64,000 bases of DNA from positions 1 through 64,000 of the forward strand of contig JAVJSV010000002.1 in NCBI GenBank assembly GCA_040219235.1. Direction: 5' to 3'. The notes beneath the pieces are model-generated. The model saw nothing but the letters and a program-made list of their open reading frames with translations. It had not been told where the DNA came from and made no database searches. A program made the position numbers and the translations under genes. Of this stretch, positions 1-64,000 are shown one piece after another. Numbering within the stretch: the stretch's first letter is position 1; each line of letters starts with the position of its first letter. The DNA is from Rhodospirillaceae bacterium. GTDB taxonomy: Bacteria; Pseudomonadota; Alphaproteobacteria; Rhodospirillales; Rhodospirillaceae.

Positions 1-105
1 GTCTGTCTTTCGCGCCCTCCGGTCTGTCTTTCGCGCCCTCCGGTCTGTCTTTCGCGCCCTCCGGTCTGTCTTTCGCGCCCTCCGGTCTGTCTTTCGCGCC
101 CTCCG
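1..105. repeat. 21-bp perfect tandem repeat, at least 5 copies
   Basis: Five identical 21-bp units fill positions 1-105 and the array is cut by the window edge. Each unit begins GTCTGTCTTTCGCG and ends CCCTCCG. On the minus strand the units are in frame with the ABC exporter and encode RPEGAKD heptads. Identity at the nucleotide level, including third positions, indicates recent expansion by slippage or recombination. Confidence 0.95.
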
Positions 106-1780
106 GTCTGTGCGGATCATCATCAAGCCGACCATTATTCATATGGTAAATACGATCCGTCAGCCTGAGAATGGAAGGCCTGTGACTCACGACAATGCAA
201 GTCGTGTGGCCCTTTAAGCGGTGTAAAATATCTCTCAGGTAGGAATCACCATCGTCGTCCATAGCGGAGTTGGCTTCATCAAACAGCATGATCTTAGGCC
301 GGTCGAACAGAACCCGCGCCAGCGCAATGCGTTGGGCCACACCGCGCGGCAGCAGATCTCCTGCTCCCGCGCCCACTTGGGTCTGATAACCAAGCGGCAT
401 CTTGCCAATCACAGCCTTCAAACCGACCATATCTGCAATAACTTTGGCCTGCTCTTTAAGTTCCGGTCGAAACGTTGTGATGTTTTCTAAGATGGTGCCG
501 CGATAAAGCGCTTCGCGTTGCGGTAAATAAGCCACTTGCCCATGAAGACGTGCCGGACCACTTTTCAACAACGGTTCACCATCAATGAAGACTTCACCTG
601 TTGTGGGTTGAATGAGCCCTCGGATCAAGGTGAGCAGAACAGACTTGCCGCTGCCGTTAGGCCCTGCGATGCCGATAATTTCGCCGGGCGCGATATGCAA
701 ATTAACGCTATCAAGAACCGTCTCACCGTCGTCCGTAAACTTGAAGGTCACATCACGCAGCGTAATCTCGCCTTCAATATTCAAGCGGTCATGGCTTACA
801 TCGTCTTTCAGATCGCGATCCAAGGGCATATCAAAGATCGTCCGGAATCTCTTTCGGGCGTTTTTAATGGATTGAAAACGCGTCCAGAAGCCAATCACAC
901 CGTTCAGGGGTTGCAAGGCGCGCCCCGCAAGCAAGGTACAAGCCGCGAGCGCACCAATGGTCAGCGTGCCATCGATCACCAAGGCCCCCCCGTAAGCGAC
1001 CACGGTCACAATGCACACTTGGGTCAACAAATGGCCCATGTCGGTCATCAAGGACGCCAGTTCATCGACTTTGAGGCCAGCGTTAATTTTACTTTCCTGT
1101 AACCGTTCAGAGCGGCGCTGAAGAAGGTTCTCAAAGGCCATGCTTTTCACAGTGTGAATGCCGTTCAACACGCCAATGATGTAGCTGTATCTGTCTTCTT
1201 CTTTTTCAAGCTGCTCATCCATCCGCGCTTCTAGACGCCGGCCCAGCGCCAATGTGCCGAGAAAAAATACCACCGAAAGCGCAACAGGAATCACCACAAC
1301 ACTGCCGCCCAGCGTAAAGATGAGACCTAAGAACAACAGCGCAAATGGTAAGTCCAGCAACGTCAGAACCGCTTGGCCGGAATAGAAGTCGCGCAATTGA
1401 TTCAGGGCACCGAAACGTTCGGTATGAACGCCAGAGCCGGTACGCTCAAAAGCGCCGATATCGGATGCCAACATATGCTCAAAAGCTGCGCAGCCTGCGG
1501 TGTATTCGAACTTCGCCCCCACGCGCCCCATAACGTAGGACCGGGATAACCGCATCAGCGCCTCAAGCAGCACAGCAATGCCAACCCCCACAACGAGCAG
1601 AGATAAAGTGCTAACACTTTGGTTGGGGATGATGCGGTCATACACTTGCAACAGGGCAAGAGGCAGCGCCAAGCCAAGCAGGTTAATAAGAACCGTAGAG
1701 ACCAACACTTCCCCACGGGACATCAATATTTTTGGGATAGAGTCCTCAAATAAGGGTATTGCTGACGTCGGGTGGTTCAT
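1..1780 (-). CDS. ABC exporter, fused permease-ATPase (type I secretion-like), C-terminus off window
   Basis: I translated this gene by hand because it leaves the window at base 1. The start is ATG at 1780, with AAAGG six bases upstream. A hydrophobic N-terminal membrane domain spans roughly residues 15-300, followed by a nucleotide-binding domain. Walker A GPNGSGKS is at about 373-380, and Walker B IMLFDE has its Asp-Glu at about 501-502. The ABC signature is LPRGV at about 477-481 instead of LSGGQ, followed by a normal AQRIALAR helix. There is no peptidase domain, so it resembles the LapB/PrtD-like exporters rather than bacteriocin exporters. From residue 558 the chain becomes a perfect RPEGAKD heptad repeat. 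The substrate is unknown, and any partner adaptor would lie to the left of the window. Confidence 0.85.
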   Translation of the reverse strand, partial: MNHPTSAIPLFEDSIPKILMSRGEVLVSTVLINLLGLALPLALLQVYDRIIPNQSVSTLSLLVVGVGIAVLLEALMRLSRSYVMGRVGAKFEYTAGCAAFEHMLASDIGAFERTGSGVHTERFGALNQLRDFYSGQAVLTLLDLPFALLFLGLIFTLGGSVVVIPVALSVVFFLGTLALGRRLEARMDEQLEKEEDRYSYIIGVLNGIHTVKSMAFENLLQRRSERLQESKINAGLKVDELASLMTDMGHLLTQVCIVTVVAYGGALVIDGTLTIGALAACTLLAGRALQPLNGVIGFWTRFQSIKNARKRFRTIFDMPLDRDLKDDVSHDRLNIEGEITLRDVTFKFTDDGETVLDSVNLHIAPGEIIGIAGPNGSGKSVLLTLIRGLIQPTTGEVFIDGEPLLKSGPARLHGQVAYLPQREALYRGTILENITTFRPELKEQAKVIADMVGLKAVIGKMPLGYQTQVGAGAGDLLPRGVAQRIALARVLFDRPKIMLFDEANSAMDDDGDSYLRDILHRLKGHTTCIVVSHRPSILRLTDRIYHMNNGRLDDDPHRPEGAKDRPEGAKDRPEGAKDRPEGAKDRPEGAKDR

Positions 1781-1846
1781 AAAATACCTTTGAACGGAGT
1801 CTGTTTGGGCGCTCAGTGATGCGCAAAGACCATTGATCGTAAGTGA

Positions 1847-1860
1847 TATCCGATCGGATA
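1847..1860. promoter_or_regulatory. 14-bp perfect palindrome upstream of the ABC exporter
   Basis: TATCCGATCGGATA is its own reverse complement. It lies 66 bp upstream of the exporter start codon in a 196-bp AT-rich gap. The position suits an operator for a dimeric regulator. I cannot name the regulator and saw no clear sigma-54 -24/-12 element nearby. Confidence 0.4.
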
Positions 1861-1976
1861 CACGTAATCATTGAAAAATTCGTAAACTATTGTAATCAAA
1901 ACAAGATTTGACTCGCTTACTTTACAAATTCGGTCGTAAGGTTCTCTATGCGCGACCTAATAACAGCCGCTTAACC

Positions 1977-3362
1977 CTAGGTTTCCACCCATTCGGCCCG
2001 CTTGCGATAAATTGTTGACGGGCTGACCTCCAGAAGCTGGGCTGCTTGGACAATATTACCGTCACACTTCTGAATGGCAGATTCGATCGCCTGGCGTTCA
2101 ACTTTCCACAAAGGCAACACATCTAACTGCGCATCCAGACTCTCTTTTGCAGATGCTGAAACCTCTCTGATGTTAGCTTTAGACCCCGTTTCATTAAGAC
2201 CCAGAGTGTCTGAAGTGAGGTCCGCGGTGTCATTTAAAACGATTGCGGAGCGAATTTTATTGATGAGTTCCCTGACATTACCAGGCCAGGGATGGCTGAG
2301 CAGCCGGGCTTGGGCATCCTCGGTCAAATGCGCAGAGTGGCCGCGCTCCTCCTGCCCCAGATCAGCAGCAAACTTAGCTGCGATTTCAATAACGTCATGC
2401 CCACGATCCCTGAGGGATGGCAGGTGTATGGGGATGACATTGAGCCGATAGTATAAATCGTCCCTGAAAGTGCCGCGCTGCACTTCCTCTGCGGGGTCAC
2501 GGTTGGTCGCACAAATGACACGGACATCGACCTCAGAAACGTGATCTGACCCTACTTTCTGGACCTTGCCGGTTTGCAGAAACCGCAACAGCTTGGACTG
2601 CACGTCGTACTCAAGTTCACAAATCTCATCTAAAAAGAGAATCCCGCCGTCCGCAGACGAAGCGGCGCCGTTGCGGTCTACCGTGGCCCCCGTAAACGCG
2701 CCTTTTACGTGACCAAAAATCTCGCTTTCAAGAAGGTCTTTCGGGATCGCGCCACAGTTCAGCGCCACAAATGGTTTATTCGCTCTGGGCCCCTGGTGAT
2801 GGAGCGCCTCAGCACAGAGCTCCTTGCCAGTTCCGCTCTCCCCGGTGATCAGCACCGGGGCCTTGCTTTTGGCCGCAAGTTCGATCAGGCGATACACTCC
2901 TTGCATGGGCTTTGATGACCCAACAAAGCTGTGGAAACGACCACGTTCTTTACGACTCTTGAGCTCAGAAATCTGACTTTGCAGGGTTTGGGTTTTGAGA
3001 ACATTAGACAGTGTTGTCGTTAAACGGCTGCTGCTGAAGGGCTTGACCAGAAAGTCATCCGCCCCGGCGCGCATGGCCTCAACAGACATGCTCACGGACC
3101 CATGAGCCGATATGACAACCACAGCCGTCTCTGGGTGATTGGTCTTCAGAGACTTCACCAGCTCAATGCCATTTGCATCGGGCAGCTGAACGTCGGTGAC
3201 GACCGCATTGAATACGGTTTCGGTCAGCTGCGTCTGAGCTTCTGCGCCGGTGTTGACCACTGTGACCGCAAAAGAGTCAGGGGCGAGATAGCTGGCATAC
3301 AGCTGAGCCAAAGCGGGCTCATCCTCAATGATCAGTACTTTATTGATGTGTCCCGGAGTCAT
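1977..3362 (-). CDS. LuxO-like sigma-54-dependent response regulator (NtrC family)
   Basis: This is a cytoplasmic transcriptional activator for sigma-54 promoters, 461 aa. The receiver domain (about 8-120) has E13/D14, phospho-acceptor D57 in VVTDVQLPD and K107 in LVKPF. The AAA+ domain (about 147-380) has Walker A GESGTGKE at 174-181, the sigma-54 contact loop GAFTGA at 221-226 and Walker B ILFLDE. A Fis-type helix-turn-helix (CDGNIVQAAQLLEVSPSTIY) closes the protein. The AAA+ part closely resembles Vibrio LuxO as I recall that sequence, for example FGHVKGAFTGA and FLQTGKVQKVGS. No sensor kinase or phosphotransferase gene is next to it. It is upstream of and co-directional with the ABC exporter, which is a possible target. 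The start is ATG at 3362 with a weak Shine-Dalgarno. Confidence 0.9.
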   Translation of the reverse strand: MTPGHINKVLIIEDEPALAQLYASYLAPDSFAVTVVNTGAEAQTQLTETVFNAVVTDVQLPDANGIELVKSLKTNHPETAVVVISAHGSVSMSVEAMRAGADDFLVKPFSSSRLTTTLSNVLKTQTLQSQISELKSRKERGRFHSFVGSSKPMQGVYRLIELAAKSKAPVLITGESGTGKELCAEALHHQGPRANKPFVALNCGAIPKDLLESEIFGHVKGAFTGATVDRNGAASSADGGILFLDEICELEYDVQSKLLRFLQTGKVQKVGSDHVSEVDVRVICATNRDPAEEVQRGTFRDDLYYRLNVIPIHLPSLRDRGHDVIEIAAKFAADLGQEERGHSAHLTEDAQARLLSHPWPGNVRELINKIRSAIVLNDTADLTSDTLGLNETGSKANIREVSASAKESLDAQLDVLPLWKVERQAIESAIQKCDGNIVQAAQLLEVSPSTIYRKRAEWVET

Positions 3363-3522
3363 GGATGCTGTGTACCAAAATTATGAGCCAAGTACACTCA
3401 ATACAATTATTAGATGTAGAGACTGTTAAAGCGCCGCATTTGCGCAGCAGAGCATTAACGTTTGGGGCGGCGGAGCGATGCAAGAAAGCCTAAGACCTCA
3501 GGCGAAGCGCTGAAATTGAGGG

Positions 3523-4335
3523 CTAAACTGTTAAGCTGTGAAGATAGCCGGCCACCTTCTCGACCCAGATTTTTGGGTGGGTATCAGTGATATCCACACC
3601 GCCACCTTCGATTTCGATATAGGTAAAATGCGGGCAGAGCTGCATGGTCTTTTCGGCCAGCGGGTAGAGGATGTCGCCAGTGTTAAACAGGGCCAGGGTT
3701 GGCTGTGTGACCTTCTGCATAGCAGCGGCGCCATCATAGTTAAAGGCGGCATGGTGACCATACCAAAATGGACCCCGCCCGATGAGAGGCTGCACCACAT
3801 AGCCGGTACAAAGATCGAGCCCGTCGGGCTGATCTTCGACCCACTTCAGGCGCTTCACAAACATATCTGAGAAGTGTGAACCATCGGCTTTGGGGGCAAA
3901 GTTTTTTTCTTCTTCCAGCACGGTATCGATATAGCTTTGCTGCTCTTCCCGGCTCATGGGGCCAGGCCCGGACAACACCAGAGACCGCACCCGATCCGGA
4001 TAAGCGATGGCGGCTTCCATGGCGATTTTACAGCCGGTGTGGTGGCCGCCAGCATGGGCCGAGGCCAGCCCAAGGTGATCAAGCACGGCAGGAATAGCCT
4101 TGGCATAATCGGGAATAAACGGCGGCTGGGATGGCGGGTCAGACATGCCAAACCCAGGCGTATCAATGCCGATGGTGCGGATGCCAGCTTCGGCCAACAG
4201 CGGATAGACCTTATCGAATTGACGACTCGTTAAGGGCGACTGTGAGCATAAAATCAAAGGCGCGCCATCGCCGCCGCTGTCTTGAAAATGAAGTTGGCCG
4301 AACGGGCCATCAGCGTATCCACGTCGCAAAGTCAT
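3523..4335 (-). CDS. Alpha/beta-hydrolase-fold protein with G-H-H-T-G elbow (paralogue 1)
   Basis: A cytoplasmic 270-aa alpha/beta hydrolase fold; ATG at 4335 follows an AGAAGG Shine-Dalgarno. The N-terminus RGYADGPFGQLHF, the SQSPLTS oxyanion region and the TPGFGMSDPP loop fit the fold. The nucleophile elbow reads G97-H98-H99-T100-G101, so His stands where Ser, Asp or Cys is expected. An acidic residue follows strand 7 (NTGD). At the canonical catalytic-His site (GGGVDI, where GH-x-x is usual) I see Val, although His occurs nearby in TDTHP. Two paralogues with the same elbow lie at 38055-38846 and 40450-41433. It is the last gene of a minus-strand run that includes an amine oxidase. Substrate and even hydrolase activity are uncertain. 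Confidence 0.8.
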   Translation of the reverse strand: MTLRRGYADGPFGQLHFQDSGGDGAPLILCSQSPLTSRQFDKVYPLLAEAGIRTIGIDTPGFGMSDPPSQPPFIPDYAKAIPAVLDHLGLASAHAGGHHTGCKIAMEAAIAYPDRVRSLVLSGPGPMSREEQQSYIDTVLEEEKNFAPKADGSHFSDMFVKRLKWVEDQPDGLDLCTGYVVQPLIGRGPFWYGHHAAFNYDGAAAMQKVTQPTLALFNTGDILYPLAEKTMQLCPHFTYIEIEGGGVDITDTHPKIWVEKVAGYLHSLTV

Positions 4336-4402
4336 CGTTTTAAACCTTCTTAACTAGCGCTCACCTTGGTTCGAGAATTTCTTGTTGGGGCCTCGGTCGT
4401 GG

Positions 4403-4509
4403 AACGAGCCCATGCACAACTGGTTCCGCTCAAACGAGCCCATGGACGTATGATCGGAGGAACGAGCCCATGGAACACCCCAGACGCACCCCCTTGTAAC
4501 GAGCCCATG
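4403..4509. repeat. Four direct copies of AACGAGCCCATG
   Basis: The 12-mer AACGAGCCCATG occurs exactly at 4403-4414, 4433-4444, 4461-4472 and 4498-4509, with start-to-start spacings of 30, 28 and 37 bp. All lie in the 249-bp gap upstream of the hydrolase start at 4335. They could be an iterated regulator-binding site or the remains of a degenerate minisatellite. The bases between copies are not conserved. Confidence 0.85.
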
Positions 4510-4549
4510 CACCAAAGTATTTCCCGGAAAACAGAGAATTCACTTGAAA

Positions 4550-4569
4550 ATAACAATTTATATTGTTAT
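4550..4569. promoter_or_regulatory. Inverted repeat ATAACAAT-N4-ATTGTTAT, candidate operator
   Basis: Perfect 8-bp arms (4550-4557 and 4562-4569) are separated by TTAT. The element lies just after the VOC gene stop and upstream of the hydrolase gene, beside the AACGAGCCCATG repeats. Its AT-rich symmetric form suits a dimeric winged-helix regulator such as a MarR-type protein. The stem lacks GC and a following T-run, so a terminator for the VOC gene is less likely. Confidence 0.5.
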
Positions 4570-4584
4570 GGTGTCTTGCGATGA

Positions 4585-5226
4585 TCATTCAGGGATGTGT
4601 CGAATGGTGGGTTCGACTTTCTTGAGGAAGAGCGGCATGGGGTTTGACTCGGCGACAAACAGACCCACGCCATCTGCATCTTTCATCCAGAAACGTGTCA
4701 TGCGTCCGGCGGCGGTGCGTTCGCCCTCTTTGACAATCACATACCCGTCCTCAGCGGCGGCAGCTTTGACCTGGTTGAACGCCGCATCTGCGTCGGGCGT
4801 TAAAATGAACAGACCAATCGCCCCATAGGGCTTGCGCGCCGTCTCAGGAATGGCCGGGGCCTCAGGCTTCTTGATATGGGGCGCGATCAGGGCGAGATAG
4901 CTTGAATTGGCGTTGACCTGATCACTGTCCAGCGCCGGACGCAGCACTTCAAAGTCCATCGCTTCACCGGGCTCAAAGCCGAGCGTCCATTCCAACACCG
5001 GACTGGCCACATTGCGCAAGCTCTCGCTCAGACGCATCCCAAAGATGTCGCGGTAAAGTTTCAACGATACATCAACGTCGCGCACCATGATGGTTGAACG
5101 CCACGCGATTGCGCTCTCCAGCTTGGGCTCTGTTGCCGGCCAGGATGGCGGCGTCATGGTCATGGTTTGGGCGTTGGCTTGGCTGGCACATAAAACCATC
5201 ACGACAGCCGTCAAATATGTCTTCAT
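4585..5226 (-). CDS. Exported VOC (glyoxalase/dioxygenase-fold) protein
   Basis: 213 aa with an N-terminal signal peptide (MKTYLTAVVMVLCASQANAQ), so it is probably periplasmic. The VOC fold is shown by IAWRSTIMVRDVDVSLKLY followed by RDIFGMRL and by the C-terminal half TRFWMKDADGVGLFVAES, where the two beta-alpha-beta-beta-beta modules end. VOC proteins bind a metal and act as lyases, isomerases or dioxygenases; the substrate cannot be read from the sequence. The start ATG at 5226 has AAGGAG eight bases upstream. It lies 44 bp downstream of the nitrilase-fold gene in the same direction, so it is probably in one operon with the genes up to 8848. Confidence 0.75.
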   Translation of the reverse strand: MKTYLTAVVMVLCASQANAQTMTMTPPSWPATEPKLESAIAWRSTIMVRDVDVSLKLYRDIFGMRLSESLRNVASPVLEWTLGFEPGEAMDFEVLRPALDSDQVNANSSYLALIAPHIKKPEAPAIPETARKPYGAIGLFILTPDADAAFNQVKAAAAEDGYVIVKEGERTAAGRMTRFWMKDADGVGLFVAESNPMPLFLKKVEPTIRHIPE

Positions 5227-5270
5227 GTCCGTCTCTCCTTGTGCGCGCGATATTTTCTTATGCCACGCCC

Positions 5271-6557
5271 TTATGCCACACCGGGGGCTTTCAAGACGCC
5301 GCGGTCCACCAAGCTCTTGATGGTCTCACGCAGCAGGTCATCGTGCTCACTGGCGTCCTGAATGGGTGTGTCTGTGAACGCCCCGACGGGGGCAAACTCA
5401 GCCGCATTGTAGGTCAGGCGATGCACCGGCACCTGCAGCGCGCCCAACGTGTTCTGCGACCCCAGACCGGTGCGCGCCTGACGCAGGGCATCAATATCAA
5501 TGGTCGCGGTGATGAAGCCTTCGCCGCCATCTTCGGCTGCCGCCATTAGTTCACCACGAAAATCGATAATCTCTGACGGTTGCCGGGGTGAAACCTCCGC
5601 TGTTTCATCCTCGCCCACCGGACCTAAATTTGACAGCAGGACATAGGCCATGTTTTCGGACGCGCGAACACGGCGGGTCATGGTGCTGACGCTTGGACGC
5701 ACGGCACCCGGAAACTCCGGCGACGCGGTCGGATTGACAATCAGCTCGGCCCCTTTGAGGGCAAACCCGCGCATAACTTCGGGCTGTTTGACGTCCAAGG
5801 CCACCATGCTGGCGAGCACGCCGATCTCTGTGTCCGCCACCGGAAACAGACTGTCCTCGCCAAAGGCGTCCAACCAGGCGGGAAGAATATCGCCCGGGCG
5901 GGTTTTCACTGTCGGGTCATTGAGTTTGCGATAATTGACGATGAGATCGCCGCTGGGAGAAATAATCATACCGCTGAGAAAATAACGGCCTGGGAAAGCC
6001 GCAATGCGTTCGGCGGCGTTGATGGCGACAAAGGCGTTTGCTTTTTGCGCGGCCCGGCCCAGCTGTTCGATCTCCGGGCCGTTGGCCTCAATGGAGCCCT
6101 TGATCCATTCCTCGACACCGGCGCCCGCCGGGGCCGGCTGCAAGCAGAACTCAGAGAAGGAATACAACTTCGCGCCAACCTCGTCCGCGCCGCGCTCAAT
6201 CCACGCTGCCACCCGGTCAACATTGGTCTGCAAACCATCAGGACGGAATTTTCCATTGCTGTCAAAGGCGGGCGTCGCGACCGTCTGCACACAGGCGGCG
6301 CGGTACAAAGGCACTTTAGGCCCCGCCGCCTCGATACCCGGCTTGACATTTATTTTTATACCACCGTAACGCCCGGCATCTTCATCACTGACGGGTTTTT
6401 CATCTGCTGCCTGAGCCGCACGGCCACCGGTCGCCGCAAGCGCGCCGACAGACAGACCCGCGCCGGCGAACAAAACATGGCGGCGTGTTGGGTCGTTCCG
6501 GCTTGCATCGTTCAGTGTTGCATCACTCCGTTTTGACTCATTTTTTTGTGAGGTCAT
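5271..6557 (-). CDS. Tat-exported carbon-nitrogen hydrolase (nitrilase) fold protein lacking the catalytic Cys
   Basis: 428 aa. A long N-region, a twin-arginine motif (TRRHVLF, R25-R26) and a hydrophobic stretch ending GRAAQA indicate Tat export. The nitrilase fold is clear: the Glu site SFSEF (E136), the Lys site NYRKLNDP (K211) and the segment IGVLASMVALDVKQPE, then GAELIVNPTA. In active nitrilases and amidases the last segment carries Cys just before the x-Asp pair (CYD-like); here the position is Ala253 (VALD). The DNA codon is GCC, so this is not a translation slip. Either the protein is catalytically dead, or it works as a binding protein or by another chemistry. Neighbours are VOC and CpeT-like exported proteins and an amine oxidase. 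Confidence 0.8.
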   Translation of the reverse strand: MTSQKNESKRSDATLNDASRNDPTRRHVLFAGAGLSVGALAATGGRAAQAADEKPVSDEDAGRYGGIKINVKPGIEAAGPKVPLYRAACVQTVATPAFDSNGKFRPDGLQTNVDRVAAWIERGADEVGAKLYSFSEFCLQPAPAGAGVEEWIKGSIEANGPEIEQLGRAAQKANAFVAINAAERIAAFPGRYFLSGMIISPSGDLIVNYRKLNDPTVKTRPGDILPAWLDAFGEDSLFPVADTEIGVLASMVALDVKQPEVMRGFALKGAELIVNPTASPEFPGAVRPSVSTMTRRVRASENMAYVLLSNLGPVGEDETAEVSPRQPSEIIDFRGELMAAAEDGGEGFITATIDIDALRQARTGLGSQNTLGALQVPVHRLTYNAAEFAPVGAFTDTPIQDASEHDDLLRETIKSLVDRGVLKAPGVA

Positions 6558-6596
6558 GGGACCATCCTTTAATGTGGGCCTTTTGTGTCAGCGGGC

Positions 6597-7325
6597 TTAC
6601 TGAACGCGGTCTAACTTATGGAAGTTGAAGTTGGCCATGGTCATAACCACAGTCCCGTCGTCCAAGCGGACAATTTTGTCGCGGAACCAAAAAGAACTGC
6701 CGTCAATCACGGCTTCATAGCTGAAAGCCTGGCCGCCAAAGGCACAGGCGTTTGTGCGCATGGGCATATGATAGGCGTTACCGCGTTGATCGACGATCAA
6801 ATCGCAAATCTCTGGAAATGCGGAAATGTCGTCCGGGGTCAGACCCTCTAACATAGACAGGTCTTTATACGCCCCGATGTATTTTTCCCGGTCTTTGAAG
6901 TTGATCAGGTTAACGCGAATGACTTCTTCTTCCTGATCAATGGTGAGATTATAGATACGTTGGCGATAGGTCTCACTCGGATCACCATCGCGATACTCTT
7001 CAACGTACAAAACATTCTCACCCAATGCTGGAAAATCGATGCGGGCGTAGTGAGAGGTGACGTTAAGATAGCCGCCCATGCCGGAGTTATCGACGCGCCA
7101 CACTTCACCAGTGAAGTTATCTTCGCCCATGCGCGCTTCGACCTCTGCCACCTGTTTGTCGTTGTTATAAGTGCCGGGCCACCAGGTCATGATCTGTGCG
7201 AGGTCTTGCTCCAGCGGGCTTTGAGCCTGAACCGGGGCGGGTGCGAGGGCTGCCCCGAGTGTAGCCCCAAGCGCAACCCCACACGCAGCCAAGACGAGTG
7301 CTCTGTAGTAAGTGCGTAAACTCAT
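6597..7325 (-). CDS. CpeT/CpcT-like exported protein
   Basis: 242 aa with a signal peptide (hydrophobic stretch ending in APVQAQ). The body has the CpeT/CpcT pattern: an N-terminal WWPGTYNNDKQ, then PALGENVLYVEEYRDG and the Y-R-Q-R-I-Y segment. In cyanobacteria CpeT-family lyases attach bilins to phycobiliproteins. No phycobiliprotein is present here, so the role must differ, perhaps binding a hydrophobic ligand. I prefer ATG at 7325 (AGAGGGGA seven bases upstream) over the TTG at 7331. The gene starts 41 bp after the amine oxidase stop and probably belongs to that operon. Confidence 0.7.
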   Translation of the reverse strand: MSLRTYYRALVLAACGVALGATLGAALAPAPVQAQSPLEQDLAQIMTWWPGTYNNDKQVAEVEARMGEDNFTGEVWRVDNSGMGGYLNVTSHYARIDFPALGENVLYVEEYRDGDPSETYRQRIYNLTIDQEEEVIRVNLINFKDREKYIGAYKDLSMLEGLTPDDISAFPEICDLIVDQRGNAYHMPMRTNACAFGGQAFSYEAVIDGSSFWFRDKIVRLDDGTVVMTMANFNFHKLDRVQ

Positions 7326-7366
7326 ATTCAAGTCCCCTCTAGATATTCCGCTTCAGGTGTTCCGGG

Positions 7367-8848
7367 TTAGAGGCGATCAAGAACCTCAAACGCCGCCCGT
7401 TCGCCGGACTCCATCGCGCCCTCCATGCCGCGGTCGGTGGCAGAGGTATGCTCACCCGCAAAATGGATGCGGTGCCACGGTGTGGCGAGTGTTGTCGCGA
7501 ACGAAGTGATTTGACCCGGCTTCCAATAGGCATACGCCCCGCCCGCAAAGATGTTGCGGTTCCACGACCAAACCTTGACCGGTTTTAACGCCCCCCTGGT
7601 GCTGGGTCTGATCTCCGCCAGCTCTTGCATCATAAAAGCCACCGCATCATCCGGCGGCATACGATCCATGAATTTCGCCATATCGCCGTTGACGAAAGAA
7701 ATATAGCTGGTCACGTCATCGGGATTGGACGGATCATTCTTTAGCGCCATGAAGCGCCCCATACTGCGGTCGGTCCACATGCTCGGCGGCAGGCCATCGT
7801 CTTCCCAAAACTTGCGGGTCGGCACGAAGTGGACTTGAAACACCGGAGTATACCCGAGGTTCTTAACCGCATCAGACTGGGTACCCTGCAAAGACGGCTC
7901 AACAGACACAAACTTTAACGCAGAATAGGGCAGTGACGAGATGAGATACTTCGCCCGGTGAATTTCGCCGTCGCGGGTATGCACTTCCACGCCATCGGGC
8001 AGCGAGCGTATGCCGGTGACATGGGTCTTAAACCGGATTTCCGTCTTTAGGCCCGTGGCCATGGCTTCGGGGATGCGCTGGTTGCCGCCGACGCCGGCTT
8101 TTGACCCACTGCCATCGCCCAACGCACCAATGACTTGCCCCCAGGTGGCAATTTGGAACCACATTAAAACAGAGAGATCAAAGACGTTGGAGCCGTAGCT
8201 CATGTTGGTGCCAGAGCCGAGGTGTATGGCGGGATCAGGCACACCACGCGCTTTGAGGAAGTCGTAAACAGAGATGTCGTATTTGGCATACGCTGGATCT
8301 TGCCAGGCTTCTATATCGCCTTCCGGCAACGGGTTGGCCGCGCCATAGGCCGTGAACTGATAGAAATAAGGTGGCATCGCCCGCGCCGCCGGATCGACAA
8401 ACGGGTTCTTGGCGTGCCCTTCCCACTCATCGACCAGGATGTTCTCGTTATACAGGTGATACATCACTTCGCCGTCGCGCGGCTCGGTGCGGGGGCGCGC
8501 GGGTTCAAGCGCAACGCCGTAACGCGCGGCTGCATCTTTTAATCTGGCGTAGCCGCCGCCAATGCCACTGCCGCCCATTTCCGGATGACCCGGCACTTCG
8601 TTCTCGGGCGCGGTATACAATCGGCCACCAATGCGATCTGTGCCTTCTAGCAAGGTGACGGAGGCCCCCATCTCTTCGAGCAGCAAAGTGGCGTTAAGAC
8701 CGGACAGCCCGGCGCCGATCACAATGACGTCTGAAGCGTTGCGGGCATGGACAGCGCGCGGCATTGACGTGAGTGCTGCTGTCGCGAGTCCAACCTTCAG
8801 AAAGCTGCGCCGGTTGGCGGTGTACGCCTTAAAGTCTGACTTTTTCAT
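7367..8848 (-). CDS. Tat-exported FAD-dependent amine oxidase
   Basis: About 493 aa. A Tat signal (NRRSFLKVGLATAAL ... AVHA) precedes a Rossmann FAD site, VIVIGAGLSGLNATLL, with the acidic end LLEG and the R-I-G-G-R motif of flavin amine oxidases. The C-terminus has the second FAD contact, RIHFAGEHTS, and MEGAMESGERAA. Such enzymes oxidise amines or amino acids to imines with release of H2O2; the substrate is unknown. The ATG at 8848 is preceded by GTGGAG; a GTG at 8860 would add four residues. It is the first gene of the minus-strand run 8848-3523 and faces the divergent DUF305 gene across about 150 bp. Confidence 0.85.
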   Translation of the reverse strand: MKKSDFKAYTANRRSFLKVGLATAALTSMPRAVHARNASDVIVIGAGLSGLNATLLLEEMGASVTLLEGTDRIGGRLYTAPENEVPGHPEMGGSGIGGGYARLKDAAARYGVALEPARPRTEPRDGEVMYHLYNENILVDEWEGHAKNPFVDPAARAMPPYFYQFTAYGAANPLPEGDIEAWQDPAYAKYDISVYDFLKARGVPDPAIHLGSGTNMSYGSNVFDLSVLMWFQIATWGQVIGALGDGSGSKAGVGGNQRIPEAMATGLKTEIRFKTHVTGIRSLPDGVEVHTRDGEIHRAKYLISSLPYSALKFVSVEPSLQGTQSDAVKNLGYTPVFQVHFVPTRKFWEDDGLPPSMWTDRSMGRFMALKNDPSNPDDVTSYISFVNGDMAKFMDRMPPDDAVAFMMQELAEIRPSTRGALKPVKVWSWNRNIFAGGAYAYWKPGQITSFATTLATPWHRIHFAGEHTSATDRGMEGAMESGERAAFEVLDRL

Positions 8849-8996
8849 AGCTGTCGTCACTCCACGGTCGCGGAAGAGGTCTTTAACTTATCCCAAGGAA
8901 GGGCGTTCGAATAGACAGCATTGCGGGAACTCTTCGCCTGTTATTTCGTTGAACACGCAAGACGGTAAAATTGTCGTTATTTTATAGGAGCCCGCG

Positions 8997-9521
8997 ATGC
9001 GCGAGACCCAAAAAACCTACGTACGTTTTTTTAGCATGATTGCCACATCCATGGCTGTGATGTTTGGACTGATGTATCTTAATTCCTACGAAATGGCGCA
9101 TGTGCGCTGGAGTGAGACACGGTTTTACATGACCCTCATTATGGGAGCCGGCATGGCTGTGGTGATGTTGAGTTTCATGCTGGGCATGTATGAGAATTCC
9201 AAAGTTAACGCCTTGATATACGGCGGCAGTGTGGTGGTTTTTTTGGCCTCACTGTGGTTGGTGCGCAGTCAGTCGACCGTTGATGACACCTCCTGGATGA
9301 CAGCCATGATTCCGCATCACTCCATCGCCATCCTGACCAGCGAACGGGCAAATATCGACGATGCACGGGTTCAAGCTCTCGCCACCGCCATCATCGCGGC
9401 GCAACGGCGCGAAATTAAAGAAATGGAATGGATGCTCAAAGACATTGAAGCAAACGGCGTGGCCAAAACTGCAGCAGAAGCCGCAGCCCGCCCGGTCCCT
9501 AATTTTGAAGTCAATAAATAG
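8997..9521 (+). CDS. DUF305-type membrane protein
   Basis: 174 aa. Three hydrophobic segments (about 12-30, 43-65 and 72-90) are followed by a soluble domain of DUF305 type, with W-M-T-A-M-I-P-H-H and a helical EIKEMEWML end. DUF305 proteins have His/Met-rich four-helix bundles and often sit next to copper-handling genes; metal binding is inferred here. AGGAG lies six bases before the ATG. The glutaredoxin-MauE gene follows 25 bp later, so the two are likely co-transcribed. Confidence 0.75.
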   Translation: MRETQKTYVRFFSMIATSMAVMFGLMYLNSYEMAHVRWSETRFYMTLIMGAGMAVVMLSFMLGMYENSKVNALIYGGSVVVFLASLWLVRSQSTVDDTSWMTAMIPHHSIAILTSERANIDDARVQALATAIIAAQRREIKEMEWMLKDIEANGVAKTAAEAAARPVPNFEVNK

Positions 9522-9546
9522 AAGTCAGCACATAGAGGTTTCGACA

Positions 9547-10296
9547 ATGACGAATACGACCGCCCCGATCCAGGCCGCTACAGTGTATCGCATGGTGACG
9601 GACGAGCACATCTGTCCGTTTGGACTGAAAACCAAGGACCTGATGGAACGTCAGGGGTTTAGTGTAGAGGACCATTGGTTGGAAACGCGCGACCAAGCCG
9701 ATGCCTTTATGGACAAACACGACGTGAAAACCACGCCGCAGGTGTTTATCGGCAACGAGCGGATCGGCGGTTACGAGGCGGTGCGAAAGTATTTTGGTAT
9801 GGCTGTCAGGGATGAGGATGCAACCACCTACAGACCAGTTATCGCCGTGTTTGCTATGGCCGCCTTAATGGCGCTGGCAGTGAGTTGGGCGGCTTTCGGG
9901 TCTGTATTTACCGTGCGGGCTGTGGAGTGGTTTATTGCCATCAGCATGTGCATTCTCGCCATTTTAAAACTGCGGGACCTGGAAAGCTTTTCAAATATGT
10001 TTTTGGGCTATGACCTGCTGGCGCGGCGGATGGTGCGCTATGCCTATGTCTACCCTTTTGCGGAAGCAGGCGCCGGCGTGCTTATGGTGGCCGGGGCGCT
10101 AACCTGGGTATCGGCCCCGGTTGCGTTGTTCATCGGGACCATCGGTGCCGTGTCTGTTTTTAAAGCCGTCTATATTGATAAACGAGACCTAAAATGTGCC
10201 TGTGTTGGCGGCAACAGCAATGTACCCCTCGGCGTTATCTCGCTGACTGAAAATGTAATGATGATCGCCATGGCACTCTGGATGCTCTCAAAATAG
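9547..10296 (+). CDS. Glutaredoxin-MauE/DoxX-like membrane fusion protein
   Basis: 249 aa, starting at the ATG at 9547 behind AGAGG. The open frame extends further upstream, but that part overlaps the DUF305 gene and is not protein-like. Residues about 10-85 form a glutaredoxin domain with active site CPFG (C23), a monothiol form, and the glutathione-site signature TTPQVFIGNERIGGY. After residue 95 come four membrane segments typical of MauE/DoxX-like proteins, with a Cys-rich loop KCACVGGN near the end. MauE helps form disulfides in methylamine dehydrogenase, so a membrane thiol-redox role is likely, perhaps for copper or periplasmic protein maturation together with the DUF305 protein. Confidence 0.8.
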   Translation: MTNTTAPIQAATVYRMVTDEHICPFGLKTKDLMERQGFSVEDHWLETRDQADAFMDKHDVKTTPQVFIGNERIGGYEAVRKYFGMAVRDEDATTYRPVIAVFAMAALMALAVSWAAFGSVFTVRAVEWFIAISMCILAILKLRDLESFSNMFLGYDLLARRMVRYAYVYPFAEAGAGVLMVAGALTWVSAPVALFIGTIGAVSVFKAVYIDKRDLKCACVGGNSNVPLGVISLTENVMMIAMALWMLSK

Positions 10297-10432
10297 CTCT
10301 GAACGTTTTTGCACGCGTCGAAGCAATCCTAGTGTGACGGAAGAGTCCTTATGTGACGGAACATTGTATGGCGACCGGCGTTTAAACAGTACGCAACAAC
10401 AAAATTTCAATTGAATGCAAAGGTTCCGAACG

Positions 10433-10651
10433 ATGACTGGGTCTGATCCCCGAAAACCAAATTCACCGGTTCAACCGCCCACGCAACCCGAGCCGGTCAA
10501 AGATCCGACACGACCTCCTCCGCAGCCGCCCTCTGTGCCAGACGAACCACCGGTGAAACAACCACCGCCTGATGAGAAGCCGCCTAAGCCTCCTAAACCG
10601 CCGGTGCCACATGACCCGCCGATCACAGAACCGCCGCAACCTAGACTCTAA
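10433..10651 (+). CDS. Small proline-rich protein
   Basis: 72 aa from ATG 10433 (AAAGG nine bases upstream); an in-frame ATG at 10415 lacks such a site. After MTGSDPRKPN the protein is almost wholly Pro with Asp, Glu, Lys and Val (PPKPPKPPVP, DPPITEPPQP), so it is probably extended and disordered. No signal peptide or membrane segment is seen. Similar short Pro-rich proteins are widespread in Proteobacteria with no known function. Confidence 0.5.
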   Translation: MTGSDPRKPNSPVQPPTQPEPVKDPTRPPPQPPSVPDEPPVKQPPPDEKPPKPPKPPVPHDPPITEPPQPRL

Positions 10652-10866
10652 CAGTAAGGCTGGTGCTGATAGTTTGGGCTAAAGGCTGGGGCAGAGATTG
10701 ATGGGAACAAAAACGCGCACAGATCGTTCGTTTTATTAAGAGGCCAGCCTGTCTGACGGTCTCGTTAGACCGCGCCGCTCGCGCTTTAATGACATGCACT
10801 CTCGCAGTGTCATTTCGCGCACGTCACTGGTTATATTTCCAACGGAAAAAAAGAAGGAGTTACGTT

Positions 10867-11016
10867 ATGTCTCAAGACCCAAAAGATCACGCTGGGGAGA
10901 AAACACCATCTGAAATTCGACAAGGCGAAAAGGGGCACGGGGTGCGCTACGTTCTGGTCATCTCTCTTGTAGGCGCACTTGTTCTGCTGTTCGTCGTGAT
11001 GGCGGTTTTGGGTTAA
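10867..11016 (+). CDS. Single-span small membrane protein
   Basis: 49 aa from ATG 10867, which has a strong AAGAAGGAG Shine-Dalgarno. A polar N-terminus rich in Lys and Glu is followed by one membrane helix (YVLVISLVGALVLLFVVM) and ends at VLG. This suits a small inner-membrane protein with its N-terminus in the cytoplasm. The function is unknown. The frame is open upstream to 10789, but that part has no ribosome site. Confidence 0.55.
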   Translation: MSQDPKDHAGEKTPSEIRQGEKGHGVRYVLVISLVGALVLLFVVMAVLG

Positions 11017-11205
11017 CAGATAGACCTGCACACAAACAATGAGTGTTTTAACAACTTAAAGTCTGTAAGTGTGTATGGCTGAAAATCAGACATGAGACAC
11101 CTAGCGGGGTCGTTGCACGAGAAGTGTCGTTGCATAGGCTTGGGTCTCAATTTAGTGTAACCTGATGTCTTAAACCTGCTCCCGCCAGATCGAGATACTC
11201 GCCCC

Positions 11206-12453
11206 ATGTCCGTCCCATTACCACCGGATTCACGTTCGCTTTATCGCCATGGCATGATGCCCGAGATCAACCATGATGAGTCGGCGCGGGTTAATGTGCT
11301 GGCCTCACTCAACGCTTCAGTTGCGGCCACATTGAGTTCTGGCGTCAAGCTGGCCTATGAGCATGACGCTAAGCCCAAGTTGACAGCTGAAGAGCTTGAT
11401 CTCACAGACCCCAAAGTCCAGACCGGTGCCACGGTGCGCAAAGCGATCTGGTCGAGCCCGGTGTATCAATCCTGGGCGAGCCTGCGCCGCGCCATTCAGG
11501 AGATGAATCGCCAGACCGCGCGTCATATCGCGCTCCGGCAATTGGAGGCCCTGCGGCAGCAGGCTGCGGCCTTGACCCACGCAGAAGACTCGACAGACGC
11601 CACCTTGCGCCTAAATCCATTATTCAAGGTGCCGCGCTATCTTGTTGAGGCTGATAATCATCTCCAGCCCGGAGGCTATCACACTGAAATCGTGCCCGGT
11701 GATCTGACGGCGGCGGCCACCTATGATATCGCGACCTTTGTCACAGCGATGGGGATGTTTGGCGCGAAAGGAGATTCGGGCGGACGTGGCATGGCCAAAT
11801 GGCTGAAGCAGCATCATCCCGACTTCAAACCAAAACGAATTCTTGATATCGGCGCGGCCCACGGCAACAACACACTGCCGCTGGCTGCCGCCTTCCCTGA
11901 GGCTGAGGTCGTCGCACTGGATGCGGGTGCGCCGATGCTGCGTTACGGTCAAGCGCGGGCGCACTCCATGGGGTTTCCGAATGTACGCTTTATCCAGGGA
12001 GCCGCTGAAGACCTTGATAACTCCCTCGGCACGTTTGATTGGATTCAGACCACCATGGTTTTCCACGAAACCTCCGGCGTCGCGTTGCCCAGGATTTTAA
12101 AGCAGATACATGGCGCGCTTAATCCGGGCGGACTGACGCTTAACCTGGAGCAACCCAATTTCACACCTGACACCCCCGTGTTTGATCGGTTTTTACGCAA
12201 CTGGGATGCCTGGTATAATAACGAGCCGTTTTGGGTGCAGTTGCATGGCATGGACTTTCAAGCTGAGCTGCACGCCGCCGGGTTCGCCCCAGAGAACTGC
12301 ATTGAAGGGGGCGTCAATCCAGACCTGGAACCGGGCCATTACCCCGCCTGGGCTGGCAAAATCAGCCGCCATGATCATGAGCATGTCAAACCAACGCCTG
12401 AGAAGCAGGGATACAACGGCGAGGCGTGGTACCTATTTGGGGCCTGGAAGTAA
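11206..12453 (+). CDS. Class I SAM-dependent methyltransferase with long N-terminal domain
   Basis: 415 aa. The first ~200 residues are a helical domain of unknown role. The Rossmann methyltransferase domain starts at ILDIGAAHGNNTLPLA (motif I) with acidic residue D in VVALDAG, then GAAEDL and TTMVFHET. It resembles the methyltransferase at 34085-35185, which has the same layout and shares the A-P-M-[LV]-R-Y and [FH]-E motifs, so the two are probably paralogues. It stands alone: the upstream gap is 189 bp and it converges on putA 35 bp downstream. The substrate is unknown. Confidence 0.75.
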   Translation: MSVPLPPDSRSLYRHGMMPEINHDESARVNVLASLNASVAATLSSGVKLAYEHDAKPKLTAEELDLTDPKVQTGATVRKAIWSSPVYQSWASLRRAIQEMNRQTARHIALRQLEALRQQAAALTHAEDSTDATLRLNPLFKVPRYLVEADNHLQPGGYHTEIVPGDLTAAATYDIATFVTAMGMFGAKGDSGGRGMAKWLKQHHPDFKPKRILDIGAAHGNNTLPLAAAFPEAEVVALDAGAPMLRYGQARAHSMGFPNVRFIQGAAEDLDNSLGTFDWIQTTMVFHETSGVALPRILKQIHGALNPGGLTLNLEQPNFTPDTPVFDRFLRNWDAWYNNEPFWVQLHGMDFQAELHAAGFAPENCIEGGVNPDLEPGHYPAWAGKISRHDHEHVKPTPEKQGYNGEAWYLFGAWK

Positions 12454-12488
12454 GTCCTGACTCATTTCATATGGCGTGAAGGCCTGAC

Positions 12489-15400
12489 TCACGCCTCCAC
12501 AGCACTCAGCAGCGCTGCGTTTCCGCCGGCGGCGCTGGTATTCACACAGAGGTGCCGCTCCAGAACGAACGCAGATTCTGCGGCTTCTGAATCTAACAGG
12601 GGGATGATCATACCCTCACGCTTGGCAAGTGCTTGCCGCGCTTTGCGCATCGTGTTTTCCGCGCTGGCCAAGGCGACGCCAGAAAATCCAGTAAGATGCT
12701 CAAGGTCCGCAAGGTTCAGCACACCCTCAAGGCCAAGCGGCCCGGTATATCCAGGTACGATAATCACGGGAATACTCCCCACCCGTCTTGCTGCACCTGC
12801 CTGCAGCAGCGCTTGCTGGAGCGTCGGTCCAAGACAAAGTACTTTTCCTCTCGGGAACGTAAACAGCCGGTTCAACTCTCCCGTCGGGCCGGGCATATCT
12901 TCGATGGAAAGCGGCTCCGCGAGAGGTTCTGGCACTTCATCTAACAACGTCTGAACCTGGTCTGAGGAGAGCGTAGGCTCCAGAGCTTTCTCAGTGGGCT
13001 CGGCGGTTGCCTTAAGCTGCTTGCGGAAGCGGGACACATATAGGGGGCCGCCGGCTTTTGGACCCGTGCCAGACAGACCCTCACCTCCAAACGGCTGAGT
13101 CCCGACAATAGCCCCAACTTGGTTTCGGTTGACATAGAGGTTTCCAACCCTCAATCGGCTGATCAAGCCTTCGATGCGATTGTCAATTCGCGTGTGTAGC
13201 CCGCAGGTGAGGCCGAACCCCTTCGCGTTAATATTGTCTATCACTTCGTCAAAGGCATCCGCCTTAAACGGCGCGACATGCAGAACTGATCCAAACACTT
13301 CGCGGTCCAGATCTTCAATACCGTTGACCCGGATCAGGGCCGGACCTAAAAACCATCCGCTGTCTGGCGCGTCTAATTGCTTGATCAGCCGGCCATCTTG
13401 CTCTGCCGCATCCACATAGCTTTGCATGTCAGAACGCGCGGCTTCGCTGATCACGGGACCAACATCTGTCGCTAAATCCCATGGATTCCCAAGTGACAGT
13501 TGATCCATGGCACCGGAAATCATCTCGACATACGTCTCGAAAACATCTTCTTGAATATAGAGGATGCGAAGCGCCGAGCACCGCTGACCGGCTGACTGAA
13601 AGGCTGAAATAACAACATCGCGCACGGCTTGCTCAGGCAAAGCGGTTGAGTCAATGACCCCAGCGTTGAGTCCACCGGTTTCGGCAATCAGCGGCACGGC
13701 CGGTCTCGCATGATCCGCCAAGCGTTTATGAATCGCTTGGGCCGTCGCTGTAGATCCAGTGAAACACAGACCCGCAACACGCGCATCCGCCGATAAACCC
13801 TGTCCGATGCTGCGCCCTTCTCCGGGCAGGAATTGCAACGCGCTCAACGGCACGCCAGCTTTGTGAAGCAATCGAACGGCCAAATGAGCAATCAAAGGTG
13901 TGGCTTCAGCCGGTTTGGCGATCACAGCATTGCCAGCGATCAGAGCGGCCGCCACCTGACCCGTAAAAATTGCCAAAGGGAAATTCCACGGCGAGATACA
14001 GACCACCGTGCCCAACACATCCGTACTCGGTGGGGGCTCAGCCTGCGCAGCATAGTAGCGCAGGAAATCGACGGCCTCCCTCAATTCGGCAACGGCATCG
14101 GCTTGAGTCTTTCCGGCTTCTCGAGCCAGCAGGGCGAACACCTCGCCATAGTATTCCTCGAACAGGCTCGCTGCATTCACAAGTACTTGCGCACGTGTTT
14201 CTGAACCGACTCCAGCCCATGGCGTGGCGTCTGCAAAGGCCGCTTCCACATCTGCGCTCCGAGCCATTGTCACTTGACCGACAACATCCTTCGGATCGGC
14301 AGGGTTTGTGATGTCCTGCACGTCTTCGCTATCAGATGGCGTAACTGCTAGCGGCCCGGCGCGCCAGTTGTGGGCCGCGAAATCGTGGCGGGCGCGATCA
14401 AAATCCATGACATCAGAGGCGTTGCCGAGATCCCAGCCCCGCGATGCATCGCGCTCAGGATGATATAAGGCATACGGCAGCTTCAAGCCTGGCACCGGCC
14501 GGTCAAGCTGGCCATCAATGCGGCTAAAGGGGTCAGCCGCGATCGCCTCTGGCGACAGTCGGGGATCAACAATCTGGTTGACGAAAGAGGAATTGGCCCC
14601 ATTTTCAAGCAGCCGCCGCACCAGATAGGCCAGCAAATCTTTGTGCGGCCCCACGGGGGCGTAAATGCGACACCGCATATCGTGCTCTTTCAGAAGCAGG
14701 TTATGGAGCGATTCACCCATGCCATGCAGCCGCTGAAACTCATAATCTTTACGCTCAGGATCAAGATGCATAACAGCCGCAGCCGTTTGCGCATTATGGG
14801 TCGCGAATTGAGGATAAATCCGATCCGTCATACTGAGCAGTTTTTTGGCACAACAGATATAAGAAACATCGGTGGCCACGCGGTGCGTAAACACAGGAAA
14901 ATCTTCTACCCCGTCTATCTGGGCTTGCTTGATCTCGGTGTCCCAATACGCGCCCTTCACCAAGCGGACCATCACTTTCCGGTCTAAGGTCACTGCCAAA
15001 TCATATAGCCAGTCGATGACAACGCTGGCCCGTTTACCATAAGCTTGAATCACAAGACCAAAGCCGTCCCAGCCCGCCAAGCGTTCATCGGAAAGCGCGG
15101 CCTGCACAACTTTCAACGTGACTTCGAGGCGATCTGCTTCCTCCGCATCCACGTTGAGTCCGATGCCATGGTCTTTCGCCATGAGGGCCAATTGGATGAG
15201 CTGCGGCACCAGTTCATCGTACAACCGGTCCATCTGACTGAATTCAAAACGGGGATGCAGAGCGCTGAGTTTGACCGAAACTCCTGGCGCGTCTTGAATA
15301 GCTTCGTAAGGCCCGCCGCTGCCGATAGCTTTAATGGATTTGGCGTAGGCTTGAAAATACTCCTCGGCTTCCGAGGCCGTGAGTGCTGCTTCACCCAGCA

Positions 15401-16031
15401 TGTCGTATGAGTAAAGATAGCCTTTCTTCTGTTCGGCTGCGCCACGCTCCATTGCTTCTTCGATGGTCTGGCCCAAAACAAACTGATCACCCATCTCTTT
15501 CATAGCTTGCTTAACGGCAATGCGGACGACTGGTTCGCCAAGTCGTTTGACCGTGCGGTTAAGAAGTCCCAGCACACTCGCTGAGTTATCATCGTCCAAC
15601 ACACGCCCTGTAAGCATCAGGCCAATGGTCGAGGCGTTTACAATGGTCGACTGAGATTTGCCGAGGTGATCATCCCAGTCGTAAGGCGCGATCTTGTCTT
15701 CGATAAGGGCATTCATGGTGCCTGGGTCGGGGACACGCAGTAGAGCCTCTGCCAAGCACATAAGGGCGATCCCCTCATTTGTGGACAGACCGTATTCGGC
15801 CAGAAACATTTCCATCAGGCCAGGCTTGCTATCCGAGCGTATCGCCTTGATCAACTTGACCGCTTCTTTGCCTATTGCCTCCCGGTCTGCTTCAGTGATC
15901 CCTGAATGACGAATCAGACGGTCAATCACATCGCGCTCATCAAGCCGGTGCAGGGCGCGGACCGACCCTAGGGCCCCCTCGCCGCCTTTAGCCTGCAGTG
16001 ATTTAGACGCACCTGTAGAGCTGATGTGCAT
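12489..16031 (-). CDS. putA: Bifunctional proline dehydrogenase / P5C dehydrogenase
   Basis: 1180 aa. It oxidises proline to P5C (FAD domain, about 200-500, with VRLVKGAYWD and the CRIYAPVG/YLVRRLLENGANSSF region) and P5C to glutamate (NAD aldehyde dehydrogenase domain, about 570-990, with SPWNFPLAIFTGQ, the Glu site in ETGGLNAG and catalytic Cys in SAGQRCSAL). A C-terminal extension of about 150 residues follows. There is no N-terminal ribbon-helix-helix domain, so this is the enzyme-only type that does not repress its own operon. It is the last gene of proC-proA-putP-putA. Confidence 0.97.
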   Translation of the reverse strand: MHISSTGASKSLQAKGGEGALGSVRALHRLDERDVIDRLIRHSGITEADREAIGKEAVKLIKAIRSDSKPGLMEMFLAEYGLSTNEGIALMCLAEALLRVPDPGTMNALIEDKIAPYDWDDHLGKSQSTIVNASTIGLMLTGRVLDDDNSASVLGLLNRTVKRLGEPVVRIAVKQAMKEMGDQFVLGQTIEEAMERGAAEQKKGYLYSYDMLGEAALTASEAEEYFQAYAKSIKAIGSGGPYEAIQDAPGVSVKLSALHPRFEFSQMDRLYDELVPQLIQLALMAKDHGIGLNVDAEEADRLEVTLKVVQAALSDERLAGWDGFGLVIQAYGKRASVVIDWLYDLAVTLDRKVMVRLVKGAYWDTEIKQAQIDGVEDFPVFTHRVATDVSYICCAKKLLSMTDRIYPQFATHNAQTAAAVMHLDPERKDYEFQRLHGMGESLHNLLLKEHDMRCRIYAPVGPHKDLLAYLVRRLLENGANSSFVNQIVDPRLSPEAIAADPFSRIDGQLDRPVPGLKLPYALYHPERDASRGWDLGNASDVMDFDRARHDFAAHNWRAGPLAVTPSDSEDVQDITNPADPKDVVGQVTMARSADVEAAFADATPWAGVGSETRAQVLVNAASLFEEYYGEVFALLAREAGKTQADAVAELREAVDFLRYYAAQAEPPPSTDVLGTVVCISPWNFPLAIFTGQVAAALIAGNAVIAKPAEATPLIAHLAVRLLHKAGVPLSALQFLPGEGRSIGQGLSADARVAGLCFTGSTATAQAIHKRLADHARPAVPLIAETGGLNAGVIDSTALPEQAVRDVVISAFQSAGQRCSALRILYIQEDVFETYVEMISGAMDQLSLGNPWDLATDVGPVISEAARSDMQSYVDAAEQDGRLIKQLDAPDSGWFLGPALIRVNGIEDLDREVFGSVLHVAPFKADAFDEVIDNINAKGFGLTCGLHTRIDNRIEGLISRLRVGNLYVNRNQVGAIVGTQPFGGEGLSGTGPKAGGPLYVSRFRKQLKATAEPTEKALEPTLSSDQVQTLLDEVPEPLAEPLSIEDMPGPTGELNRLFTFPRGKVLCLGPTLQQALLQAGAARRVGSIPVIIVPGYTGPLGLEGVLNLADLEHLTGFSGVALASAENTMRKARQALAKREGMIIPLLDSEAAESAFVLERHLCVNTSAAGGNAALLSAVEA

Positions 16032-16100
16032 ACGGTTTCTCCAGATAAAGTCCGGTGGCTATTAGGGTGTCACAGCCTCCGGATGAATGATTAGCCTGAT

Positions 16101-17627
16101 TTAGCTAGCGACGGACTGTGGATTGTCCTGAACAACGCCGTTTTCAATGAGGTCTTCCATCTCATCGAACCGCTCAAGAACACGCTTGACCGGCGCGGTA
16201 GTGGCAAGGCTGACAGCCACGGCGGCAATGGTACTCATGATCACACCGGGAATGATCTCGTACAATATCTGCGGCAGACTTTGCCCGCCGATTTCGATAG
16301 GCGCATAAAGCCAGAACAGCACCGTCACGGCACCTGCAATCATACCCGCGAGTGCCCCTTCACGGTTAATCCCACGCCAATACAAACTCAGAAGCAGAAT
16401 GGGGCCAAACGCCGCCCCGAAACCTGCCCAAGCATTACCAACCAGCGACAGGATGTTGCTTTGTGGATCCAAGGCCAAAAGAATCGCCAAAATAGATACA
16501 GCAAACACGCACACGCGGCCGACGAAGACCAGTTCAGTCTGCGACGCATTGCGGCGCAGAAATGTTTTGTAAAAATCCTCAGTCAGAGAACTGGATGAAA
16601 CCAACAACTGACTTGAAATCGTGCTCATGATCGCAGCTAAAATTGCTGCAAGCAGAAAGCCACTAATCAAAGGATGAAAGAGCACCTGTGAAAGCACAAT
16701 AAAAATCGTCTCAGGGTCATCTACGACGGCTTGGGTATTTGTCACATAGACCAACCCGACCATACCGGTCAGCACTGCGCCTATGACTGTAACAACCATC
16801 CAGAACATTCCAATATGGCGTGCAACCGCAACATCCTTGATGGTTCTGATGGCCATGAACCGCACAATAATGTGCGGCTGTCCAAAATAACCAAGCCCCC
16901 AGGCCATGCTTGAGATAATGCCAAGCACTGTGGTGCCAGCGAACCAGTCCGTTAGAGTTGGATCAATCGCTGTCAATTGCGGGCCCAATTCTCCGATGCC
17001 GCCGATTTGGGTTAAAGTGACGACAGGCACGAGGATCAAGGCGATGAACATAATGCACCCTTGAACAAAGTCGGTCAGGCTGACGGCAAGGAATCCGCCG
17101 AACAGGGTATAAGCCACAACCACACTGGCCGTAATCACAAGGCCAAGTTGATAGTTGAGGCCGAACGAAGCCTCGAACAACTTGCCCCCGGCCACCACTC
17201 CGGCTGAGGTGTAAAGGGTAAAGAAAATAACGATCACGACTGATGAGAGAACGCGCAGCATCCGTGTTTTGTCTTCAAAACGTTTTTCAAAAAAATCCGG
17301 AATGGTGATCGCATCGTCGGCAATTTCGGTGTAAACGCGGAGCCTGGGGGCCAGCAGGCGGTAGTTGAAATAGGCACCTATGGTTAAACCCACCGCAATC
17401 CACGCCGCGCCTAATCCAGACAGGTAGATCGCACCGGGAAGGCCCATCAGCATCCAACCGCTCATGTCTGAGGCACCGGCTGAAAGCGCCCCGACAGCCG
17501 GGTGCAGCTTGCGCCCGCCAAGCATATACTCGGACACGTCACTGGTGGATTTTTTGTAAGCGTAATATCCGATCGCCATCATAAGGACAAAATAGCCGCC
17601 GAGTGATGCGAGTGCTGCGGAATTCAT
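16101..17627 (-). CDS. putP: Sodium/proline symporter
   Basis: 508 aa inner-membrane sodium:solute symporter (SSS family) with about 13 membrane segments. The N-terminal SAGASDMSGWMLMGLPGA and the GGFLAVSLTDFVQG segment are typical of PutP. GGAG lies five bases before the ATG at 17627. It sits between proA and putA, 69 bp upstream of putA, so proline uptake and oxidation appear to be transcribed together. Confidence 0.95.
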   Translation of the reverse strand: MNSAALASLGGYFVLMMAIGYYAYKKSTSDVSEYMLGGRKLHPAVGALSAGASDMSGWMLMGLPGAIYLSGLGAAWIAVGLTIGAYFNYRLLAPRLRVYTEIADDAITIPDFFEKRFEDKTRMLRVLSSVVIVIFFTLYTSAGVVAGGKLFEASFGLNYQLGLVITASVVVAYTLFGGFLAVSLTDFVQGCIMFIALILVPVVTLTQIGGIGELGPQLTAIDPTLTDWFAGTTVLGIISSMAWGLGYFGQPHIIVRFMAIRTIKDVAVARHIGMFWMVVTVIGAVLTGMVGLVYVTNTQAVVDDPETIFIVLSQVLFHPLISGFLLAAILAAIMSTISSQLLVSSSSLTEDFYKTFLRRNASQTELVFVGRVCVFAVSILAILLALDPQSNILSLVGNAWAGFGAAFGPILLLSLYWRGINREGALAGMIAGAVTVLFWLYAPIEIGGQSLPQILYEIIPGVIMSTIAAVAVSLATTAPVKRVLERFDEMEDLIENGVVQDNPQSVAS

Positions 17628-17667
17628 GATGTCTCCGTCCGTTTAATTGTAAAGTTAAGGCGCAGAA

Positions 17668-18930
17668 TTAACCTCGGACCTGTCCGGTGCCATATACGAG
17701 GTACTTAAAACTTGTAAGTTGCTCTAATCCCACGGGGCCACGGGCATGCATTTTGCCTGTCGCAATACCAATTTCTGCACCCATGCCGAACTCACCACCG
17801 TCAGAAAATTGGGTGGAGGCATTGTGCATCACCACTGCAGAATCAATGGCTGTCATAAATTTACGCGCCGCTTCCATATCCTCGGTGAGGATGGCATCGG
17901 TATGCCCAGAAGAATGCGCCGTCACATGTTCAATGGCCTCATCAAGGCCATCGACTACTTTGATGGAGACGATGGCCTCAAGGTACTCAGCCCCCCAATC
18001 ACTATCATCGGCAGGCTTGATGCGCGGGTCCAAGCTGGTCGCGATGGAATCCCCGCGCAATTCGCAACTTGTTAATCTGGCCGCAATAGCGGGAATGGCC
18101 TCATCGGCGATTGCCCGATCTATGACTATACTTTCCGTGGCGCCGCATATCCCTGTGCGGCGCAGCTTTGCGTTCTCTACGACATCGATTGCTTTGGTGA
18201 GATCTGCAGCGGCGTGAATGTAGCTATGACAATTACCATCCAGATGCAGCAGCGTCGGAACACTTGCCTGATCACGGACCAGTTCAACCAACCCGCGACC
18301 ACCGCGAGGGATCACTAAATCAATGTGCTCGCTATCGGAAAGAAGTATGGATACCGCCGAACGATCCGTGGTTTGGATACGTTGAATAGCGTCAATAGGA
18401 AGCCCAGCCGCCGACAGGCCCTCTCGCATGCACTCGACAATGACCGCGGTTGAATGACGGCTTTCGGACCCTCCCCGCAGAATGATTGCGTTGCCGGACT
18501 TTAGACAAAGCGCGCTGGCATCCGCCCCGACATTCGGACGTGACTCATAGATCATCCCAATCACACCAATGGGCGTCGCAATACGCTCAATCTTAAGACC
18601 ATTTGGCCGGTCGAATGTCGCCAAGACACGGCCCACAGGATCCGGCAATGTCGCGATGTCCTCAAGCGCCTGCGCCATAGCTTCGATGCGATCTTCGCTC
18701 AGGCGTAACCGATCAATGAATGACTCTGGCTTTTGATCCCGGATCGCCTCAACATCCTGCGCGTTCGCTTGGAGTAATTGAGTGCAGTTGCTTCTTAAGG
18801 CCTTGGCCGCAGCCCGCAGCGCTTCGTTCTTTTGTTCAGTAGAGGCTGAGGCCAGGATGCGAGCGGCATGCTTCGCCGTCCTGCCTTGAGCCTTTACGTC
18901 GTCAACAATGATATCTTTCATATGGGTCAT
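17668..18930 (-). CDS. proA: Gamma-glutamyl phosphate reductase
   Basis: 420 aa, second step of proline synthesis: NADPH reduction of glutamyl-5-phosphate to the semialdehyde. Family features are [29 protein letters not shown], the catalytic Cys in [11 protein letters not shown] and [16 protein letters not shown] near the end. The usual length is about 420 aa. A second Met at 18921 is a possible start. It is 40 bp upstream of putP and 65 bp downstream of proC. Confidence 0.96.
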
Positions 18931-18995
18931 AGGGTCTGTTCTATGGTGCCCTGAAACGGGCTGCCGTTCTCCATTTAACTAAGGTGCAGGTAAGG

Positions 18996-19787
18996 TTATC
19001 GAAGTTCGATTGATCGGTCGTAGGCTGCTTTAAGAGTTTGCTTCATAAGGGTGGTCAACGTTCCGTCCCCGTTCAAAGCTTTAAGACCGGCCTCTGTGGT
19101 ACCGTTTTTACTGGTAACAGAGTTGCGCAAATCATCCAGAGACTCCTGGGATCCATCAGCCATGGCAATGGTGCCTTTGAGGGTTCCCAATACCAAGTCT
19201 CTGGCTTGCTCCTCCGAAAAACCCAGCGCTTTTGCAGCCTCAACATAGGTGCGGGCAATTTCAAATACATAACCAGGACCACTGCCAGCCACGGCGGTAA
19301 ACCGGTCCAGTTGATCTTCATTGTCGAGCCAAATGAAGCGCCCGGCTGCTCCCATTAGCGCTTCAACAAGAGCCACATGGGATGTTTCAGCCTGGGCATT
19401 TTTCGCGAGCCCACTGACACCCTGACCGATGGCCGCTGGAAGGTTCGGCATAATCCGTATGACCGGTGTATTGGGTAACAAAGCATTAAATCGGCCCATT
19501 GAGAAACCAGCTGCGATGGACACAACACACCCTTCTGGCGCTAAGAGATGGGTGACGGAGGGCAATACATCCTCGATCATTTGCGGCTTCACAGCGACAA
19601 CCAGAGCATCAAAGCTACCCGGCTGCAGATCCTCACGCGCGGCCAACCGTGAGCCTGGAGGTGCCTGGGCCAATGCGGGATCTACAATTGTAAACTGAAC
19701 AGACTCAACACTTACCCACTGGCTTATGAGAGCGCCGCCCATTTTTCCGCAGCCCACCATGACCACCTGAGATGTATTTTGTTGCAT
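18996..19787 (-). CDS. proC: Pyrroline-5-carboxylate reductase
   Basis: 263 aa, last step of proline synthesis: NAD(P)H reduction of P5C. The N-terminal Rossmann site VVMVGCGKMGGAL, the region VVAVKPQMIEDVLP, the PNLPAAIGQG segment and the C-terminal signature SVTSKNGTTEAGLKAL are all present. It is the first gene of the minus-strand proC-proA-putP-putA run and is divergent from proB across 232 bp. Confidence 0.96.
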   Translation of the reverse strand: MQQNTSQVVMVGCGKMGGALISQWVSVESVQFTIVDPALAQAPPGSRLAAREDLQPGSFDALVVAVKPQMIEDVLPSVTHLLAPEGCVVSIAAGFSMGRFNALLPNTPVIRIMPNLPAAIGQGVSGLAKNAQAETSHVALVEALMGAAGRFIWLDNEDQLDRFTAVAGSGPGYVFEIARTYVEAAKALGFSEEQARDLVLGTLKGTIAMADGSQESLDDLRNSVTSKNGTTEAGLKALNGDGTLTTLMKQTLKAAYDRSIELR

Positions 19788-19835
19788 TGCACCATATTGA
19801 ACTGTTTCGGATTGGGGTGACCTAACATATTTAAC

Positions 19836-19954
19836 TTTGAATTCAAATGATAAAAGCGTGGAATAATCGCATTAAAAAACAAGAAACCCTCATTTTTAAA
19901 GAATTAAAGGCTAATTCAGCACATCTGTATTTAGAACTTAATTTTGTATTCAAA
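19836..19954. promoter_or_regulatory. Two TTTGWATTCAAA elements in the proC/proB divergent promoter region
   Basis: TTTGAATTCAAA, a perfect 12-bp palindrome, is at 19836-19847, and TTTGTATTCAAA (one mismatch) is at 19943-19954. The starts are 107 bp apart, one nearer proC and one nearer proB. The whole gap is AT-rich. A shared operator controlling both transcription directions is plausible, but no regulator can be assigned. Confidence 0.45.
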
Positions 19955-20019
19955 TAAGTTGCTACGCTGCACAAAATCCAGTAAAGAGGCCGCTTCCTTG
20001 ACCACCTTAGGAGTTTTGA

Positions 20020-21180
20020 GTGTCCAAGCGAAAACGAATTGTCGTTAAAGTTGGCTCTAGTCTTTTAGCAAATGAAGAAATGCTGACCCCGCGTTGGGCT
20101 TTTATCCAAGTGCTATTGGATGACATCGCAAAACTCCGCGTTGACGGTTACGAGGTTGTGCTCACGTCATCGGGTGCCGTTGCGCTAGGATTGAATACGA
20201 TAGGTGTAACCGCTGAAGAGGCTGGACTGCGTGACCGGCAGGCCGCCGCTGCTTGTGGTATGCCGGTTCTGTTGAACGCTTACAAACAAGTGGCTCACGA
20301 GCAGCGGTTCGATATTGCACAAGTGCTCGTCACCTTGAGGGACCTGGAAGAACGCCGCCCCTTTCTCAATACCAAAAACACAGTTCACCGACTGCTTGAA
20401 GCCGACGTTATGCCGATTGTGAACGAGAATGACTCCGTCACCACCGAAGAACTGCGTGTCGGCGATAATGACCGGCTGGCCGCTAAAGTGGCGCAAATGA
20501 TCCAGGCAGATTATTTAGTGATTTTAACTACAGTGGATGGGCTTTACGACCGCAATCCGGCAGAATCAGGCGCACAGATTGTTGAGACTGTGGAAGATGT
20601 ATCCCGGTATCTCGAAGTCGTCCAAGGGGTAAGCGCGCTCGGCAGTGGCGGGATGCTAACCAAAATGCAAGCCGCAAATATGGCTCAAAACACCGGATGT
20701 ACGACACTGATCGGCCACGGCGTAGCTGACCGCCCCGTGCATTCTCTCATCAATAACAAGCGCATCCACACGCGGTGTATCGCTCATGCAGAGCGTGAAC
20801 CCGATTGGAAAGTCTGGCTGACGGACCGCCTGCAAGTCGCAGGCAGCGTGGTGATCAAACAAGGCTCTGCGGATGCACTGGAAACCGGGTCTCGTGGCCT
20901 CAGCCGCGGAGATATCATTTCTATTCAAGGTTCTTACAGTAATGGCGACGTCATCCATATTTATGATGAAGCCGGCGTTGAGCGTGCGCGCGGCCTCTCG
21001 AATTTTACGGCTGAAGAAACGATGGTCCTGGCTCGTAATCCGGATGGAGCAGCGAAAGATATTCTTGGATATCAGACCAGCGGTACGATTGTCAGCGTCG
21101 ACAATCTTGTCGTTCTGGATGACCGCCATTTGCCTTGGGATACGCCCGAAGAAGGCGAGTTTTTAACTGTAGCTGGCTAA
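20020..21180 (+). CDS. proB: Glutamate 5-kinase
   Basis: 386 aa, first and feedback-regulated step of proline synthesis: ATP-dependent phosphorylation of glutamate. The kinase domain (about 1-260) has VVKVGSSLL, TSSGAVALG, VNENDSV and GSGGMLTKMQAA; a C-terminal PUA domain follows (about 285-380). The start is GTG at 20020, with TAGGAG eight bases upstream, and leads directly into SKRKRIVVKVG. It is divergent from proC, so proB and proA are in separate transcripts here. Confidence 0.96.
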   Translation: MSKRKRIVVKVGSSLLANEEMLTPRWAFIQVLLDDIAKLRVDGYEVVLTSSGAVALGLNTIGVTAEEAGLRDRQAAAACGMPVLLNAYKQVAHEQRFDIAQVLVTLRDLEERRPFLNTKNTVHRLLEADVMPIVNENDSVTTEELRVGDNDRLAAKVAQMIQADYLVILTTVDGLYDRNPAESGAQIVETVEDVSRYLEVVQGVSALGSGGMLTKMQAANMAQNTGCTTLIGHGVADRPVHSLINNKRIHTRCIAHAEREPDWKVWLTDRLQVAGSVVIKQGSADALETGSRGLSRGDIISIQGSYSNGDVIHIYDEAGVERARGLSNFTAEETMVLARNPDGAAKDILGYQTSGTIVSVDNLVVLDDRHLPWDTPEEGEFLTVAG

Positions 21181-21189
21181 CCCACAGGT

Positions 21190-21672
21190 TTAATCTGACG
21201 GTTTATCTAATTCGCCCAATTCCAGGATCGGCGCGGCCTCAATCTGGTCAGCATCCATCATGGCGGCCAGCCGTTGCACCGCAGCAACGAGCATACTTTG
21301 CTCCCAGCTTTCAAGTTGATTGAACGCCTGAAGAAAACCTGATTGCAGTGGTTCAGGGGCATTCTTCAGCCGCTGTCGACCTAAATCTGTAATAACCACA
21401 TCGATGGAACGCTTGTCGGTCGCAGCGCGCTCACGTATCGCCAATCCGGCTTTTTCAAGGCGGTCCACGATGGATGTGATTGTGGCTTGGGAGAGGTGAA
21501 CTTGTTTTGCGATTTCTGATGGACGCGCAAAGCCATGAGCCGCCACCGCACTCAAGACAAGAATTTGCGGCGACGTGAGGCCGGTTTCTTTGGCCAAACG
21601 CTTGGAGTGGAGATCGATCGCCCGCGTAATGCGTCTGAGTGAGATCAAAACTTCATTGTGATAGTTGTCCAT
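21190..21672 (-). CDS. MarR-family regulator
   Basis: 160 aa winged-helix regulator. The DNA-binding part covers about residues 30-95 (LTSPQILVLSAV, PSEIAKQVHLSQATITSIVDRLEKAGL and a wing with RERAATDKRS). It is divergent from the NAGGN genes (210-bp gap), and MarR-type proteins are common next to compatible-solute operons such as those for ectoine, so regulation of NAGGN synthesis is a fair inference. It converges on proB, with 9 bp between stops. Confidence 0.85.
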   Translation of the reverse strand: MDNYHNEVLISLRRITRAIDLHSKRLAKETGLTSPQILVLSAVAAHGFARPSEIAKQVHLSQATITSIVDRLEKAGLAIRERAATDKRSIDVVITDLGRQRLKNAPEPLQSGFLQAFNQLESWEQSMLVAAVQRLAAMMDADQIEAAPILELGELDKPSD

Positions 21673-21882
21673 GATGAGAAGATATCACGGTCAACAACAT
21701 GTGTTAAATCCCAGCTGGCTTTGGTGACACTCTCTCAGGCTTCTATACGATCGCGCCGACCTTACCGTCACAGACTTTCGTGTGATCATTGAGTACGTAT
21801 TTCCGGTTCACGCGTTATTTCATCCCATAATACGTCTGATAATTTGACAGGCAGGGGGGGTGCTGGGCTATCTATTACAGTT

Positions 21883-23664
21883 ATGTGTGGCATCGCGGGC
21901 GAGATTACGTTTGACGGAAGCACGGCATCCGCTGCGGTTGTCGATAAGATGGCGGACGTCTTGCAAAAACGCGGCCCGGATGGCCAGGGACTATGGGCCC
22001 AAGGCCGGGTCGCCTTTGGGCATCGTCGTCTTAAAATCATTGATCTCAGCGAAAACGCCCAACAACCGATGGTCGATCCCGACCTGGGTCTGACCATTGT
22101 ATTCAACGGCTGCATCTATAATTACCGCGCCTTGCGTAAGACCCTGCAAGACAAGGGCTACCGGTTTTTCGCCCATTCCGACACGGAAGTGATCCTGAAA
22201 GCGTTCCATTTTTGGGGCGCTGACTGCGTTGATCATTTCCATGGCATGTTTGCCTTTGCCATCTATGACCGCGAGACCGGACGCACCACGTTTGCCCGGG
22301 ACCGCCTGGGCATTAAACCCTTTTACTACGCCGAGGTTGCCGGTGGGCTGCGCTTTGCCTCCACCCTACCCGCCCTGGTGGCCGGCGGGGGTATCGACAC
22401 AAGCATCGACCCGGTGGGCTTGAATCATTACATGAATTTTCATGCCGTCGTGCCACCACCACGCACGCTGCTGAACGGCATCAAGAAACTGCCGCCAGCC
22501 CACATCATGACTGTTAAGGCCGACGGGACACGCGCCCTGAAGCGGTACTGGCAGGTCGATTATAGCCGCGGTGACGCCGAGACGAATATGGATGAGACCG
22601 CCTGGACCGATCAGGTTCTTGAGTCCTTGCGGGTGTCGGTCAAACGCCGCCTTGAAGCTGATGTGCCGGTCGGTGTGTTGCTCTCGGGGGGCGTCGATTC
22701 AAGTTTGATTGTTGGCTTGCTGGCGGAACAGGGTGCGAAAGATCTCAACACGTTTTCGGTCGGCTTTGAAACCGTCGGAGAAGAGGCCGGCGATGAGTTC
22801 AAATACTCTGACATCATCGCTGAGCGGTTTGACACGACGCACCACAAAATTTTTGTCGACAGCGCAAAACGGTTGTTGCCCGAACTGCCTGCCTGCATCG
22901 CGGCCATGTCGGAACCGATGGTCAGTCATGATTCCATTGGATTTTTTCTTTTGTCCGAGGAAGTGTCAAGGCATGTGAAGGTGGTGCAATCGGGCCAGGG
23001 CGCCGATGAAGTGTTCGGTGGTTACCATTGGTACCCGCCGATGGTTCACTCTCAGTCCCCAACGGACGACTATGCCCGCGTGTTTTGCGACCGGTCGCAT
23101 GCTGAGTACCGCGAAACCGTGACGCCGCGCTTTTATGGTGATGGGGATGACCACGCCCGGGCTTTTATTGCCGAGCGTTTTGCTGAACCCGGAGCCACAA
23201 GTGGCATCGCGAAAGCCTTACGCATGGACACCCACGTCATGCTGGTCGACGATCCAGTGAAACGGGTCGATACGATGACCATGGCCTGGGGACTCGAAGC
23301 CCGCGTGCCGTTTCTGGATCATGAGGTGGTTGAACTGGCAGCGCGTATTCCGCCCGCCCTGCACATCAAGCACGACGGCAAGCATTTGCTGAAAGAAGCC
23401 GCGCGGCGGGTTATTCCCGCCTCAGTTATTGACCGGCCCAAAGGGTATTTTCCGGTGCCGGCGTTAAAGTATCTGCGCGGCTCCGTGCTCGACATGGTGC
23501 GCGAGGTCGTTACTGATAAAACCTTCACGCAACGCAATATCGTGCAATGCGGCTATATCGACCGGCTGCTCGAAAATCCGGATGATCACATCACGCCCTT
23601 GCGTGGCTCTAAACTGTGGCAAGTCGCGCTGCTGGGACTTTGGCTCAACGCTCATGACCTTTAA
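21883..23664 (+). CDS. asnO: N-acetylglutaminylglutamine amidotransferase (asparagine-synthase-like)
   Basis: 593 aa. Class II glutamine amidotransferases need Cys as residue 2, so the start is the ATG at 21883 (MCGIAGEI) and not the in-frame ATG at 21844. The N-terminal glutaminase domain (about 1-210) is followed by the synthetase domain with PP-loop LLSGGVDSSLI. In this operon context it should make the C-terminal amide of the dipeptide osmolyte NAGGN from glutamine and ATP. The next gene starts 6 bp after the stop. The gene order amidotransferase, synthetase, M42 peptidase is the known NAGGN set. Confidence 0.92.
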   Translation: MCGIAGEITFDGSTASAAVVDKMADVLQKRGPDGQGLWAQGRVAFGHRRLKIIDLSENAQQPMVDPDLGLTIVFNGCIYNYRALRKTLQDKGYRFFAHSDTEVILKAFHFWGADCVDHFHGMFAFAIYDRETGRTTFARDRLGIKPFYYAEVAGGLRFASTLPALVAGGGIDTSIDPVGLNHYMNFHAVVPPPRTLLNGIKKLPPAHIMTVKADGTRALKRYWQVDYSRGDAETNMDETAWTDQVLESLRVSVKRRLEADVPVGVLLSGGVDSSLIVGLLAEQGAKDLNTFSVGFETVGEEAGDEFKYSDIIAERFDTTHHKIFVDSAKRLLPELPACIAAMSEPMVSHDSIGFFLLSEEVSRHVKVVQSGQGADEVFGGYHWYPPMVHSQSPTDDYARVFCDRSHAEYRETVTPRFYGDGDDHARAFIAERFAEPGATSGIAKALRMDTHVMLVDDPVKRVDTMTMAWGLEARVPFLDHEVVELAARIPPALHIKHDGKHLLKEAARRVIPASVIDRPKGYFPVPALKYLRGSVLDMVREVVTDKTFTQRNIVQCGYIDRLLENPDDHITPLRGSKLWQVALLGLWLNAHDL

Positions 23665-23670
23665 AACGCC

Positions 23671-25437
23671 ATGACTGCATCTCAAAAAAAATCAGGCACG
23701 CAGCGGCGGCGTAAACCGGTCCCGCGTGTGCGGCAGCAAAATCTTTTGCCGATCGCCGCTGTCAATCAGGTTGGTGATCCCGATGCCTTCGTGGAATGTG
23801 GATGGGGACGGCTGTTCTTTGCACCGACCTTTGATCAATCCGGTGTGCTGGCTGACATGTTGCGTGCCGAAGAACCAAATGCCCGTGACATTGCTTTTCA
23901 TGTTGCAGACCCACAAGTGCTTATCTCTCATGCCCCCCAAGACATTTTTCTCGATCCGTCAAAAACCTACCGGATGTGGCTGAACCGCTATAAACCTCGA
24001 CGCACCCCAATTAGAGGTTTCTTTATCCGCCGGTTACGCAACCGTGCTGACGCGGAAGCAGTCAACAACATCTACACCAAATGCAGTATGGTTCAGGTTC
24101 CAAATGCGTTTTTGCAAAACAACCGTGCCTCGCGGACGCGCATTTACCTTGTGGCTGAGGATGAAAAAACCGGTCGCATTGTCGGTACTGTCACAGGCAT
24201 TGACCATCACCGCGCGTTCAGTGACCCGGAAAAAGGCTCAAGTCTCTGGTGTCTGGCGGTCGACCCGGACACCCCCTTCCCCGGCATCGGCGAAGCGTTG
24301 GTGCGGTACCTGATTGAATTTTTCCAGGCCCGCGGCCGAACATATATGGATTTGAGCGTCATTCACGACAACGCTAGCGCGATCAACTTATATTCCAAGC
24401 TGGGCATGGAAGAGTTACCTCTTTTCTGTGTGAAAAAACGCAACGTGATCAATGAAAAACTCTTCATTGGGGACAGTGCGGACTCACGGCTTAATATTTA
24501 CGCCCGCATCATCACGATCGAAGCGCGACGCCGGGGCATTCAGGTGGGCGTTGAAGACGAAGATCAGGGACTCTTTGCCCTCACCTTGGGGGGGCGGACC
24601 ATCCATTGCCGTGAATCCCTCTCAGATCTAACCAGTGCGGTTGCGCTCAGCCGGTGTGACGATAAAGCCCTCACCAGTCGGCTGTTGCGCAGGGCCGAAA
24701 TTGCTGTTCCAGCGCAAATGGAGACCGCAGATCCTGAAGAAAATGAAGCCTTTCTCAACACGCATAAACGTGTGGTTGTTAAACCCGCAGAGGGAGAACA
24801 GGGTGCCGGTATCAGCGTAGATATTCGCACAGCCAGCGAGTTGGTCATTGCGATTGACGCCGCAGCCGCTGTTGGTGATACTGTCTTGATTGAAGAGTAT
24901 CGCGAGGGTCTCGATTTACGGATCATCGTTATTGATCACAAGGTTGTCGCCGCGGCTGTTCGCCGACCAGCCGAGGTCATCGGCAACGGCACTGCGACCG
25001 TGGCCCAGTTGATCGAATCCACAAGCCGGCGGCGGGCCGCAGCAAGCGGTGGCGAAAGCCATATCCCCATGGACCGCGAAACCGAACGGTGTGTGAACCA
25101 AGCTGGTCATGACATGGATACCGTCCTGCCAGCGGGAACCAAATTAGCGGTGCGTAAGACGGCCAACCTGCACACAGGTGGTACCTTACACGATGTGACT
25201 GATATTCTGCACCCTCAGCTCGCAGAGGCCGCCATTAAGGCGAGTCAAATTCTGCGCATCCCCGTGGTCGGTATGGATCTGATTGTGACATCCCCGGACC
25301 AGCCGGATTATATGGTGATTGAGGCCAATGAACGGCCAGGCTTAGCCAACCACGAACCGCAGCCGACTGTAGAACGTTTTATTGATCTCCTTTTTCCCCA
25401 AACCAAACGGCAACCCCATGACTCCCAAGCCCAGTAA
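23671..25437 (+). CDS. ngg: N-acetylglutaminylglutamine synthetase (GNAT + ATP-grasp)
   Basis: 588 aa. Residues about 105-265 are a GNAT acetyltransferase domain (FIRRLRNRADAEAVN, VAEDEKTGRIVGTVTG, WCLAVDPDTPFPGIGEAL). Residues about 300-580 are an ATP-grasp ligase with VVVKPAEGEQGAGIS, LIEEYREGLDLRIIVI and the metal-binding end VIEANERPGL. This architecture fits acetylation and ligation of two glutamines to form N-acetylglutaminylglutamine in the cytoplasm. It overlaps the start of the M42 gene by 20 nt, indicating coupled translation. Confidence 0.92.
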   Translation: MTASQKKSGTQRRRKPVPRVRQQNLLPIAAVNQVGDPDAFVECGWGRLFFAPTFDQSGVLADMLRAEEPNARDIAFHVADPQVLISHAPQDIFLDPSKTYRMWLNRYKPRRTPIRGFFIRRLRNRADAEAVNNIYTKCSMVQVPNAFLQNNRASRTRIYLVAEDEKTGRIVGTVTGIDHHRAFSDPEKGSSLWCLAVDPDTPFPGIGEALVRYLIEFFQARGRTYMDLSVIHDNASAINLYSKLGMEELPLFCVKKRNVINEKLFIGDSADSRLNIYARIITIEARRRGIQVGVEDEDQGLFALTLGGRTIHCRESLSDLTSAVALSRCDDKALTSRLLRRAEIAVPAQMETADPEENEAFLNTHKRVVVKPAEGEQGAGISVDIRTASELVIAIDAAAAVGDTVLIEEYREGLDLRIIVIDHKVVAAAVRRPAEVIGNGTATVAQLIESTSRRRAAASGGESHIPMDRETERCVNQAGHDMDTVLPAGTKLAVRKTANLHTGGTLHDVTDILHPQLAEAAIKASQILRIPVVGMDLIVTSPDQPDYMVIEANERPGLANHEPQPTVERFIDLLFPQTKRQPHDSQAQ

Positions 25438-26722
25438 AGCAAAGACAAAATCCCTCAAGTCGAAATCGCCAAAAGCACGCACGGTAAAAGCAGCGCAATT
25501 GGCTGCAAAAACGGGAAAAACAAAGCACCCTAAGTTTGGCGTGCCTTTCATCGACACCGAAGCGATGATGAATACGTTGCTAGACTTGCTCGCCATTCCC
25601 AGTCCGGCTGGCTACACCGACAACATTGTGCATTACGTGTGTGAACGCCTGGCCGGGCTTGGTATTGGGCATGAACTGACACGGCGCGGAGCAATTCGAG
25701 TCACGCTGAAGGGCAACACTGCGTCACCGTCACGCGCGGTCATTGGCCATGTCGATACGCTGGGCGCGCAAATCAAACGTTTGAAGGAAAATGGTCGCTG
25801 CGAAGTTGTGATGATTGGACACTGGTCTTCCCGTTTCGCGGAAGGGGCTCGCGTGACCATATACGGCGACGACCGGAGTTTCCGAGGAACGCTTTTACCC
25901 CTCAAAGCTTCAGGCCATACCTTCAACAAAGAGATCGATACTCAACCCTCAGAGTGGACCAATATTGAACTCCGCCTCGATGAAAACGTATCGAGCATTC
26001 AAGGCTTGCTGGATCTCGGTGTGAACGTCGGTGATATCGTAGCAATTGATCCGGCACCGGAATTGTCTTCCGGAGGCTATATTTCATCTCGTCATCTCGA
26101 CGACAAAGCCGGAGTGGCCGCCATGCTGGCCGCGCTTAAAGCCATCAAAGATAAAAAACTTAAAGTCGCTGTAGACACCAGCTTCCTCTTCACGATTTCC
26201 GAGGAAGTTGGTTCTGGAGCATCAGCCGTGTTGCACGGAGACGTGGCAGAGCTTGTGGCCGTTGACAATGGCACAGTTGCACCCGGACAAAATTCATCCG
26301 AGTTCGGCGTTACGATAGGCATGGGCGATCAGACGGGGCCGTTTGACTGGCACTTAACGCGCCATCTCATCGGCTTGTGCAAAACCCACAGCGTGAAGCA
26401 CCAACGGGACGTCTTCCGGTATTATCGTTGTGACGCAGCATCGGCAGTTGAAGCAGGCAACGACATTCGCACCGCATTGATCACTTTTGGGATTGATGCC
26501 AGCCATGGCTATGAACGCACCAATATCGATTCCATGGTCAGCGTGGCCCAACTGCTAAGCTTGTATGTGCAAAGTTCGCCAGCCGTACATCGCGATCAGG
26601 TTGGGATGACTGGCCCACTGGAGGACTTCCCATCCCAACCGCAAAAAGAAATCGAATTACCTGAGCTCTCAGACCTGGACACTGCGTTTCCAGACCTAGG
26701 GACCAAGGCGACACGACGATAA
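25418..26722 (+). CDS. M42-family peptidase of the NAGGN osmoprotectant system
   Basis: About 434 aa from ATG 25418, which lies inside the end of ngg; a start at 25382 is also open. A Lys-rich tail of about 45 residues precedes the catalytic domain, which begins near MMNTLLDLLAIPSPAGYTD. M42 metal ligands and catalytic acids are visible: GHVDTLG, SSRHLDDKAGV, ISEEVGSGAS and AVDNGTVAPGQ. Members of this subfamily occur with NAGGN genes and may degrade or recycle the osmolyte dipeptide; activity has not been read from sequence alone. The basic tail is unusual for the family. Confidence 0.9.
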   Translation: MTPKPSKAKTKSLKSKSPKARTVKAAQLAAKTGKTKHPKFGVPFIDTEAMMNTLLDLLAIPSPAGYTDNIVHYVCERLAGLGIGHELTRRGAIRVTLKGNTASPSRAVIGHVDTLGAQIKRLKENGRCEVVMIGHWSSRFAEGARVTIYGDDRSFRGTLLPLKASGHTFNKEIDTQPSEWTNIELRLDENVSSIQGLLDLGVNVGDIVAIDPAPELSSGGYISSRHLDDKAGVAAMLAALKAIKDKKLKVAVDTSFLFTISEEVGSGASAVLHGDVAELVAVDNGTVAPGQNSSEFGVTIGMGDQTGPFDWHLTRHLIGLCKTHSVKHQRDVFRYYRCDAASAVEAGNDIRTALITFGIDASHGYERTNIDSMVSVAQLLSLYVQSSPAVHRDQVGMTGPLEDFPSQPQKEIELPELSDLDTAFPDLGTKATRR

Positions 26723-26743
26723 GTCTGTTAGAATAAGACCGAC

Positions 26744-28321
26744 TCAGTTCGCTATTTTTCCGAGATAAACCGACGGATTAATTGCCCCAGGGTTAAGCAC
26801 AAAACCTGTAACGTCGCGCCGCACCACCGCGCGGGCTTGGTAATGAAATAAAGGTGCGACTGCGGCATCAGAGAGCATCAGGGCTTCGGCTTCGGCAAAG
26901 AGTGCCGCCCGGGCCTCTAGATCCGTCGCCTCAAGAGCGGCGGTGAAAGCGGCCTCGAAGGCGGGATTTTGATAACGCCCATAGTTTAATTGAGCGGCAT
27001 CACTTTCAGACAGCAGAAACAAAAAAGACTCAGGCGCGTTAAATAACGCCCAGCCAGCATCTGCGACAGCAAAGCGACCGGACTCAAGATCATCGAAATG
27101 GGTTTTAAGGTCCGTGGTGATAAGGCTGGCCTCGGCATAGATGCTTTTCCAAAATGCCTGCAGTGCTGTTGCGACCTTGCGATCATCGGGGGTTTGCCGA
27201 ACACGAAAATCAAACCGCAACGGTGTCTCAGCCGTATACCCAGCCTCGACCATCAGTTGCCGCGCCTCGGCAATCCGCTCCTCTTGCGCTCGTGTATCCG
27301 TCTCAGGTCCACGATACCCGGTAACAGCCCCTGGCACGAAGCGCGCTGCAGTATCGACCGCACCACTGAGAACTCTGTCTGCCAGCAATGAGCTGTCAAC
27401 AGCCAATGCCAGGGCGCGACGGACCTCTGCCGAATTGAACGGTGCCTGTTGAGTATTAAAAACGAGGTAAGACACCCCAAGCGCCGGACCGGAAGCAGCC
27501 TGGCTGGGATAGTTTTCGTCTAGCCATTCGCGCCGATTTGACGGATACCAAGGATGGAGATCAAGCTGGCCGGATTGAAATTGTCGCATCGCCGCTTCAT
27601 CATCAGAAAGCGGCACATAACTGATCTGTTCAAGTTGCGGTTTGACAGCGGCACGGTAATAGGGATTGCGAACCAGCCGAATGACCGAGCCCGCGACCCA
27701 CTCCTCAATCATAAATGGGCCATTAAACAGAGTTGCGGTGTCACCGTCTGGCTGAGGAACAGCAAAAGGCATTGCCAACATCTCGGGTAAGTTGGGCGTT
27801 GGGCGTTCCAGGCTGATCCGGATTGTCTGTTCATCAAGAGCGGTCACGCCAAGATCCGCTAACGGTCTGCGACCGCTGCTGACATCACGAGCGTTTTCAA
27901 TAACATAGAGCAATGGTGCAGACGGTGAGGCTGTTTTGGGGTCAAACAGGCGAAGAAACCCATTAACAACATGTTGAGCCGTCACAGCTGCGCCATTAGA
28001 CCAGGCGGCGTCAGGCCGTAAAGAAAACGTATAAGTATAACCATCTTCAGAGACAGCCCAGGAGTCAGCCAGCCCAGGCCCAGGACGACCATCAGCCCCT
28101 GGATAGGTCAAGCCCATGTAAACGTCACGCAACACAGCCCACTCGTCTGTCATTATGGATTTGTGGGGATCAAGAGTCCCTGGGTCAGCCTGTAAACCGC
28201 GCCGCAGGTGTGATGGATCCACCTGTGAATCTGGCGGGATTTTCTGCTCGGTCGAAAAATCACATGCCGAAATGAAAAGTGAGAAGCAGGAGATGAGAAG
28301 AAGACGCGTGTAATGAATCAA
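26744..28321 (-). CDS. OppA-like solute-binding lipoprotein (SBP_bac_5), no permease nearby
   Basis: 525 aa. A TTG start at 28321 follows GGAAAG. The lipobox LFISAC makes it a lipoprotein tethered in the periplasm. The SBP family 5 signature includes LQADPGTLDPHKS, PGLADSWAVSEDGYTYTF and SLRPDAAWSNG. Such proteins bind peptides or other solutes for ABC importers. No permease or ATPase gene lies nearby, so it must use a distant transporter or act as a sensor. It converges with the NAGGN operon, with 21 bp between stops. Confidence 0.85.
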   Translation of the reverse strand: MIHYTRLLLISCFSLFISACDFSTEQKIPPDSQVDPSHLRRGLQADPGTLDPHKSIMTDEWAVLRDVYMGLTYPGADGRPGPGLADSWAVSEDGYTYTFSLRPDAAWSNGAAVTAQHVVNGFLRLFDPKTASPSAPLLYVIENARDVSSGRRPLADLGVTALDEQTIRISLERPTPNLPEMLAMPFAVPQPDGDTATLFNGPFMIEEWVAGSVIRLVRNPYYRAAVKPQLEQISYVPLSDDEAAMRQFQSGQLDLHPWYPSNRREWLDENYPSQAASGPALGVSYLVFNTQQAPFNSAEVRRALALAVDSSLLADRVLSGAVDTAARFVPGAVTGYRGPETDTRAQEERIAEARQLMVEAGYTAETPLRFDFRVRQTPDDRKVATALQAFWKSIYAEASLITTDLKTHFDDLESGRFAVADAGWALFNAPESFLFLLSESDAAQLNYGRYQNPAFEAAFTAALEATDLEARAALFAEAEALMLSDAAVAPLFHYQARAVVRRDVTGFVLNPGAINPSVYLGKIAN

Positions 28322-28385
28322 GATACTTTCCGCTGATAAAATTCTGTAGAGAGGCCATACCTTAACAGGTTGAGACCCTTTTTTT

Positions 28386-28565
28386 CTATGCCTTCTCTGG
28401 CAATTCCTCTCTTTTCGTCGAGGCTAAATCTTCGAGTTCTTCTTCCGTCATGGACTCATACATCTCTTTCGAAGCACCTTGTAAGCTGCTCTTCGAAGCG
28501 TCGCCGCGTTTGACGGCCAGGGCTGCCCCAGCAGCCTTCTGCTGGGCTTTAGATTTAGCATCCAT
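28386..28565 (-). CDS. DUF3008-family small protein
   Basis: 59 aa from ATG 28565, with GGGAG seven bases upstream; a TTG two codons earlier is less likely. The sequence MDAKSKAQQKAAGAAL, then KGASKEMYESMTEEELEDLA-like segments, matches the DUF3008 pattern of short hydrophilic helical proteins. The gene begins 11 bp after the universal stress protein stop, so the two are one transcript. The function is unknown; a stress role is inferred from the partner. Confidence 0.75.
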   Translation of the reverse strand: MDAKSKAQQKAAGAALAVKRGDASKSSLQGASKEMYESMTEEELEDLASTKREELPEKA

Positions 28566-28576
28566 CTTCAAACTCC

Positions 28577-29101
28577 CTATTTAGCAACCAGCACCGGACA
28601 TTGTGCTTCAACGATGACGCTTTGGGAAACGCTCCCCAAGACCAAGCTTTTGAGCTTGCCGTGGCCGCGACTTCCGATAACGATAAGGTCTGCATTTTTA
28701 TTTTTAGCGTAATCCACAATGTCTTTGTCGGCTGTCGCAACGCCAATGTGTTTATGCACGGCACCAAAATCTTTGCCCGACACTTTGGTCGCGAGCTTAT
28801 CCAGCAGGAGTTGTCCAAATTTTTGTAGAGTCTCGTTTGCGATGATAACAGGCGGCATAGCTGCCCCGTGAGGTGTTCCAGCGGCAACGGGTAACACCTC
28901 AGAGTCATTCAGATCATCGGCGATTTCTTTCTCAAACCCTTCTTTTTTTGCAATGTCCATAAGGTCGCTGATTGAGGTGCCTACGAGAAGAGAATGCACC
29001 AAATGAATTTCACACTCTGGCGATGTGAGTGATGCAGCGAGATTAAAAGCTGATGTGGATTGATCTGATCCGTCTATCGCAACAACAATTCTCTTAAACA
29101 T
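28577..29101 (-). CDS. Universal stress protein (UspA family)
   Basis: 174 aa, a single Usp domain: the N-terminal strand FKRIVVAIDGSDQS and the C-terminal ATP-binding pattern VIGSRGHGKLKSLVLGSVSQ, ending VIVEAQCPVLVAK. It is somewhat longer than the usual 145 aa because of an insertion in the middle. The cytoplasmic role is in stress survival, and the presence of the G-x2-G-x9-G motif suggests an ATP-binding subgroup. It is co-directional with the DUF3008 gene and divergent from the L,D-transpeptidase. Confidence 0.88.
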   Translation of the reverse strand: MFKRIVVAIDGSDQSTSAFNLAASLTSPECEIHLVHSLLVGTSISDLMDIAKKEGFEKEIADDLNDSEVLPVAAGTPHGAAMPPVIIANETLQKFGQLLLDKLATKVSGKDFGAVHKHIGVATADKDIVDYAKNKNADLIVIGSRGHGKLKSLVLGSVSQSVIVEAQCPVLVAK

Positions 29102-29335
29102 AATGAAAAGCCTCCTTTGTCATACTAGGTTAACGACCTGCATTTGAGATAGTTCCCAAAATTTACCCTCATGAAAGGTGACGGGCTATTCGGGACGAAA
29201 AACCCATCACGTTTATGACCTCTTGACCGCCCCGCACGCCGATGGGCGCGCTTGAACACAAATAACACGGCACACTGTGCCGATTTGAGATAAGTGGTAA
29301 GGTTCAAGAGACGGCCAATGAAGGAGTCCAGCGAC

Positions 29336-30895
29336 ATGAGATACCTGTTTTTAAGATCAGCTTTGCAGGCTGTTGCTGTTGCTGTCGCTGTCATGATTTT
29401 GGCAACTACACAGACCGGGATGGCTGTACAGGCCCAGACACCGCAAAGCCCATCGGATGTCACATGGCTTGCCCCGCAAGCTGTGGACGAATTTTATAGC
29501 CAAAAACCCGATCAGCAGTTTTGGGCAAACGAGGCTGACTACGACCAATTGATTGCGGCATTGCAAGGGCTTGAACCGCATGGCCTGAACCCTGAGCATT
29601 ATCATCTCAAAGATCTCATTGCGCTCAAGGCCGATCTCGTGGCACGTGACCGGATCGCAACGGACGCTTGGTTTTCAGCCGCCGCGCATATGGTGTACGG
29701 CAAACTTGACCCGGTATCGGTTGAACCGGATTGGACAGCCGCCGGACGTGAGGCCGATTTACCAGCGTATCTTAGCTCTGCTTTGGAGCAGGGCAGCATT
29801 GCCACAAGCTTAGACGCCCTCGCCCCCAAACAACCTGGATACAAGGCTTTGTTGGAGGAGTACGGGCGCGTCCGGGCACAGGTGAACACACCGTTTGAAA
29901 AAATCTCCGGCGGAGAGACCCTGAAACCGGGTATGTCGGGCCCACGGGTCAGCACCCTGCAGGCCCGGCTTATTCAATTGGCGCTTTTGGATATTGCCCA
30001 GCAGACTGGAACCATGGATCTTGAAACAGATGCTGCGATCAAAACCTACCAAGGCCAGGCTGGTCTGGAAGCAGACGGCCTGGCCGGTCCGGCAACACTG
30101 GCGGCTTTGAATCGCGGTCCGGAAGGTGAAATGCAGCAGCTGCGCGTAAATTTAGAGCGGTGGCGCTGGCTTCCAGATGAACTAGGCCGCCGTCACGTGC
30201 GAGTCAATATCGCCGATTTTTCGGTGACGACCTGGGAAGACGCTGCACCGGTGCGGACTTATTTGGCTATTGTTGGAAAATCATACCGCAAAACGCCAGT
30301 ATTTTCGGATCGTATTCAATATGTCGTGCTAAATCCATGGTGGGAAACACCCCCCAGTCTGGCGCGCGCCGACAAACTTCCGGTTTTTCAGAAAGACCCT
30401 GAGGCCGTTGAGCGTTTAGGCTTTCAAGTGCTGAATGCTGAAGGCGGTATTGTAGATGCCGCAACCCTCGACTGGAATGCCCTCTCGGCGCGCAATTTTC
30501 CCTATCGTCTCAGGCAGGCCCCTGGGACGGAGAATGCGCTCGGCCAAGTGAAGATCATGTTTCCCAACAAGCATAACGTTTACCTGCACGACACGCCGAC
30601 CCGCGGACTATTTGCCCAGCGTCAGCGCGCCTTCTCTTCGGGGTGCATCCGGACTCAGGATGTTGTTGATTTGACCGCATGGCTGCTGAGCGAAACCCCG
30701 AATTGGGGCCGGGACCTGCTTGATCAAACAATTGCCACTGGTAAAGAAACCCGCGTTAATTTAGCGTCCCGCGTTCCGGTCCATATTCTCTATTTCACGG
30801 CCGTTAACGAGAGTTATGGTGGCGTAAGATACCTTGATGATGTCTACCAAAGAGACGGTGCCGTGCTTGCCGGCCTTAGACAAAGAGTGGAATAA
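29336..30895 (+). CDS. L,D-transpeptidase (YcbB/LdtD type) with peptidoglycan-binding domain
   Basis: 519 aa from ATG 29336 (AAGGAG nine bases upstream), starting with a signal peptide (MRYLFLRSALQAVAVA ... QAQ). A helical domain (about 30-190) is followed by a peptidoglycan-binding domain with LKPGMSGPRVSTLQARL. The YkuD catalytic domain ends with HDTP and SSGCIRTQD, catalytic Cys437. It acts in the periplasm to form 3-3 cross-links or attach proteins to peptidoglycan. The M15 peptidase gene starts 4 bp after the stop, a pairing that fits tetrapeptide trimming and cross-linking. Confidence 0.9.
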   Translation: MRYLFLRSALQAVAVAVAVMILATTQTGMAVQAQTPQSPSDVTWLAPQAVDEFYSQKPDQQFWANEADYDQLIAALQGLEPHGLNPEHYHLKDLIALKADLVARDRIATDAWFSAAAHMVYGKLDPVSVEPDWTAAGREADLPAYLSSALEQGSIATSLDALAPKQPGYKALLEEYGRVRAQVNTPFEKISGGETLKPGMSGPRVSTLQARLIQLALLDIAQQTGTMDLETDAAIKTYQGQAGLEADGLAGPATLAALNRGPEGEMQQLRVNLERWRWLPDELGRRHVRVNIADFSVTTWEDAAPVRTYLAIVGKSYRKTPVFSDRIQYVVLNPWWETPPSLARADKLPVFQKDPEAVERLGFQVLNAEGGIVDAATLDWNALSARNFPYRLRQAPGTENALGQVKIMFPNKHNVYLHDTPTRGLFAQRQRAFSSGCIRTQDVVDLTAWLLSETPNWGRDLLDQTIATGKETRVNLASRVPVHILYFTAVNESYGGVRYLDDVYQRDGAVLAGLRQRVE

Positions 30896-30899
30896 AGAG

Positions 30900-31853
30900 A
30901 TGCGTGTTACGAGCCTTGGCTGGTACCGTGCGGTGTTATCAGCTGCCGGTTTTTTCTTTGGTCTGCTATTGATGAGTCCCCAGATGGCGTCGGCATTTCA
31001 GCCTGAGCGCGCTGATTTTACTATCTCTTTCAGCGGGCTAACGAGCGACCTCCGTATTCTTTCCACCACGATGATGCCGGATGGTGTCCTTACTGTAAAC
31101 ACAGAAAGCGAAGCCACAGCATCCAACGGTAAGTTGATGCAGGGACGTCCGTCTTGGGTATGGAATGCCCCGTCTCAACCCGGCTTATCGGTTTTGACTT
31201 TCACCAACGGGACAGACCGTATCACCCTGAATGTGTTCGTCTTGACCCCTTGGAAAAACGGCAAGCAGACAGATTTGAATGGTTACAAAATTGGCCGTTA
31301 TGACTCCTCCCCCTTCCGGGGGCTAGCAGCCTACGAAGCCCCGACGGGTTTCATTGAGGTCACACCAGAGCTGCTCGATACACGCGTTTCCCCTCATTTC
31401 ACCCTGCGCCAGTTTCTGTGTAAACAACAGCCAGGGCATTACCCGGCATATGTGCTTATTCGGCCCGGGATGTTGATGAAAATTGAACGTTTACTGGAAG
31501 CCGCGAACGCGAAAGGTTGGGCTGCGGAAACCTTCAACGTCATGAGTGGTTTTCGCACACCCTATTACAACAAGCTGATTGGTAACACGACAACCTCCTC
31601 CCGGCATTTGTATGGCGGTGCGGCAGACGTGTTTATCGATAATGATGGCGACGATTACATGGATGATCTCAACGGCGACGGAAAAGTCACCACAGCCGAC
31701 GCCAGGGTACTTGCTGATTTAGCCAAACAGCTTTCAAACACGCATGCAAAAGACTGGCGCCCCGGTGGCATTGCGGCCTATGCAGAAAACTCAGCACACG
31801 GCCCTTTCGTTCATGTGGATGTGCGTGGCTACCGGGCTCGGTGGGGCAAATAA
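30900..31853 (+). CDS. M15-type D,D-carboxypeptidase with EF-hand-like insert
   Basis: 317 aa; the chosen start is ATG 30900, just after the transpeptidase stop. A signal peptide (ending near ASAFQ) is followed by an N-terminal beta domain (about 40-165) and a C-terminal M15/DUF882 peptidase domain. Metal ligands are seen in SSRHLYGGAADVFI and HGPFVHVDVRG. Between them lies DNDGDDYMDDLNGDGKVTTAD, two D-x-D-x-D-G-like calcium-binding loops, suggesting calcium dependence. It probably trims stem peptides for the coupled transpeptidase. Confidence 0.8.
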   Translation: MRVTSLGWYRAVLSAAGFFFGLLLMSPQMASAFQPERADFTISFSGLTSDLRILSTTMMPDGVLTVNTESEATASNGKLMQGRPSWVWNAPSQPGLSVLTFTNGTDRITLNVFVLTPWKNGKQTDLNGYKIGRYDSSPFRGLAAYEAPTGFIEVTPELLDTRVSPHFTLRQFLCKQQPGHYPAYVLIRPGMLMKIERLLEAANAKGWAAETFNVMSGFRTPYYNKLIGNTTTSSRHLYGGAADVFIDNDGDDYMDDLNGDGKVTTADARVLADLAKQLSNTHAKDWRPGGIAAYAENSAHGPFVHVDVRGYRARWGK

Positions 31854-31999
31854 TAGAGGTTTTGTGATGTGTGAGATGGTCTTTGCCGGACAGAACTGCA
31901 GAACGGATTAGATCACCTCGACACGACTTCAGATGACGCAGTTTTGTAAGTGGAAAAATTGTTCGAAAGGCATTGTCTGGAAATAGATTAGCACGGTCG

Positions 32000-33544
32000 T
32001 TAATTTATAGACGGCGTAACCCGCATTTCTTCAAACAAAATCCGCCCAGTTTCACTCTTGAAGTCCAATATGCGAGGGGATAGCGCATTCAAACTGACAT
32101 ATCGGACCAGAGGCAAAGACGGTGCCAAGTCATGATGACGAGACATAAGGTCTTTGAGCCTTGCTTCGCGAACAGCCTCATCTAGTATTGAGTCAGAGTC
32201 TATAATCTCGTCTAAAAGCTCGGGGGCACAGAAATGCGTCCGGCCCACGCCACCCGAAAATTGCTTGAGGGCACGACTGACGTCCCCGATCTGATAGTGA
32301 CTCCAGACCGCTGAAAAGGCATCGATTCCGTCCCACGCGCCGGTTTGTATTCGACGCGAAAAATCGGCGAAAGCGAGCGGTTGCAGCTTCGCGTTTACCC
32401 CTATTGCGGCCCAATCTTGGGCAACCTGCTGGAAGATCAGTGAGTCAGACGGAAATTGACCACTGAAGACTCCAATCACCAAATCCAGACCATCGCTGTA
32501 ACCCGCTTCCGCAAGCAGGGAACGGGCGGCTGTTGGATCAAAAGCGTAGGGCTTGATATCCGGGTTATACCCGAGAACCCCTGGGGTTCCGCCTTGAGTG
32601 GCAACTTCGGTCGTGCCACTTAATAGATTGTCGACAATCCGGTTCTTATTTACCGCCATATTCAGCGCCAAACGAACCCGACGATCAGTGGTTGGTGATG
32701 ATCTACCACCACAATTGTAGAAAGCTATAGCCAAATTTATGGCATGCGGTTGACGGTAAATTCTATATCCCGCCGCTTCCAATAGCGAAATCGAGTCTGG
32801 GTCAATACTGTTCGCGATGTCCACCTCACCGGCCATGAGACTTTGCATACGAGTGACTGAGTCCGGACGAAATATGTATTCTACGCGATCAATTTGTTTC
32901 GGTGCCCGCCAAGAACTTTCTTCATTGGTCATCGTAACGTGTGACGCCCCGCCACGCCCCCAATCCAAAATTGAATACGGGCCTGTACCGACGGGGTGTT
33001 TTGAAAATGCAGTTCTGCCCATGTCGATCCAAACATTCACGGGAAAGATTGGGATAAGACTCAATTTTCGAGCAAGCAGACCGTCTGCACGATGCGTTGT
33101 GATCTCAACAGTAAACGGATCGATGATTCGCGTTCCGGCAATGGAACTGACCTCACTTGCGATTGGGTAAACCAATGCCTCTGGAGCACGGAGAAGGTTC
33201 AGCACATCGACAACGGAAATGGCATTAAAAGGTGACCCATCATGGAACACAACATTACGTCTCAACCGGAACACCCATGTGGTATCCGAGGTGATGGTCC
33301 ACGACTCAGCAAGGGCGGGACGGACAGTGCCATCACCATTAACACTGGTCAGACCATCAAAAATAGAAGGTATCAGTCCATTGCCACTGTCGATGGCCAG
33401 CGGGTCAGCATAAGACGTTAGCGGTGTTGAAGCCGCGATGCGTATCGTCTCAGCGGTGACGCTGTTCGAGATAACACCAGTAACAATAACCAGATTCGCG
33501 ATTTTTACTGCAGATCGCAAAAACGTTCTGAGAAGGTCTAACAT
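32000..33544 (-). CDS. Periplasmic solute-binding protein (SBP_bac_5), no permease nearby
   Basis: About 514 aa from ATG 33544. A frame extension to 33610 would place 22 residues before the signal peptide MLDLLRTFLRSAVKIANLVI and is less likely. The mature part shows SBP family 5 features: PSIFDGLTSVNGDG, PALAESWTITSDTTWVFRL and VFHDGSPFNA. It is related to the protein at 38873-40399. It lies downstream of a methyltransferase and a small protein gene, with 145 bp between, and has no transporter partners. Confidence 0.85.
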   Translation of the reverse strand: MLDLLRTFLRSAVKIANLVIVTGVISNSVTAETIRIAASTPLTSYADPLAIDSGNGLIPSIFDGLTSVNGDGTVRPALAESWTITSDTTWVFRLRRNVVFHDGSPFNAISVVDVLNLLRAPEALVYPIASEVSSIAGTRIIDPFTVEITTHRADGLLARKLSLIPIFPVNVWIDMGRTAFSKHPVGTGPYSILDWGRGGASHVTMTNEESSWRAPKQIDRVEYIFRPDSVTRMQSLMAGEVDIANSIDPDSISLLEAAGYRIYRQPHAINLAIAFYNCGGRSSPTTDRRVRLALNMAVNKNRIVDNLLSGTTEVATQGGTPGVLGYNPDIKPYAFDPTAARSLLAEAGYSDGLDLVIGVFSGQFPSDSLIFQQVAQDWAAIGVNAKLQPLAFADFSRRIQTGAWDGIDAFSAVWSHYQIGDVSRALKQFSGGVGRTHFCAPELLDEIIDSDSILDEAVREARLKDLMSRHHDLAPSLPLVRYVSLNALSPRILDFKSETGRILFEEMRVTPSIN

Positions 33545-33689
33545 GCCTATAACTTCTCGCACTGTTAAATTCCTCTCTATGAGCAACTTGTCACTTAAGA
33601 GCACCGGCAATGGCTAGACATAATTTTTTAATACATCGACATTTCTGTCGCAGAAACTGCCGCTCTGTCGCCCTTTTCCACAAAGAGCT

Positions 33690-34073
33690 TTAGTCATCCG
33701 CTTCGGGATCTTTCTTTTTATCCGTCAACCATTTGAAATGATTTTGATCTTCGGGAATCTCTGTGTCGGGATAGAGGCAACCGTAGATACGATTGACAAA
33801 ACGAAGACGCTGCTCCTCAGCGTTTTTTCCGAATTCTTCGTCTGGTTTGAACGTCTCAATAAGATCAGGTGTGACGACGCCTTTGGTAGCAAGAAGCTGT
33901 TCCATCACCATTTGCCGGTCGCGATTGGTCCATATTTCGCCGCCCAGCAACAAAACAATCTCCAACAGCTTGTCAATCATCGGGTCTTTAAAATACTGAG
34001 GGTGCGTTTTATCGAACCCGGGCAGGTCTTTAACGTATTCAGTTTCCGCCTCAACGGCTTTCGGATCGCCCAC
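33690..34073 (-). CDS. Small protein coupled to a methyltransferase
   Basis: 127 aa from GTG 34073. The Shine-Dalgarno AAGGAGG overlaps the stop of the upstream methyltransferase, so translation is coupled. The sequence is hydrophilic and mostly helical, with a hydrophobic helix IDKLLEIVLLLGGEIW, then RQMVMEQLLATKGV and FKWLTDKKKDPEADD at the end. It has no signal peptide or membrane span. I do not recognise the family. The tight coupling suggests a partner subunit or shared pathway with the methyltransferase. Confidence 0.65.
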   Translation of the reverse strand: MGDPKAVEAETEYVKDLPGFDKTHPQYFKDPMIDKLLEIVLLLGGEIWTNRDRQMVMEQLLATKGVVTPDLIETFKPDEEFGKNAEEQRLRFVNRIYGCLYPDTEIPEDQNHFKWLTDKKKDPEADD

Positions 34074-34084
34074 CAAATCCTCCT

Positions 34085-35185
34085 TTACACCGGTTTATCG
34101 CACACACGCCCATAGACGAGAATGTCCTCGGGATCTTCGTATCGTAACGTGAATCCCAAATTGCGGAGTTTGTCTTCGATGTTACTGCGGACAAATTCTG
34201 GTGCGTAAGGCTCGCTGTTGTCGGCAGAATCGATAGAGCCAAGCAAATCGGTATACTTAAGTCCTTTTTGATCTTCTTGAAGCGTCGGAAAATCTGAAAT
34301 CCAGAAGGTCCCCCCTGGGCGTAACATGCGATAAACATTAGCAATGGTCCGATCAACCACCGGGGTCGGCACCTCATGAAACAAGATGTGCACTGTTACT
34401 AAGTCATAATGATTTTCCGGTAACTCATCCAAATCTTCGCCGGCTTTCTGGAGAAAATGAACGTCGACATTTTGCTCAGCTGCACGGTAATGCGCATACC
34501 TAACCATCGGCGCAGATATGTCGCTACCCCAAACTTCTGCCTCTGGAAACTTGTGTTTGAGCTGGCACGTCAGTTTGCCAACCGCACACGCAAGGTCCAT
34601 GACACGCTTAACCTTACCATCTTTGGGAACAGAGATTTTCTCTGCCATGGCTTTATGGAGATAGTCGTCCTTAGTGACGTTACCTGCAAAAATGCGGTTT
34701 CCATAGTCATAGCGCAGGCCGGCAAGAGGGTGCCCGACATAGCCATCATTTTGGCGATGGGTTTCAACCTTGGTATAGTTTGGGTAAACGTAATTGGGAT
34801 CCCAGGTGACTGACCCCGGCCCTGTTTTATCGGACTCCTCAAGAAGGCGGAGGAATTCTTCCTCGCGCAATCCGTAAGACTCAGAAATGCGATTCCAAAA
34901 GGCTTCTTGTGTCGAACGATAGACCCGCGCCCAAACGCCAGCATCCGGCACTTTTTCACGGACCACCTTTCTTACCGCTTCAACTGACTCCTTTGTTGGC
35001 TCGATGGCGATTTTTTCTTCTTGAATTGCCTCATTCGCTTTGGGATGGACGTGCTTAGCTCTGCCCCATAGCAGAACACTGCGTAGGTCCTTAACGTAAT
35101 TCAAAAATGTTTCATCCGCCCGGGTCGTCATGGCGGGTGTTGGCCCGACCTTGCCACGATCTGGATACTGATTACTTAAAGCCAT
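34085..35185 (-). CDS. Class I SAM-dependent methyltransferase with N-terminal helical domain
   Basis: 366 aa, cytoplasmic. The first ~190 residues are helical. The methyltransferase domain has motif I VMDLACAVGKLTCQL, the acidic residue in WGSDISAPMVRY, then AGEDLDEL and VTVHILFHEVP, and ends with a phenyl-type beta strand region TFWISDFPT. It looks paralogous to the protein at 11206-12453. It is the first gene of a run with the small protein at 33690 and perhaps the binding protein at 32000. The substrate is unknown. Confidence 0.75.
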   Translation of the reverse strand: MALSNQYPDRGKVGPTPAMTTRADETFLNYVKDLRSVLLWGRAKHVHPKANEAIQEEKIAIEPTKESVEAVRKVVREKVPDAGVWARVYRSTQEAFWNRISESYGLREEEFLRLLEESDKTGPGSVTWDPNYVYPNYTKVETHRQNDGYVGHPLAGLRYDYGNRIFAGNVTKDDYLHKAMAEKISVPKDGKVKRVMDLACAVGKLTCQLKHKFPEAEVWGSDISAPMVRYAHYRAAEQNVDVHFLQKAGEDLDELPENHYDLVTVHILFHEVPTPVVDRTIANVYRMLRPGGTFWISDFPTLQEDQKGLKYTDLLGSIDSADNSEPYAPEFVRSNIEDKLRNLGFTLRYEDPEDILVYGRVCDKPV

Positions 35186-35510
35186 AATCCGTCTCTCCGA
35201 TCACCGTTAAAGAAACTATATCTGTCACTAAGACTGGCATGGAAAGAGCCCTGATTTCCAATTTAAATTTTGCAAATTAAAGTTTCCGATCTGTATCCCT
35301 GGCCGTATCAGTGGAACACGCCCTAAAGTGGTGCCATTCGTCGAAAGAGATTTCAAATCAGACACGCCATTACTTGCGTGGACAATGATAAATTTCTTTT
35401 ATTGGTGATTAGCATTACTAGGGTTTTATTGCCCAATAGGGCTTACCTACACTGCGAGCGCTGCTTACATTAATCTACCGACGTGACGGCGATAAAACGG
35501 GAGAGGTTTG
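35186..35510. other. Divergent intergenic region, no gene seen
   Basis: This 325-bp gap separates the minus-strand methyltransferase from the plus-strand hydrolase. It is AT-rich on both sides and holds a short inverted repeat GCCC-AATA-GGGC near 35430-35445. Promoters for both directions must lie here, but I cannot mark -35/-10 boxes with confidence. The hydrolase Shine-Dalgarno GGAGAGG ends just before its ATG. Confidence 0.5.
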
Positions 35511-36515
35511 ATGCGCTTCAAAGACCTATGTACAGCTGCTTGTGTGGCGCTCAGTGTGGGTGCGACCTCTGCCCATGCGGCATCAACACCGGTGCCAAGC
35601 CTTCCTTTGGATGATCTAAGAAAGACCTACAAACTACCCAACTCACAGTTTGTCGATCTTGACGGCGTCAGCGTTCATTACGTTGATGAGGGCGAAGGAG
35701 ATACAATTATTCTACTTCATGCCTCTTATCACAGCCTGCGGTCATGGGATCCGCTTGCTGCTCTTCTGAAAGATAAATTTCGTATTGTGAGGTTTGATTT
35801 TGCTAATGCGGGCCTAACGGGACTCGACCCAAAGCAACAGAACTCCATAGAACGCAACATAGACCTGCTTGAACGCCTCATTGAGAAATTAGACCTTAAA
35901 CAGTTTGCCCTGATCGGCACCTCAAGTGGCGGCGTCGTTGCCTTTAGATACACTGCCGTCAATACGGACAAAGTGAACAGGATGGTTCTGATCAACTCCG
36001 CCGGACTGCCCAGAACACCTGAGACCAATCCGCTCGGCGACCCTGGCTCTGAAACACGGCAACGCATAGAGGAACTCAACAAACCCCGATCGTATTGGCA
36101 GGGGCTACTCGATAACACCTTTAGAGGGGGACACACGCCCCCCGCGTGGATGGTGAATATGGCCTACGATATGAACCGCCGCGAGGGCCTTGGCGAAGAA
36201 CTGCAACGCTACACCCGGGCGTATCGCACCGGCGATCCACAAATGCTGTTGAGCCAAATCACATCCCCCTCCCTGATTATCTGGGGCATGAACAACCCAA
36301 CCGTTGTGCATCTGGAAGCGGAGGTGTTCCAACATTGGCTGACAAACGCCCCATCTCTTATCCGCAAAATACCGGATACGGGGCATTATCCCTATGTGGA
36401 AGAGCCCGAAATTTTCGATACGCTGATAACCGATTTCCTAACCGGCGCATTGGACGGCGACTTGCGTCAAACCGTCATGACTCCGATGAGTCAGATGGAC
36501 AAAATTAAAGAATAA
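35511..36515 (+). CDS. Exported alpha/beta hydrolase with canonical catalytic triad
   Basis: 334 aa from ATG 35511 with GGAGAGG upstream. A signal peptide (ACVALSVGATSAHA) indicates periplasmic location. The fold is standard: IILLHASYHS oxyanion region, nucleophile elbow G-T-S-S-G with Ser, and a C-terminal His in PDTGHYPYVEEPEIF. This sets it apart from the three His-elbow relatives in the window. It starts an apparent operon with a flavoprotein (17 bp downstream) and a His-elbow paralogue. The substrate is unknown; esterase, lactonase or dehalogenase-like activity is possible. Confidence 0.85.
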   Translation: MRFKDLCTAACVALSVGATSAHAASTPVPSLPLDDLRKTYKLPNSQFVDLDGVSVHYVDEGEGDTIILLHASYHSLRSWDPLAALLKDKFRIVRFDFANAGLTGLDPKQQNSIERNIDLLERLIEKLDLKQFALIGTSSGGVVAFRYTAVNTDKVNRMVLINSAGLPRTPETNPLGDPGSETRQRIEELNKPRSYWQGLLDNTFRGGHTPPAWMVNMAYDMNRREGLGEELQRYTRAYRTGDPQMLLSQITSPSLIIWGMNNPTVVHLEAEVFQHWLTNAPSLIRKIPDTGHYPYVEEPEIFDTLITDFLTGALDGDLRQTVMTPMSQMDKIKE

Positions 36516-36532
36516 GCTCAGGAGCGAACAGC

Positions 36533-38053
36533 ATGGCAGAACGAAAAGTCCCAAACCTTTTCAGAGTGGATTACGACGCCGGCCCCGAAGGACCGCCACA
36601 ACAACTGGGTTTAGAGAGCGCAGCAGCGGCAGACCGCGCCTGGGACGTCATCATCATCGGTGCTGGTTCTGCCGGTATGCCCGCTGCGCTTTTTGCGGCA
36701 AAACGCGGCGCGAAGGTTTTGGTGATTGAACACTCTGGTGCAGTTGGCGGAACACTGCGACTGGCACCCGCGCAAATGAGTGCCGCCGGGACCAAGTTAC
36801 AGAAATCGCTGGGGATAGACGATACACCGGAAGAGCATTTTGCAGATGCCATGCGAATCAGCCGCGGTACGATCAATCAAGACCTCGCGAAACTGGCGAT
36901 CTGGAACGCGGGAAAGATGTTCGACTGGCTTATGGATGGTGGCTTCGACATGATGCCAGAGTGCCCGTCAAAGGGGAACACACATGAGCCGTTCAGCAAG
37001 GCCCGCTATTACTGGGGCCGCGAATTCGGTCGATCCATCTTGAAAGTCGTTGAACCGCAGCTCATGGAGGCCGTGAAGACGTGCGACCTGACGATTCTTC
37101 TGCGGCACGAAGCTTTGTCCTTGCTCCAGCAGGACGACGGCACGGTGACCGGTGTGATCGCAAAGGATATTGAAGGTGTTGAACGCTCTTACACAGGGCG
37201 GAGCGTGGTCATTACATCGGGCGGATATGCCGCCAACACAACCATGTACGAAGAACTGTCGGGCCAACCACAATATCAAAAATGGTGGTCGCCCTTCAGT
37301 CAGGGACGAGGCCATCAACTTGGCCTCTCTGCCGGTGCATACCTGCGCGGCATTGAGAACTTTATGGCCAGCTTTGGCATTATATTGGAGTCTGATCAAT
37401 ACCCAGCGAAGGCACTCGGACGGCCCAACAGCTATCCAGAAGTGCGGCAGCCTTGGGAGATCTACGTGAACGCGCTTGGTCAACGGTTCGTGTGTGAAGA
37501 TTTACCGAGTGTGGATGCTCGTGAACATGCCCTGCTTAAACAACCCGGCATGCGGTATTGGGTCATCTTCGATCAAGACATTTTAGACCAAGCCCCGCCG
37601 GTGGTAGAAGGCTGGACCCAAGACCAAGTCAAAGACGCCTTCGGCTCCACCTATTCGTTTTACAAAGGTCAAAGCCTGGCAGAACTGGCGGCGGCCGCCG
37701 GAATTGATGCCAAGGGTCTGAAGGATACAGTCGATCTTTATAACTATGGCATTGGGGCCGGACATGATGTGTTTGCACGAAAACACAGCCCGCTGCCCAT
37801 CGGCAAACCGCCATTCTATGCCATACGGGCGCAAGGTTGTGCGATTACGGGCGCAGCTGGATTGGCCGTGGACAATGACCTTAGGGTCATACGGCGCGAT
37901 GGATCGGCAATCCCAGGGCTCTACGCTGCCGGAGAAATTCTTGGTGCTGGGGTGTTACAGGGCAATGCCTACGTCGGTGGCATGATGGTGACGCCGGCCT
38001 TAACCTTCGGTAAATTGCTTGGTGAGAAAATTCTCCCCCTTGGTAATCAGTAA
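36533..38053 (+). CDS. FAD-dependent oxidoreductase (fumarate reductase / ketosteroid dehydrogenase-like flavoprotein)
   Basis: 506 aa, cytoplasmic, no signal peptide. The FAD Rossmann motif WDVIIIGAGSAGMPAAL is at about 38, with the acidic end VLVIEHSGAVGGTL. The C-terminal FAD site is GLYAAGEILGAGVLQGNAYVGG. A substrate-binding cap lies in the middle. Members of this family reduce or dehydrogenate C=C bonds next to carbonyl or carboxyl groups. It sits between two alpha/beta hydrolases, which suggests stepwise breakdown of a cyclic or ester substrate. Confidence 0.85.
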   Translation: MAERKVPNLFRVDYDAGPEGPPQQLGLESAAAADRAWDVIIIGAGSAGMPAALFAAKRGAKVLVIEHSGAVGGTLRLAPAQMSAAGTKLQKSLGIDDTPEEHFADAMRISRGTINQDLAKLAIWNAGKMFDWLMDGGFDMMPECPSKGNTHEPFSKARYYWGREFGRSILKVVEPQLMEAVKTCDLTILLRHEALSLLQQDDGTVTGVIAKDIEGVERSYTGRSVVITSGGYAANTTMYEELSGQPQYQKWWSPFSQGRGHQLGLSAGAYLRGIENFMASFGIILESDQYPAKALGRPNSYPEVRQPWEIYVNALGQRFVCEDLPSVDAREHALLKQPGMRYWVIFDQDILDQAPPVVEGWTQDQVKDAFGSTYSFYKGQSLAELAAAAGIDAKGLKDTVDLYNYGIGAGHDVFARKHSPLPIGKPPFYAIRAQGCAITGAAGLAVDNDLRVIRRDGSAIPGLYAAGEILGAGVLQGNAYVGGMMVTPALTFGKLLGEKILPLGNQ

Positions 38054-38054
38054 A

Positions 38055-38846
38055 ATGGCGGTGAAAGAACATCGCGGTTATGTGGATGGAAAATATGGAC
38101 TTATGCACTATCGCCAGTATGGCGAAGGCCCCCCTCTTCTATTAATTCATCAGACTCCCTGGTCCTCACAGCAGTACAAAAACGCTGCACCCTTTCTGGC
38201 AGGCAACTGCCGGGTCATTGCGCTGGATAGTCCTGGATATGGAGAATCTGACAGCCCGCCGGACGCCCCGAGCATTCCGGATTATGCGGATAGCATCCCC
38301 GGCTTCCTGGACGGCTTAGGTATAGTTCAAGCTGATGTCCTCGGACATCACACAGGCGCACTGATTGCTGGGGCATTTGCCGCGCGTCACCCGACACGAC
38401 TCAACCGACTCATTCTGCACGGCGCACCTGTGTATGATGAAAGTGAGAGAGTGCAGCGATTGAACAACAAACATTTTGATCAGAGCCCCAAGGAAGACGG
38501 GAGTCATTACCTGGATTACTGGGCTCTTCTTCAAAGAGTCATTGGCCCGAACGCTAAATTGAGCGGCCTTCATATGGGCGTCCTGAGCTTTTTTACAAAC
38601 GGCGAGAAAGAGTGGTACGGCCACACGGCAGCGTTTACCTATGATTTTGCAGCAGACATACCGTCGATAAAATGCCCCACGCTGGTTGTTTCAAACACAG
38701 CGGACATGCTCGCGGCCCACGCTGAAAGACTACGCGGCTTGAGACCTGACTTTGACTATGTGGAAATTTCCGGTGGAAGTTCAAACATCATCTTTGATGA
38801 GCCGAAAAGATGGGCAGACCCGATTACGGCTTGGTTGACCACATAG
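38055..38846 (+). CDS. Alpha/beta-hydrolase-fold protein with G-H-H-T-G elbow (paralogue 2)
   Basis: 263 aa from ATG 38055, one base after the flavoprotein stop; a longer frame from 38019 overlaps that gene. The N-terminus HRGYVDGKYGLMHY matches paralogue 1. The elbow is G97-H98-H99-T100-G101, again with His at the nucleophile site. The acid site is NTAD. At the catalytic-His region it reads GGSSNIIFDEP, with no His. Thus the standard Ser-His-Asp triad is absent. It ends 26 bp from the convergent binding-protein gene. Confidence 0.8.
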   Translation: MAVKEHRGYVDGKYGLMHYRQYGEGPPLLLIHQTPWSSQQYKNAAPFLAGNCRVIALDSPGYGESDSPPDAPSIPDYADSIPGFLDGLGIVQADVLGHHTGALIAGAFAARHPTRLNRLILHGAPVYDESERVQRLNNKHFDQSPKEDGSHYLDYWALLQRVIGPNAKLSGLHMGVLSFFTNGEKEWYGHTAAFTYDFAADIPSIKCPTLVVSNTADMLAAHAERLRGLRPDFDYVEISGGSSNIIFDEPKRWADPITAWLTT

Positions 38847-38872
38847 ATAAACAGCGCTCTGGGCTGGGGTAT

Positions 38873-40399
38873 TTATTGTCCGTTCTTCAAGCTGACCAAG
38901 TCATACTGAATGCCGCGGCTGGTGAGCGCGATGCCATCGACGTTTTGGCCTGCAGCGGCAAACTCTGCACCCGTCACAAGCCAAATTGCTGGGGCGATGT
39001 CATGGAGCATGGCCATAAGGTCTTGCAACAACGCTGTACGCCGTGTGGGATCCATCTCAACTGATATTGCATTCAAGAGCCGTTTGGTTTCTGGCGCGCA
39101 GAAAAAAGGCTGTGCCTTCAGGCAGCCCGTGTAAGTCTCTGCCCGGATGCCGTCATAGTACGCACTGTTATCCCACGTCAATGAAAACGCATCGATGTCA
39201 TCCCATTGATTGGTCAAAAACGCTGTGAGCCAGTTGGCGTAGGGTATCGACCGCAGTTCAACCTTCATCCCTATGGCTTCTAAGTTCTGGGCGACGAATT
39301 GGAACGCCAGAGAATCACCACCAGCGATTCCCGTTGCGACCTGGATTTTTAGAATGCGGTCAAAATCAAAATCCGCCTCTTCTAACAGAGCCCGGGCACG
39401 CGTTGGATCGAAGGGCCAGGGTTTGACTTCTGGATTGTGGCCATTGACACCGGGCACTGCGCCTTGGCCTGAAGCCAACACCTCCCCCTGATAAAGATTG
39501 TTTACGATGGCCTCTCTATTGACCGCCAAATTCATCGCCTGTCGCACCCGCCGATCTGCGACCGGGGATGACTCATTACCAATCACCCGAAAAGCCAAAC
39601 CTGACACCCCTGGTGCTGTTCGCGTATAGGTCTGGAATTGCTCGCCTTTCAGCTGACTCACATCGTCGCTGCTCATTTGCTCAGCGACATCGACTTGGCC
39701 CGAGCGGAGCGCTTGCATACGCGCAACAGGGTCCTGCATGACAAATATTGTCAGGTCATCAATAGCAACAGGTGCCCGCCAAGAGCCAGAGAAACCGCGA
39801 AAGTGGACGGTTCCAGCACCCCATTCTTCAAGCTGAAAAGGACCGCTACCAATTGGTTCTTGCGCAAAGCTGTCGACACCACGATCTGCCAGTGCGCCCG
39901 GCGGAAGCATCCACAGGAGGCTGGCTCGACGATGCAAGATCGGATCTGGTTTCTCGGTCTCTATCAGAACTGTCAGCGAATCAATGACTTCAACAGCAGT
40001 AATACCTTGGACCTCAGAAGCCGTATAGAAACGCGCGCCCGTCTCACTCTTCAGGAGCGCGATGGACGCGGTCACTGAGGACGCATCAAACATTTCACCG
40101 TTATGGAACCGGACACCTTGTCGCAAACGGAACACCCATTGGGTTGGCGATATAGATTCCCAACTTTCTGCCAGCGCTGGTTCCACATTGCCTTGGTTAT
40201 CAATCCGCGTGAGCGTGTCATACATCAGCGACCAGATTCCAACACCCGGCTGCGATACAGCTGTAAAGGGAATTCCTCTACTGGGTGGAATGGCGGTACG
40301 CGCAACTTTAAATGGCTCAGCAACCGCACTGTGTGGGAGCGATACACAGACCAGAATAAGTTCGGTGAACACACTCTGAATCAGAAACTTCATCATCAT
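38873..40399 (-). CDS. Periplasmic solute-binding protein (SBP_bac_5), no permease nearby
   Basis: 508 aa with a signal peptide (MMMKFLIQSVFTELILVCVS ... AVA). Family 5 features include GIWSLMYDTLTRIDNQG, VEPALAESWESISPTQWVFRL and VRFHNGEMFDA. It resembles the protein at 32000-33544 throughout. It follows the Tat-exported His-elbow hydrolase by 50 bp and may be in one operon with it and the kinase at 41503. No ABC permease or ATPase genes are nearby. Confidence 0.85.
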   Translation of the reverse strand: MMMKFLIQSVFTELILVCVSLPHSAVAEPFKVARTAIPPSRGIPFTAVSQPGVGIWSLMYDTLTRIDNQGNVEPALAESWESISPTQWVFRLRQGVRFHNGEMFDASSVTASIALLKSETGARFYTASEVQGITAVEVIDSLTVLIETEKPDPILHRRASLLWMLPPGALADRGVDSFAQEPIGSGPFQLEEWGAGTVHFRGFSGSWRAPVAIDDLTIFVMQDPVARMQALRSGQVDVAEQMSSDDVSQLKGEQFQTYTRTAPGVSGLAFRVIGNESSPVADRRVRQAMNLAVNREAIVNNLYQGEVLASGQGAVPGVNGHNPEVKPWPFDPTRARALLEEADFDFDRILKIQVATGIAGGDSLAFQFVAQNLEAIGMKVELRSIPYANWLTAFLTNQWDDIDAFSLTWDNSAYYDGIRAETYTGCLKAQPFFCAPETKRLLNAISVEMDPTRRTALLQDLMAMLHDIAPAIWLVTGAEFAAAGQNVDGIALTSRGIQYDLVSLKNGQ

Positions 40400-40449
40400 G
40401 AACAGCCTATTTATATAGATAAGTAGAGTCGTGACTGCGCGCCGCTAAA

Positions 40450-41433
40450 TTAAGATAAGAACACTCTTAACTTCTCAGCAATTTGGTCGGCCCCAACGTC
40501 AAAGACGTCTCGTTCGAGATCAGGCAACTCAACCATTCGCACATCGGATATAAATGCGGCGGCCTGCTTCGAATACTCTAAAAGGTTTTCGTGGGGCTGA
40601 ACGATCAAGGTCGGCTGTGAGATCAGCGGAAAACGTTCAGCAACGTCGTACGTCCAGACCCCACGATAAGGCCACCAATACCGATCAAGCGGCTTGGCCT
40701 TCTCCACAAAAACCTCGGCCGCACGCTCCAACGGGACGCGGCGATCGCGTTTGCTGACCACAAAGGTCCAAAGGCGCTCTAACTGCCCCATGATATCTTT
40801 ACCGTCTTCCGTAATGCGGGGCCGCGCTTCAATAGCGGCCAATCGCTCCAGTCGCTCTTCAGGCGTGCGGAACGGTATGCCTGAGATGGCAAGGCGGCCA
40901 ACTTTTTGTGGTTGAGCAATCGCCAGTTCTGCAGCGAGAAAACTACCGGTGTGGAACCCAAAAACATCGACAGGAGTTTGCCCACCGAGATTGAGACTCT
41001 CAATGCCATCCGCAAACGCAGTTGCATATCCGGCCATATCCATCGGCTCCGGGGGCCAATCAGACATGCCGTTTCCAGGCGTATCAAAAGCGACAACCTC
41101 TCGGTCTGTAGCCATTTCTCTGATGAGCGGCTCATATTCCACAGACGAGGACGGGTTCTGATGCAACAGCACCAACGATGGCTTTTCTGATCGTCCAGAG
41201 GTGGGCAAACCTCGAATGAAGTGCAACTGTCCAAACCTGCATTCTGTATAACCACGCTTAACGGAAATCCCATCAACTGAAGTTTTTTGAGTCACGCCAG
41301 AACCTTCCGATGACTTTGTATTCTGCGCCTGCACTGAGCGAACAGATCCGAGGCCAAGGGCACCCGCAGTTAACATGAGCGCACCCGCACCAAACCGAGA
41401 TAATATCTTCCGTCGTCCGCTGAGTGTCATCAT
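40450..41433 (-). CDS. Tat-exported alpha/beta-hydrolase-fold protein with G-F-H-T-G elbow (paralogue 3)
   Basis: 327 aa. A twin-arginine signal (GRRKILSRFGAGALML ... VQAQ) sends the folded protein to the periplasm. After residue 58 the KRGYTECRFGQLHF motif matches paralogues 1 and 2. The oxyanion region is LLHQNPSSS. The elbow is G159-F160-H161-T162-G163, with His at the nucleophile site. The acid position is Glu (QPHENL). The C-terminus LERDVFDVGADQ has no catalytic His. Tat export suggests that folding or a cofactor is completed in the cytoplasm. The neighbours are a binding protein and a kinase-like protein. Confidence 0.8.
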   Translation of the reverse strand: MMTLSGRRKILSRFGAGALMLTAGALGLGSVRSVQAQNTKSSEGSGVTQKTSVDGISVKRGYTECRFGQLHFIRGLPTSGRSEKPSLVLLHQNPSSSVEYEPLIREMATDREVVAFDTPGNGMSDWPPEPMDMAGYATAFADGIESLNLGGQTPVDVFGFHTGSFLAAELAIAQPQKVGRLAISGIPFRTPEERLERLAAIEARPRITEDGKDIMGQLERLWTFVVSKRDRRVPLERAAEVFVEKAKPLDRYWWPYRGVWTYDVAERFPLISQPTLIVQPHENLLEYSKQAAAFISDVRMVELPDLERDVFDVGADQIAEKLRVFLS

Positions 41434-41502
41434 TGTTCTCCGTTTCGTTTCTCTGCTTAACTCAACATTACATCAAGCAGCCACAGAGAATGATACCTTA
41501 AG

Positions 41503-42510
41503 TTAGATATAACCGAGTGACTTAGCTCGCTCTGCTATGGAGTGGGCAAACCACTCTAAATTTCGGAACCGCAATGGAAAATGTCCAATCTGATTGACGT
41601 GTTTTGCAAAGCCAGAAATGAGTCGAAACTCTTTTGCCAATAAGAACAACGGTAACAGCTCATTCTCTGTTTCGGTCAACTGTCGAATCTCATTGTAACC
41701 TTCCAGAAATTGGTCAGCATACGCTTTATCTAGATTGCCATAGTGATTGCCCCACACATAACAAGCAATGTCTTGCACGTAGTAGTCTTCACCGCTGTTA
41801 TCGAAGTCCAGCAACGTAATGCCGTCAGCGTCATCGACATGAAAGTTGTTGAAGTGGAAATCTCCATGTCCTGGACCAAAGGGAATATCTGTGCCCTTAA
41901 GTTCAACGACTGCGGCGTAGAGTTTTGCTGCGACAGCCTCGTATAACTCGGCATCACCTGGCCGATCGGAGACGAGACGCCGTAAATACGGCAGGTTTTC
42001 TAAGTAGTCAGTTGGTGGGTTAGTCCTTCGTCTATAAGGCGGGGTAAAGTCTTTCCCAGCCAGATGCATTTTGGCGAACAGGGTTCCCACTTCACGGGCC
42101 TGCCTCCGGTTGGGGGCATCTCCAAATTTACGTCCTTTGGCCCATTCAAACAGGGCAACCGCGCGGGCACCTTCGGGAGCCTCAACCACAAGGCTCATAT
42201 CGCCATTTTGCTGCACAATAGGAACAGAAACAGGGAGCCCTTTGCGTTTTAGGTGCATCAAGAAAGACAGCTCGTAAAACACATCATCTGGCATACGCCA
42301 GCCGGTGCGCCAGACGCGACACGCGCCGATAAAGGAGTGATCCCACACCTTGTAAACATCATTCATGCCACGGTGGATGAGTTCACAATACGCTTCAGAA
42401 CTGTAAGTGTGATGCTTGCGGAGAATATCGATGAGATGTTCATTATCGACCACCGAATGAATAGCACGTATTTTGATGTTTTCTTGGGTGGACGATGAAC
42501 CGTCAATCAT
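41503..42510 (-). CDS. APH/SrkA-like phosphotransferase (protein kinase fold)
   Basis: 335 aa, cytoplasmic. The kinase-like fold is shown by the catalytic loop GPGHGDFHFNNFHV (H-G-D-x-H-x-x-N) and the metal-binding TLLDFDNSGEDYYVQDIA. It belongs to the aminoglycoside phosphotransferase superfamily, whose members also phosphorylate choline, homoserine or proteins (SrkA/RdoA). An antibiotic target is not supported by anything seen here. It is the first gene of the minus-strand run with the hydrolase (69 bp) and binding protein, so a metabolite kinase role is more likely. Confidence 0.8.
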   Translation of the reverse strand: MIDGSSSTQENIKIRAIHSVVDNEHLIDILRKHHTYSSEAYCELIHRGMNDVYKVWDHSFIGACRVWRTGWRMPDDVFYELSFLMHLKRKGLPVSVPIVQQNGDMSLVVEAPEGARAVALFEWAKGRKFGDAPNRRQAREVGTLFAKMHLAGKDFTPPYRRRTNPPTDYLENLPYLRRLVSDRPGDAELYEAVAAKLYAAVVELKGTDIPFGPGHGDFHFNNFHVDDADGITLLDFDNSGEDYYVQDIACYVWGNHYGNLDKAYADQFLEGYNEIRQLTETENELLPLFLLAKEFRLISGFAKHVNQIGHFPLRFRNLEWFAHSIAERAKSLGYI

Positions 42511-42855
42511 CTTTCAAAACCTCACGCAGCCACGACCTTTAAGTGTAAGCGAATGCTGCTAAAGGCCAATGAAAATTATAGTCTTGTGGCAAAGAAGCTC
42601 AAACTGTGGCTATACATCGATAAGCTTAGCTCTCGCAGACCAAACTGTTTGAAGTCGGGATAGGCTTTGGACAGCCTGGACAATCGCAGAAAGCCTGTTG
42701 AAACGGAGCCCTGTGGCACCTAGCTTCGGACTGATAAATTGGCATAGGATACCGGTGTCGATGATCAGCGCATCAACGTCACATGGCCTAACGTGAATCA
42801 GATGACCACTGTTCTGCACGCTGCCGAATATTTTAAGTGATTAGGAGGTTGTTTC
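42511..42855. other. Divergent intergenic region between kinase and LysR genes
   Basis: 345 bp. A minus-strand open stretch at about 42610-42819 reads somewhat like protein (GHLIHVRPCDVDALIIDTG), but it has no ATG, no Shine-Dalgarno and no recognised domain. It may be a gene remnant. The LysR gene has a clear AGGAGG seven bases before its ATG. A LysR-type protein would be expected to bind here and control the divergent kinase-hydrolase run, but I cannot mark a specific T-N11-A site. Confidence 0.4.
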
Positions 42856-43755
42856 ATGGAAATGCAGCAACTCAAGCGGTTTCTTGTTTTAACTGAAACG
42901 AAGAATTTTCACACTGCTGCTGAAATCCTTAACATGACACAACCCGCCTTGAGCCAAAGCATTAAAAAGCTTGAAGACGCGATAGGTGAGCCGTTGTTTC
43001 TGCGCGGTTCGCGAGGTGTTGAAATTACCGAAAGCGGTATGCTTCTGATCCCTCGCGCCAAGCTGATTCTAAAATTGCGCAACGAATTCGAGAATGACCT
43101 CGACACCATTCAAGAACGCCGCAACGCCAAAATTTCAATTGGTGTCGCACCTTATTTTACCCGCCGGCTCATTCCAGAAGCCTTAAACGCTTTCCTAGAA
43201 AAACAACCAGATGTCCTTATTGATGTATCTCAAGGACGCACTGTTGAACTTGTCGAAGCGCTTCAGCACGGCGCAATTGATATGGCCTTTTGCAGCATGT
43301 GGCCGGCGCTAAAAGACGACGCAGATATAGGCTTTGAAAAAATTTATGCCGAGCAGTTTTCGGTTTTCGCGCGCTCTGACCATCCTATATTCAAAGGATC
43401 AGAGGACCCTATCAGTCAACTCAATTTATACCCTTGGGCCGTCCATGACCGTGACATGATAGGCGCTCACTTTGCCAAAAAGCTCCAAGAAAAAGGATTT
43501 TCTGCGCCAAAGTTTCCCGTCGCCACACTGTCCTTGCAGATCATCATGTCACTGGTTTGCACGTCGGACCACATTGCCGTGATGTCTAATGACTTTGCCC
43601 AGGCAGAATTGCAATTGGGTAAAGTGCGCGCCATCCCGACAGATCTGGTTCATATGGAACGGCAAGATGGAATTCTTACCTTAAAAGATGCGCCACAATC
43701 GAGAGCACTGCGTGCATTTATGGAAGAACTACGACGCGTCTGCCTGACAAGTTAA
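42856..43755 (+). CDS. LysR-family transcriptional regulator
   Basis: 299 aa. The N-terminal winged helix-turn-helix (QQLKRFLVLTETKNFHTAAEILNMTQPALSQSIKKLE) is typical. The C-terminal co-inducer domain (about 90-295) has KISIGVAPYFTRRLIPEAL and GAIDMAFCSMWP. It is divergent from the kinase-hydrolase-binding protein run and converges on the MFS gene. By the usual LysR arrangement it probably controls the divergent genes in response to a small molecule. Confidence 0.92.
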   Translation: MEMQQLKRFLVLTETKNFHTAAEILNMTQPALSQSIKKLEDAIGEPLFLRGSRGVEITESGMLLIPRAKLILKLRNEFENDLDTIQERRNAKISIGVAPYFTRRLIPEALNAFLEKQPDVLIDVSQGRTVELVEALQHGAIDMAFCSMWPALKDDADIGFEKIYAEQFSVFARSDHPIFKGSEDPISQLNLYPWAVHDRDMIGAHFAKKLQEKGFSAPKFPVATLSLQIIMSLVCTSDHIAVMSNDFAQAELQLGKVRAIPTDLVHMERQDGILTLKDAPQSRALRAFMEELRRVCLTS

Positions 43756-43784
43756 CCCATTGAACAAGGTATTATGTAAGGTGA

Positions 43785-45041
43785 TTAAGCACGGGCATCC
43801 GAAAACTCTTTAGGATATTGCCCAAGAAACAGTTGAGAAATGCCGCCCACGACGAAAAGTGCGGCAGCGGCAAGCAAGACAGGTCCGTAGGACCCAGATG
43901 CATCAAAGCCGAAGCCAAACATGAGCGGACCGATGGCCGCGCCAGCGATCACTGGTGAGAAGAGAATACCATAAAGCTTACCATAATGGCGCAATCCAAA
44001 GTACCGGGATGTCATATACGCGACTAAATCAAACTCTGCTCCACCAGCAAATCCAACAAGAATGGCAGCAATAAGTGGACCCGACGGTCCGAGCACATCT
44101 AGGCCCCAGAGCAGACAGCCAATGGCCGGTAGCGCCATGACGACTGTTGACAAAACAGAGGCTCGCACATGATCCAGAAGAATGCCCGTAAGAATACGCC
44201 CGAGAAGAACTGAAAGCCCAATAGAGCCAGCCATCGAGGCGGCCTCTGCCCGAGACAAGCCATCATCGGTCAACATTGGAATGAAGCTAGAGATGAATCC
44301 CGAAATACTCGTTGAAAAGAATAGAAACGAGAACGCAATGATCCAGAACTGCGGCGTTTTCAAAGCCGCAGTTAGGTCCATTCCCGACTGCGGGTTAACG
44401 TCACTGTTGGGCTGAGCTGCAGTGCTCTGGGTGCTCTCGCGCATAAAAAACCAAAAGTAAACCAACGGCAGAACAACGACGATCGGCACTAACGCAAGTG
44501 CCAGATAGCCACCACGCCATCCATATTCTGCGATAGCCCATGTTACATAGAGCGGTCCTACAGTGGCAAAAAGCCCTGTTCCCATTAGAGTTAGTCCGAA
44601 GGCGAGACCGCGTTTCTTTTCGAACCAACTGCTCACAGCGCGGGTCCAGACGACAGGCGAAGTCCCGGCACCGAGGATGCCGATCAGCGCATAGGCAAGA
44701 TACAATCCCCATAGCGTGCCTGCCAAACCAGCCGCGCTGGCGACTGCCACAGACATACCAAAAACAGACCAGAGCGCTACCCGCCTTGGCCCATAGTTGT
44801 CTGTCAAATAGCCAGCGAGAGGGCCCGCAAAAATGAGCGTGAGATAACAAAACACAGTGGCGCTCTGAATGGCTCCCCGAGACCACCCATAGGCGTCCTC
44901 CAGCGGCCCTACAAAAGCACCAATGGTATAGATCGGCACAGCTGTAATGCCACAAGTCACACCCATTGCAGCGACGAGCAAGACCCGCCACCCTGTTTTA
45001 AACTCCTGTACTGAAGTCATCGTGCCACTATGGTTCGTCAT
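43785..45041 (-). CDS. MFS transporter (OFA/monocarboxylate-type)
   Basis: 418 aa with 12 predicted membrane segments. The order and motifs (GPLAGYLTDNYGPRRVALWS between segments 2 and 3, GTSPVVWTRAVSSWFEKKRGLAFGL, and GGAEFDLVAYMTSRYFGLRHYGKLYG in the second half) resemble oxalate/formate or monocarboxylate-type carriers. It likely moves a small organic acid across the inner membrane. It lies 82 bp downstream of the PF03640-repeat gene in the same direction and may be the last gene of the PQQ-dehydrogenase operon. Confidence 0.88.
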   Translation of the reverse strand: MTNHSGTMTSVQEFKTGWRVLLVAAMGVTCGITAVPIYTIGAFVGPLEDAYGWSRGAIQSATVFCYLTLIFAGPLAGYLTDNYGPRRVALWSVFGMSVAVASAAGLAGTLWGLYLAYALIGILGAGTSPVVWTRAVSSWFEKKRGLAFGLTLMGTGLFATVGPLYVTWAIAEYGWRGGYLALALVPIVVVLPLVYFWFFMRESTQSTAAQPNSDVNPQSGMDLTAALKTPQFWIIAFSFLFFSTSISGFISSFIPMLTDDGLSRAEAASMAGSIGLSVLLGRILTGILLDHVRASVLSTVVMALPAIGCLLWGLDVLGPSGPLIAAILVGFAGGAEFDLVAYMTSRYFGLRHYGKLYGILFSPVIAGAAIGPLMFGFGFDASGSYGPVLLAAAALFVVGGISQLFLGQYPKEFSDARA

Positions 45042-45123
45042 GCTTTATGGATACTTTCAATGTTTTGGTTCATCGACAGAGAGGCTTTGCGAGCAGGGTC
45101 TAGAGACGTCATTAGGTATCTCG

Positions 45124-46221
45124 CTAAGTCCGGGATCGACGAAGCCCAGTGTCAACCGGAATGATACGCCACCCATCGCCAATACGATAACCAACAGCGA
45201 TTCCGTTGCCTTTCATATCGCCGGGCTTTTGATCTCTTGTATGGGTATAAAGAAGTTGTCCTTTATAAGACCATTGCATTTGGCCTGCTTCATTTTCAAC
45301 GATGACCCAGTTTCCGACCGACTGTTCTTCAGGCTTAGCTAAAATTGCCCGCCAATTCGCTTTCATACACGCTTCAGGACACGTCTGCGCCGCATTGATG
45401 GCATTGATATCAACGGGTGCATAAATGGTGAGTCCCTCTTCATTGGCATAGGCCAACCCAAGGTCGACTTGTTCGACAGTGATCCACGGCGGCAACCCAG
45501 GAGCAGGTTCAAGGATGACCGCAAACCACTCACCCTCTAGTCCATGCCCATGTATGTCTTGCGGGTCATTGTCTTTGTCGTAAGTAAATAAAGGGTCCCC
45601 ATTATAAGACCACTGGCGCGCACCTTCAGCGATGGTTTGGATACTCCAATCACCTTGATCAAATGCGAGCCATGGAGCTTCAAAAGCGGACCAATGGTTT
45701 GGCAGCATCCGTTGCGCTTCAGCACTGGCGGAAGGCGTCCGTGAATAGAGTGTGCGCCCTCTGTGGTCAGCTAGAACTAAACCGAGTGCCGTTGTTTCGA
45801 TTGTCATACCAGCTGGCACTTGCCGTATTTCGAATAAAACTTGCCAACGCCCCCGCGCCTGCCCGTCTCCGAGCCGTGCTTGAGGAAATGTATCTTTCAC
45901 ATAGGTGTAGAGTGGTCTGTCTTTATAGGCCCACTGGAATGAGTCATCCGGACGCTTGATGACGCTCCACACCCCCTGATCCTGCGCAGTAGCAGGGGCT
46001 TGCAAAGGAGCCCACGTCTCCAAACAACCCTCAAGGCAGGTCACTTCGCCCGCAGCCGCCTCGGGTTCATTCCAGTACAGCGACTGTTGCGCTTCTGTCA
46101 TGAAATAAACGCCAGCGCCTGTCCTTTGAACCTGAATTCCCTCTGGAACACCGCTGGACTGCGCACTGGCTGTTGTCGTATAAATCGCCAGAGCGCTTAG
46201 GATCGCTAGAAGCTTCATCAT
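45124..46221 (-). CDS. Secreted protein with three PF03640-type repeats
   Basis: 365 aa with a signal peptide (MMKLLAILSALAIYTTTASAQ). Three repeats of about 100 residues follow, each ending with a variant of Q-W-[AS]-Y-[KN]-G/D-x-x-L-[YF]-T-Y/H and K/R-D-x-x-P. Repeats 1 and 3 carry a Cys pair (CLEGCLETW, CPEACMKANW); repeat 2 lacks it. These 'secreted repeat of unknown function' domains occur in proteins near redox enzymes. The start overlaps the DUF1552 stop by 4 nt. A redox or cofactor-binding role is inferred from context only. Confidence 0.75.
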   Translation of the reverse strand: MMKLLAILSALAIYTTTASAQSSGVPEGIQVQRTGAGVYFMTEAQQSLYWNEPEAAAGEVTCLEGCLETWAPLQAPATAQDQGVWSVIKRPDDSFQWAYKDRPLYTYVKDTFPQARLGDGQARGRWQVLFEIRQVPAGMTIETTALGLVLADHRGRTLYSRTPSASAEAQRMLPNHWSAFEAPWLAFDQGDWSIQTIAEGARQWSYNGDPLFTYDKDNDPQDIHGHGLEGEWFAVILEPAPGLPPWITVEQVDLGLAYANEEGLTIYAPVDINAINAAQTCPEACMKANWRAILAKPEEQSVGNWVIVENEAGQMQWSYKGQLLYTHTRDQKPGDMKGNGIAVGYRIGDGWRIIPVDTGLRRSRT

Positions 46222-47570
46222 GCCAAGATTTCAGCGATCGGGTTAGAGGTTCGCAAAGAACGGGTTCCCCACTCAGCTACTGGAACATCCATGATCTGCA
46301 TCAACGTCAAACCAATACGGGATTGAGGCGAAGCACTGCCCTTAACATGCATGCCTGTCTTGACGCGCCCACCAGCCTTGCCGATCGTAAGACTTGGAAT
46401 TCCAATCACGGAATGAGTTTTGGCATCGCTGGTGTCAGTTTGGGCAAAAATAAGCATGTTATCTAGGAGCGTTCCGTCACCTTCTCGAATATTAGAGAAT
46501 GTATCCAGCATGCGCGACAGAGCTTCGAAGCTCCTTTCATTGAACCACGCCGTTTGCACCTGATACCCAAGGTGATCATCGGGCGGCTCTTCGTGGGACA
46601 GTATATGGTGGGTAAACGTCGTTCCCTTAACCCGTAACTCTGATGCCGCCTGACAATACATCATATTGAACACACGCGTCTGATCACAGGCAAGTGCCAG
46701 TGCTAGAATCTGCGCCATGGCATCATGCGTGTCATTGACAGCCTCCACCTCGTACCCCAACGGGCCTTCCTCTGGCTGCTCTGGTTTGTGGCACGCCTCC
46801 ATCGCCGGTGGCGCTGATAGCGACACTTCCAGTTGCTGCTCTAGCTCACGGACTGATGTGAAATACTGATCCAATCGCACCTTGTCATCATAACCGACCG
46901 TTTGCACCAATCGTTTGCGGTCTTCCTCCACAGCAGACAAAACGCTTTGCCGCAACATAACGCGGGGGTCTGGTTTGAAATCCTTATCAGCCGGGTCTCG
47001 AAATTCCGGGCCAAACAGTCGAAGATAGAAATTCAAAGGCGATACTTCAGCCGCATTATGATTGCCCACGCTCCGATAAGAGTAACTGTCTATCGGATTA
47101 CCCGTACTTGAGAGTTCAAGAGACTTAAACCGGCTCTGATTACCGATCTTATCTGCAATGATAGTATCTAGTGTCGGCGCAGGAATCATCCCAAAGCCCT
47201 GCGGAACACTTCCCGTCTTCCCGGCGACCCATCCTGTATAGTGAACCGCACTAGCGGCACCATCGAGTGGTGTGTTGAACCCGCTAAAATAGTTTATGTA
47301 CTCTTTTTTGTACGGCTCAAGAGACGTGCATTCGTCAATGAATTCATAGTCGCTTCCGTCGAGGGCCCGCATACCGCGTCCTGGTGTATGCCCTAGCCCC
47401 CAAAACCAAGTTCCGAATCTTAGTGGCATTGGTGCGCCCGAGGCCAAAGCAGAGCCCTGATCATTGAGGAACAAATTCAGAAATGGCACACCGACGCCCA
47501 CGGTCGCTCCAGCAAGGGTGCCGCGCAAAAATGAACGTCTATTGGGTTTATGTGTCTTCAGGAGAGTCAT
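46218..47570 (-). CDS. DUF1552 protein, Tat-exported
   Basis: 450 aa. A twin-arginine signal (NRRSFLRGTLAGATVG ... LNLFL) precedes the DUF1552 domain, with PLRFGTWFWGLGHTPG, NYFSGFNTPL and HILSHEEPPDDHLGYQ. Such proteins are almost always encoded beside DUF1592-type cytochromes, as here (4-nt overlap at 47567-47570). Their activity is not known; the fold is related to sulfatase or alkaline-phosphatase-like DUF1501 proteins. Tat export suggests a cofactor inserted before export. Confidence 0.85.
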   Translation of the reverse strand: MTLLKTHKPNRRSFLRGTLAGATVGVGVPFLNLFLNDQGSALASGAPMPLRFGTWFWGLGHTPGRGMRALDGSDYEFIDECTSLEPYKKEYINYFSGFNTPLDGAASAVHYTGWVAGKTGSVPQGFGMIPAPTLDTIIADKIGNQSRFKSLELSSTGNPIDSYSYRSVGNHNAAEVSPLNFYLRLFGPEFRDPADKDFKPDPRVMLRQSVLSAVEEDRKRLVQTVGYDDKVRLDQYFTSVRELEQQLEVSLSAPPAMEACHKPEQPEEGPLGYEVEAVNDTHDAMAQILALALACDQTRVFNMMYCQAASELRVKGTTFTHHILSHEEPPDDHLGYQVQTAWFNERSFEALSRMLDTFSNIREGDGTLLDNMLIFAQTDTSDAKTHSVIGIPSLTIGKAGGRVKTGMHVKGSASPQSRIGLTLMQIMDVPVAEWGTRSLRTSNPIAEILA

Positions 47571-49273
47571 GAGTCTGAGCCTTTGCTTGTCGTCTTCAGA
47601 TTTCCCACTTGTGTTTCTGCGCTGCTATCTAATTGTGGCGCAGTAACCGCAAAGAAGTTTTCACTTGCGGCAACCGAGTGAAGTAAGGGTTTAAACCGGT
47701 ACCCACTTTCGGCGAACTGATTAATGAGAAAACTAAGCCAATCTTTCTCCTCAGGGCCTGGTTTACGCGCCAAACCATAGGCAAGCGTTTGTTCAACCAG
47801 ACAAACCGGAATTGCAGGATTCTGACTTAAGGCATCGGCCAATCCAAACTGGTTGGCATAATCAATACCATCAAGGTTTCCGCTGACATCAATCTCGAAG
47901 CCCATATCTTTCGTTCTGTATTGCCCCGCACCATCATAGTTCTCAAGAGACAGGCCAATGCCGTCCGTGAGCCTATGACACCCTGCACAAGATGCTACAG
48001 AATTATGTACATCGAGACGTTCTCGGGCCACCAATTGCTGCGAACTGGGCTCATTAAAGACGCTAAAATCTATGTCAGCAGGCGGTTCAGGAATAGTCTG
48101 GCACAACAGTAACTCCCGAACAGCTTTTCCGCGGATGGTTGGAGAACTTCGACCCGGGTGTGAGTGTAACGCGATAAATCCCGCCAGTGATTGAATGCCA
48201 GAGCGCCCTTCACTGTCTGCGAATTCGTAGGGTGTCCACAGATCGGGTTCTGACACTGGAGTTCTATAAACACGACCCAGGGGCCCACTCATAAACGTCT
48301 TTCGAGTGACAAATAAATCTCGGTAATCCGCATCGTCATTTAGCAAGTGATGTTCGATCGTAAGGAGCAATTGCTCCCGCGCATCCTCCGTCGCTTGCGG
48401 ATCAAATGCCGGATAGATGAGATTGTCTTTTTCAAGATGATCAAACTCATCAAGATGAAGCATGTCAGCAAAAAAAGCTTGCACACCACGACTCAGGCGC
48501 GGTGACTGCATCATACGACCTAGCTCAGCTTCTAAGCCTTTTGAGGTGGAAAGGGCACCAGACTCCGCAGCATCCAGCAAAACTGCATCAGGTGTGGTGT
48601 TCCACAGAAAGAAACTCAACCGGGCCGCTTTCGCATAAACGGTCAGCTCTACATTCTCCGCCGAGACATCTTCCACCTCGTCTATGACGAAGAGAAATTT
48701 AGGGCTGACCATTAAAGATGTAAGGCCGAAGGCGAGACCCTCGTAGAAATTGCCGAGTTGTTTGCTGGCTGTTTCGGTCAAATCAATAGCTTGTGAGAGT
48801 TCTGATTGATCAAGCGACCGGCGAAATAATAGTCGACCAACGGGCTCTAAAAATGCCCTTGCGCAAGCCTCATCTGGTCCATCAATTCGGGCTGGTTCAC
48901 AGGGCATGAACAATCCACGGTTCTGTTCGTTTAAGACCTGTTCTGCAATGGAGTGAGCGAGTTTTTCATATTTATCGAAACTCGATGCCGAAATGGTTGC
49001 GTTACCAGCACCAATGGAGACCAAGCCATCCTGGCGGAGAATCGGATCGAAACTTCCCGAAACGATAATGTGGTCACCAAATAAGTCTGAAACGACGTTG
49101 CGGTATTGCTGTTCTGTTAAACGGCGCAAGGTTGGTTCCGCACCTTCAATGACCGGTACCGGCTCACTACAGGCAGAAATGCCAAATAGGAGGGCTGTTG
49201 CCATCAACATCGTCTTCATACTTGAAGACCGGTGAAACCTAGATTTCTTGCTCTGGTTAATCTTATCGTTCAT
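47567..49273 (-). CDS. DUF1592-type c-cytochrome lipoprotein
   Basis: 568 aa. Domain order is DUF1587 (LRRLTEQQYRNVVSDLFG), DUF1595 (FLEPVGRLLFRRSLDQSEL), DUF1592 (AARLSFFLWNTTPDAVLL), DUF1588 (GFIALHSHPGRSSPTIRG) and DUF1585 at the end. One heme site SCAGCHRLTDGIG lies in DUF1588. A lipobox LFGISAC marks it as a lipoprotein. The start at 49273 overlaps the upstream stop by 4 nt; an alternative ATG at 49219 (MKTMLMA) gives a more typical signal peptide. It is the likely electron carrier of the operon; its partner enzyme is unknown. Confidence 0.88.
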   Translation of the reverse strand: MNDKINQSKKSRFHRSSSMKTMLMATALLFGISACSEPVPVIEGAEPTLRRLTEQQYRNVVSDLFGDHIIVSGSFDPILRQDGLVSIGAGNATISASSFDKYEKLAHSIAEQVLNEQNRGLFMPCEPARIDGPDEACARAFLEPVGRLLFRRSLDQSELSQAIDLTETASKQLGNFYEGLAFGLTSLMVSPKFLFVIDEVEDVSAENVELTVYAKAARLSFFLWNTTPDAVLLDAAESGALSTSKGLEAELGRMMQSPRLSRGVQAFFADMLHLDEFDHLEKDNLIYPAFDPQATEDAREQLLLTIEHHLLNDDADYRDLFVTRKTFMSGPLGRVYRTPVSEPDLWTPYEFADSEGRSGIQSLAGFIALHSHPGRSSPTIRGKAVRELLLCQTIPEPPADIDFSVFNEPSSQQLVARERLDVHNSVASCAGCHRLTDGIGLSLENYDGAGQYRTKDMGFEIDVSGNLDGIDYANQFGLADALSQNPAIPVCLVEQTLAYGLARKPGPEEKDWLSFLINQFAESGYRFKPLLHSVAASENFFAVTAPQLDSSAETQVGNLKTTSKGSDS

Positions 49274-50511
49274 TTGCGCACACTGGTTATATTTTCGGCC
49301 AATCGTTCAGCATCACTCTGATCATCATCCGTAATAATAAATCCTGCGACTGCATCGAAGGTGAAGGCCGATGACAACGCCGTGCACTGGCCGGTTTCAG
49401 GATCGGGGTAACCGTCCGCAAGCTCGTGGGCGGCAACATACATAGCCGGACAACTATACTGCCCGACCGGAACATTATGCTGCACCTTCTGTATATGATC
49501 CCAAAAACTAGAGACAGGGTGATACCCCGCCCAAAGACCTTTTGCCCTCGTACCTTCCTCTGAAATATCCATTTCTATGCGGAAGTCGCGGAACACCATA
49601 TCTGTAAAGCCATCATTGCCATGAAGCGGCAGAGTCACGTCACCAGATTCTGTGGTGAGCACGCCATCGGTTATCTTGCCTGATACCGTGTCGCCATATC
49701 TGTTCTTTATTGTTTGATAACTGCCGTAGGGAACAATGCGTCCGACCGTATCAAAATTCAAATCCGTTGCTGACAAATAAAATGAAACCTCAACGTCGTC
49801 ATCATTGCGTGGGTCGTCGACATTTTTAACATCAATAAGAATAATGCCTTTGCTCTCATCCTGACGCTCACGATTGGCGTGGTGTTCGAGATAGCCTTCA
49901 GACCTATAGCCATACACACAGCCCATCAAACGATAGAGTTGGTTATCAACACCTGTCGTCTTTCCATCCGGTGTTTGAAAGTTGCCATGAGCACAGCTTT
50001 TGGGTGTTGCGCTGCCGTCCTCATTCCCGTCAAGATTCATCCCATAGGAATACTTGCCCGTGACCGTGCGCATGGGGGGATCTATGACCGATTCCGGATG
50101 CCAGCAAACATCCTCTCCATTTGGGCCACGCAGGTATTGGTTAGGCCGTCGCGGCAAATCTAAGACTTGTAGCGTTCCGCCCCCAGTCTCTATGTCTTTT
50201 TCTTCAGGAGACAAGCCGTTAAACCAAATTTCATCATTTCCAATGACGATGCCTTCTGGACATTCCTCCATATATTCCGTGTCGTATATGGCCGTATACC
50301 AAGATTCGACAACAAAACCGAGCCGGTTTGCCTCCGCCGCATTCGCTTCGTTGGCCTGGCCTGAGAAGCAGCCCGCAACCAATGCAATAGCAGAAATTTT
50401 AACAGAACTCATCGACATCAAACCGAACTTCAGTTTTGAATCCACTTTCGCTTTTACTCCTGTGCTGCAGATCATGTCTTTCATCCCTAGTCCGTCAGTC
50501 TCGGTCTTCAT
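49270..50511 (-). CDS. Secreted protein of unknown family in the PQQ/DUF1592 operon
   Basis: 413 aa. An internal Met (MSMSSVKISAIALVAGCFSG ... NAA) begins a good signal peptide, so translation may start about 31 codons after 50511; I keep the long frame because it starts 4 bp after the CHRD stop. The mature part is acidic and Cys-containing (EECPEG, DVCWHPE, KSCAHG, GCVYGY, YSCPAM, GQCTAL) and rich in beta-type segments. No heme, PQQ or metal signature is visible. I do not recognise the family. Its stop overlaps the DUF1592 start by 4 nt, so it is an integral part of this operon. Confidence 0.75.
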   Translation of the reverse strand: MKTETDGLGMKDMICSTGVKAKVDSKLKFGLMSMSSVKISAIALVAGCFSGQANEANAAEANRLGFVVESWYTAIYDTEYMEECPEGIVIGNDEIWFNGLSPEEKDIETGGGTLQVLDLPRRPNQYLRGPNGEDVCWHPESVIDPPMRTVTGKYSYGMNLDGNEDGSATPKSCAHGNFQTPDGKTTGVDNQLYRLMGCVYGYRSEGYLEHHANRERQDESKGIILIDVKNVDDPRNDDDVEVSFYLSATDLNFDTVGRIVPYGSYQTIKNRYGDTVSGKITDGVLTTESGDVTLPLHGNDGFTDMVFRDFRIEMDISEEGTRAKGLWAGYHPVSSFWDHIQKVQHNVPVGQYSCPAMYVAAHELADGYPDPETGQCTALSSAFTFDAVAGFIITDDDQSDAERLAENITSVRK

Positions 50512-50514
50512 AAT

Positions 50515-51018
50515 TTAATTGTATTCGGTTTTCTTAAAACCGGGGGGCGGCACCGTATCCAGTTTGCCGCGCAATTCACCGTGATCATAATTCTCTGTTT
50601 TCAGAAGGACATACGTCCACCCAAGCAGCATGTATTGGACATGTGAATCAGATACCTTGAGAGACCCCGTGATCGGACTCTCCAAACCATTGATACCCAA
50701 ATCAATAATTGCGACCGCATTGGTGCCTGGCTGCGCCGGTCCATGAAGAGTTATGCCCGTGGGAGGTGATGTGAGATTTTCGTATTCCACCTCCCAACTG
50801 ATTTCCATCGTGTTGAGGTCGAAGCGGACTTTCGCAAACCCTGCCCCTTCACTTTGTGTCAGTATGGTCTGGTGATCTGCAGACAGATCCGCTTCAAATA
50901 AGCGGATACCGCCCCAGGCATCTTCAGACTGGGCCGGTAAACTGGCAAACAGAGTCATCAACATACCACCAAACAGCATGCTTGTTTTGTGAATGAACCG
51001 GGTTAATTGCCAAACCAT
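50515..51018 (-). CDS. CHRD-domain secreted protein
   Basis: 167 aa with an N-terminal hydrophobic signal (MLFGGMLMTLFASLPAQ). The CHRD domain covers about 40-155: FEADLSADHQTILTQSEGAG, ISWEVEYENLTSPPTGITLHGPA and a C-terminal HGELRGKL. CHRD is a beta-rich extracellular domain of unknown enzyme function, known in chordin and in bacterial secreted proteins. The gene is 64 bp downstream of the PQQ dehydrogenase and 3 bp upstream of the unknown secreted gene. Confidence 0.85.
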   Translation of the reverse strand: MVWQLTRFIHKTSMLFGGMLMTLFASLPAQSEDAWGGIRLFEADLSADHQTILTQSEGAGFAKVRFDLNTMEISWEVEYENLTSPPTGITLHGPAQPGTNAVAIIDLGINGLESPITGSLKVSDSHVQYMLLGWTYVLLKTENYDHGELRGKLDTVPPPGFKKTEYN

Positions 51019-51082
51019 AGTCAGGTACCTTGCTCCAACTTCCTGTTGGGTTGCTGTGTTTGCCCTGTAATTCTTGTTGCCT

Positions 51083-53149
51083 TCACTGCACCGGACCAGA
51101 GTCTTGCATAAACGCTGACGTACCGGCTTTTTGAGACTCAGATATTACGTACTGCCGGATCGCCTCGGAAATCTCCGGATTTAAAACATCTTGAAAGGAT
51201 ACCATTCCGACGCCCGACAACAGGCCATCAATAACAACGTCATTCCATAACCCGTTGTCCATATAGTCGGAGAATCGCAAGTCAGGCTGAATCTTATTCC
51301 CTCGGGCTTCCCGTCCATGACAGGCAAAACAGTACCGGTGGAAAACTTTGCGCCCGACAGCAACGGATTCTGAATTCACTTCTTCTTCAGGCGGATCACG
51401 CAACACTTCCGGCTCATATGTATACGCCGGTAGTGTGGCTGTCCCACCAAGCTTAAACGCGACCACGCGGTTCGCATGCGGCAAGTCAGATGGGCGATAA
51501 ACTGGGCCCTCCATCATAGTCGCAGCACCTCGGCCAAGAGCGATCACAATATATTGATCGTCCCCGATCTGGTAGGAAATAGGTCCTGCGATTCCGCTAT
51601 TCTGAACATCAGACGACCAAAGAACTTCGCCAGAAGAGGCATGATAAGCCTCAAAATGACCTGTGCGGGTGCCCCTAAAAACCAAATCACCGGCCGTCGC
51701 TAACAGGCCACCCCCACTGCCTTCGACACGCCACGCTTCACTTTGCGTCGCGGGGTCCCACGCAAGAAGATAACTGCCTCTCTGCCGTTCTTCACCAACA
51801 CTCGAAAAATCCATTGTTATGCTCAAGTCATAACCCAGATTCCAAAAACCTACAGCATGTTCAAACGTAGGATCATTCTGCCATAAGAACCGGCTATCAA
51901 GCGTCGGGATGTAAACAAGCCCTGTGTCCGGACTGTAGGCCATCGGATTCCAATTGTGCCCTCCGGATGGCCCTGGCTCAATATAAACCGGTTCAGCACC
52001 AACATTTCGCATGCCAGGGTTTTCGATTGGCCGCCCCGTTATAAGATCAACATGGCTGGCCCAATTCACACCCGTAAACGGCTCCGCGGAAATCACCTTC
52101 CCTGTTGAACGGTCCAACACGTAAAAGAAGCCGTTTTTGGGCGCTTGCATCAAGACTTTGCGCTCTACACCTTCGATCTCAATGTCGGCCAAGATGATCG
52201 GTTGAGTCGCGGTAAAATCCCAATTGTCACCTGGGGTCGTCTGGTAGTGCCAAACGTACTCGCCAGTATCGGGGCGCAAAGCGACAATAGATGATAGATA
52301 GAGGTTGTCTCCACCCTCAGGAGACCTAAAGGCTGCATTCCAGGGCGTGCCGTTCCCTGTACCAATGTACAGCAGGTCTAAATCGGGATCATAGACGACC
52401 GCATCCCAAACTGTTCCACCACCGCCAATTTTCCACCACTCCCCGGACCAGGTTTCGGCGGCAACACGCATCGCGTCATTTTCAAACCCTTCGGCCGGAT
52501 CTCCAGGAATCGTGTAAAAACGCCAATCCATTTCCCCAGTATCGACGTTGTATGCCGACACATAGCCACGCACGTCATATTCAGCGCCCGCGTTACCGAT
52601 AATCACCCGGTTTTTAACGACGCGCGGGGCACCCGTGATCGTATAGGCTTGGTTGGGGTCGGTGGTCACCGTTTCCCATACTTTTGTGCCGGTCTTCGCA
52701 TCAATGGCGATGAGCCGGCCATCAAGCGTACCAACAAAAACTTTATTGTTCGCTACGGCTGCGCCACGGTTCACCGGCTGGCAACATGCTTTGAGAAGTG
52801 TCTCGGGAGGAACTTCAGGGTCAAAGTACCAGACCTGCTTACCTGTCTTGGCATCCAAGGCAAAGACTTTACCCATAGCTTCGGTCACGTACATGATGCC
52901 GTCGACGACGATGGGAGTTGCTTCGACGACATTGTGATCGTTGAGATCAAAATACCAGTCCAGCGCAAGATCACTGACACTGGAAACGTTTATTTGGTCA
53001 AGGGGACTGAAGCGTTGTTCAGAATAAGTTCTGCCGTGGGACAACCAGTTTCCCGGTTCGGAATCTGCGCTTACAAGCCTTTCATCCGCAAAAACATATG
53101 CGCTAACTGTCGATGCAAACAACACACCGACTGCGAACTTGACGAACAT
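51083..53149 (-). CDS. PQQ-dependent quinohemoprotein alcohol dehydrogenase
   Basis: 688 aa, periplasmic (signal peptide ending near AYVFA). The eight-bladed PQQ propeller has the adjacent-Cys pair LKACCQPVN, the metal-site region GTGNGTPWN and the catalytic Asp in PGDNWDFTATQP. The residue two after that Asp is Thr, not Asp, so a calcium rather than lanthanide enzyme is expected. A C-terminal cytochrome c domain has YCFACHGREARG and Met ligand GVGMVSF. It oxidises alcohols or aldehydes and passes electrons to c-type cytochromes, here probably toward the DUF1592 protein. It is the first gene of the operon after the TonB receptor. Confidence 0.93.
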   Translation of the reverse strand: MFVKFAVGVLFASTVSAYVFADERLVSADSEPGNWLSHGRTYSEQRFSPLDQINVSSVSDLALDWYFDLNDHNVVEATPIVVDGIMYVTEAMGKVFALDAKTGKQVWYFDPEVPPETLLKACCQPVNRGAAVANNKVFVGTLDGRLIAIDAKTGTKVWETVTTDPNQAYTITGAPRVVKNRVIIGNAGAEYDVRGYVSAYNVDTGEMDWRFYTIPGDPAEGFENDAMRVAAETWSGEWWKIGGGGTVWDAVVYDPDLDLLYIGTGNGTPWNAAFRSPEGGDNLYLSSIVALRPDTGEYVWHYQTTPGDNWDFTATQPIILADIEIEGVERKVLMQAPKNGFFYVLDRSTGKVISAEPFTGVNWASHVDLITGRPIENPGMRNVGAEPVYIEPGPSGGHNWNPMAYSPDTGLVYIPTLDSRFLWQNDPTFEHAVGFWNLGYDLSITMDFSSVGEERQRGSYLLAWDPATQSEAWRVEGSGGGLLATAGDLVFRGTRTGHFEAYHASSGEVLWSSDVQNSGIAGPISYQIGDDQYIVIALGRGAATMMEGPVYRPSDLPHANRVVAFKLGGTATLPAYTYEPEVLRDPPEEEVNSESVAVGRKVFHRYCFACHGREARGNKIQPDLRFSDYMDNGLWNDVVIDGLLSGVGMVSFQDVLNPEISEAIRQYVISESQKAGTSAFMQDSGPVQ

Positions 53150-53321
53150 GGAAAGCGATCCCTCTTAAGTCAGCATCATTGACACACGACAGTGGATAAT
53201 ATTTCAAAATCTCTACTTCATTGTTTCTACTTCTGGCTTCTCATAAAGATTCTCACTCCGTCGACCTATTATTAAACAAGGATGCGGCGGAGTGAGAAAT
53301 CTCTAGGAGAGAAGTTTATAC

Positions 53322-55652
53322 TTAGAAGTTGTAGTTCATCCTCAGGCCGTAGGTCGTCTTCTTCGGCAGAGCAATGTTAAGCGCCGTTGGCGTAAAGGTT
53401 TGATAATCAAAAGCTTTTTGCGCTTGGTCGGGTGTTTCGTCGCCAAGGATGTTCTTGCCCCACAACTCGATACGCATGTCCGCCATGTCGATGCCGATAC
53501 GGGCATTGAGCAGGTATTGCGAACCGGTGTTGAGCAAGTTGGCCCGGGTGATGTACTTTCCACCAATGTACAGAAGGTCAGCACCCATATACCAATCCAT
53601 CGAGCTGTTCAAAGCACTGGTGTAAGTCCCGTTGATGAACCCTTGAGTCCTCGGCGCCTGTTCCAGCCGGTTACCAACCACGTCCGTGTCAGCACTTATT
53701 GATGCAACAGACAGGTCCAGCCCACGCTTGATCGTCGTATCGTTGATGGAGTATGCCGCGGAGACGTTGAACTCGTCGGTCACTTGGAAGGATGTTTCGA
53801 ATTCAATACCCTTCATGTTTGTCTTGCCTAGATTAGTCAGGACGGTGCCGATAAACAACGAAGGCTGCAGTAGGGTGATCGACTGCGGGGTCTGCGCATC
53901 GGAGATCGAACCGGTGTAAGCGGTCAACGTCACGGTACCGCGTCCATCCATGAACTTGGACTTGATACCAACATCGAAGGAATCCAACGTCTCTTGTTCG
54001 ACCTCGAGGCTTGCACCCGTCGCCGCCTCGACCGCTTCCGCAACGCCCGGTGCCAAGCCACCTGGAGAGAGGTTGGAGTTGAACGCACCCGGGCGAGACC
54101 CGCGCGCCCACAATGCGAAGATCATGGTGTCATCAGACACGTTGTACTTGAGAGAGACACGCGGCGTGAAGACATTCCACTTACCCTCCACCGGCGTACC
54201 CGGACCTGCTGCGTCAGTAGCCCAGAACCTCGGTGAGTCTTTGATCTTGTCAGTCTGGTAGCGGCCTTCAAGTCCGACTTCGAAGTCGTCTGTCACATCG
54301 TAGTACACGCTCGCAAAGGCAGAATATGTATTGGTCTGGCGGCGGGCGCCCGGCAGAACCAACGGCGCGCCGAGAGACACATCCCCGATCACCGCACCGA
54401 CGTCAGAGAAATAAAGGTAGTTGCCGCCGATGCTCCAGCGCAGCCGGTCATCACCGGCCGAGGAAATACGAACTTCTTGCGAGAAATCGCTGGCTTCGCC
54501 CTCAAGGCTATAAAGCCAAAACGAATCTGGTCTAAGGGCAGGATTGCCAGCGGCAAACGGATTCACGAAGTTCTCATTCGACCATTCTTGCTGGATGTTG
54601 GCATCCTTGGTCCTGTTGTACCCAGTAGTCGCTTCAAGGGTAACATCGTTTTCGAGGGTATAGGCGACCTGCAGATTAGCGTGGTAGTTTATGCTTTTCA
54701 GCCCCGGCTTAGTGTTAAAATCACCAAACTGTAGGGCTGGAACCGTCAAATCCAGCCAGCGCTGGTCGACGAACCGTGCGTGTGAATCGTTATCACTCGC
54801 TTCAGGAACGGTGCCACAGAACCAATCGAAATCTCCATCGCCATCAACGTCACACGTGTGATCCTCGGCAATGAAGCGGATATGAGCCCCTGGGTTGTCC
54901 CTATATTTATACAAGTTGCCGACAGCCCGGATTTCAAGTTGCTCACTGGGGGTGAATTTGAGAGTGCCCCACAGGCTTGACGTCGTCTGGCCACCGAGCG
55001 GTTGACTCGTGGAGGAACTTTGATATTGCGCCCCCTCGTTGCGGTGCTCACCGCTGAGCCGGAAAGACACTTTATCTTCCACAAGCGGTCCTTCAACGGA
55101 CAGACCGAGACGGGTGGTATCGTAGTTGGCGTACTCCGCGACGGCACGACCGCTCCATTCGTCTCCGGGTTCGCGGGTGGTCACACTGATGGCGCCGGAG
55201 AACGTGTTACGGCCGAAGGTCGCTGTCTGCGGCCCCTTCAAGACTTCGATGCGCTCGATGTCGAGTGTACCCGGCGTATTTCCGCTGTAAATGGGAACAC
55301 CATCAAGGAACAGAACGGCGGCACTTGAGGATTGTGCGAAATTGTTGATCGAGAGACCACGGATCACATACTGGCTGCTTGCACGGTCCTGCCGTCCGGT
55401 ACCGCCGAAGTCGGTATAGAACATGCCAGGCGTCATGCGCGACATTTCTTCCATGTTCTGCAGATTGTACTTATCAAGCTGAGCAGCACTCAGAGCCGTG
55501 ATCGACAACGGCACGTCGAGCAATGTTTCGTCACGCTTACGCGCGGTCACCACAATTTCTTCCAGCGCAAGACTTTGAGCAGCTGTCTCTCCCGCGAACG
55601 CCATTAATGCCAGTGCACTTGTAAGTGTAAAGAATTTATTCTTGCTAAGCAT
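53322..55652 (-). CDS. TonB-dependent outer-membrane receptor
   Basis: 776 aa from ATG 55652, with GGAGG nine bases upstream; the longer frame to 55697 is not needed. A signal peptide ends at GETAAQ, followed by the TonB-box region LEEIVVTARKRDE. The plug domain (about 40-160) has QNMEEMSRMTPGMFY and VLKGPQTATFGRNTFSGAISVTTR. A beta-barrel follows, ending in LRMNYNF with a terminal Phe. It imports an unknown substrate. Placement between an exported tannase-type esterase and a PQQ dehydrogenase suggests plant- or alga-derived organic compounds rather than iron. Confidence 0.93.
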   Translation of the reverse strand: MLSKNKFFTLTSALALMAFAGETAAQSLALEEIVVTARKRDETLLDVPLSITALSAAQLDKYNLQNMEEMSRMTPGMFYTDFGGTGRQDRASSQYVIRGLSINNFAQSSSAAVLFLDGVPIYSGNTPGTLDIERIEVLKGPQTATFGRNTFSGAISVTTREPGDEWSGRAVAEYANYDTTRLGLSVEGPLVEDKVSFRLSGEHRNEGAQYQSSSTSQPLGGQTTSSLWGTLKFTPSEQLEIRAVGNLYKYRDNPGAHIRFIAEDHTCDVDGDGDFDWFCGTVPEASDNDSHARFVDQRWLDLTVPALQFGDFNTKPGLKSINYHANLQVAYTLENDVTLEATTGYNRTKDANIQQEWSNENFVNPFAAGNPALRPDSFWLYSLEGEASDFSQEVRISSAGDDRLRWSIGGNYLYFSDVGAVIGDVSLGAPLVLPGARRQTNTYSAFASVYYDVTDDFEVGLEGRYQTDKIKDSPRFWATDAAGPGTPVEGKWNVFTPRVSLKYNVSDDTMIFALWARGSRPGAFNSNLSPGGLAPGVAEAVEAATGASLEVEQETLDSFDVGIKSKFMDGRGTVTLTAYTGSISDAQTPQSITLLQPSLFIGTVLTNLGKTNMKGIEFETSFQVTDEFNVSAAYSINDTTIKRGLDLSVASISADTDVVGNRLEQAPRTQGFINGTYTSALNSSMDWYMGADLLYIGGKYITRANLLNTGSQYLLNARIGIDMADMRIELWGKNILGDETPDQAQKAFDYQTFTPTALNIALPKKTTYGLRMNYNF

Positions 55653-55659
55653 GCTTAGC
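55644..55659. promoter_or_regulatory. 16-bp perfect palindrome over the TonB receptor start codon
   Basis: GCTAAGCATGCTTAGC is self-complementary and contains the ATG (on the minus strand) at its centre. In mRNA it could fold or dimerise and hide the start codon, or in DNA it could bind a regulator. It may also be chance, because the first codons are ATG CTT AGC. Confidence 0.35.
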
Positions 55660-56055
55660 TTCCTCCCCAATTGTTCATACTCCCCAGGACCTAACACGCC
55701 GTGAGCACGTCACCCTAAGTTAAGTAATTTTAATGTCAAAATTCCGTGACGTTATATCCAATGCTTTCTGTGAAGTTAGCTATGCAAAATATTTATATGG
55801 TGATTCTTTAGCAATCAGCGGCGGCTCATCATCCGCTTTCTCTGCGGTTAAACGCCCTGAACGATAATGTTCATCAGGCGAAAGATAAAATTTCACACTC
55901 GGTGATAAGTATTTTTCATCACACAATTTGAAGAAGATTGCCTTACCGGAGACGATTATAAATCTCATCCGTGGAACTGGCGGGGCGCGTTTAATTGTAG
56001 GTTTAGGACATCTTAAGTCAGCTAGCCGATGCAATCATTACGCTTGCGATTCATG
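55660..56055. other. Intergenic region between TonB receptor and tannase genes
   Basis: About 396 bp. A minus-strand open stretch (55780-56034) ends in Pro/Lys-rich sequence, has only a TTG or an internal ATG as a start, no Shine-Dalgarno and no known domain; I do not call it a gene. The GGGGAGGAAG ribosome site of the TonB receptor lies at the left end. The TonB receptor promoter is expected here. Confidence 0.5.
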
Positions 56056-57603
56056 TTATTTTTTCACCCAGCTCGCCGGATTAGCAACATCACCGACACC
56101 GTCATAAACTGATGTCGCGGGGTATGGGAATATTCTGCGCCCTGTCACAATGGTGTCCGGGTCTAATGGGTGAGCGATATAATTGAACGGTTCCGCTGTT
56201 GTACCGTACACATCGAGACTTTCCGGCGCTTTATCGTCTTCGACCCAGCGCTCGAGAGCATCCAGATAATCTGCGGTATTTACACCGTTCCCGCCACGGC
56301 AATGGTCCATGCCAGGCATTAAGAACAAGCGGAGAAAGTCTGGCACTACGTCTTCACCAAAAGCGTCCACCTGGGCATTGTAAACATAGAAAGAGGACGC
56401 GGGAGTGGCGTCCGTATCGGTCCAGCCATGATAAAGAATGACCTTACCGCCCCTGTTAATATAGGTCTCAAGATTTTTTCCATCAGGACCGAAGTCTAGA
56501 AGTCCACCAACTGGGCTGCCTGACGCACCGTGTTTGGCGTAATCAAAATCTGCCAAGGTCGCGTCGGGACCGATCTTGCGTTCAACCGTAAACTGGGCGC
56601 TTCCGGCACGTCGCGGTCCACGGTCTCCAGTGCCGATGAACCCTGCAATCCAATCCCGCTCAGAACCTTTGGTGTAGCCAAGAGCGTAAAAGGGAGAGCC
56701 ATCGGCACGGCGGGCACCGTCATAGATTTTGTTGGCTGCATCGATTTGTTCTGCAGTTAAACAGCGATCTGTTTGTGAACCTTCACAACGCAATGAGTCC
56801 GGTTTGAAGGTGCAACTCAAAGGATCGCCGACGACGCCATCCTGAACACCATCATCCATGTCACAACGCTGCAGCACTGATTCGGCAAGAAGTGTGATCG
56901 CATCGACCGTTAAAATGGGGGTTCCGTCCGCACGGGTATTCGAAGCATAGGCAAAAACATTATGCGGTGTAACCATCTGAGCCGCCGGAGCGCCAGCAAT
57001 GACGCCATCATAATCATCAGGATACATCAGAGCTTCGGTTAAACCTTGACGCCCACCGGTCGAACAGCCGCGAAAGTATGCGTAGTCTTGGGCGCGGTCA
57101 TAAGCTGCCGCAATAATAGCTTTTGTGAGAAGCGTTGCGCGGTGCGTCGCGCGATGCTGCCACTCTTCAACCAATTCTTCGTTGAACGTCCACTCCCGCG
57201 GGTCTTCACCCGGCGCGAGGCTATGGCCCATATCTGTTGTGGCTACCACATAGTTACGCGATAGGGCGTCGGCACCCTGGTTGGTGCGGATCACACCGCA
57301 AAGACCGCCGCATCCGGTAAAGAGTAGGCGGCCATTCCAGTCCGATATAGGCAACTGGATTTCAACACCTGTGGAAGGGGCGATGGTCGCCAATATATGG
57401 CAGTGCGCAGGCTGCCCATCTCCACCGTTCGAGACAACCGCCGCTTTGGTTATTGACACGGGGGCACCAACAGCAGGGTTGAAATCTTTCCCAGCAAGAG
57501 CTTCACAGGACATTGTAGCCAAAGCAGCAGCGTTAGAAACAGCCATTTGAGCAAAGCACACTAGAAAGACCGCGAAGAAGGTGTTTGTTTTAAGTCGTTT
57601 CAT
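56056..57603 (-). CDS. Tannase / feruloyl esterase family protein
   Basis: 515 aa with a signal peptide (AVFLVCFAQMAVSNAAAL). The tannase-family fold has the nucleophile motif FRGCSTGGRQGL (Ser in G-C-S-T-G-G with the adjacent Cys), the Cys-rich lid (QRCDMDDGVQDGVVGDP, SCTFKPDSLRC, DRCLTAEQI), the acid region HGWTDTDATP and His in PGMDHCRGGNGV. These enzymes split ester bonds of gallic or hydroxycinnamic acids. It is exported, so it would act in the periplasm or outside. It is upstream of the TonB receptor and may supply its substrate. Confidence 0.92.
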   Translation of the reverse strand: MKRLKTNTFFAVFLVCFAQMAVSNAAALATMSCEALAGKDFNPAVGAPVSITKAAVVSNGGDGQPAHCHILATIAPSTGVEIQLPISDWNGRLLFTGCGGLCGVIRTNQGADALSRNYVVATTDMGHSLAPGEDPREWTFNEELVEEWQHRATHRATLLTKAIIAAAYDRAQDYAYFRGCSTGGRQGLTEALMYPDDYDGVIAGAPAAQMVTPHNVFAYASNTRADGTPILTVDAITLLAESVLQRCDMDDGVQDGVVGDPLSCTFKPDSLRCEGSQTDRCLTAEQIDAANKIYDGARRADGSPFYALGYTKGSERDWIAGFIGTGDRGPRRAGSAQFTVERKIGPDATLADFDYAKHGASGSPVGGLLDFGPDGKNLETYINRGGKVILYHGWTDTDATPASSFYVYNAQVDAFGEDVVPDFLRLFLMPGMDHCRGGNGVNTADYLDALERWVEDDKAPESLDVYGTTAEPFNYIAHPLDPDTIVTGRRIFPYPATSVYDGVGDVANPASWVKK

Positions 57604-57858
57604 TGATGTCTCTCACTCAGGCATAATATTTCTATTTTATTTTCAAAGGACCGTAGTGCGTTGGACCGCTATATGGGTTCGCATTATCGCACAAATTTTC
57701 CATCCTTGAGCCAAACCTCACCATCAATTGTAACGATGCAATCAATAAGAAGATCGCGCCATCGTAAATAACGCCCTGTGACAACTCCACTCCTAATAAC
57801 CTTATTGTTGATAGCAGTTTGCTATACATTTACACACCCATCGTCTGCCCTCAACAGA

Positions 57859-58104
57859 TCACCTGCATCCATACTTTTGAGCAGGATTGGTATTGGCAAA
57901 GTTAGTCCCTTGGGTCCCTGCAAGTTGATACAACATATAGGCAACCGCACTGTTGTGATCGACGCCAAGACCTTGGTTGTACATGCCGCTCTGATTATCA
58001 ATGCCTGCAGCATTTTCTTGCTCTGCGGCAAGACGTTCAGGCGTCTTACTCAGAGCCAGAATTGCCAAAAGAAAAGCATTGCCAATGGGATCACATTAAT
58101 CGGA
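57859..58104 (-). pseudogene. Possible RebB-like gene remnant
   Basis: This open stretch lies in a 672-bp gap (57604-58275) with no confident gene. It reads LGVDHNSAVAYMLYQLAGTQ, then GTNFANTNPAQ, before stopping. The pattern of small residues, M/LYQ, G-x-x-F-x-N and AQ is like RebB-family R-body proteins, but it is short, lacks a convincing start and lacks the usual N-terminal TDAVTQ segment. A second fragment on the same strand (about 57693-57829) reads RDLLIDCIVTIDGEVWL and also has no start. The gap may be a graveyard of decayed genes. Confidence 0.25.
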
Positions 58105-58275
58105 TTATAGACGATCATTGCCTGTCTCAAGCGGATGAGGCTTTCGAAAAGGACAGTGCAGACTCAGGCGTCGCGTATACTCAGTCTCTCGGGAATCTCT
58201 AATCCCTGAAGTAATCACCTTCTAAAATTTTTGGTGATTGAACATTGAAGCCAATGAGTTTAACCACGAACCACT

Positions 58276-60972
58276 ATGACAATTAGAAATTTTAACGCCC
58301 TTTTTCGTTCACAATCTATTGCCGTGATTGGCGCATCAAATAGGCCGCGCAGCGTCGGCCAGGTTGTGATGAGAAACTTGTTAGCTGGTGGTTTTTCTGG
58401 ACCGATTATGCCGGTTAATCCGCGCCACAAATCGGTGGCTGGAGTGTTTGCCTATCCAGATGTGGAGCATCTCCCGACTACCCCTGACTTGGCCGTCATT
58501 TGTACTCCGCCGCAAGCCGTTCCAGACGTCATCAAGGCCCTTGCTAACCGTGGAACCAAAGCAGCGATCATTCTGACAGCCGGCTTGTCCGCACAACAAG
58601 ACGGTACCGACACGTCGCTTATACAAGCCACGCTCGAGGCAGCACAGCCGCATCTCATGCGTATATTAGGTCCAAACTGCGTGGGATTGATTATTCCTGA
58701 GTTAGGGCTAAATGCCAGTTTTGCTCAGGGCTCCATCGCATCGGGAAAGATTGCATTTGTTTCTCAGTCTGGAGCGTTAGCAACAAGCATTCTTGATTGG
58801 TCGAGAACAAAGAGAATAGGATTCTCTCATTTTATCTCTTTGGGTGAGGCTACCGACATCGACTTTGGAGACACCCTCGACTATCTTGCTAGTGACCCTA
58901 AGACTGACGCAATTCTGCTTTATATAGAAGCCATTACCGCGTCTCGTAAATTTATGTCTGCCGCACGGGCCGCGGCACGTAACAAGCCGGTAGTCGTGGT
59001 CAAAGCCGGACGCGCGCCGGAAGGGGCCCGTGCCGCAGCCTCGCATACTGGAGCTCTCGCCGCAGCAGATGACGTCTTCGATGCCGCGATACGCCGGGCG
59101 GGTATGCTCCGAGTTTACACGATTCATGAGCTATTTGATGCGGTTGAAACATTGGCGCGCGCTAAACCGCCGAGCGGCAACCGACTGGCTATTCTTACAA
59201 ATGGCGGCGGACCTGGCGTGATGGCTGCAGACGCTCTGTCGCTAAGTGGCGGAACCCTAGCGTCGTTATCAAAAGACACACTTGCTGCCCTAGATTGTGT
59301 GTTGCCGAGCAACTGGTCCCAAGGCAATCCTATAGATATCATTGGAGACGCACCGCCAGAGCGCTATGTCGCGGCACTGGAGATTCTGCTGCGAGACCAG
59401 GACATAGATGCCATTCTGTTCATCCATGCGCCCACCGCAATTGTGCCGAGCAGAGAGATTGCACAGGCCATCGGGAGGCTCCTAAAGGAAACGGAGAAAA
59501 CCGCACTTGGGTGCTGGCTCGGCGGCGACGGTCTGGATGAAGCAGAAAGCCTCTTTGCCAACGCTGGTATAGCGACCTACGAAACCCCGGAAATGGCAGT
59601 TGCCGCTTTTTTGCAGCTCATCAACTATCAGCACAACCAACGTCAACTGATGGAGACACCGTCGCTTGGCACTCAGCATAAATCAAGCAATGCATCTGAG
59701 GTGCGTGAGATTATTACGAAAGCACTTGAGACAGGCCGGGAAATGCTGACAGAGCCTGAAGCAAAACAGGTTCTGGCCGCCTATGGCATTCCCGTCGTCG
59801 AAACATGCTTGGCAGACACACCTGAATCTGCAGCCGAAAAAGCAATAGAAATCGGGTTCCCGGTCGCACTGAAAATCTTATCGCCGGACATTTCACATAA
59901 GTCAGACGTTGGCGGCGTTGTTCTAGATTTAGCAAATGAAGAACAAGTACTAGACGCTGCTATCAATATGAACAAACGCGTCCGCAAAGTACACCCGACC
60001 GCAAAAATTGAAGGATTCACCGTTCAGAAAATGGCGCAACAGTCAAACGCCCATGAAGTCCTTGTCGGAGCATATACCGACCCCGTCTTCGGACCTGTCG
60101 TCATGTTCGGTCAAGGTGGAACAGCCGTCGAGGTTGTCAAAGATCGCGCGGTAGCCCTGCCTCCTCTCAATTCAGTGTTGGCACGCGAGCTCATCAGCCA
60201 GACACGAATTTCACGACTTCTAAAGGGCTACCGGAATGTGCCACCAACGAACCTTGACGCGTTATCCGAATGCCTCGTGCAAATCTCGCAACTTATTGCT
60301 GATATTCCTGAGATCATGGAATTGGATATTAATCCGCTATTCGCCAATGCGGAAGGAATTCTCGCGCTTGATGCCCGGATCAAAGTGAGCCGATCAGTCT
60401 CATCTGACTCGCAGCGCTTCGCCATTCGCCCTTACCCGCAAGAGCTTGAAGAATGGATCGCTTGGGACAGTCAACGTATTTTACTGCGACCGATCAGACC
60501 AGAGGATGAGCCTAGTCATTCCGTATTTTTTAAGAAACTCTCTCCCGAGGACATCTCATTCCGGTTCTTTGGCGCGATCCGTGAAATGCCTCATTCACAA
60601 TTGGCGCGCTTCACACAAATTGATTACGACAGGGAGATGGCTTTTGTTGCAGTGCGGAAGACAGATTCGGATATTTCGGAAACACTCGGTGTGGCAAGGG
60701 CTGTGACTGATCCGAATAACGAAACTGCAGAGTTTGCAATTGTCGTGCGGTCCGACCTATCGGGCCGAGGGCTTGGAAAAATACTTCTTGAAAAACTCAT
60801 CGGATATCTGAAATCTCGCGGCACCATTACCGCTGTCGGTGAAACCTACATCGGAAACACCCGCATGCTTGCTTTGGCTCGTCAGCTTGGCTTCCAGGAT
60901 CAGAAAATAGCTGACAAAGACATCGTAAGGTTACAGCTCGACTTGCAGAATGCGAAGATTAGCAACTCATAG
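58276..60972 (+). CDS. ADP-forming acyl-CoA synthetase fused to GNAT acetyltransferase (Pat-like)
   Basis: 898 aa, cytoplasmic. The order is CoA-binding domain (about 8-130; SIAVIGASNRPRSVGQVVMRNL), CoA-ligase domains with the SHTGALAAADDVF phospho-His region, ATP-grasp domain (about 495-700; FPVALKILSPDISHKSDVGGV) and a C-terminal GNAT domain (about 735-890; DLSGRGLGKILLEKLIGYL). This is the Pat/PatZ protein-lysine acetyltransferase architecture, which often inactivates acetyl-CoA synthetase. The synthetase His is in place, so acyl-CoA synthesis is also possible. It stands alone on the plus strand, converging on the stress-protein gene. Confidence 0.88.
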   Translation: MTIRNFNALFRSQSIAVIGASNRPRSVGQVVMRNLLAGGFSGPIMPVNPRHKSVAGVFAYPDVEHLPTTPDLAVICTPPQAVPDVIKALANRGTKAAIILTAGLSAQQDGTDTSLIQATLEAAQPHLMRILGPNCVGLIIPELGLNASFAQGSIASGKIAFVSQSGALATSILDWSRTKRIGFSHFISLGEATDIDFGDTLDYLASDPKTDAILLYIEAITASRKFMSAARAAARNKPVVVVKAGRAPEGARAAASHTGALAAADDVFDAAIRRAGMLRVYTIHELFDAVETLARAKPPSGNRLAILTNGGGPGVMAADALSLSGGTLASLSKDTLAALDCVLPSNWSQGNPIDIIGDAPPERYVAALEILLRDQDIDAILFIHAPTAIVPSREIAQAIGRLLKETEKTALGCWLGGDGLDEAESLFANAGIATYETPEMAVAAFLQLINYQHNQRQLMETPSLGTQHKSSNASEVREIITKALETGREMLTEPEAKQVLAAYGIPVVETCLADTPESAAEKAIEIGFPVALKILSPDISHKSDVGGVVLDLANEEQVLDAAINMNKRVRKVHPTAKIEGFTVQKMAQQSNAHEVLVGAYTDPVFGPVVMFGQGGTAVEVVKDRAVALPPLNSVLARELISQTRISRLLKGYRNVPPTNLDALSECLVQISQLIADIPEIMELDINPLFANAEGILALDARIKVSRSVSSDSQRFAIRPYPQELEEWIAWDSQRILLRPIRPEDEPSHSVFFKKLSPEDISFRFFGAIREMPHSQLARFTQIDYDREMAFVAVRKTDSDISETLGVARAVTDPNNETAEFAIVVRSDLSGRGLGKILLEKLIGYLKSRGTITAVGETYIGNTRMLALARQLGFQDQKIADKDIVRLQLDLQNAKISNS

Positions 60973-61165
60973 GGCCAATCGGTCCTCACCGCAGCCTAAA
61001 TTTAATTCCCGGTTAAAGCCGCTTCAAAGCCCAACATGAGACGTGCACCATTATAGCGCAATTCAGATCATAATTTATTATTGCCTGCTAGAATTTAATC
61101 AGGCCCGTGACTTCCCTCACAAACGTCAATCGCCTGGCAGCGGAGTGGTAACAGCAAGCACATGT

Positions 61166-61900
61166 CTAGTGCCCCCCGCCAGTGACCACTTGAGGCTTCC
61201 CAAATACTACGTCTTTATCATGTTGAACATTGACTGCGTTCAACGCCGCAGCAAGGTCTTCGTAAAACTGGCCGCGCACCTCATATAGACCCTCAACATG
61301 CAACGTCACCTCATGTTCTCCAAAAGTCTTAACGTTGGTTCTCGCGGATGGCAGCGTATGCACACGCACGTCATGAGCCCCTTGTTCGCGAAGGATTGAG
61401 TCCGCCGTTTCATGCTGTTTTTCGTCGCGTATTGAGACCCACAGGAGAAGCCCTCCACGGTCTAGCTGATCGGACAGGTATGCGGCGTGACGATCAGATA
61501 AAAACATTGCGAGCATCGTACCAATAAGACTGCCAAATCCGCCAGCTGCAGCGGCGGCGGCAACTGTTGCGGCCAGCGTTCCTCCGCTTGCAACAACAAA
61601 GCCAGTCGCAGTGATTGCACCGATGTAGAGCAAACCACTGATAACAGCGCCTTCCGCCTCCCCCATAGCTTGTCGCGACACGTAGGCTGCGCGAGGAGCA
61701 TCAGGATTATCGGCCAAGCCTTCAAGACGTTGATATCTATGCGCCATTTTTTCGTCAACGGCCGTGCTATCAGCCAGCAGGCTGATCTGCGCTCGGTCAA
61801 ACCCATGGAGCATCAACTGACTGATCGCGTTCTCCAAATCCTCTACGCGATCAAATATACCTACAATTTCTGTGACCCGCTCTCGTTGAGGCTCTGCCAT
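61166..61900 (-). CDS. General-stress-type protein with central glycine-rich membrane segment
   Basis: 244 aa from ATG 61900 (GGGAG six bases upstream); the frame extends to 61978, but that part covers an FNR box. Two alpha/beta halves (TEIVGIFDRVEDLENAISQL at the start, LLLWVSIRDEKQHETADSIL near 170) flank a hydrophobic glycine/alanine segment (about 85-140, GFGSLIGTMLAMFLSD). The layout resembles stress proteins with ferredoxin-like ends and a glycine-zipper middle. The function is unknown. The perfect FNR/FixK site 65 bp upstream predicts induction at low oxygen. Confidence 0.7.
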   Translation of the reverse strand: MAEPQRERVTEIVGIFDRVEDLENAISQLMLHGFDRAQISLLADSTAVDEKMAHRYQRLEGLADNPDAPRAAYVSRQAMGEAEGAVISGLLYIGAITATGFVVASGGTLAATVAAAAAAGGFGSLIGTMLAMFLSDRHAAYLSDQLDRGGLLLWVSIRDEKQHETADSILREQGAHDVRVHTLPSARTNVKTFGEHEVTLHVEGLYEVRGQFYEDLAAALNAVNVQHDKDVVFGKPQVVTGGGH

Positions 61901-61964
61901 GGCTAGCTCCCTGCTACATAAACTGCTTTGCCGTTTGTAATAATCACTACGCAGTAGCAAATCC

Positions 61965-61978
61965 TTGATCGTGATCAA
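61965..61978. promoter_or_regulatory. FNR/FixK/Anr box TTGAT-CGTG-ATCAA
   Basis: TTGATCGTGATCAA matches the FNR/FixK consensus TTGAT-N4-ATCAA exactly, with matching flanks (C before, G after). It lies 65 bp upstream of the stress-protein start and 41 bp beyond the metallo-hydrolase stop. Low-oxygen activation of the stress protein is the natural reading. Confidence 0.8.
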
Positions 61979-62018
61979 GCTACGCTTGTTAAAATTCCTA
62001 GGATGACCTTTCCCCTGC

Positions 62019-63623
62019 TTATTTTTTCGCTGGCTTATGTACTGCTTTGATCTGAGAACTTAGGTTTTCAAGAATTTTGCGGCGTTCTTTATCATTTTGC
62101 GCCTTCTCTAAAGTATGGCGGAGTGTGAGAACCGTATCTGCATAAAGATTATGCCAGTCGGCCACTGTATCTGCAGGTTCTATGAGTGGGGGGCGCTTGG
62201 CGAGTGTCTTGGCTCCTTTGTTTTTGCTAAGTCGAACCGTTTCGCCGATGACAGGCATTCTGAGCGGAAAGTCTTCTCCGTAGGTGGCACGGACTGTACT
62301 CGCAAAGCCAAGACGAGCTTCTTCTTCCCCATGCACTAGAAAGAGATCATTGTGAATGGGCAACCTGTCTCCAAGCCACGTCAAAAGGTTGTCTCGGTCT
62401 GCGTGACCAGAATAATCGTCAATCAGTTCAATGCGGGCGCGGATCGCGATTTCATCACCATGTATACGCACCATCTTACGGCCCTCAAGCAGTAGGTGCC
62501 CCATGGTACCTGGCGCTTGATAGCCCACCAACAGAACGGTGACGTCTCTGCGATGTAAATTATTCTTGAGATGGTGGCGGATACGACCTGCATCTGCCAT
62601 ACCGCTGCCCGCCATAATGATGGCACCGCCGGTCAGGCGGGCGAGGCTCTTACTTTCTTCTACATCGCGGACAAACTTAACGTTTGCTCTGCGAAAAGGA
62701 TGAGTGCCCGAAGCACCTGCTAAGCCCTCGAGATGCTGATCAAACACTTCCGTGGCACGGGTTGCTAGGGGTGAGTCCACATATAAAGGTACAGTCGGCA
62801 ATGCCCCCGAATCAAATAAGGCATCCAGATCGACAAGTAATTCTTGAGTCCTTTCAACAGCGAAACAAGGGATGAGGACGAGACCTCCCTTTTCTAATCC
62901 ATCCCCGATGATCTTACCTAACCGGCCACGCCGCTCTTCTGCCGATACGTCATCTCTCACGCGGTCGCCATAAGTTGTCTCCATGACGACAACATCAATA
63001 TCTTTTGGAGCGTCCGGATCATCATGGAGGACCTTACCTCCTGGTCCAATGTCTCCAGAAAACAGCAGCGACAAAGGTGAGGCTTCGCCAGGCAGATCAA
63101 CCGACAGCTCGATACTGGCCGACCCTAATATATGCCCCGCGTCCCAATAGCGAGCACGCATCCCATCCGCAACCTCAAACCAAACACCATAATCTGTGGG
63201 CACCAGTTGACTGAGCGTCGCCTCGGCATCCTTGCGGGTATAGATCGGGTGAACCTCAGCTTTACCGCGTCTTCTATTACGCCAATTGAGGCGTTCCACT
63301 TCCATCTCTTGAATGTGCCCGCTATCAGGCAACACATAACTGAGCAGGTCGCAGGTGGCTGCAGTCGCGTGGATATTTTTCCGATACCCCGAACGCACCA
63401 ACTTAGGTGATAGGCCACAGTGATCAATATGCGCGTGCGTTAGAAGTACGGCATCAATCGTTTTGGGATCAAATTGCAGTGGACCATAATTAAGCGCTCT
63501 CACCGTCTTTGTGCCTTGAAAGAGACCGCAGTCGATCAGGATCGTTGCAGCTGCCGTCGAAAGACGAAAGCACGACCCGGTAACGATACCGCAAGCACCA
63601 TGAAAGGTAAGAGTTACAGACAT
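62019..63623 (-). CDS. MBL-fold beta-CASP metallo-hydrolase (RNA-processing-like)
   Basis: 534 aa from ATG 63623, inside the last codons of the PRPP synthetase gene (10-nt overlap). The MBL metal site is LTHAHIDHCG, with FSGDIGPGG and a beta-CASP domain with IIMAGSGMADAGRIRHHL, GYQAPGTMGHLLLEG and DDYSGHADRDNLLTWL. Such proteins are RNA-specific nucleases of the CPSF73/YsgC type, or related hydrolases. Coupling to prs is a recurring arrangement in Proteobacteria, often with an AMP/thymidine phosphorylase-like gene, so a nucleotide or RNA turnover role is inferred. Confidence 0.88.
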   Translation of the reverse strand: MSVTLTFHGACGIVTGSCFRLSTAAATILIDCGLFQGTKTVRALNYGPLQFDPKTIDAVLLTHAHIDHCGLSPKLVRSGYRKNIHATAATCDLLSYVLPDSGHIQEMEVERLNWRNRRRGKAEVHPIYTRKDAEATLSQLVPTDYGVWFEVADGMRARYWDAGHILGSASIELSVDLPGEASPLSLLFSGDIGPGGKVLHDDPDAPKDIDVVVMETTYGDRVRDDVSAEERRGRLGKIIGDGLEKGGLVLIPCFAVERTQELLVDLDALFDSGALPTVPLYVDSPLATRATEVFDQHLEGLAGASGTHPFRRANVKFVRDVEESKSLARLTGGAIIMAGSGMADAGRIRHHLKNNLHRRDVTVLLVGYQAPGTMGHLLLEGRKMVRIHGDEIAIRARIELIDDYSGHADRDNLLTWLGDRLPIHNDLFLVHGEEEARLGFASTVRATYGEDFPLRMPVIGETVRLSKNKGAKTLAKRPPLIEPADTVADWHNLYADTVLTLRHTLEKAQNDKERRKILENLSSQIKAVHKPAKK

Positions 63624-64000
63624 TTTAAAACAGCCTTTGCTAATAAGGGAGCGAGGGCAATACCATTGGTCTGGTGAGAAATGCCGTCGCACGAAACAAT
63701 TGCATCCACTCCAGCTGCCCGCATGACAGCTGCGTCTTCCCCACTAAACAAAGCATGGGTGGTATAGGCCACAACCGACGATGCCCCCTTTTCTAAAGCG
63801 GCCTGGGCGCAAGCGATTATTGTCGTTCCTGAACTGATAACATCGTCAAAAATGATCGCACGCTTGCCCGTTAGCCTCGGAGACTCTGGGAGTGCCAGAT
63901 CAACGGTTCTGTCTCCATGGCGGATCTTACGGCCAACCATCCAAGGGCATCCAGCGGCTTGTGCAGCGATGCGGATCAAGGGTGCTGATTCTTCATCCGG
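63614..64000 (-). CDS. prs: Ribose-phosphate pyrophosphokinase, C-terminal part (runs off window)
   Basis: The last 128 codons are visible; the frame is open to base 64000, so the N-terminus is outside. The PRPP-binding loop is RAIIFDDVISSGTTII, preceded by HGDRTVDLALPE and followed by GASSVVAYTTHALFSG. The C-terminus ends in AKAVLKCL, overlapping the metallo-hydrolase start by 10 nt. It makes PRPP from ribose-5-phosphate and ATP. The sequence differs from housekeeping Prs in the nearby region, so a paralogue of the stress/purine-salvage type is possible. Confidence 0.9.
   Translation of the reverse strand, partial: PDEESAPLIRIAAQAAGCPWMVGRKIRHGDRTVDLALPESPRLTGKRAIIFDDVISSGTTIIACAQAALEKGASSVVAYTTHALFSGEDAAVMRAAGVDAIVSCDGISHQTNGIALAPLLAKAVLKCL

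Follow-up and report, generated by a model that had tools for sequence, protein, structure and literature searches.

Few enzyme superfamilies are larger than that of the alpha/beta hydrolases, whose members are sorted by nucleophile into Ser, Cys and Asp types. The window analyzed here, the whole stretch of 64,000 nucleotides from a Rhodospirillaceae bacterium, encodes three proteins of this fold that have His at the nucleophile elbow (Table 1; named below by their first positions), and raises the question of whether such proteins form a group of their own and what their active site could do. A sequence-only reading had given the three ORFs with the elbows GHHTG, GHHTG and GFHTG. The ORF check and the PF00561 profile bear this out, the proteins matching the profile at 62.6, 67.9 and 43.2 bits against a curated cut-off of 25.8, and the three ORFs have N-terminal motifs in common (RGYADGPFGQLH, RGYVDGKYGLMH, RGYTECRFGQLH). 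Where Ser, or Cys or Asp, would be expected in G-x-Nu-x-G, all three have His. The usual catalytic-His site, ahead of the last helix, had been read as lacking His, and it does: alignment column 243 is Val in 3523, Ser in 38055 and Arg in 40450. The acid after strand 7 is present as D, D and E in the MAFFT alignment, as had also been claimed, with the HMM alignment giving N for 40450.

Table 1. Genes of the window discussed in the text
Feature	Position	Strand	Length (aa)	Details
His-elbow alpha/beta-hydrolase	3523-4335	-	270	GHHTG, His codon 4039-4041; DGSH; WYGH; acid D; catalytic-His position Val
Ser-type alpha/beta-hydrolase, comparison protein	35511..36515	+		GTSSG; TGHYP; acid site GMNNP; upstream of the FAD gene
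FAD_binding_2 (PF00890) flavocytochrome-c/fumarate-reductase-like flavoprotein	36533..38053	+		Stop codon one base before the 38055 ATG
His-elbow alpha/beta-hydrolase	38055-38846	+	263	GHHTG, His99 codon 38349-38351; DGSH148-151; WYGH187-190; D217; catalytic-His position Ser243
SBP_bac_5 solute-binding protein	38873..40399	-		Same strand as 40450
His-elbow alpha/beta-hydrolase	40450-41433	-	327	GFHTG, His codon 40951-40953; DGKD/WWPY, without cap His; acid E by MAFFT; catalytic-His position Arg

Misalignment and simple drift are ruled out as explanations of the His elbow by a profile with the elbow masked, by two structural models and by residue alignments to solved proteins. AlphaFold models of two of the three ORFs (pLDDT 97.2 and 95.6) place the His at a strand-turn-helix elbow, between strand 93-98 and helix 100-111 in one model and between strand 103-108 and helix 110-121 in the other. 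Profile alignment with solved haloperoxidases and arylesterases pairs the elbow His with the elbow Ser of those enzymes, D217 with the Asp and column 243 with the His, residues that we take to be catalytic there. None of the three ORFs has a Ser elbow at another place in the sequence, the finding that the sequence-only reading had named as evidence against itself, and no second G-x-[HSCD]-x-G occurs along the chain of 3523 or 40450. The candidate alternative elbow in 38055, GLHMG at residues 171-175, lies within cap helix 169-195 and was rejected.

With the elbow masked in the profile, His occupies this position in 152 of 156 distinct domains scoring at least 150 bits (distinct match-state sequences from ORFs of at least 120 aa), another residue in 4 and Ser in none. 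Relatives with G-x-S-T-G exist, but not in the equal number that had been said to point to drift: five were seen, each below 125 bits by the full profile. An alignment of 135 rows was derived from 163 BLAST matches by removing matches below 60 bits, ORFs longer than 450 aa and identical sequences; the window proteins apparently stand in it twice, as window copy and genome copy. The elbow is His in 131 of these rows, which places the column joint eighth in conservation among 263, and the remaining four rows have R, A, S and S. The tree omits rows that score below 70 bits, have over 90 gaps or are more than 70% alike to a kept row (window rows excepted), and its drawing is rooted on a Ser row. 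Constraining a 101-row ingroup, named post hoc after the tree had been viewed, to be a single clade gives a better fit than the unconstrained tree, and the constraint is not rejected (p-AU 0.799). Both the masked profile and the tree test thus agree with the earlier claim that the His elbow is a feature of one clade, and the His-elbow proteins are a distinct clade of the alpha/beta-hydrolase fold with His in place of the nucleophile Ser. One GEHTG protein (L107:8906) is placed outside the 98 node, on a weak branch. His also occupies the elbow column of a low-scoring second domain (29 bits, locus L146), by chance or by descent.

The genome from which the window derives has 39 domains of the family, 30 of them with the elbow His, and eight of the nine without it are part of fused double-domain proteins. 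Members were found in Alpha-, Beta- and Gammaproteobacteria, Chloroflexi and Actinomycetota; one genome survey scored eight candidates per genome, and the locus set consists of the best 80 of 352 confirmed relatives (417 pattern matches) retrieved with two peptide patterns, neither of which includes the elbow. Annotated plasmid records name members merely "alpha/beta hydrolase" or "alpha/beta fold hydrolase", and a literature search, with subscription papers mostly outside its coverage, found no description of His-elbow alpha/beta-hydrolases. The clade is large, widespread and apparently undescribed.

Among the 131 His-elbow rows, the acid column holds D or E in 129 by MAFFT. The HMM alignment has D or E in 85 of 91 His rows, the other six all coming from the 40450 subclade. 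We think that the HMM alignment is one residue off in these rows, as can be seen for some in the printed sequences, and two relatives of 40450 (L017 and L108) have E at the disputed spot. The old catalytic His is found at column 243 in 31 of the 131 rows and varies on the tree; its loss is therefore not general to the clade, and one type of member that has it carries a GYHTG elbow. Joint replacement of Ser and His, as earlier proposed, is true of the three ORFs but does not represent a single event: the His elbow is the common trait, and the catalytic His is present or absent by subclade. Within the 101-row ingroup, gaps excluded, the tree has 9 changes of the old catalytic His, 5 of the elbow His and 4 of the acid (scored as D/E or not); when every letter and gap is counted and Ser rows are included, the acid column has 19 changes, the highest of the columns counted. 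When the elbow His, the acid, the cap His and the catalytic His were tested for co-variation along the tree, no pairing was significant; the pairs to draw on were too few to be decisive, at most seven independent ones on supported branches. Judged from these residues, the His-elbow branch cannot carry out standard Ser hydrolysis. His at the site of the reactive serine points to a different active-site chemistry, and the strict retention of both the elbow His and the acid likewise speaks for a function that is not Ser hydrolysis.

The solved sequences closest by profile (102.9, 100.5 and 99.9 bits) resemble the clade in fold and in the places of elbow and acid, but in the alignments listed they have an elbow Ser, His at column 243, and Gly after the oxyanion His where the clade has Gln. 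By E-value, the top Foldseek matches to the 38055 model are structures of fluoroacetate dehalogenase RPA1163 (PDB 6qhp and others; TM-score 0.75 for the first), which shares the cap-bearing fold and whose active-site residues are Asp110 and His280 according to the entry titles. NCBIfam dehalogenase models score far under their cut-offs (for example, 60.3 against 241 bits). The three ORFs have His at the site of the Asp nucleophile of haloalkane dehalogenases and epoxide hydrolases; in RPA1163 this nucleophile is presumably Asp110. A partial precedent is the cofactor-free dioxygenase HOD (1-H-3-hydroxy-4-oxoquinaldine 2,4-dioxygenase), which is reported to have the alpha/beta-hydrolase fold, a His-rich pocket and a His251/Asp126 dyad acting as general base (PMC5178339, PMC9040561). 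The same sources describe a dyad alongside a retained Ser101, whereas the His of the clade is the elbow residue itself, and the canonical position of the HOD His is occupied by another residue in all three ORFs.

The FAD gene and 38055 probably belong to one operon, since stop and start are one base apart, and the association of an FAD gene with a His-elbow hydrolase recurs at other loci; in Sphingomonas, the FAD gene is operonic at L053, L056 and L057. Of 50 FAD homologues, at least 7 have a listed His-clade gene no more than 300 bp away, against 0.49 expected under uniform placement, and at least 11 have one within 2 kb, against 1.04 expected, counts that come from six related genomes of one genus and hence are not independent. 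Proteins of the SBP_bac_5 BLAST cluster adjoin His-elbow hydrolases at two loci (L043 and L048). More generally, members of the clade adjoin metabolic enzymes, and many are tandem genes or fused doubles. The Ser-type hydrolase 35511 had been credited with a normal triad; its Ser and His are in place, but the triad is not fully normal because the usual acid site reads GMNNP.

These results lead us to propose, at roughly even confidence, that the elbow His works together with the Asp/Glu as a catalytic pair on activated carbonyl or enol substrates, often beside a flavocytochrome-c-like FAD enzyme. The bulkier imidazole at the elbow would reach the Asp/Glu where strand 7 ends, or communicate with it, and the pair would take over the work of the absent Ser and His. 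In the canonical triad the acid bonds the catalytic His and not the nucleophile, so that direct contact between elbow His and acid is an assumption of this proposal. The elbow His could then serve as a general base, or as a nucleophile, toward an activated carbonyl, enol or enone, with the substrate gripped by the oxyanion region (HQxP) and, among members of the main subfamily, also by two cap histidines (DGSH and WYGH). The 31 rows with His at the old position may use three residues. In the window, 38055 would probably share a pathway with the co-encoded FAD enzyme, which may insert or remove a C=C bond adjacent to a carbonyl, and the abundance of paralogues within a genome suggests that a single chemistry serves many different natural-product substrates. 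We know of no activity, substrate or solved structure for the clade.

The elbow His might instead form a covalent bond with the substrate. We are doubtful of a version in which it is tuned by the old triad acid and attacks an enone or activated carbonyl, giving an acyl-imidazole or Michael adduct. A hydrolase or acyl transferase whose imidazole attacks an ester, lactone or thioester, with subsequent hydrolysis of the acyl-imidazole, seems to us improbable: acyl-imidazoles are hard to turn over, we know of no natural His nucleophile in the alpha/beta-hydrolase fold, and the residue directly after the oxyanion His, Gly in most Ser relatives, is Gln in the clade. Such an enzyme would nevertheless fit the location of the His, at the classical nucleophile site and close to the retained oxyanion His, and enzymes with His nucleophiles have been designed (PMC10912507).

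The conserved cap His could make metal binding an equal alternative to the dyad, and metals are commonly bound by a 2-His/1-carboxylate set; the complete set of His32, His99, His151, His190 and Asp217 is present in 82 of the 135 rows. That a single ion held by the elbow His, cap His151, His190 and the acid performs the chemistry is, however, quite unlikely in our estimation, as the 40450 subfamily and others keep the elbow His without one or both cap His, so that any metal site common to them all would have to draw on other ligands, and no solved relative with an elbow His appears among the residue alignments listed. It is also conceivable, if rather unlikely, that the proteins are pseudoenzymes that bind a ligand, a small metabolite or a partner with no chemistry. 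In this fold a pseudoenzyme is usually recognized by its missing Ser, and the tandem genes and fused doubles would fit assembly. In pseudoenzymes, however, drift usually affects the acid and the other active-site positions, whereas of the 131 His rows 129 still have D/E, 115 have Gln33, 109 have cap His151 and 102 have cap His190, the cap-His counts being inflated because one of the two search patterns spans the WYGH region; the adjoining metabolic enzymes also argue for catalysis. The animal lipase co-activator ABHD5 is an example of an alpha/beta-hydrolase member that, like the clade, has no Ser nucleophile, and it has no hydrolytic activity; a conserved His replacement is not mentioned for it in the accessible part of the source (PMC5314347).

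Under any of these readings the clade is a branch with a conserved elbow His, some 30 copies in one genome, a range of several phyla and a generic annotation. If active, it would represent a new way of running the alpha/beta-hydrolase fold; if inactive, an unusually large and well-conserved pseudoenzyme family. Should a covalent nucleophile be correct, His would join Ser, Cys and Asp as nucleophiles of the superfamily and provide a natural counterpart to the designed His-nucleophile enzymes. The His-elbow proteins are small and probably soluble, and 40450 has a putative Tat-like N terminus, judged by eye from SGRRKIL followed by a hydrophobic stretch.

The three open reading frames recognized in the sequence-only reading, referred to by their start positions as 3523 (3523-4335, -), 38055 (38055-38846, +) and 40450 (40450-41433, -), are present as described, and score 62.6, 67.9 and 43.2 bits, respectively, against the Pfam alpha/beta-hydrolase fold model (cut-off 25.8), while no NCBIfam model among the matches listed comes near its own cut-off. 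When aligned with the comparison hydrolase 35511 (35511-36515, +), the motifs GHHTG, GHHTG and GFHTG stand opposite its GTSSG. Profile alignments place the elbow His, the family acid (D217 in 38055 numbering) and column 243 against the Ser, Asp and His of solved haloperoxidases and arylesterases; column 243 is S in 38055, V in 3523 and R in 40450. The description of 35511 as a normal hydrolase holds for its Ser-type elbow and fails at the usual acid site, which reads GMNNP. Asn also occupies the acid column in four other Ser hydrolases of the same genome.

Conservation was assessed in an alignment of 135 rows, in which the three window proteins were apparently counted twice. The elbow is His in 131 rows and ranks joint eighth in conservation among 263 columns. 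Among these 131 rows, D or E fills the acid column in 129, Gln, which replaces Gly in the oxyanion loop of the His clade, follows the oxyanion His in 115, and the cap residues His151 and His190 occur in 109 and 102, compared with a His at the old catalytic position (column 243) in only 31. In the rows of the phylogenetic tree, aligned to the profile, 85 of 91 His rows carry D/E; the six exceptions all belong to the 40450 subclade, in which the profile alignment seems to have shifted the acid by one residue. The counts show that within the clade the acid is mostly kept and the old His is dispensable. The sequence-only reading was right to regard the elbow as a feature of a clade, and mistaken in taking loss of the catalytic His, which is probably secondary, as a general trait.

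Simple drift would be suggested by G-x-S-T-G proteins as numerous as the His form, a comparison set beforehand. Elbow columns were masked from the profile and the loci fetched by then were rescored. Of the 156 domains that reached 150 bits, 152 had His at the elbow, 4 another residue and none Ser. The 125-150 bit band held 2 His, 3 other and 1 Ser, and the domains scoring lower comprised 47 Ser, 14 other and 3 gaps, with no His. Because of these counts, and because the five G-x-S-T-G proteins each score below 125 bits with the full profile, the Ser form is not comparably numerous. In a tree of 122 domains, computed with elbow and active-site columns omitted and drawn from a Ser root, the His proteins group at a node with SH-aLRT 98, apart from a single GEHTG protein whose branch is weak. 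A tree constrained to keep a 101-row ingroup together, the group having been defined only after the data were seen, was not rejected (p-AU 0.799) and fitted better than the free tree.

Over the 122 rows the old catalytic His changes 11 times (gaps taken as absence), the elbow 3 times among His and Ser rows, and the acid column 19 times, with each letter and gap counted; within the ingroup, gaps excluded, the catalytic His changes 9 times, the elbow His 5 and the acid (D/E or not) 4. The old catalytic His survives in most of the GYHTG subclade and in one gene of a conserved tandem pair, and is absent from the subclades to which the window proteins belong. Most simply, Ser would have changed to His first and the catalytic His, then dispensable, would have been lost repeatedly; we infer this order, as change counts carry no direction. 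Tests for correlated loss on the tree were underpowered and yielded nothing significant. One protein with a GSSLG elbow (L115:4638-5591; L numbers denote fetched loci) groups with the GSHTG subclade, has no clear acid or catalytic His, and is a possible reversion from His to Ser.

The AlphaFold model of 38055, built from 88 window and public sequences (mean pLDDT 97.2, pTM 0.94), places His99 between strand 93-98 and helix 100-111, in the predicted layout of a textbook nucleophile elbow. In the model of mature 40450 (pLDDT 95.6, pTM 0.93) strand 103-108 and helix 110-121 flank the elbow His. Among PDB entries, Foldseek ranked fluoroacetate dehalogenase first for 38055; for mature 40450 the best matches were a Pseudomonas hydrolase, a phospholipase, an esterase and an enol-lactonase.

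The fold is known and its His-elbow version appears to be new. Judging from residue conservation, the elbow His and the acid may form a unit working as base or nucleophile. To our knowledge, none of the precedents considered here (HOD, ABHD5 and designed proteins) is a homologue with an elbow His. Two reports describe a His/Asp dyad acting as general base in HOD, of alpha/beta-hydrolase fold (PMC5178339, PMC9040561), although HOD, as described there, keeps its Ser, whereas the clade has His at the elbow instead. A His nucleophile is workable in designed proteins (PMC10912507). The pseudoenzyme alternative is illustrated by ABHD5 (PMC5314347).

Gene neighbourhoods suggest a setting for the putative base or nucleophile. 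The start of 38055 lies one base past the stop of a PF00890 flavoprotein gene (36533-38053, +), whose product most resembles flavocytochrome c, tricarballylate dehydrogenase, vinyl phenol reductase and urocanate reductase and falls under the curated cut-off of all 25 NCBIfam models among the matches listed. Its relatives form the largest cluster of close same-strand neighbours (9 loci), followed by TonB receptors (7 loci). In six same-genus genomes, which are related so that the counts are non-independent, a listed His-clade gene was located no more than 300 bp from at least 7 of 50 such flavoprotein genes (0.49 expected) and no more than 2 kb from at least 11 (1.04 expected). Other partners are SBP_bac_5 (3 loci), Ser-type hydrolases (4 loci) and, beside tandem His-elbow genes, type III polyketide synthases (7 loci, of which 5 also have an ICMT-type methyltransferase and 4 a PAP2 protein). 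The synthase of the window's genome best matches DpgA, scoring 137.5 bits where the cut-off is 425. His-elbow genes of Variovorax and Comamonas have acyl-CoA dehydrogenase, amidohydrolase, and adenylate-forming or AMP-binding enzymes as neighbours. Because of these neighbours, we infer a role in the metabolism of polyketide-like, phenolic or alicyclic compounds rather than in signalling.

Loci with tandem or fused hydrolase domains
Feature	Locus	Remarks
Tandem His-elbow genes with type III polyketide synthase	L128:8402-11251	window's genome, C5, ~68-71 kb
Same	L031, L032, L034, L036, L040, L045	
Fused two-hydrolase-domain protein, ~560-590 aa	L136:9779-11500	window's genome
Same	L136:11485-13191	window's genome
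Same	L138:9147-10928	window's genome
Same	L141:8615-10321	window's genome
Same	L112:4166-5869	window's genome
Further fused double, ~560-590 aa	L058:13922-15613	GTHTG first domain, the one domain scored

The His-elbow paralogues first seen in the window proved to belong to a coherent, expanded clade spanning several phyla. In the window's genome 39 domains score at least 116 bits, with elbows that are His in 30 (exactly G-x-H-T-G in 26), Ser in 1 (GSSLG) and something else in 8. Joined by one GFHTG and one GFHTS domain, these 8 account for five two-domain proteins of about 570-590 aa, in which the elbow His is lost from all five second domains (GRYSG twice, GTWGG, ANGLS and GMWGG) and three of five first domains, as if one half had turned scaffold. 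Each of the six further genomes from this genus has between 38 and at least 42 matches. Any match at 1e-30 was found in 17 of 61 genomes searched, the window's included. In a phylum sample of 299 genomes, with 8 candidates per genome scored, 17 have a match; among the 16 other matching genomes of that sample, fetched loci show an elbow His in three (G276, G259 and G150) and Ser proteins in the remaining 13. Public loci include Alpha- and Gammaproteobacteria, Chloroflexi and one Gemmatimonadota record, several of them metagenome bins under doubtful names. On plasmids of Novosphingobium, Streptomyces, Rhodococcus, Variovorax and Comamonas, all 9 domains above 150 bits carry G-x-H-T-G (in the 7 records fetched; 12 distinct ones matched).

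Two further relatives, L114:5635-6609 and L114:10181-11044, have lost the Thr-Gly and retained the His (GGHFS and GAHFS). Elsewhere in the window, tannase/feruloyl-esterase, TonB receptor and PQQ dehydrogenase genes cluster at 51083-57603, consistent with plant-phenolic metabolism, and 6597-7331 encodes a protein of the CpeT/CpcT family (PF06206), which is linked to phycobiliproteins.
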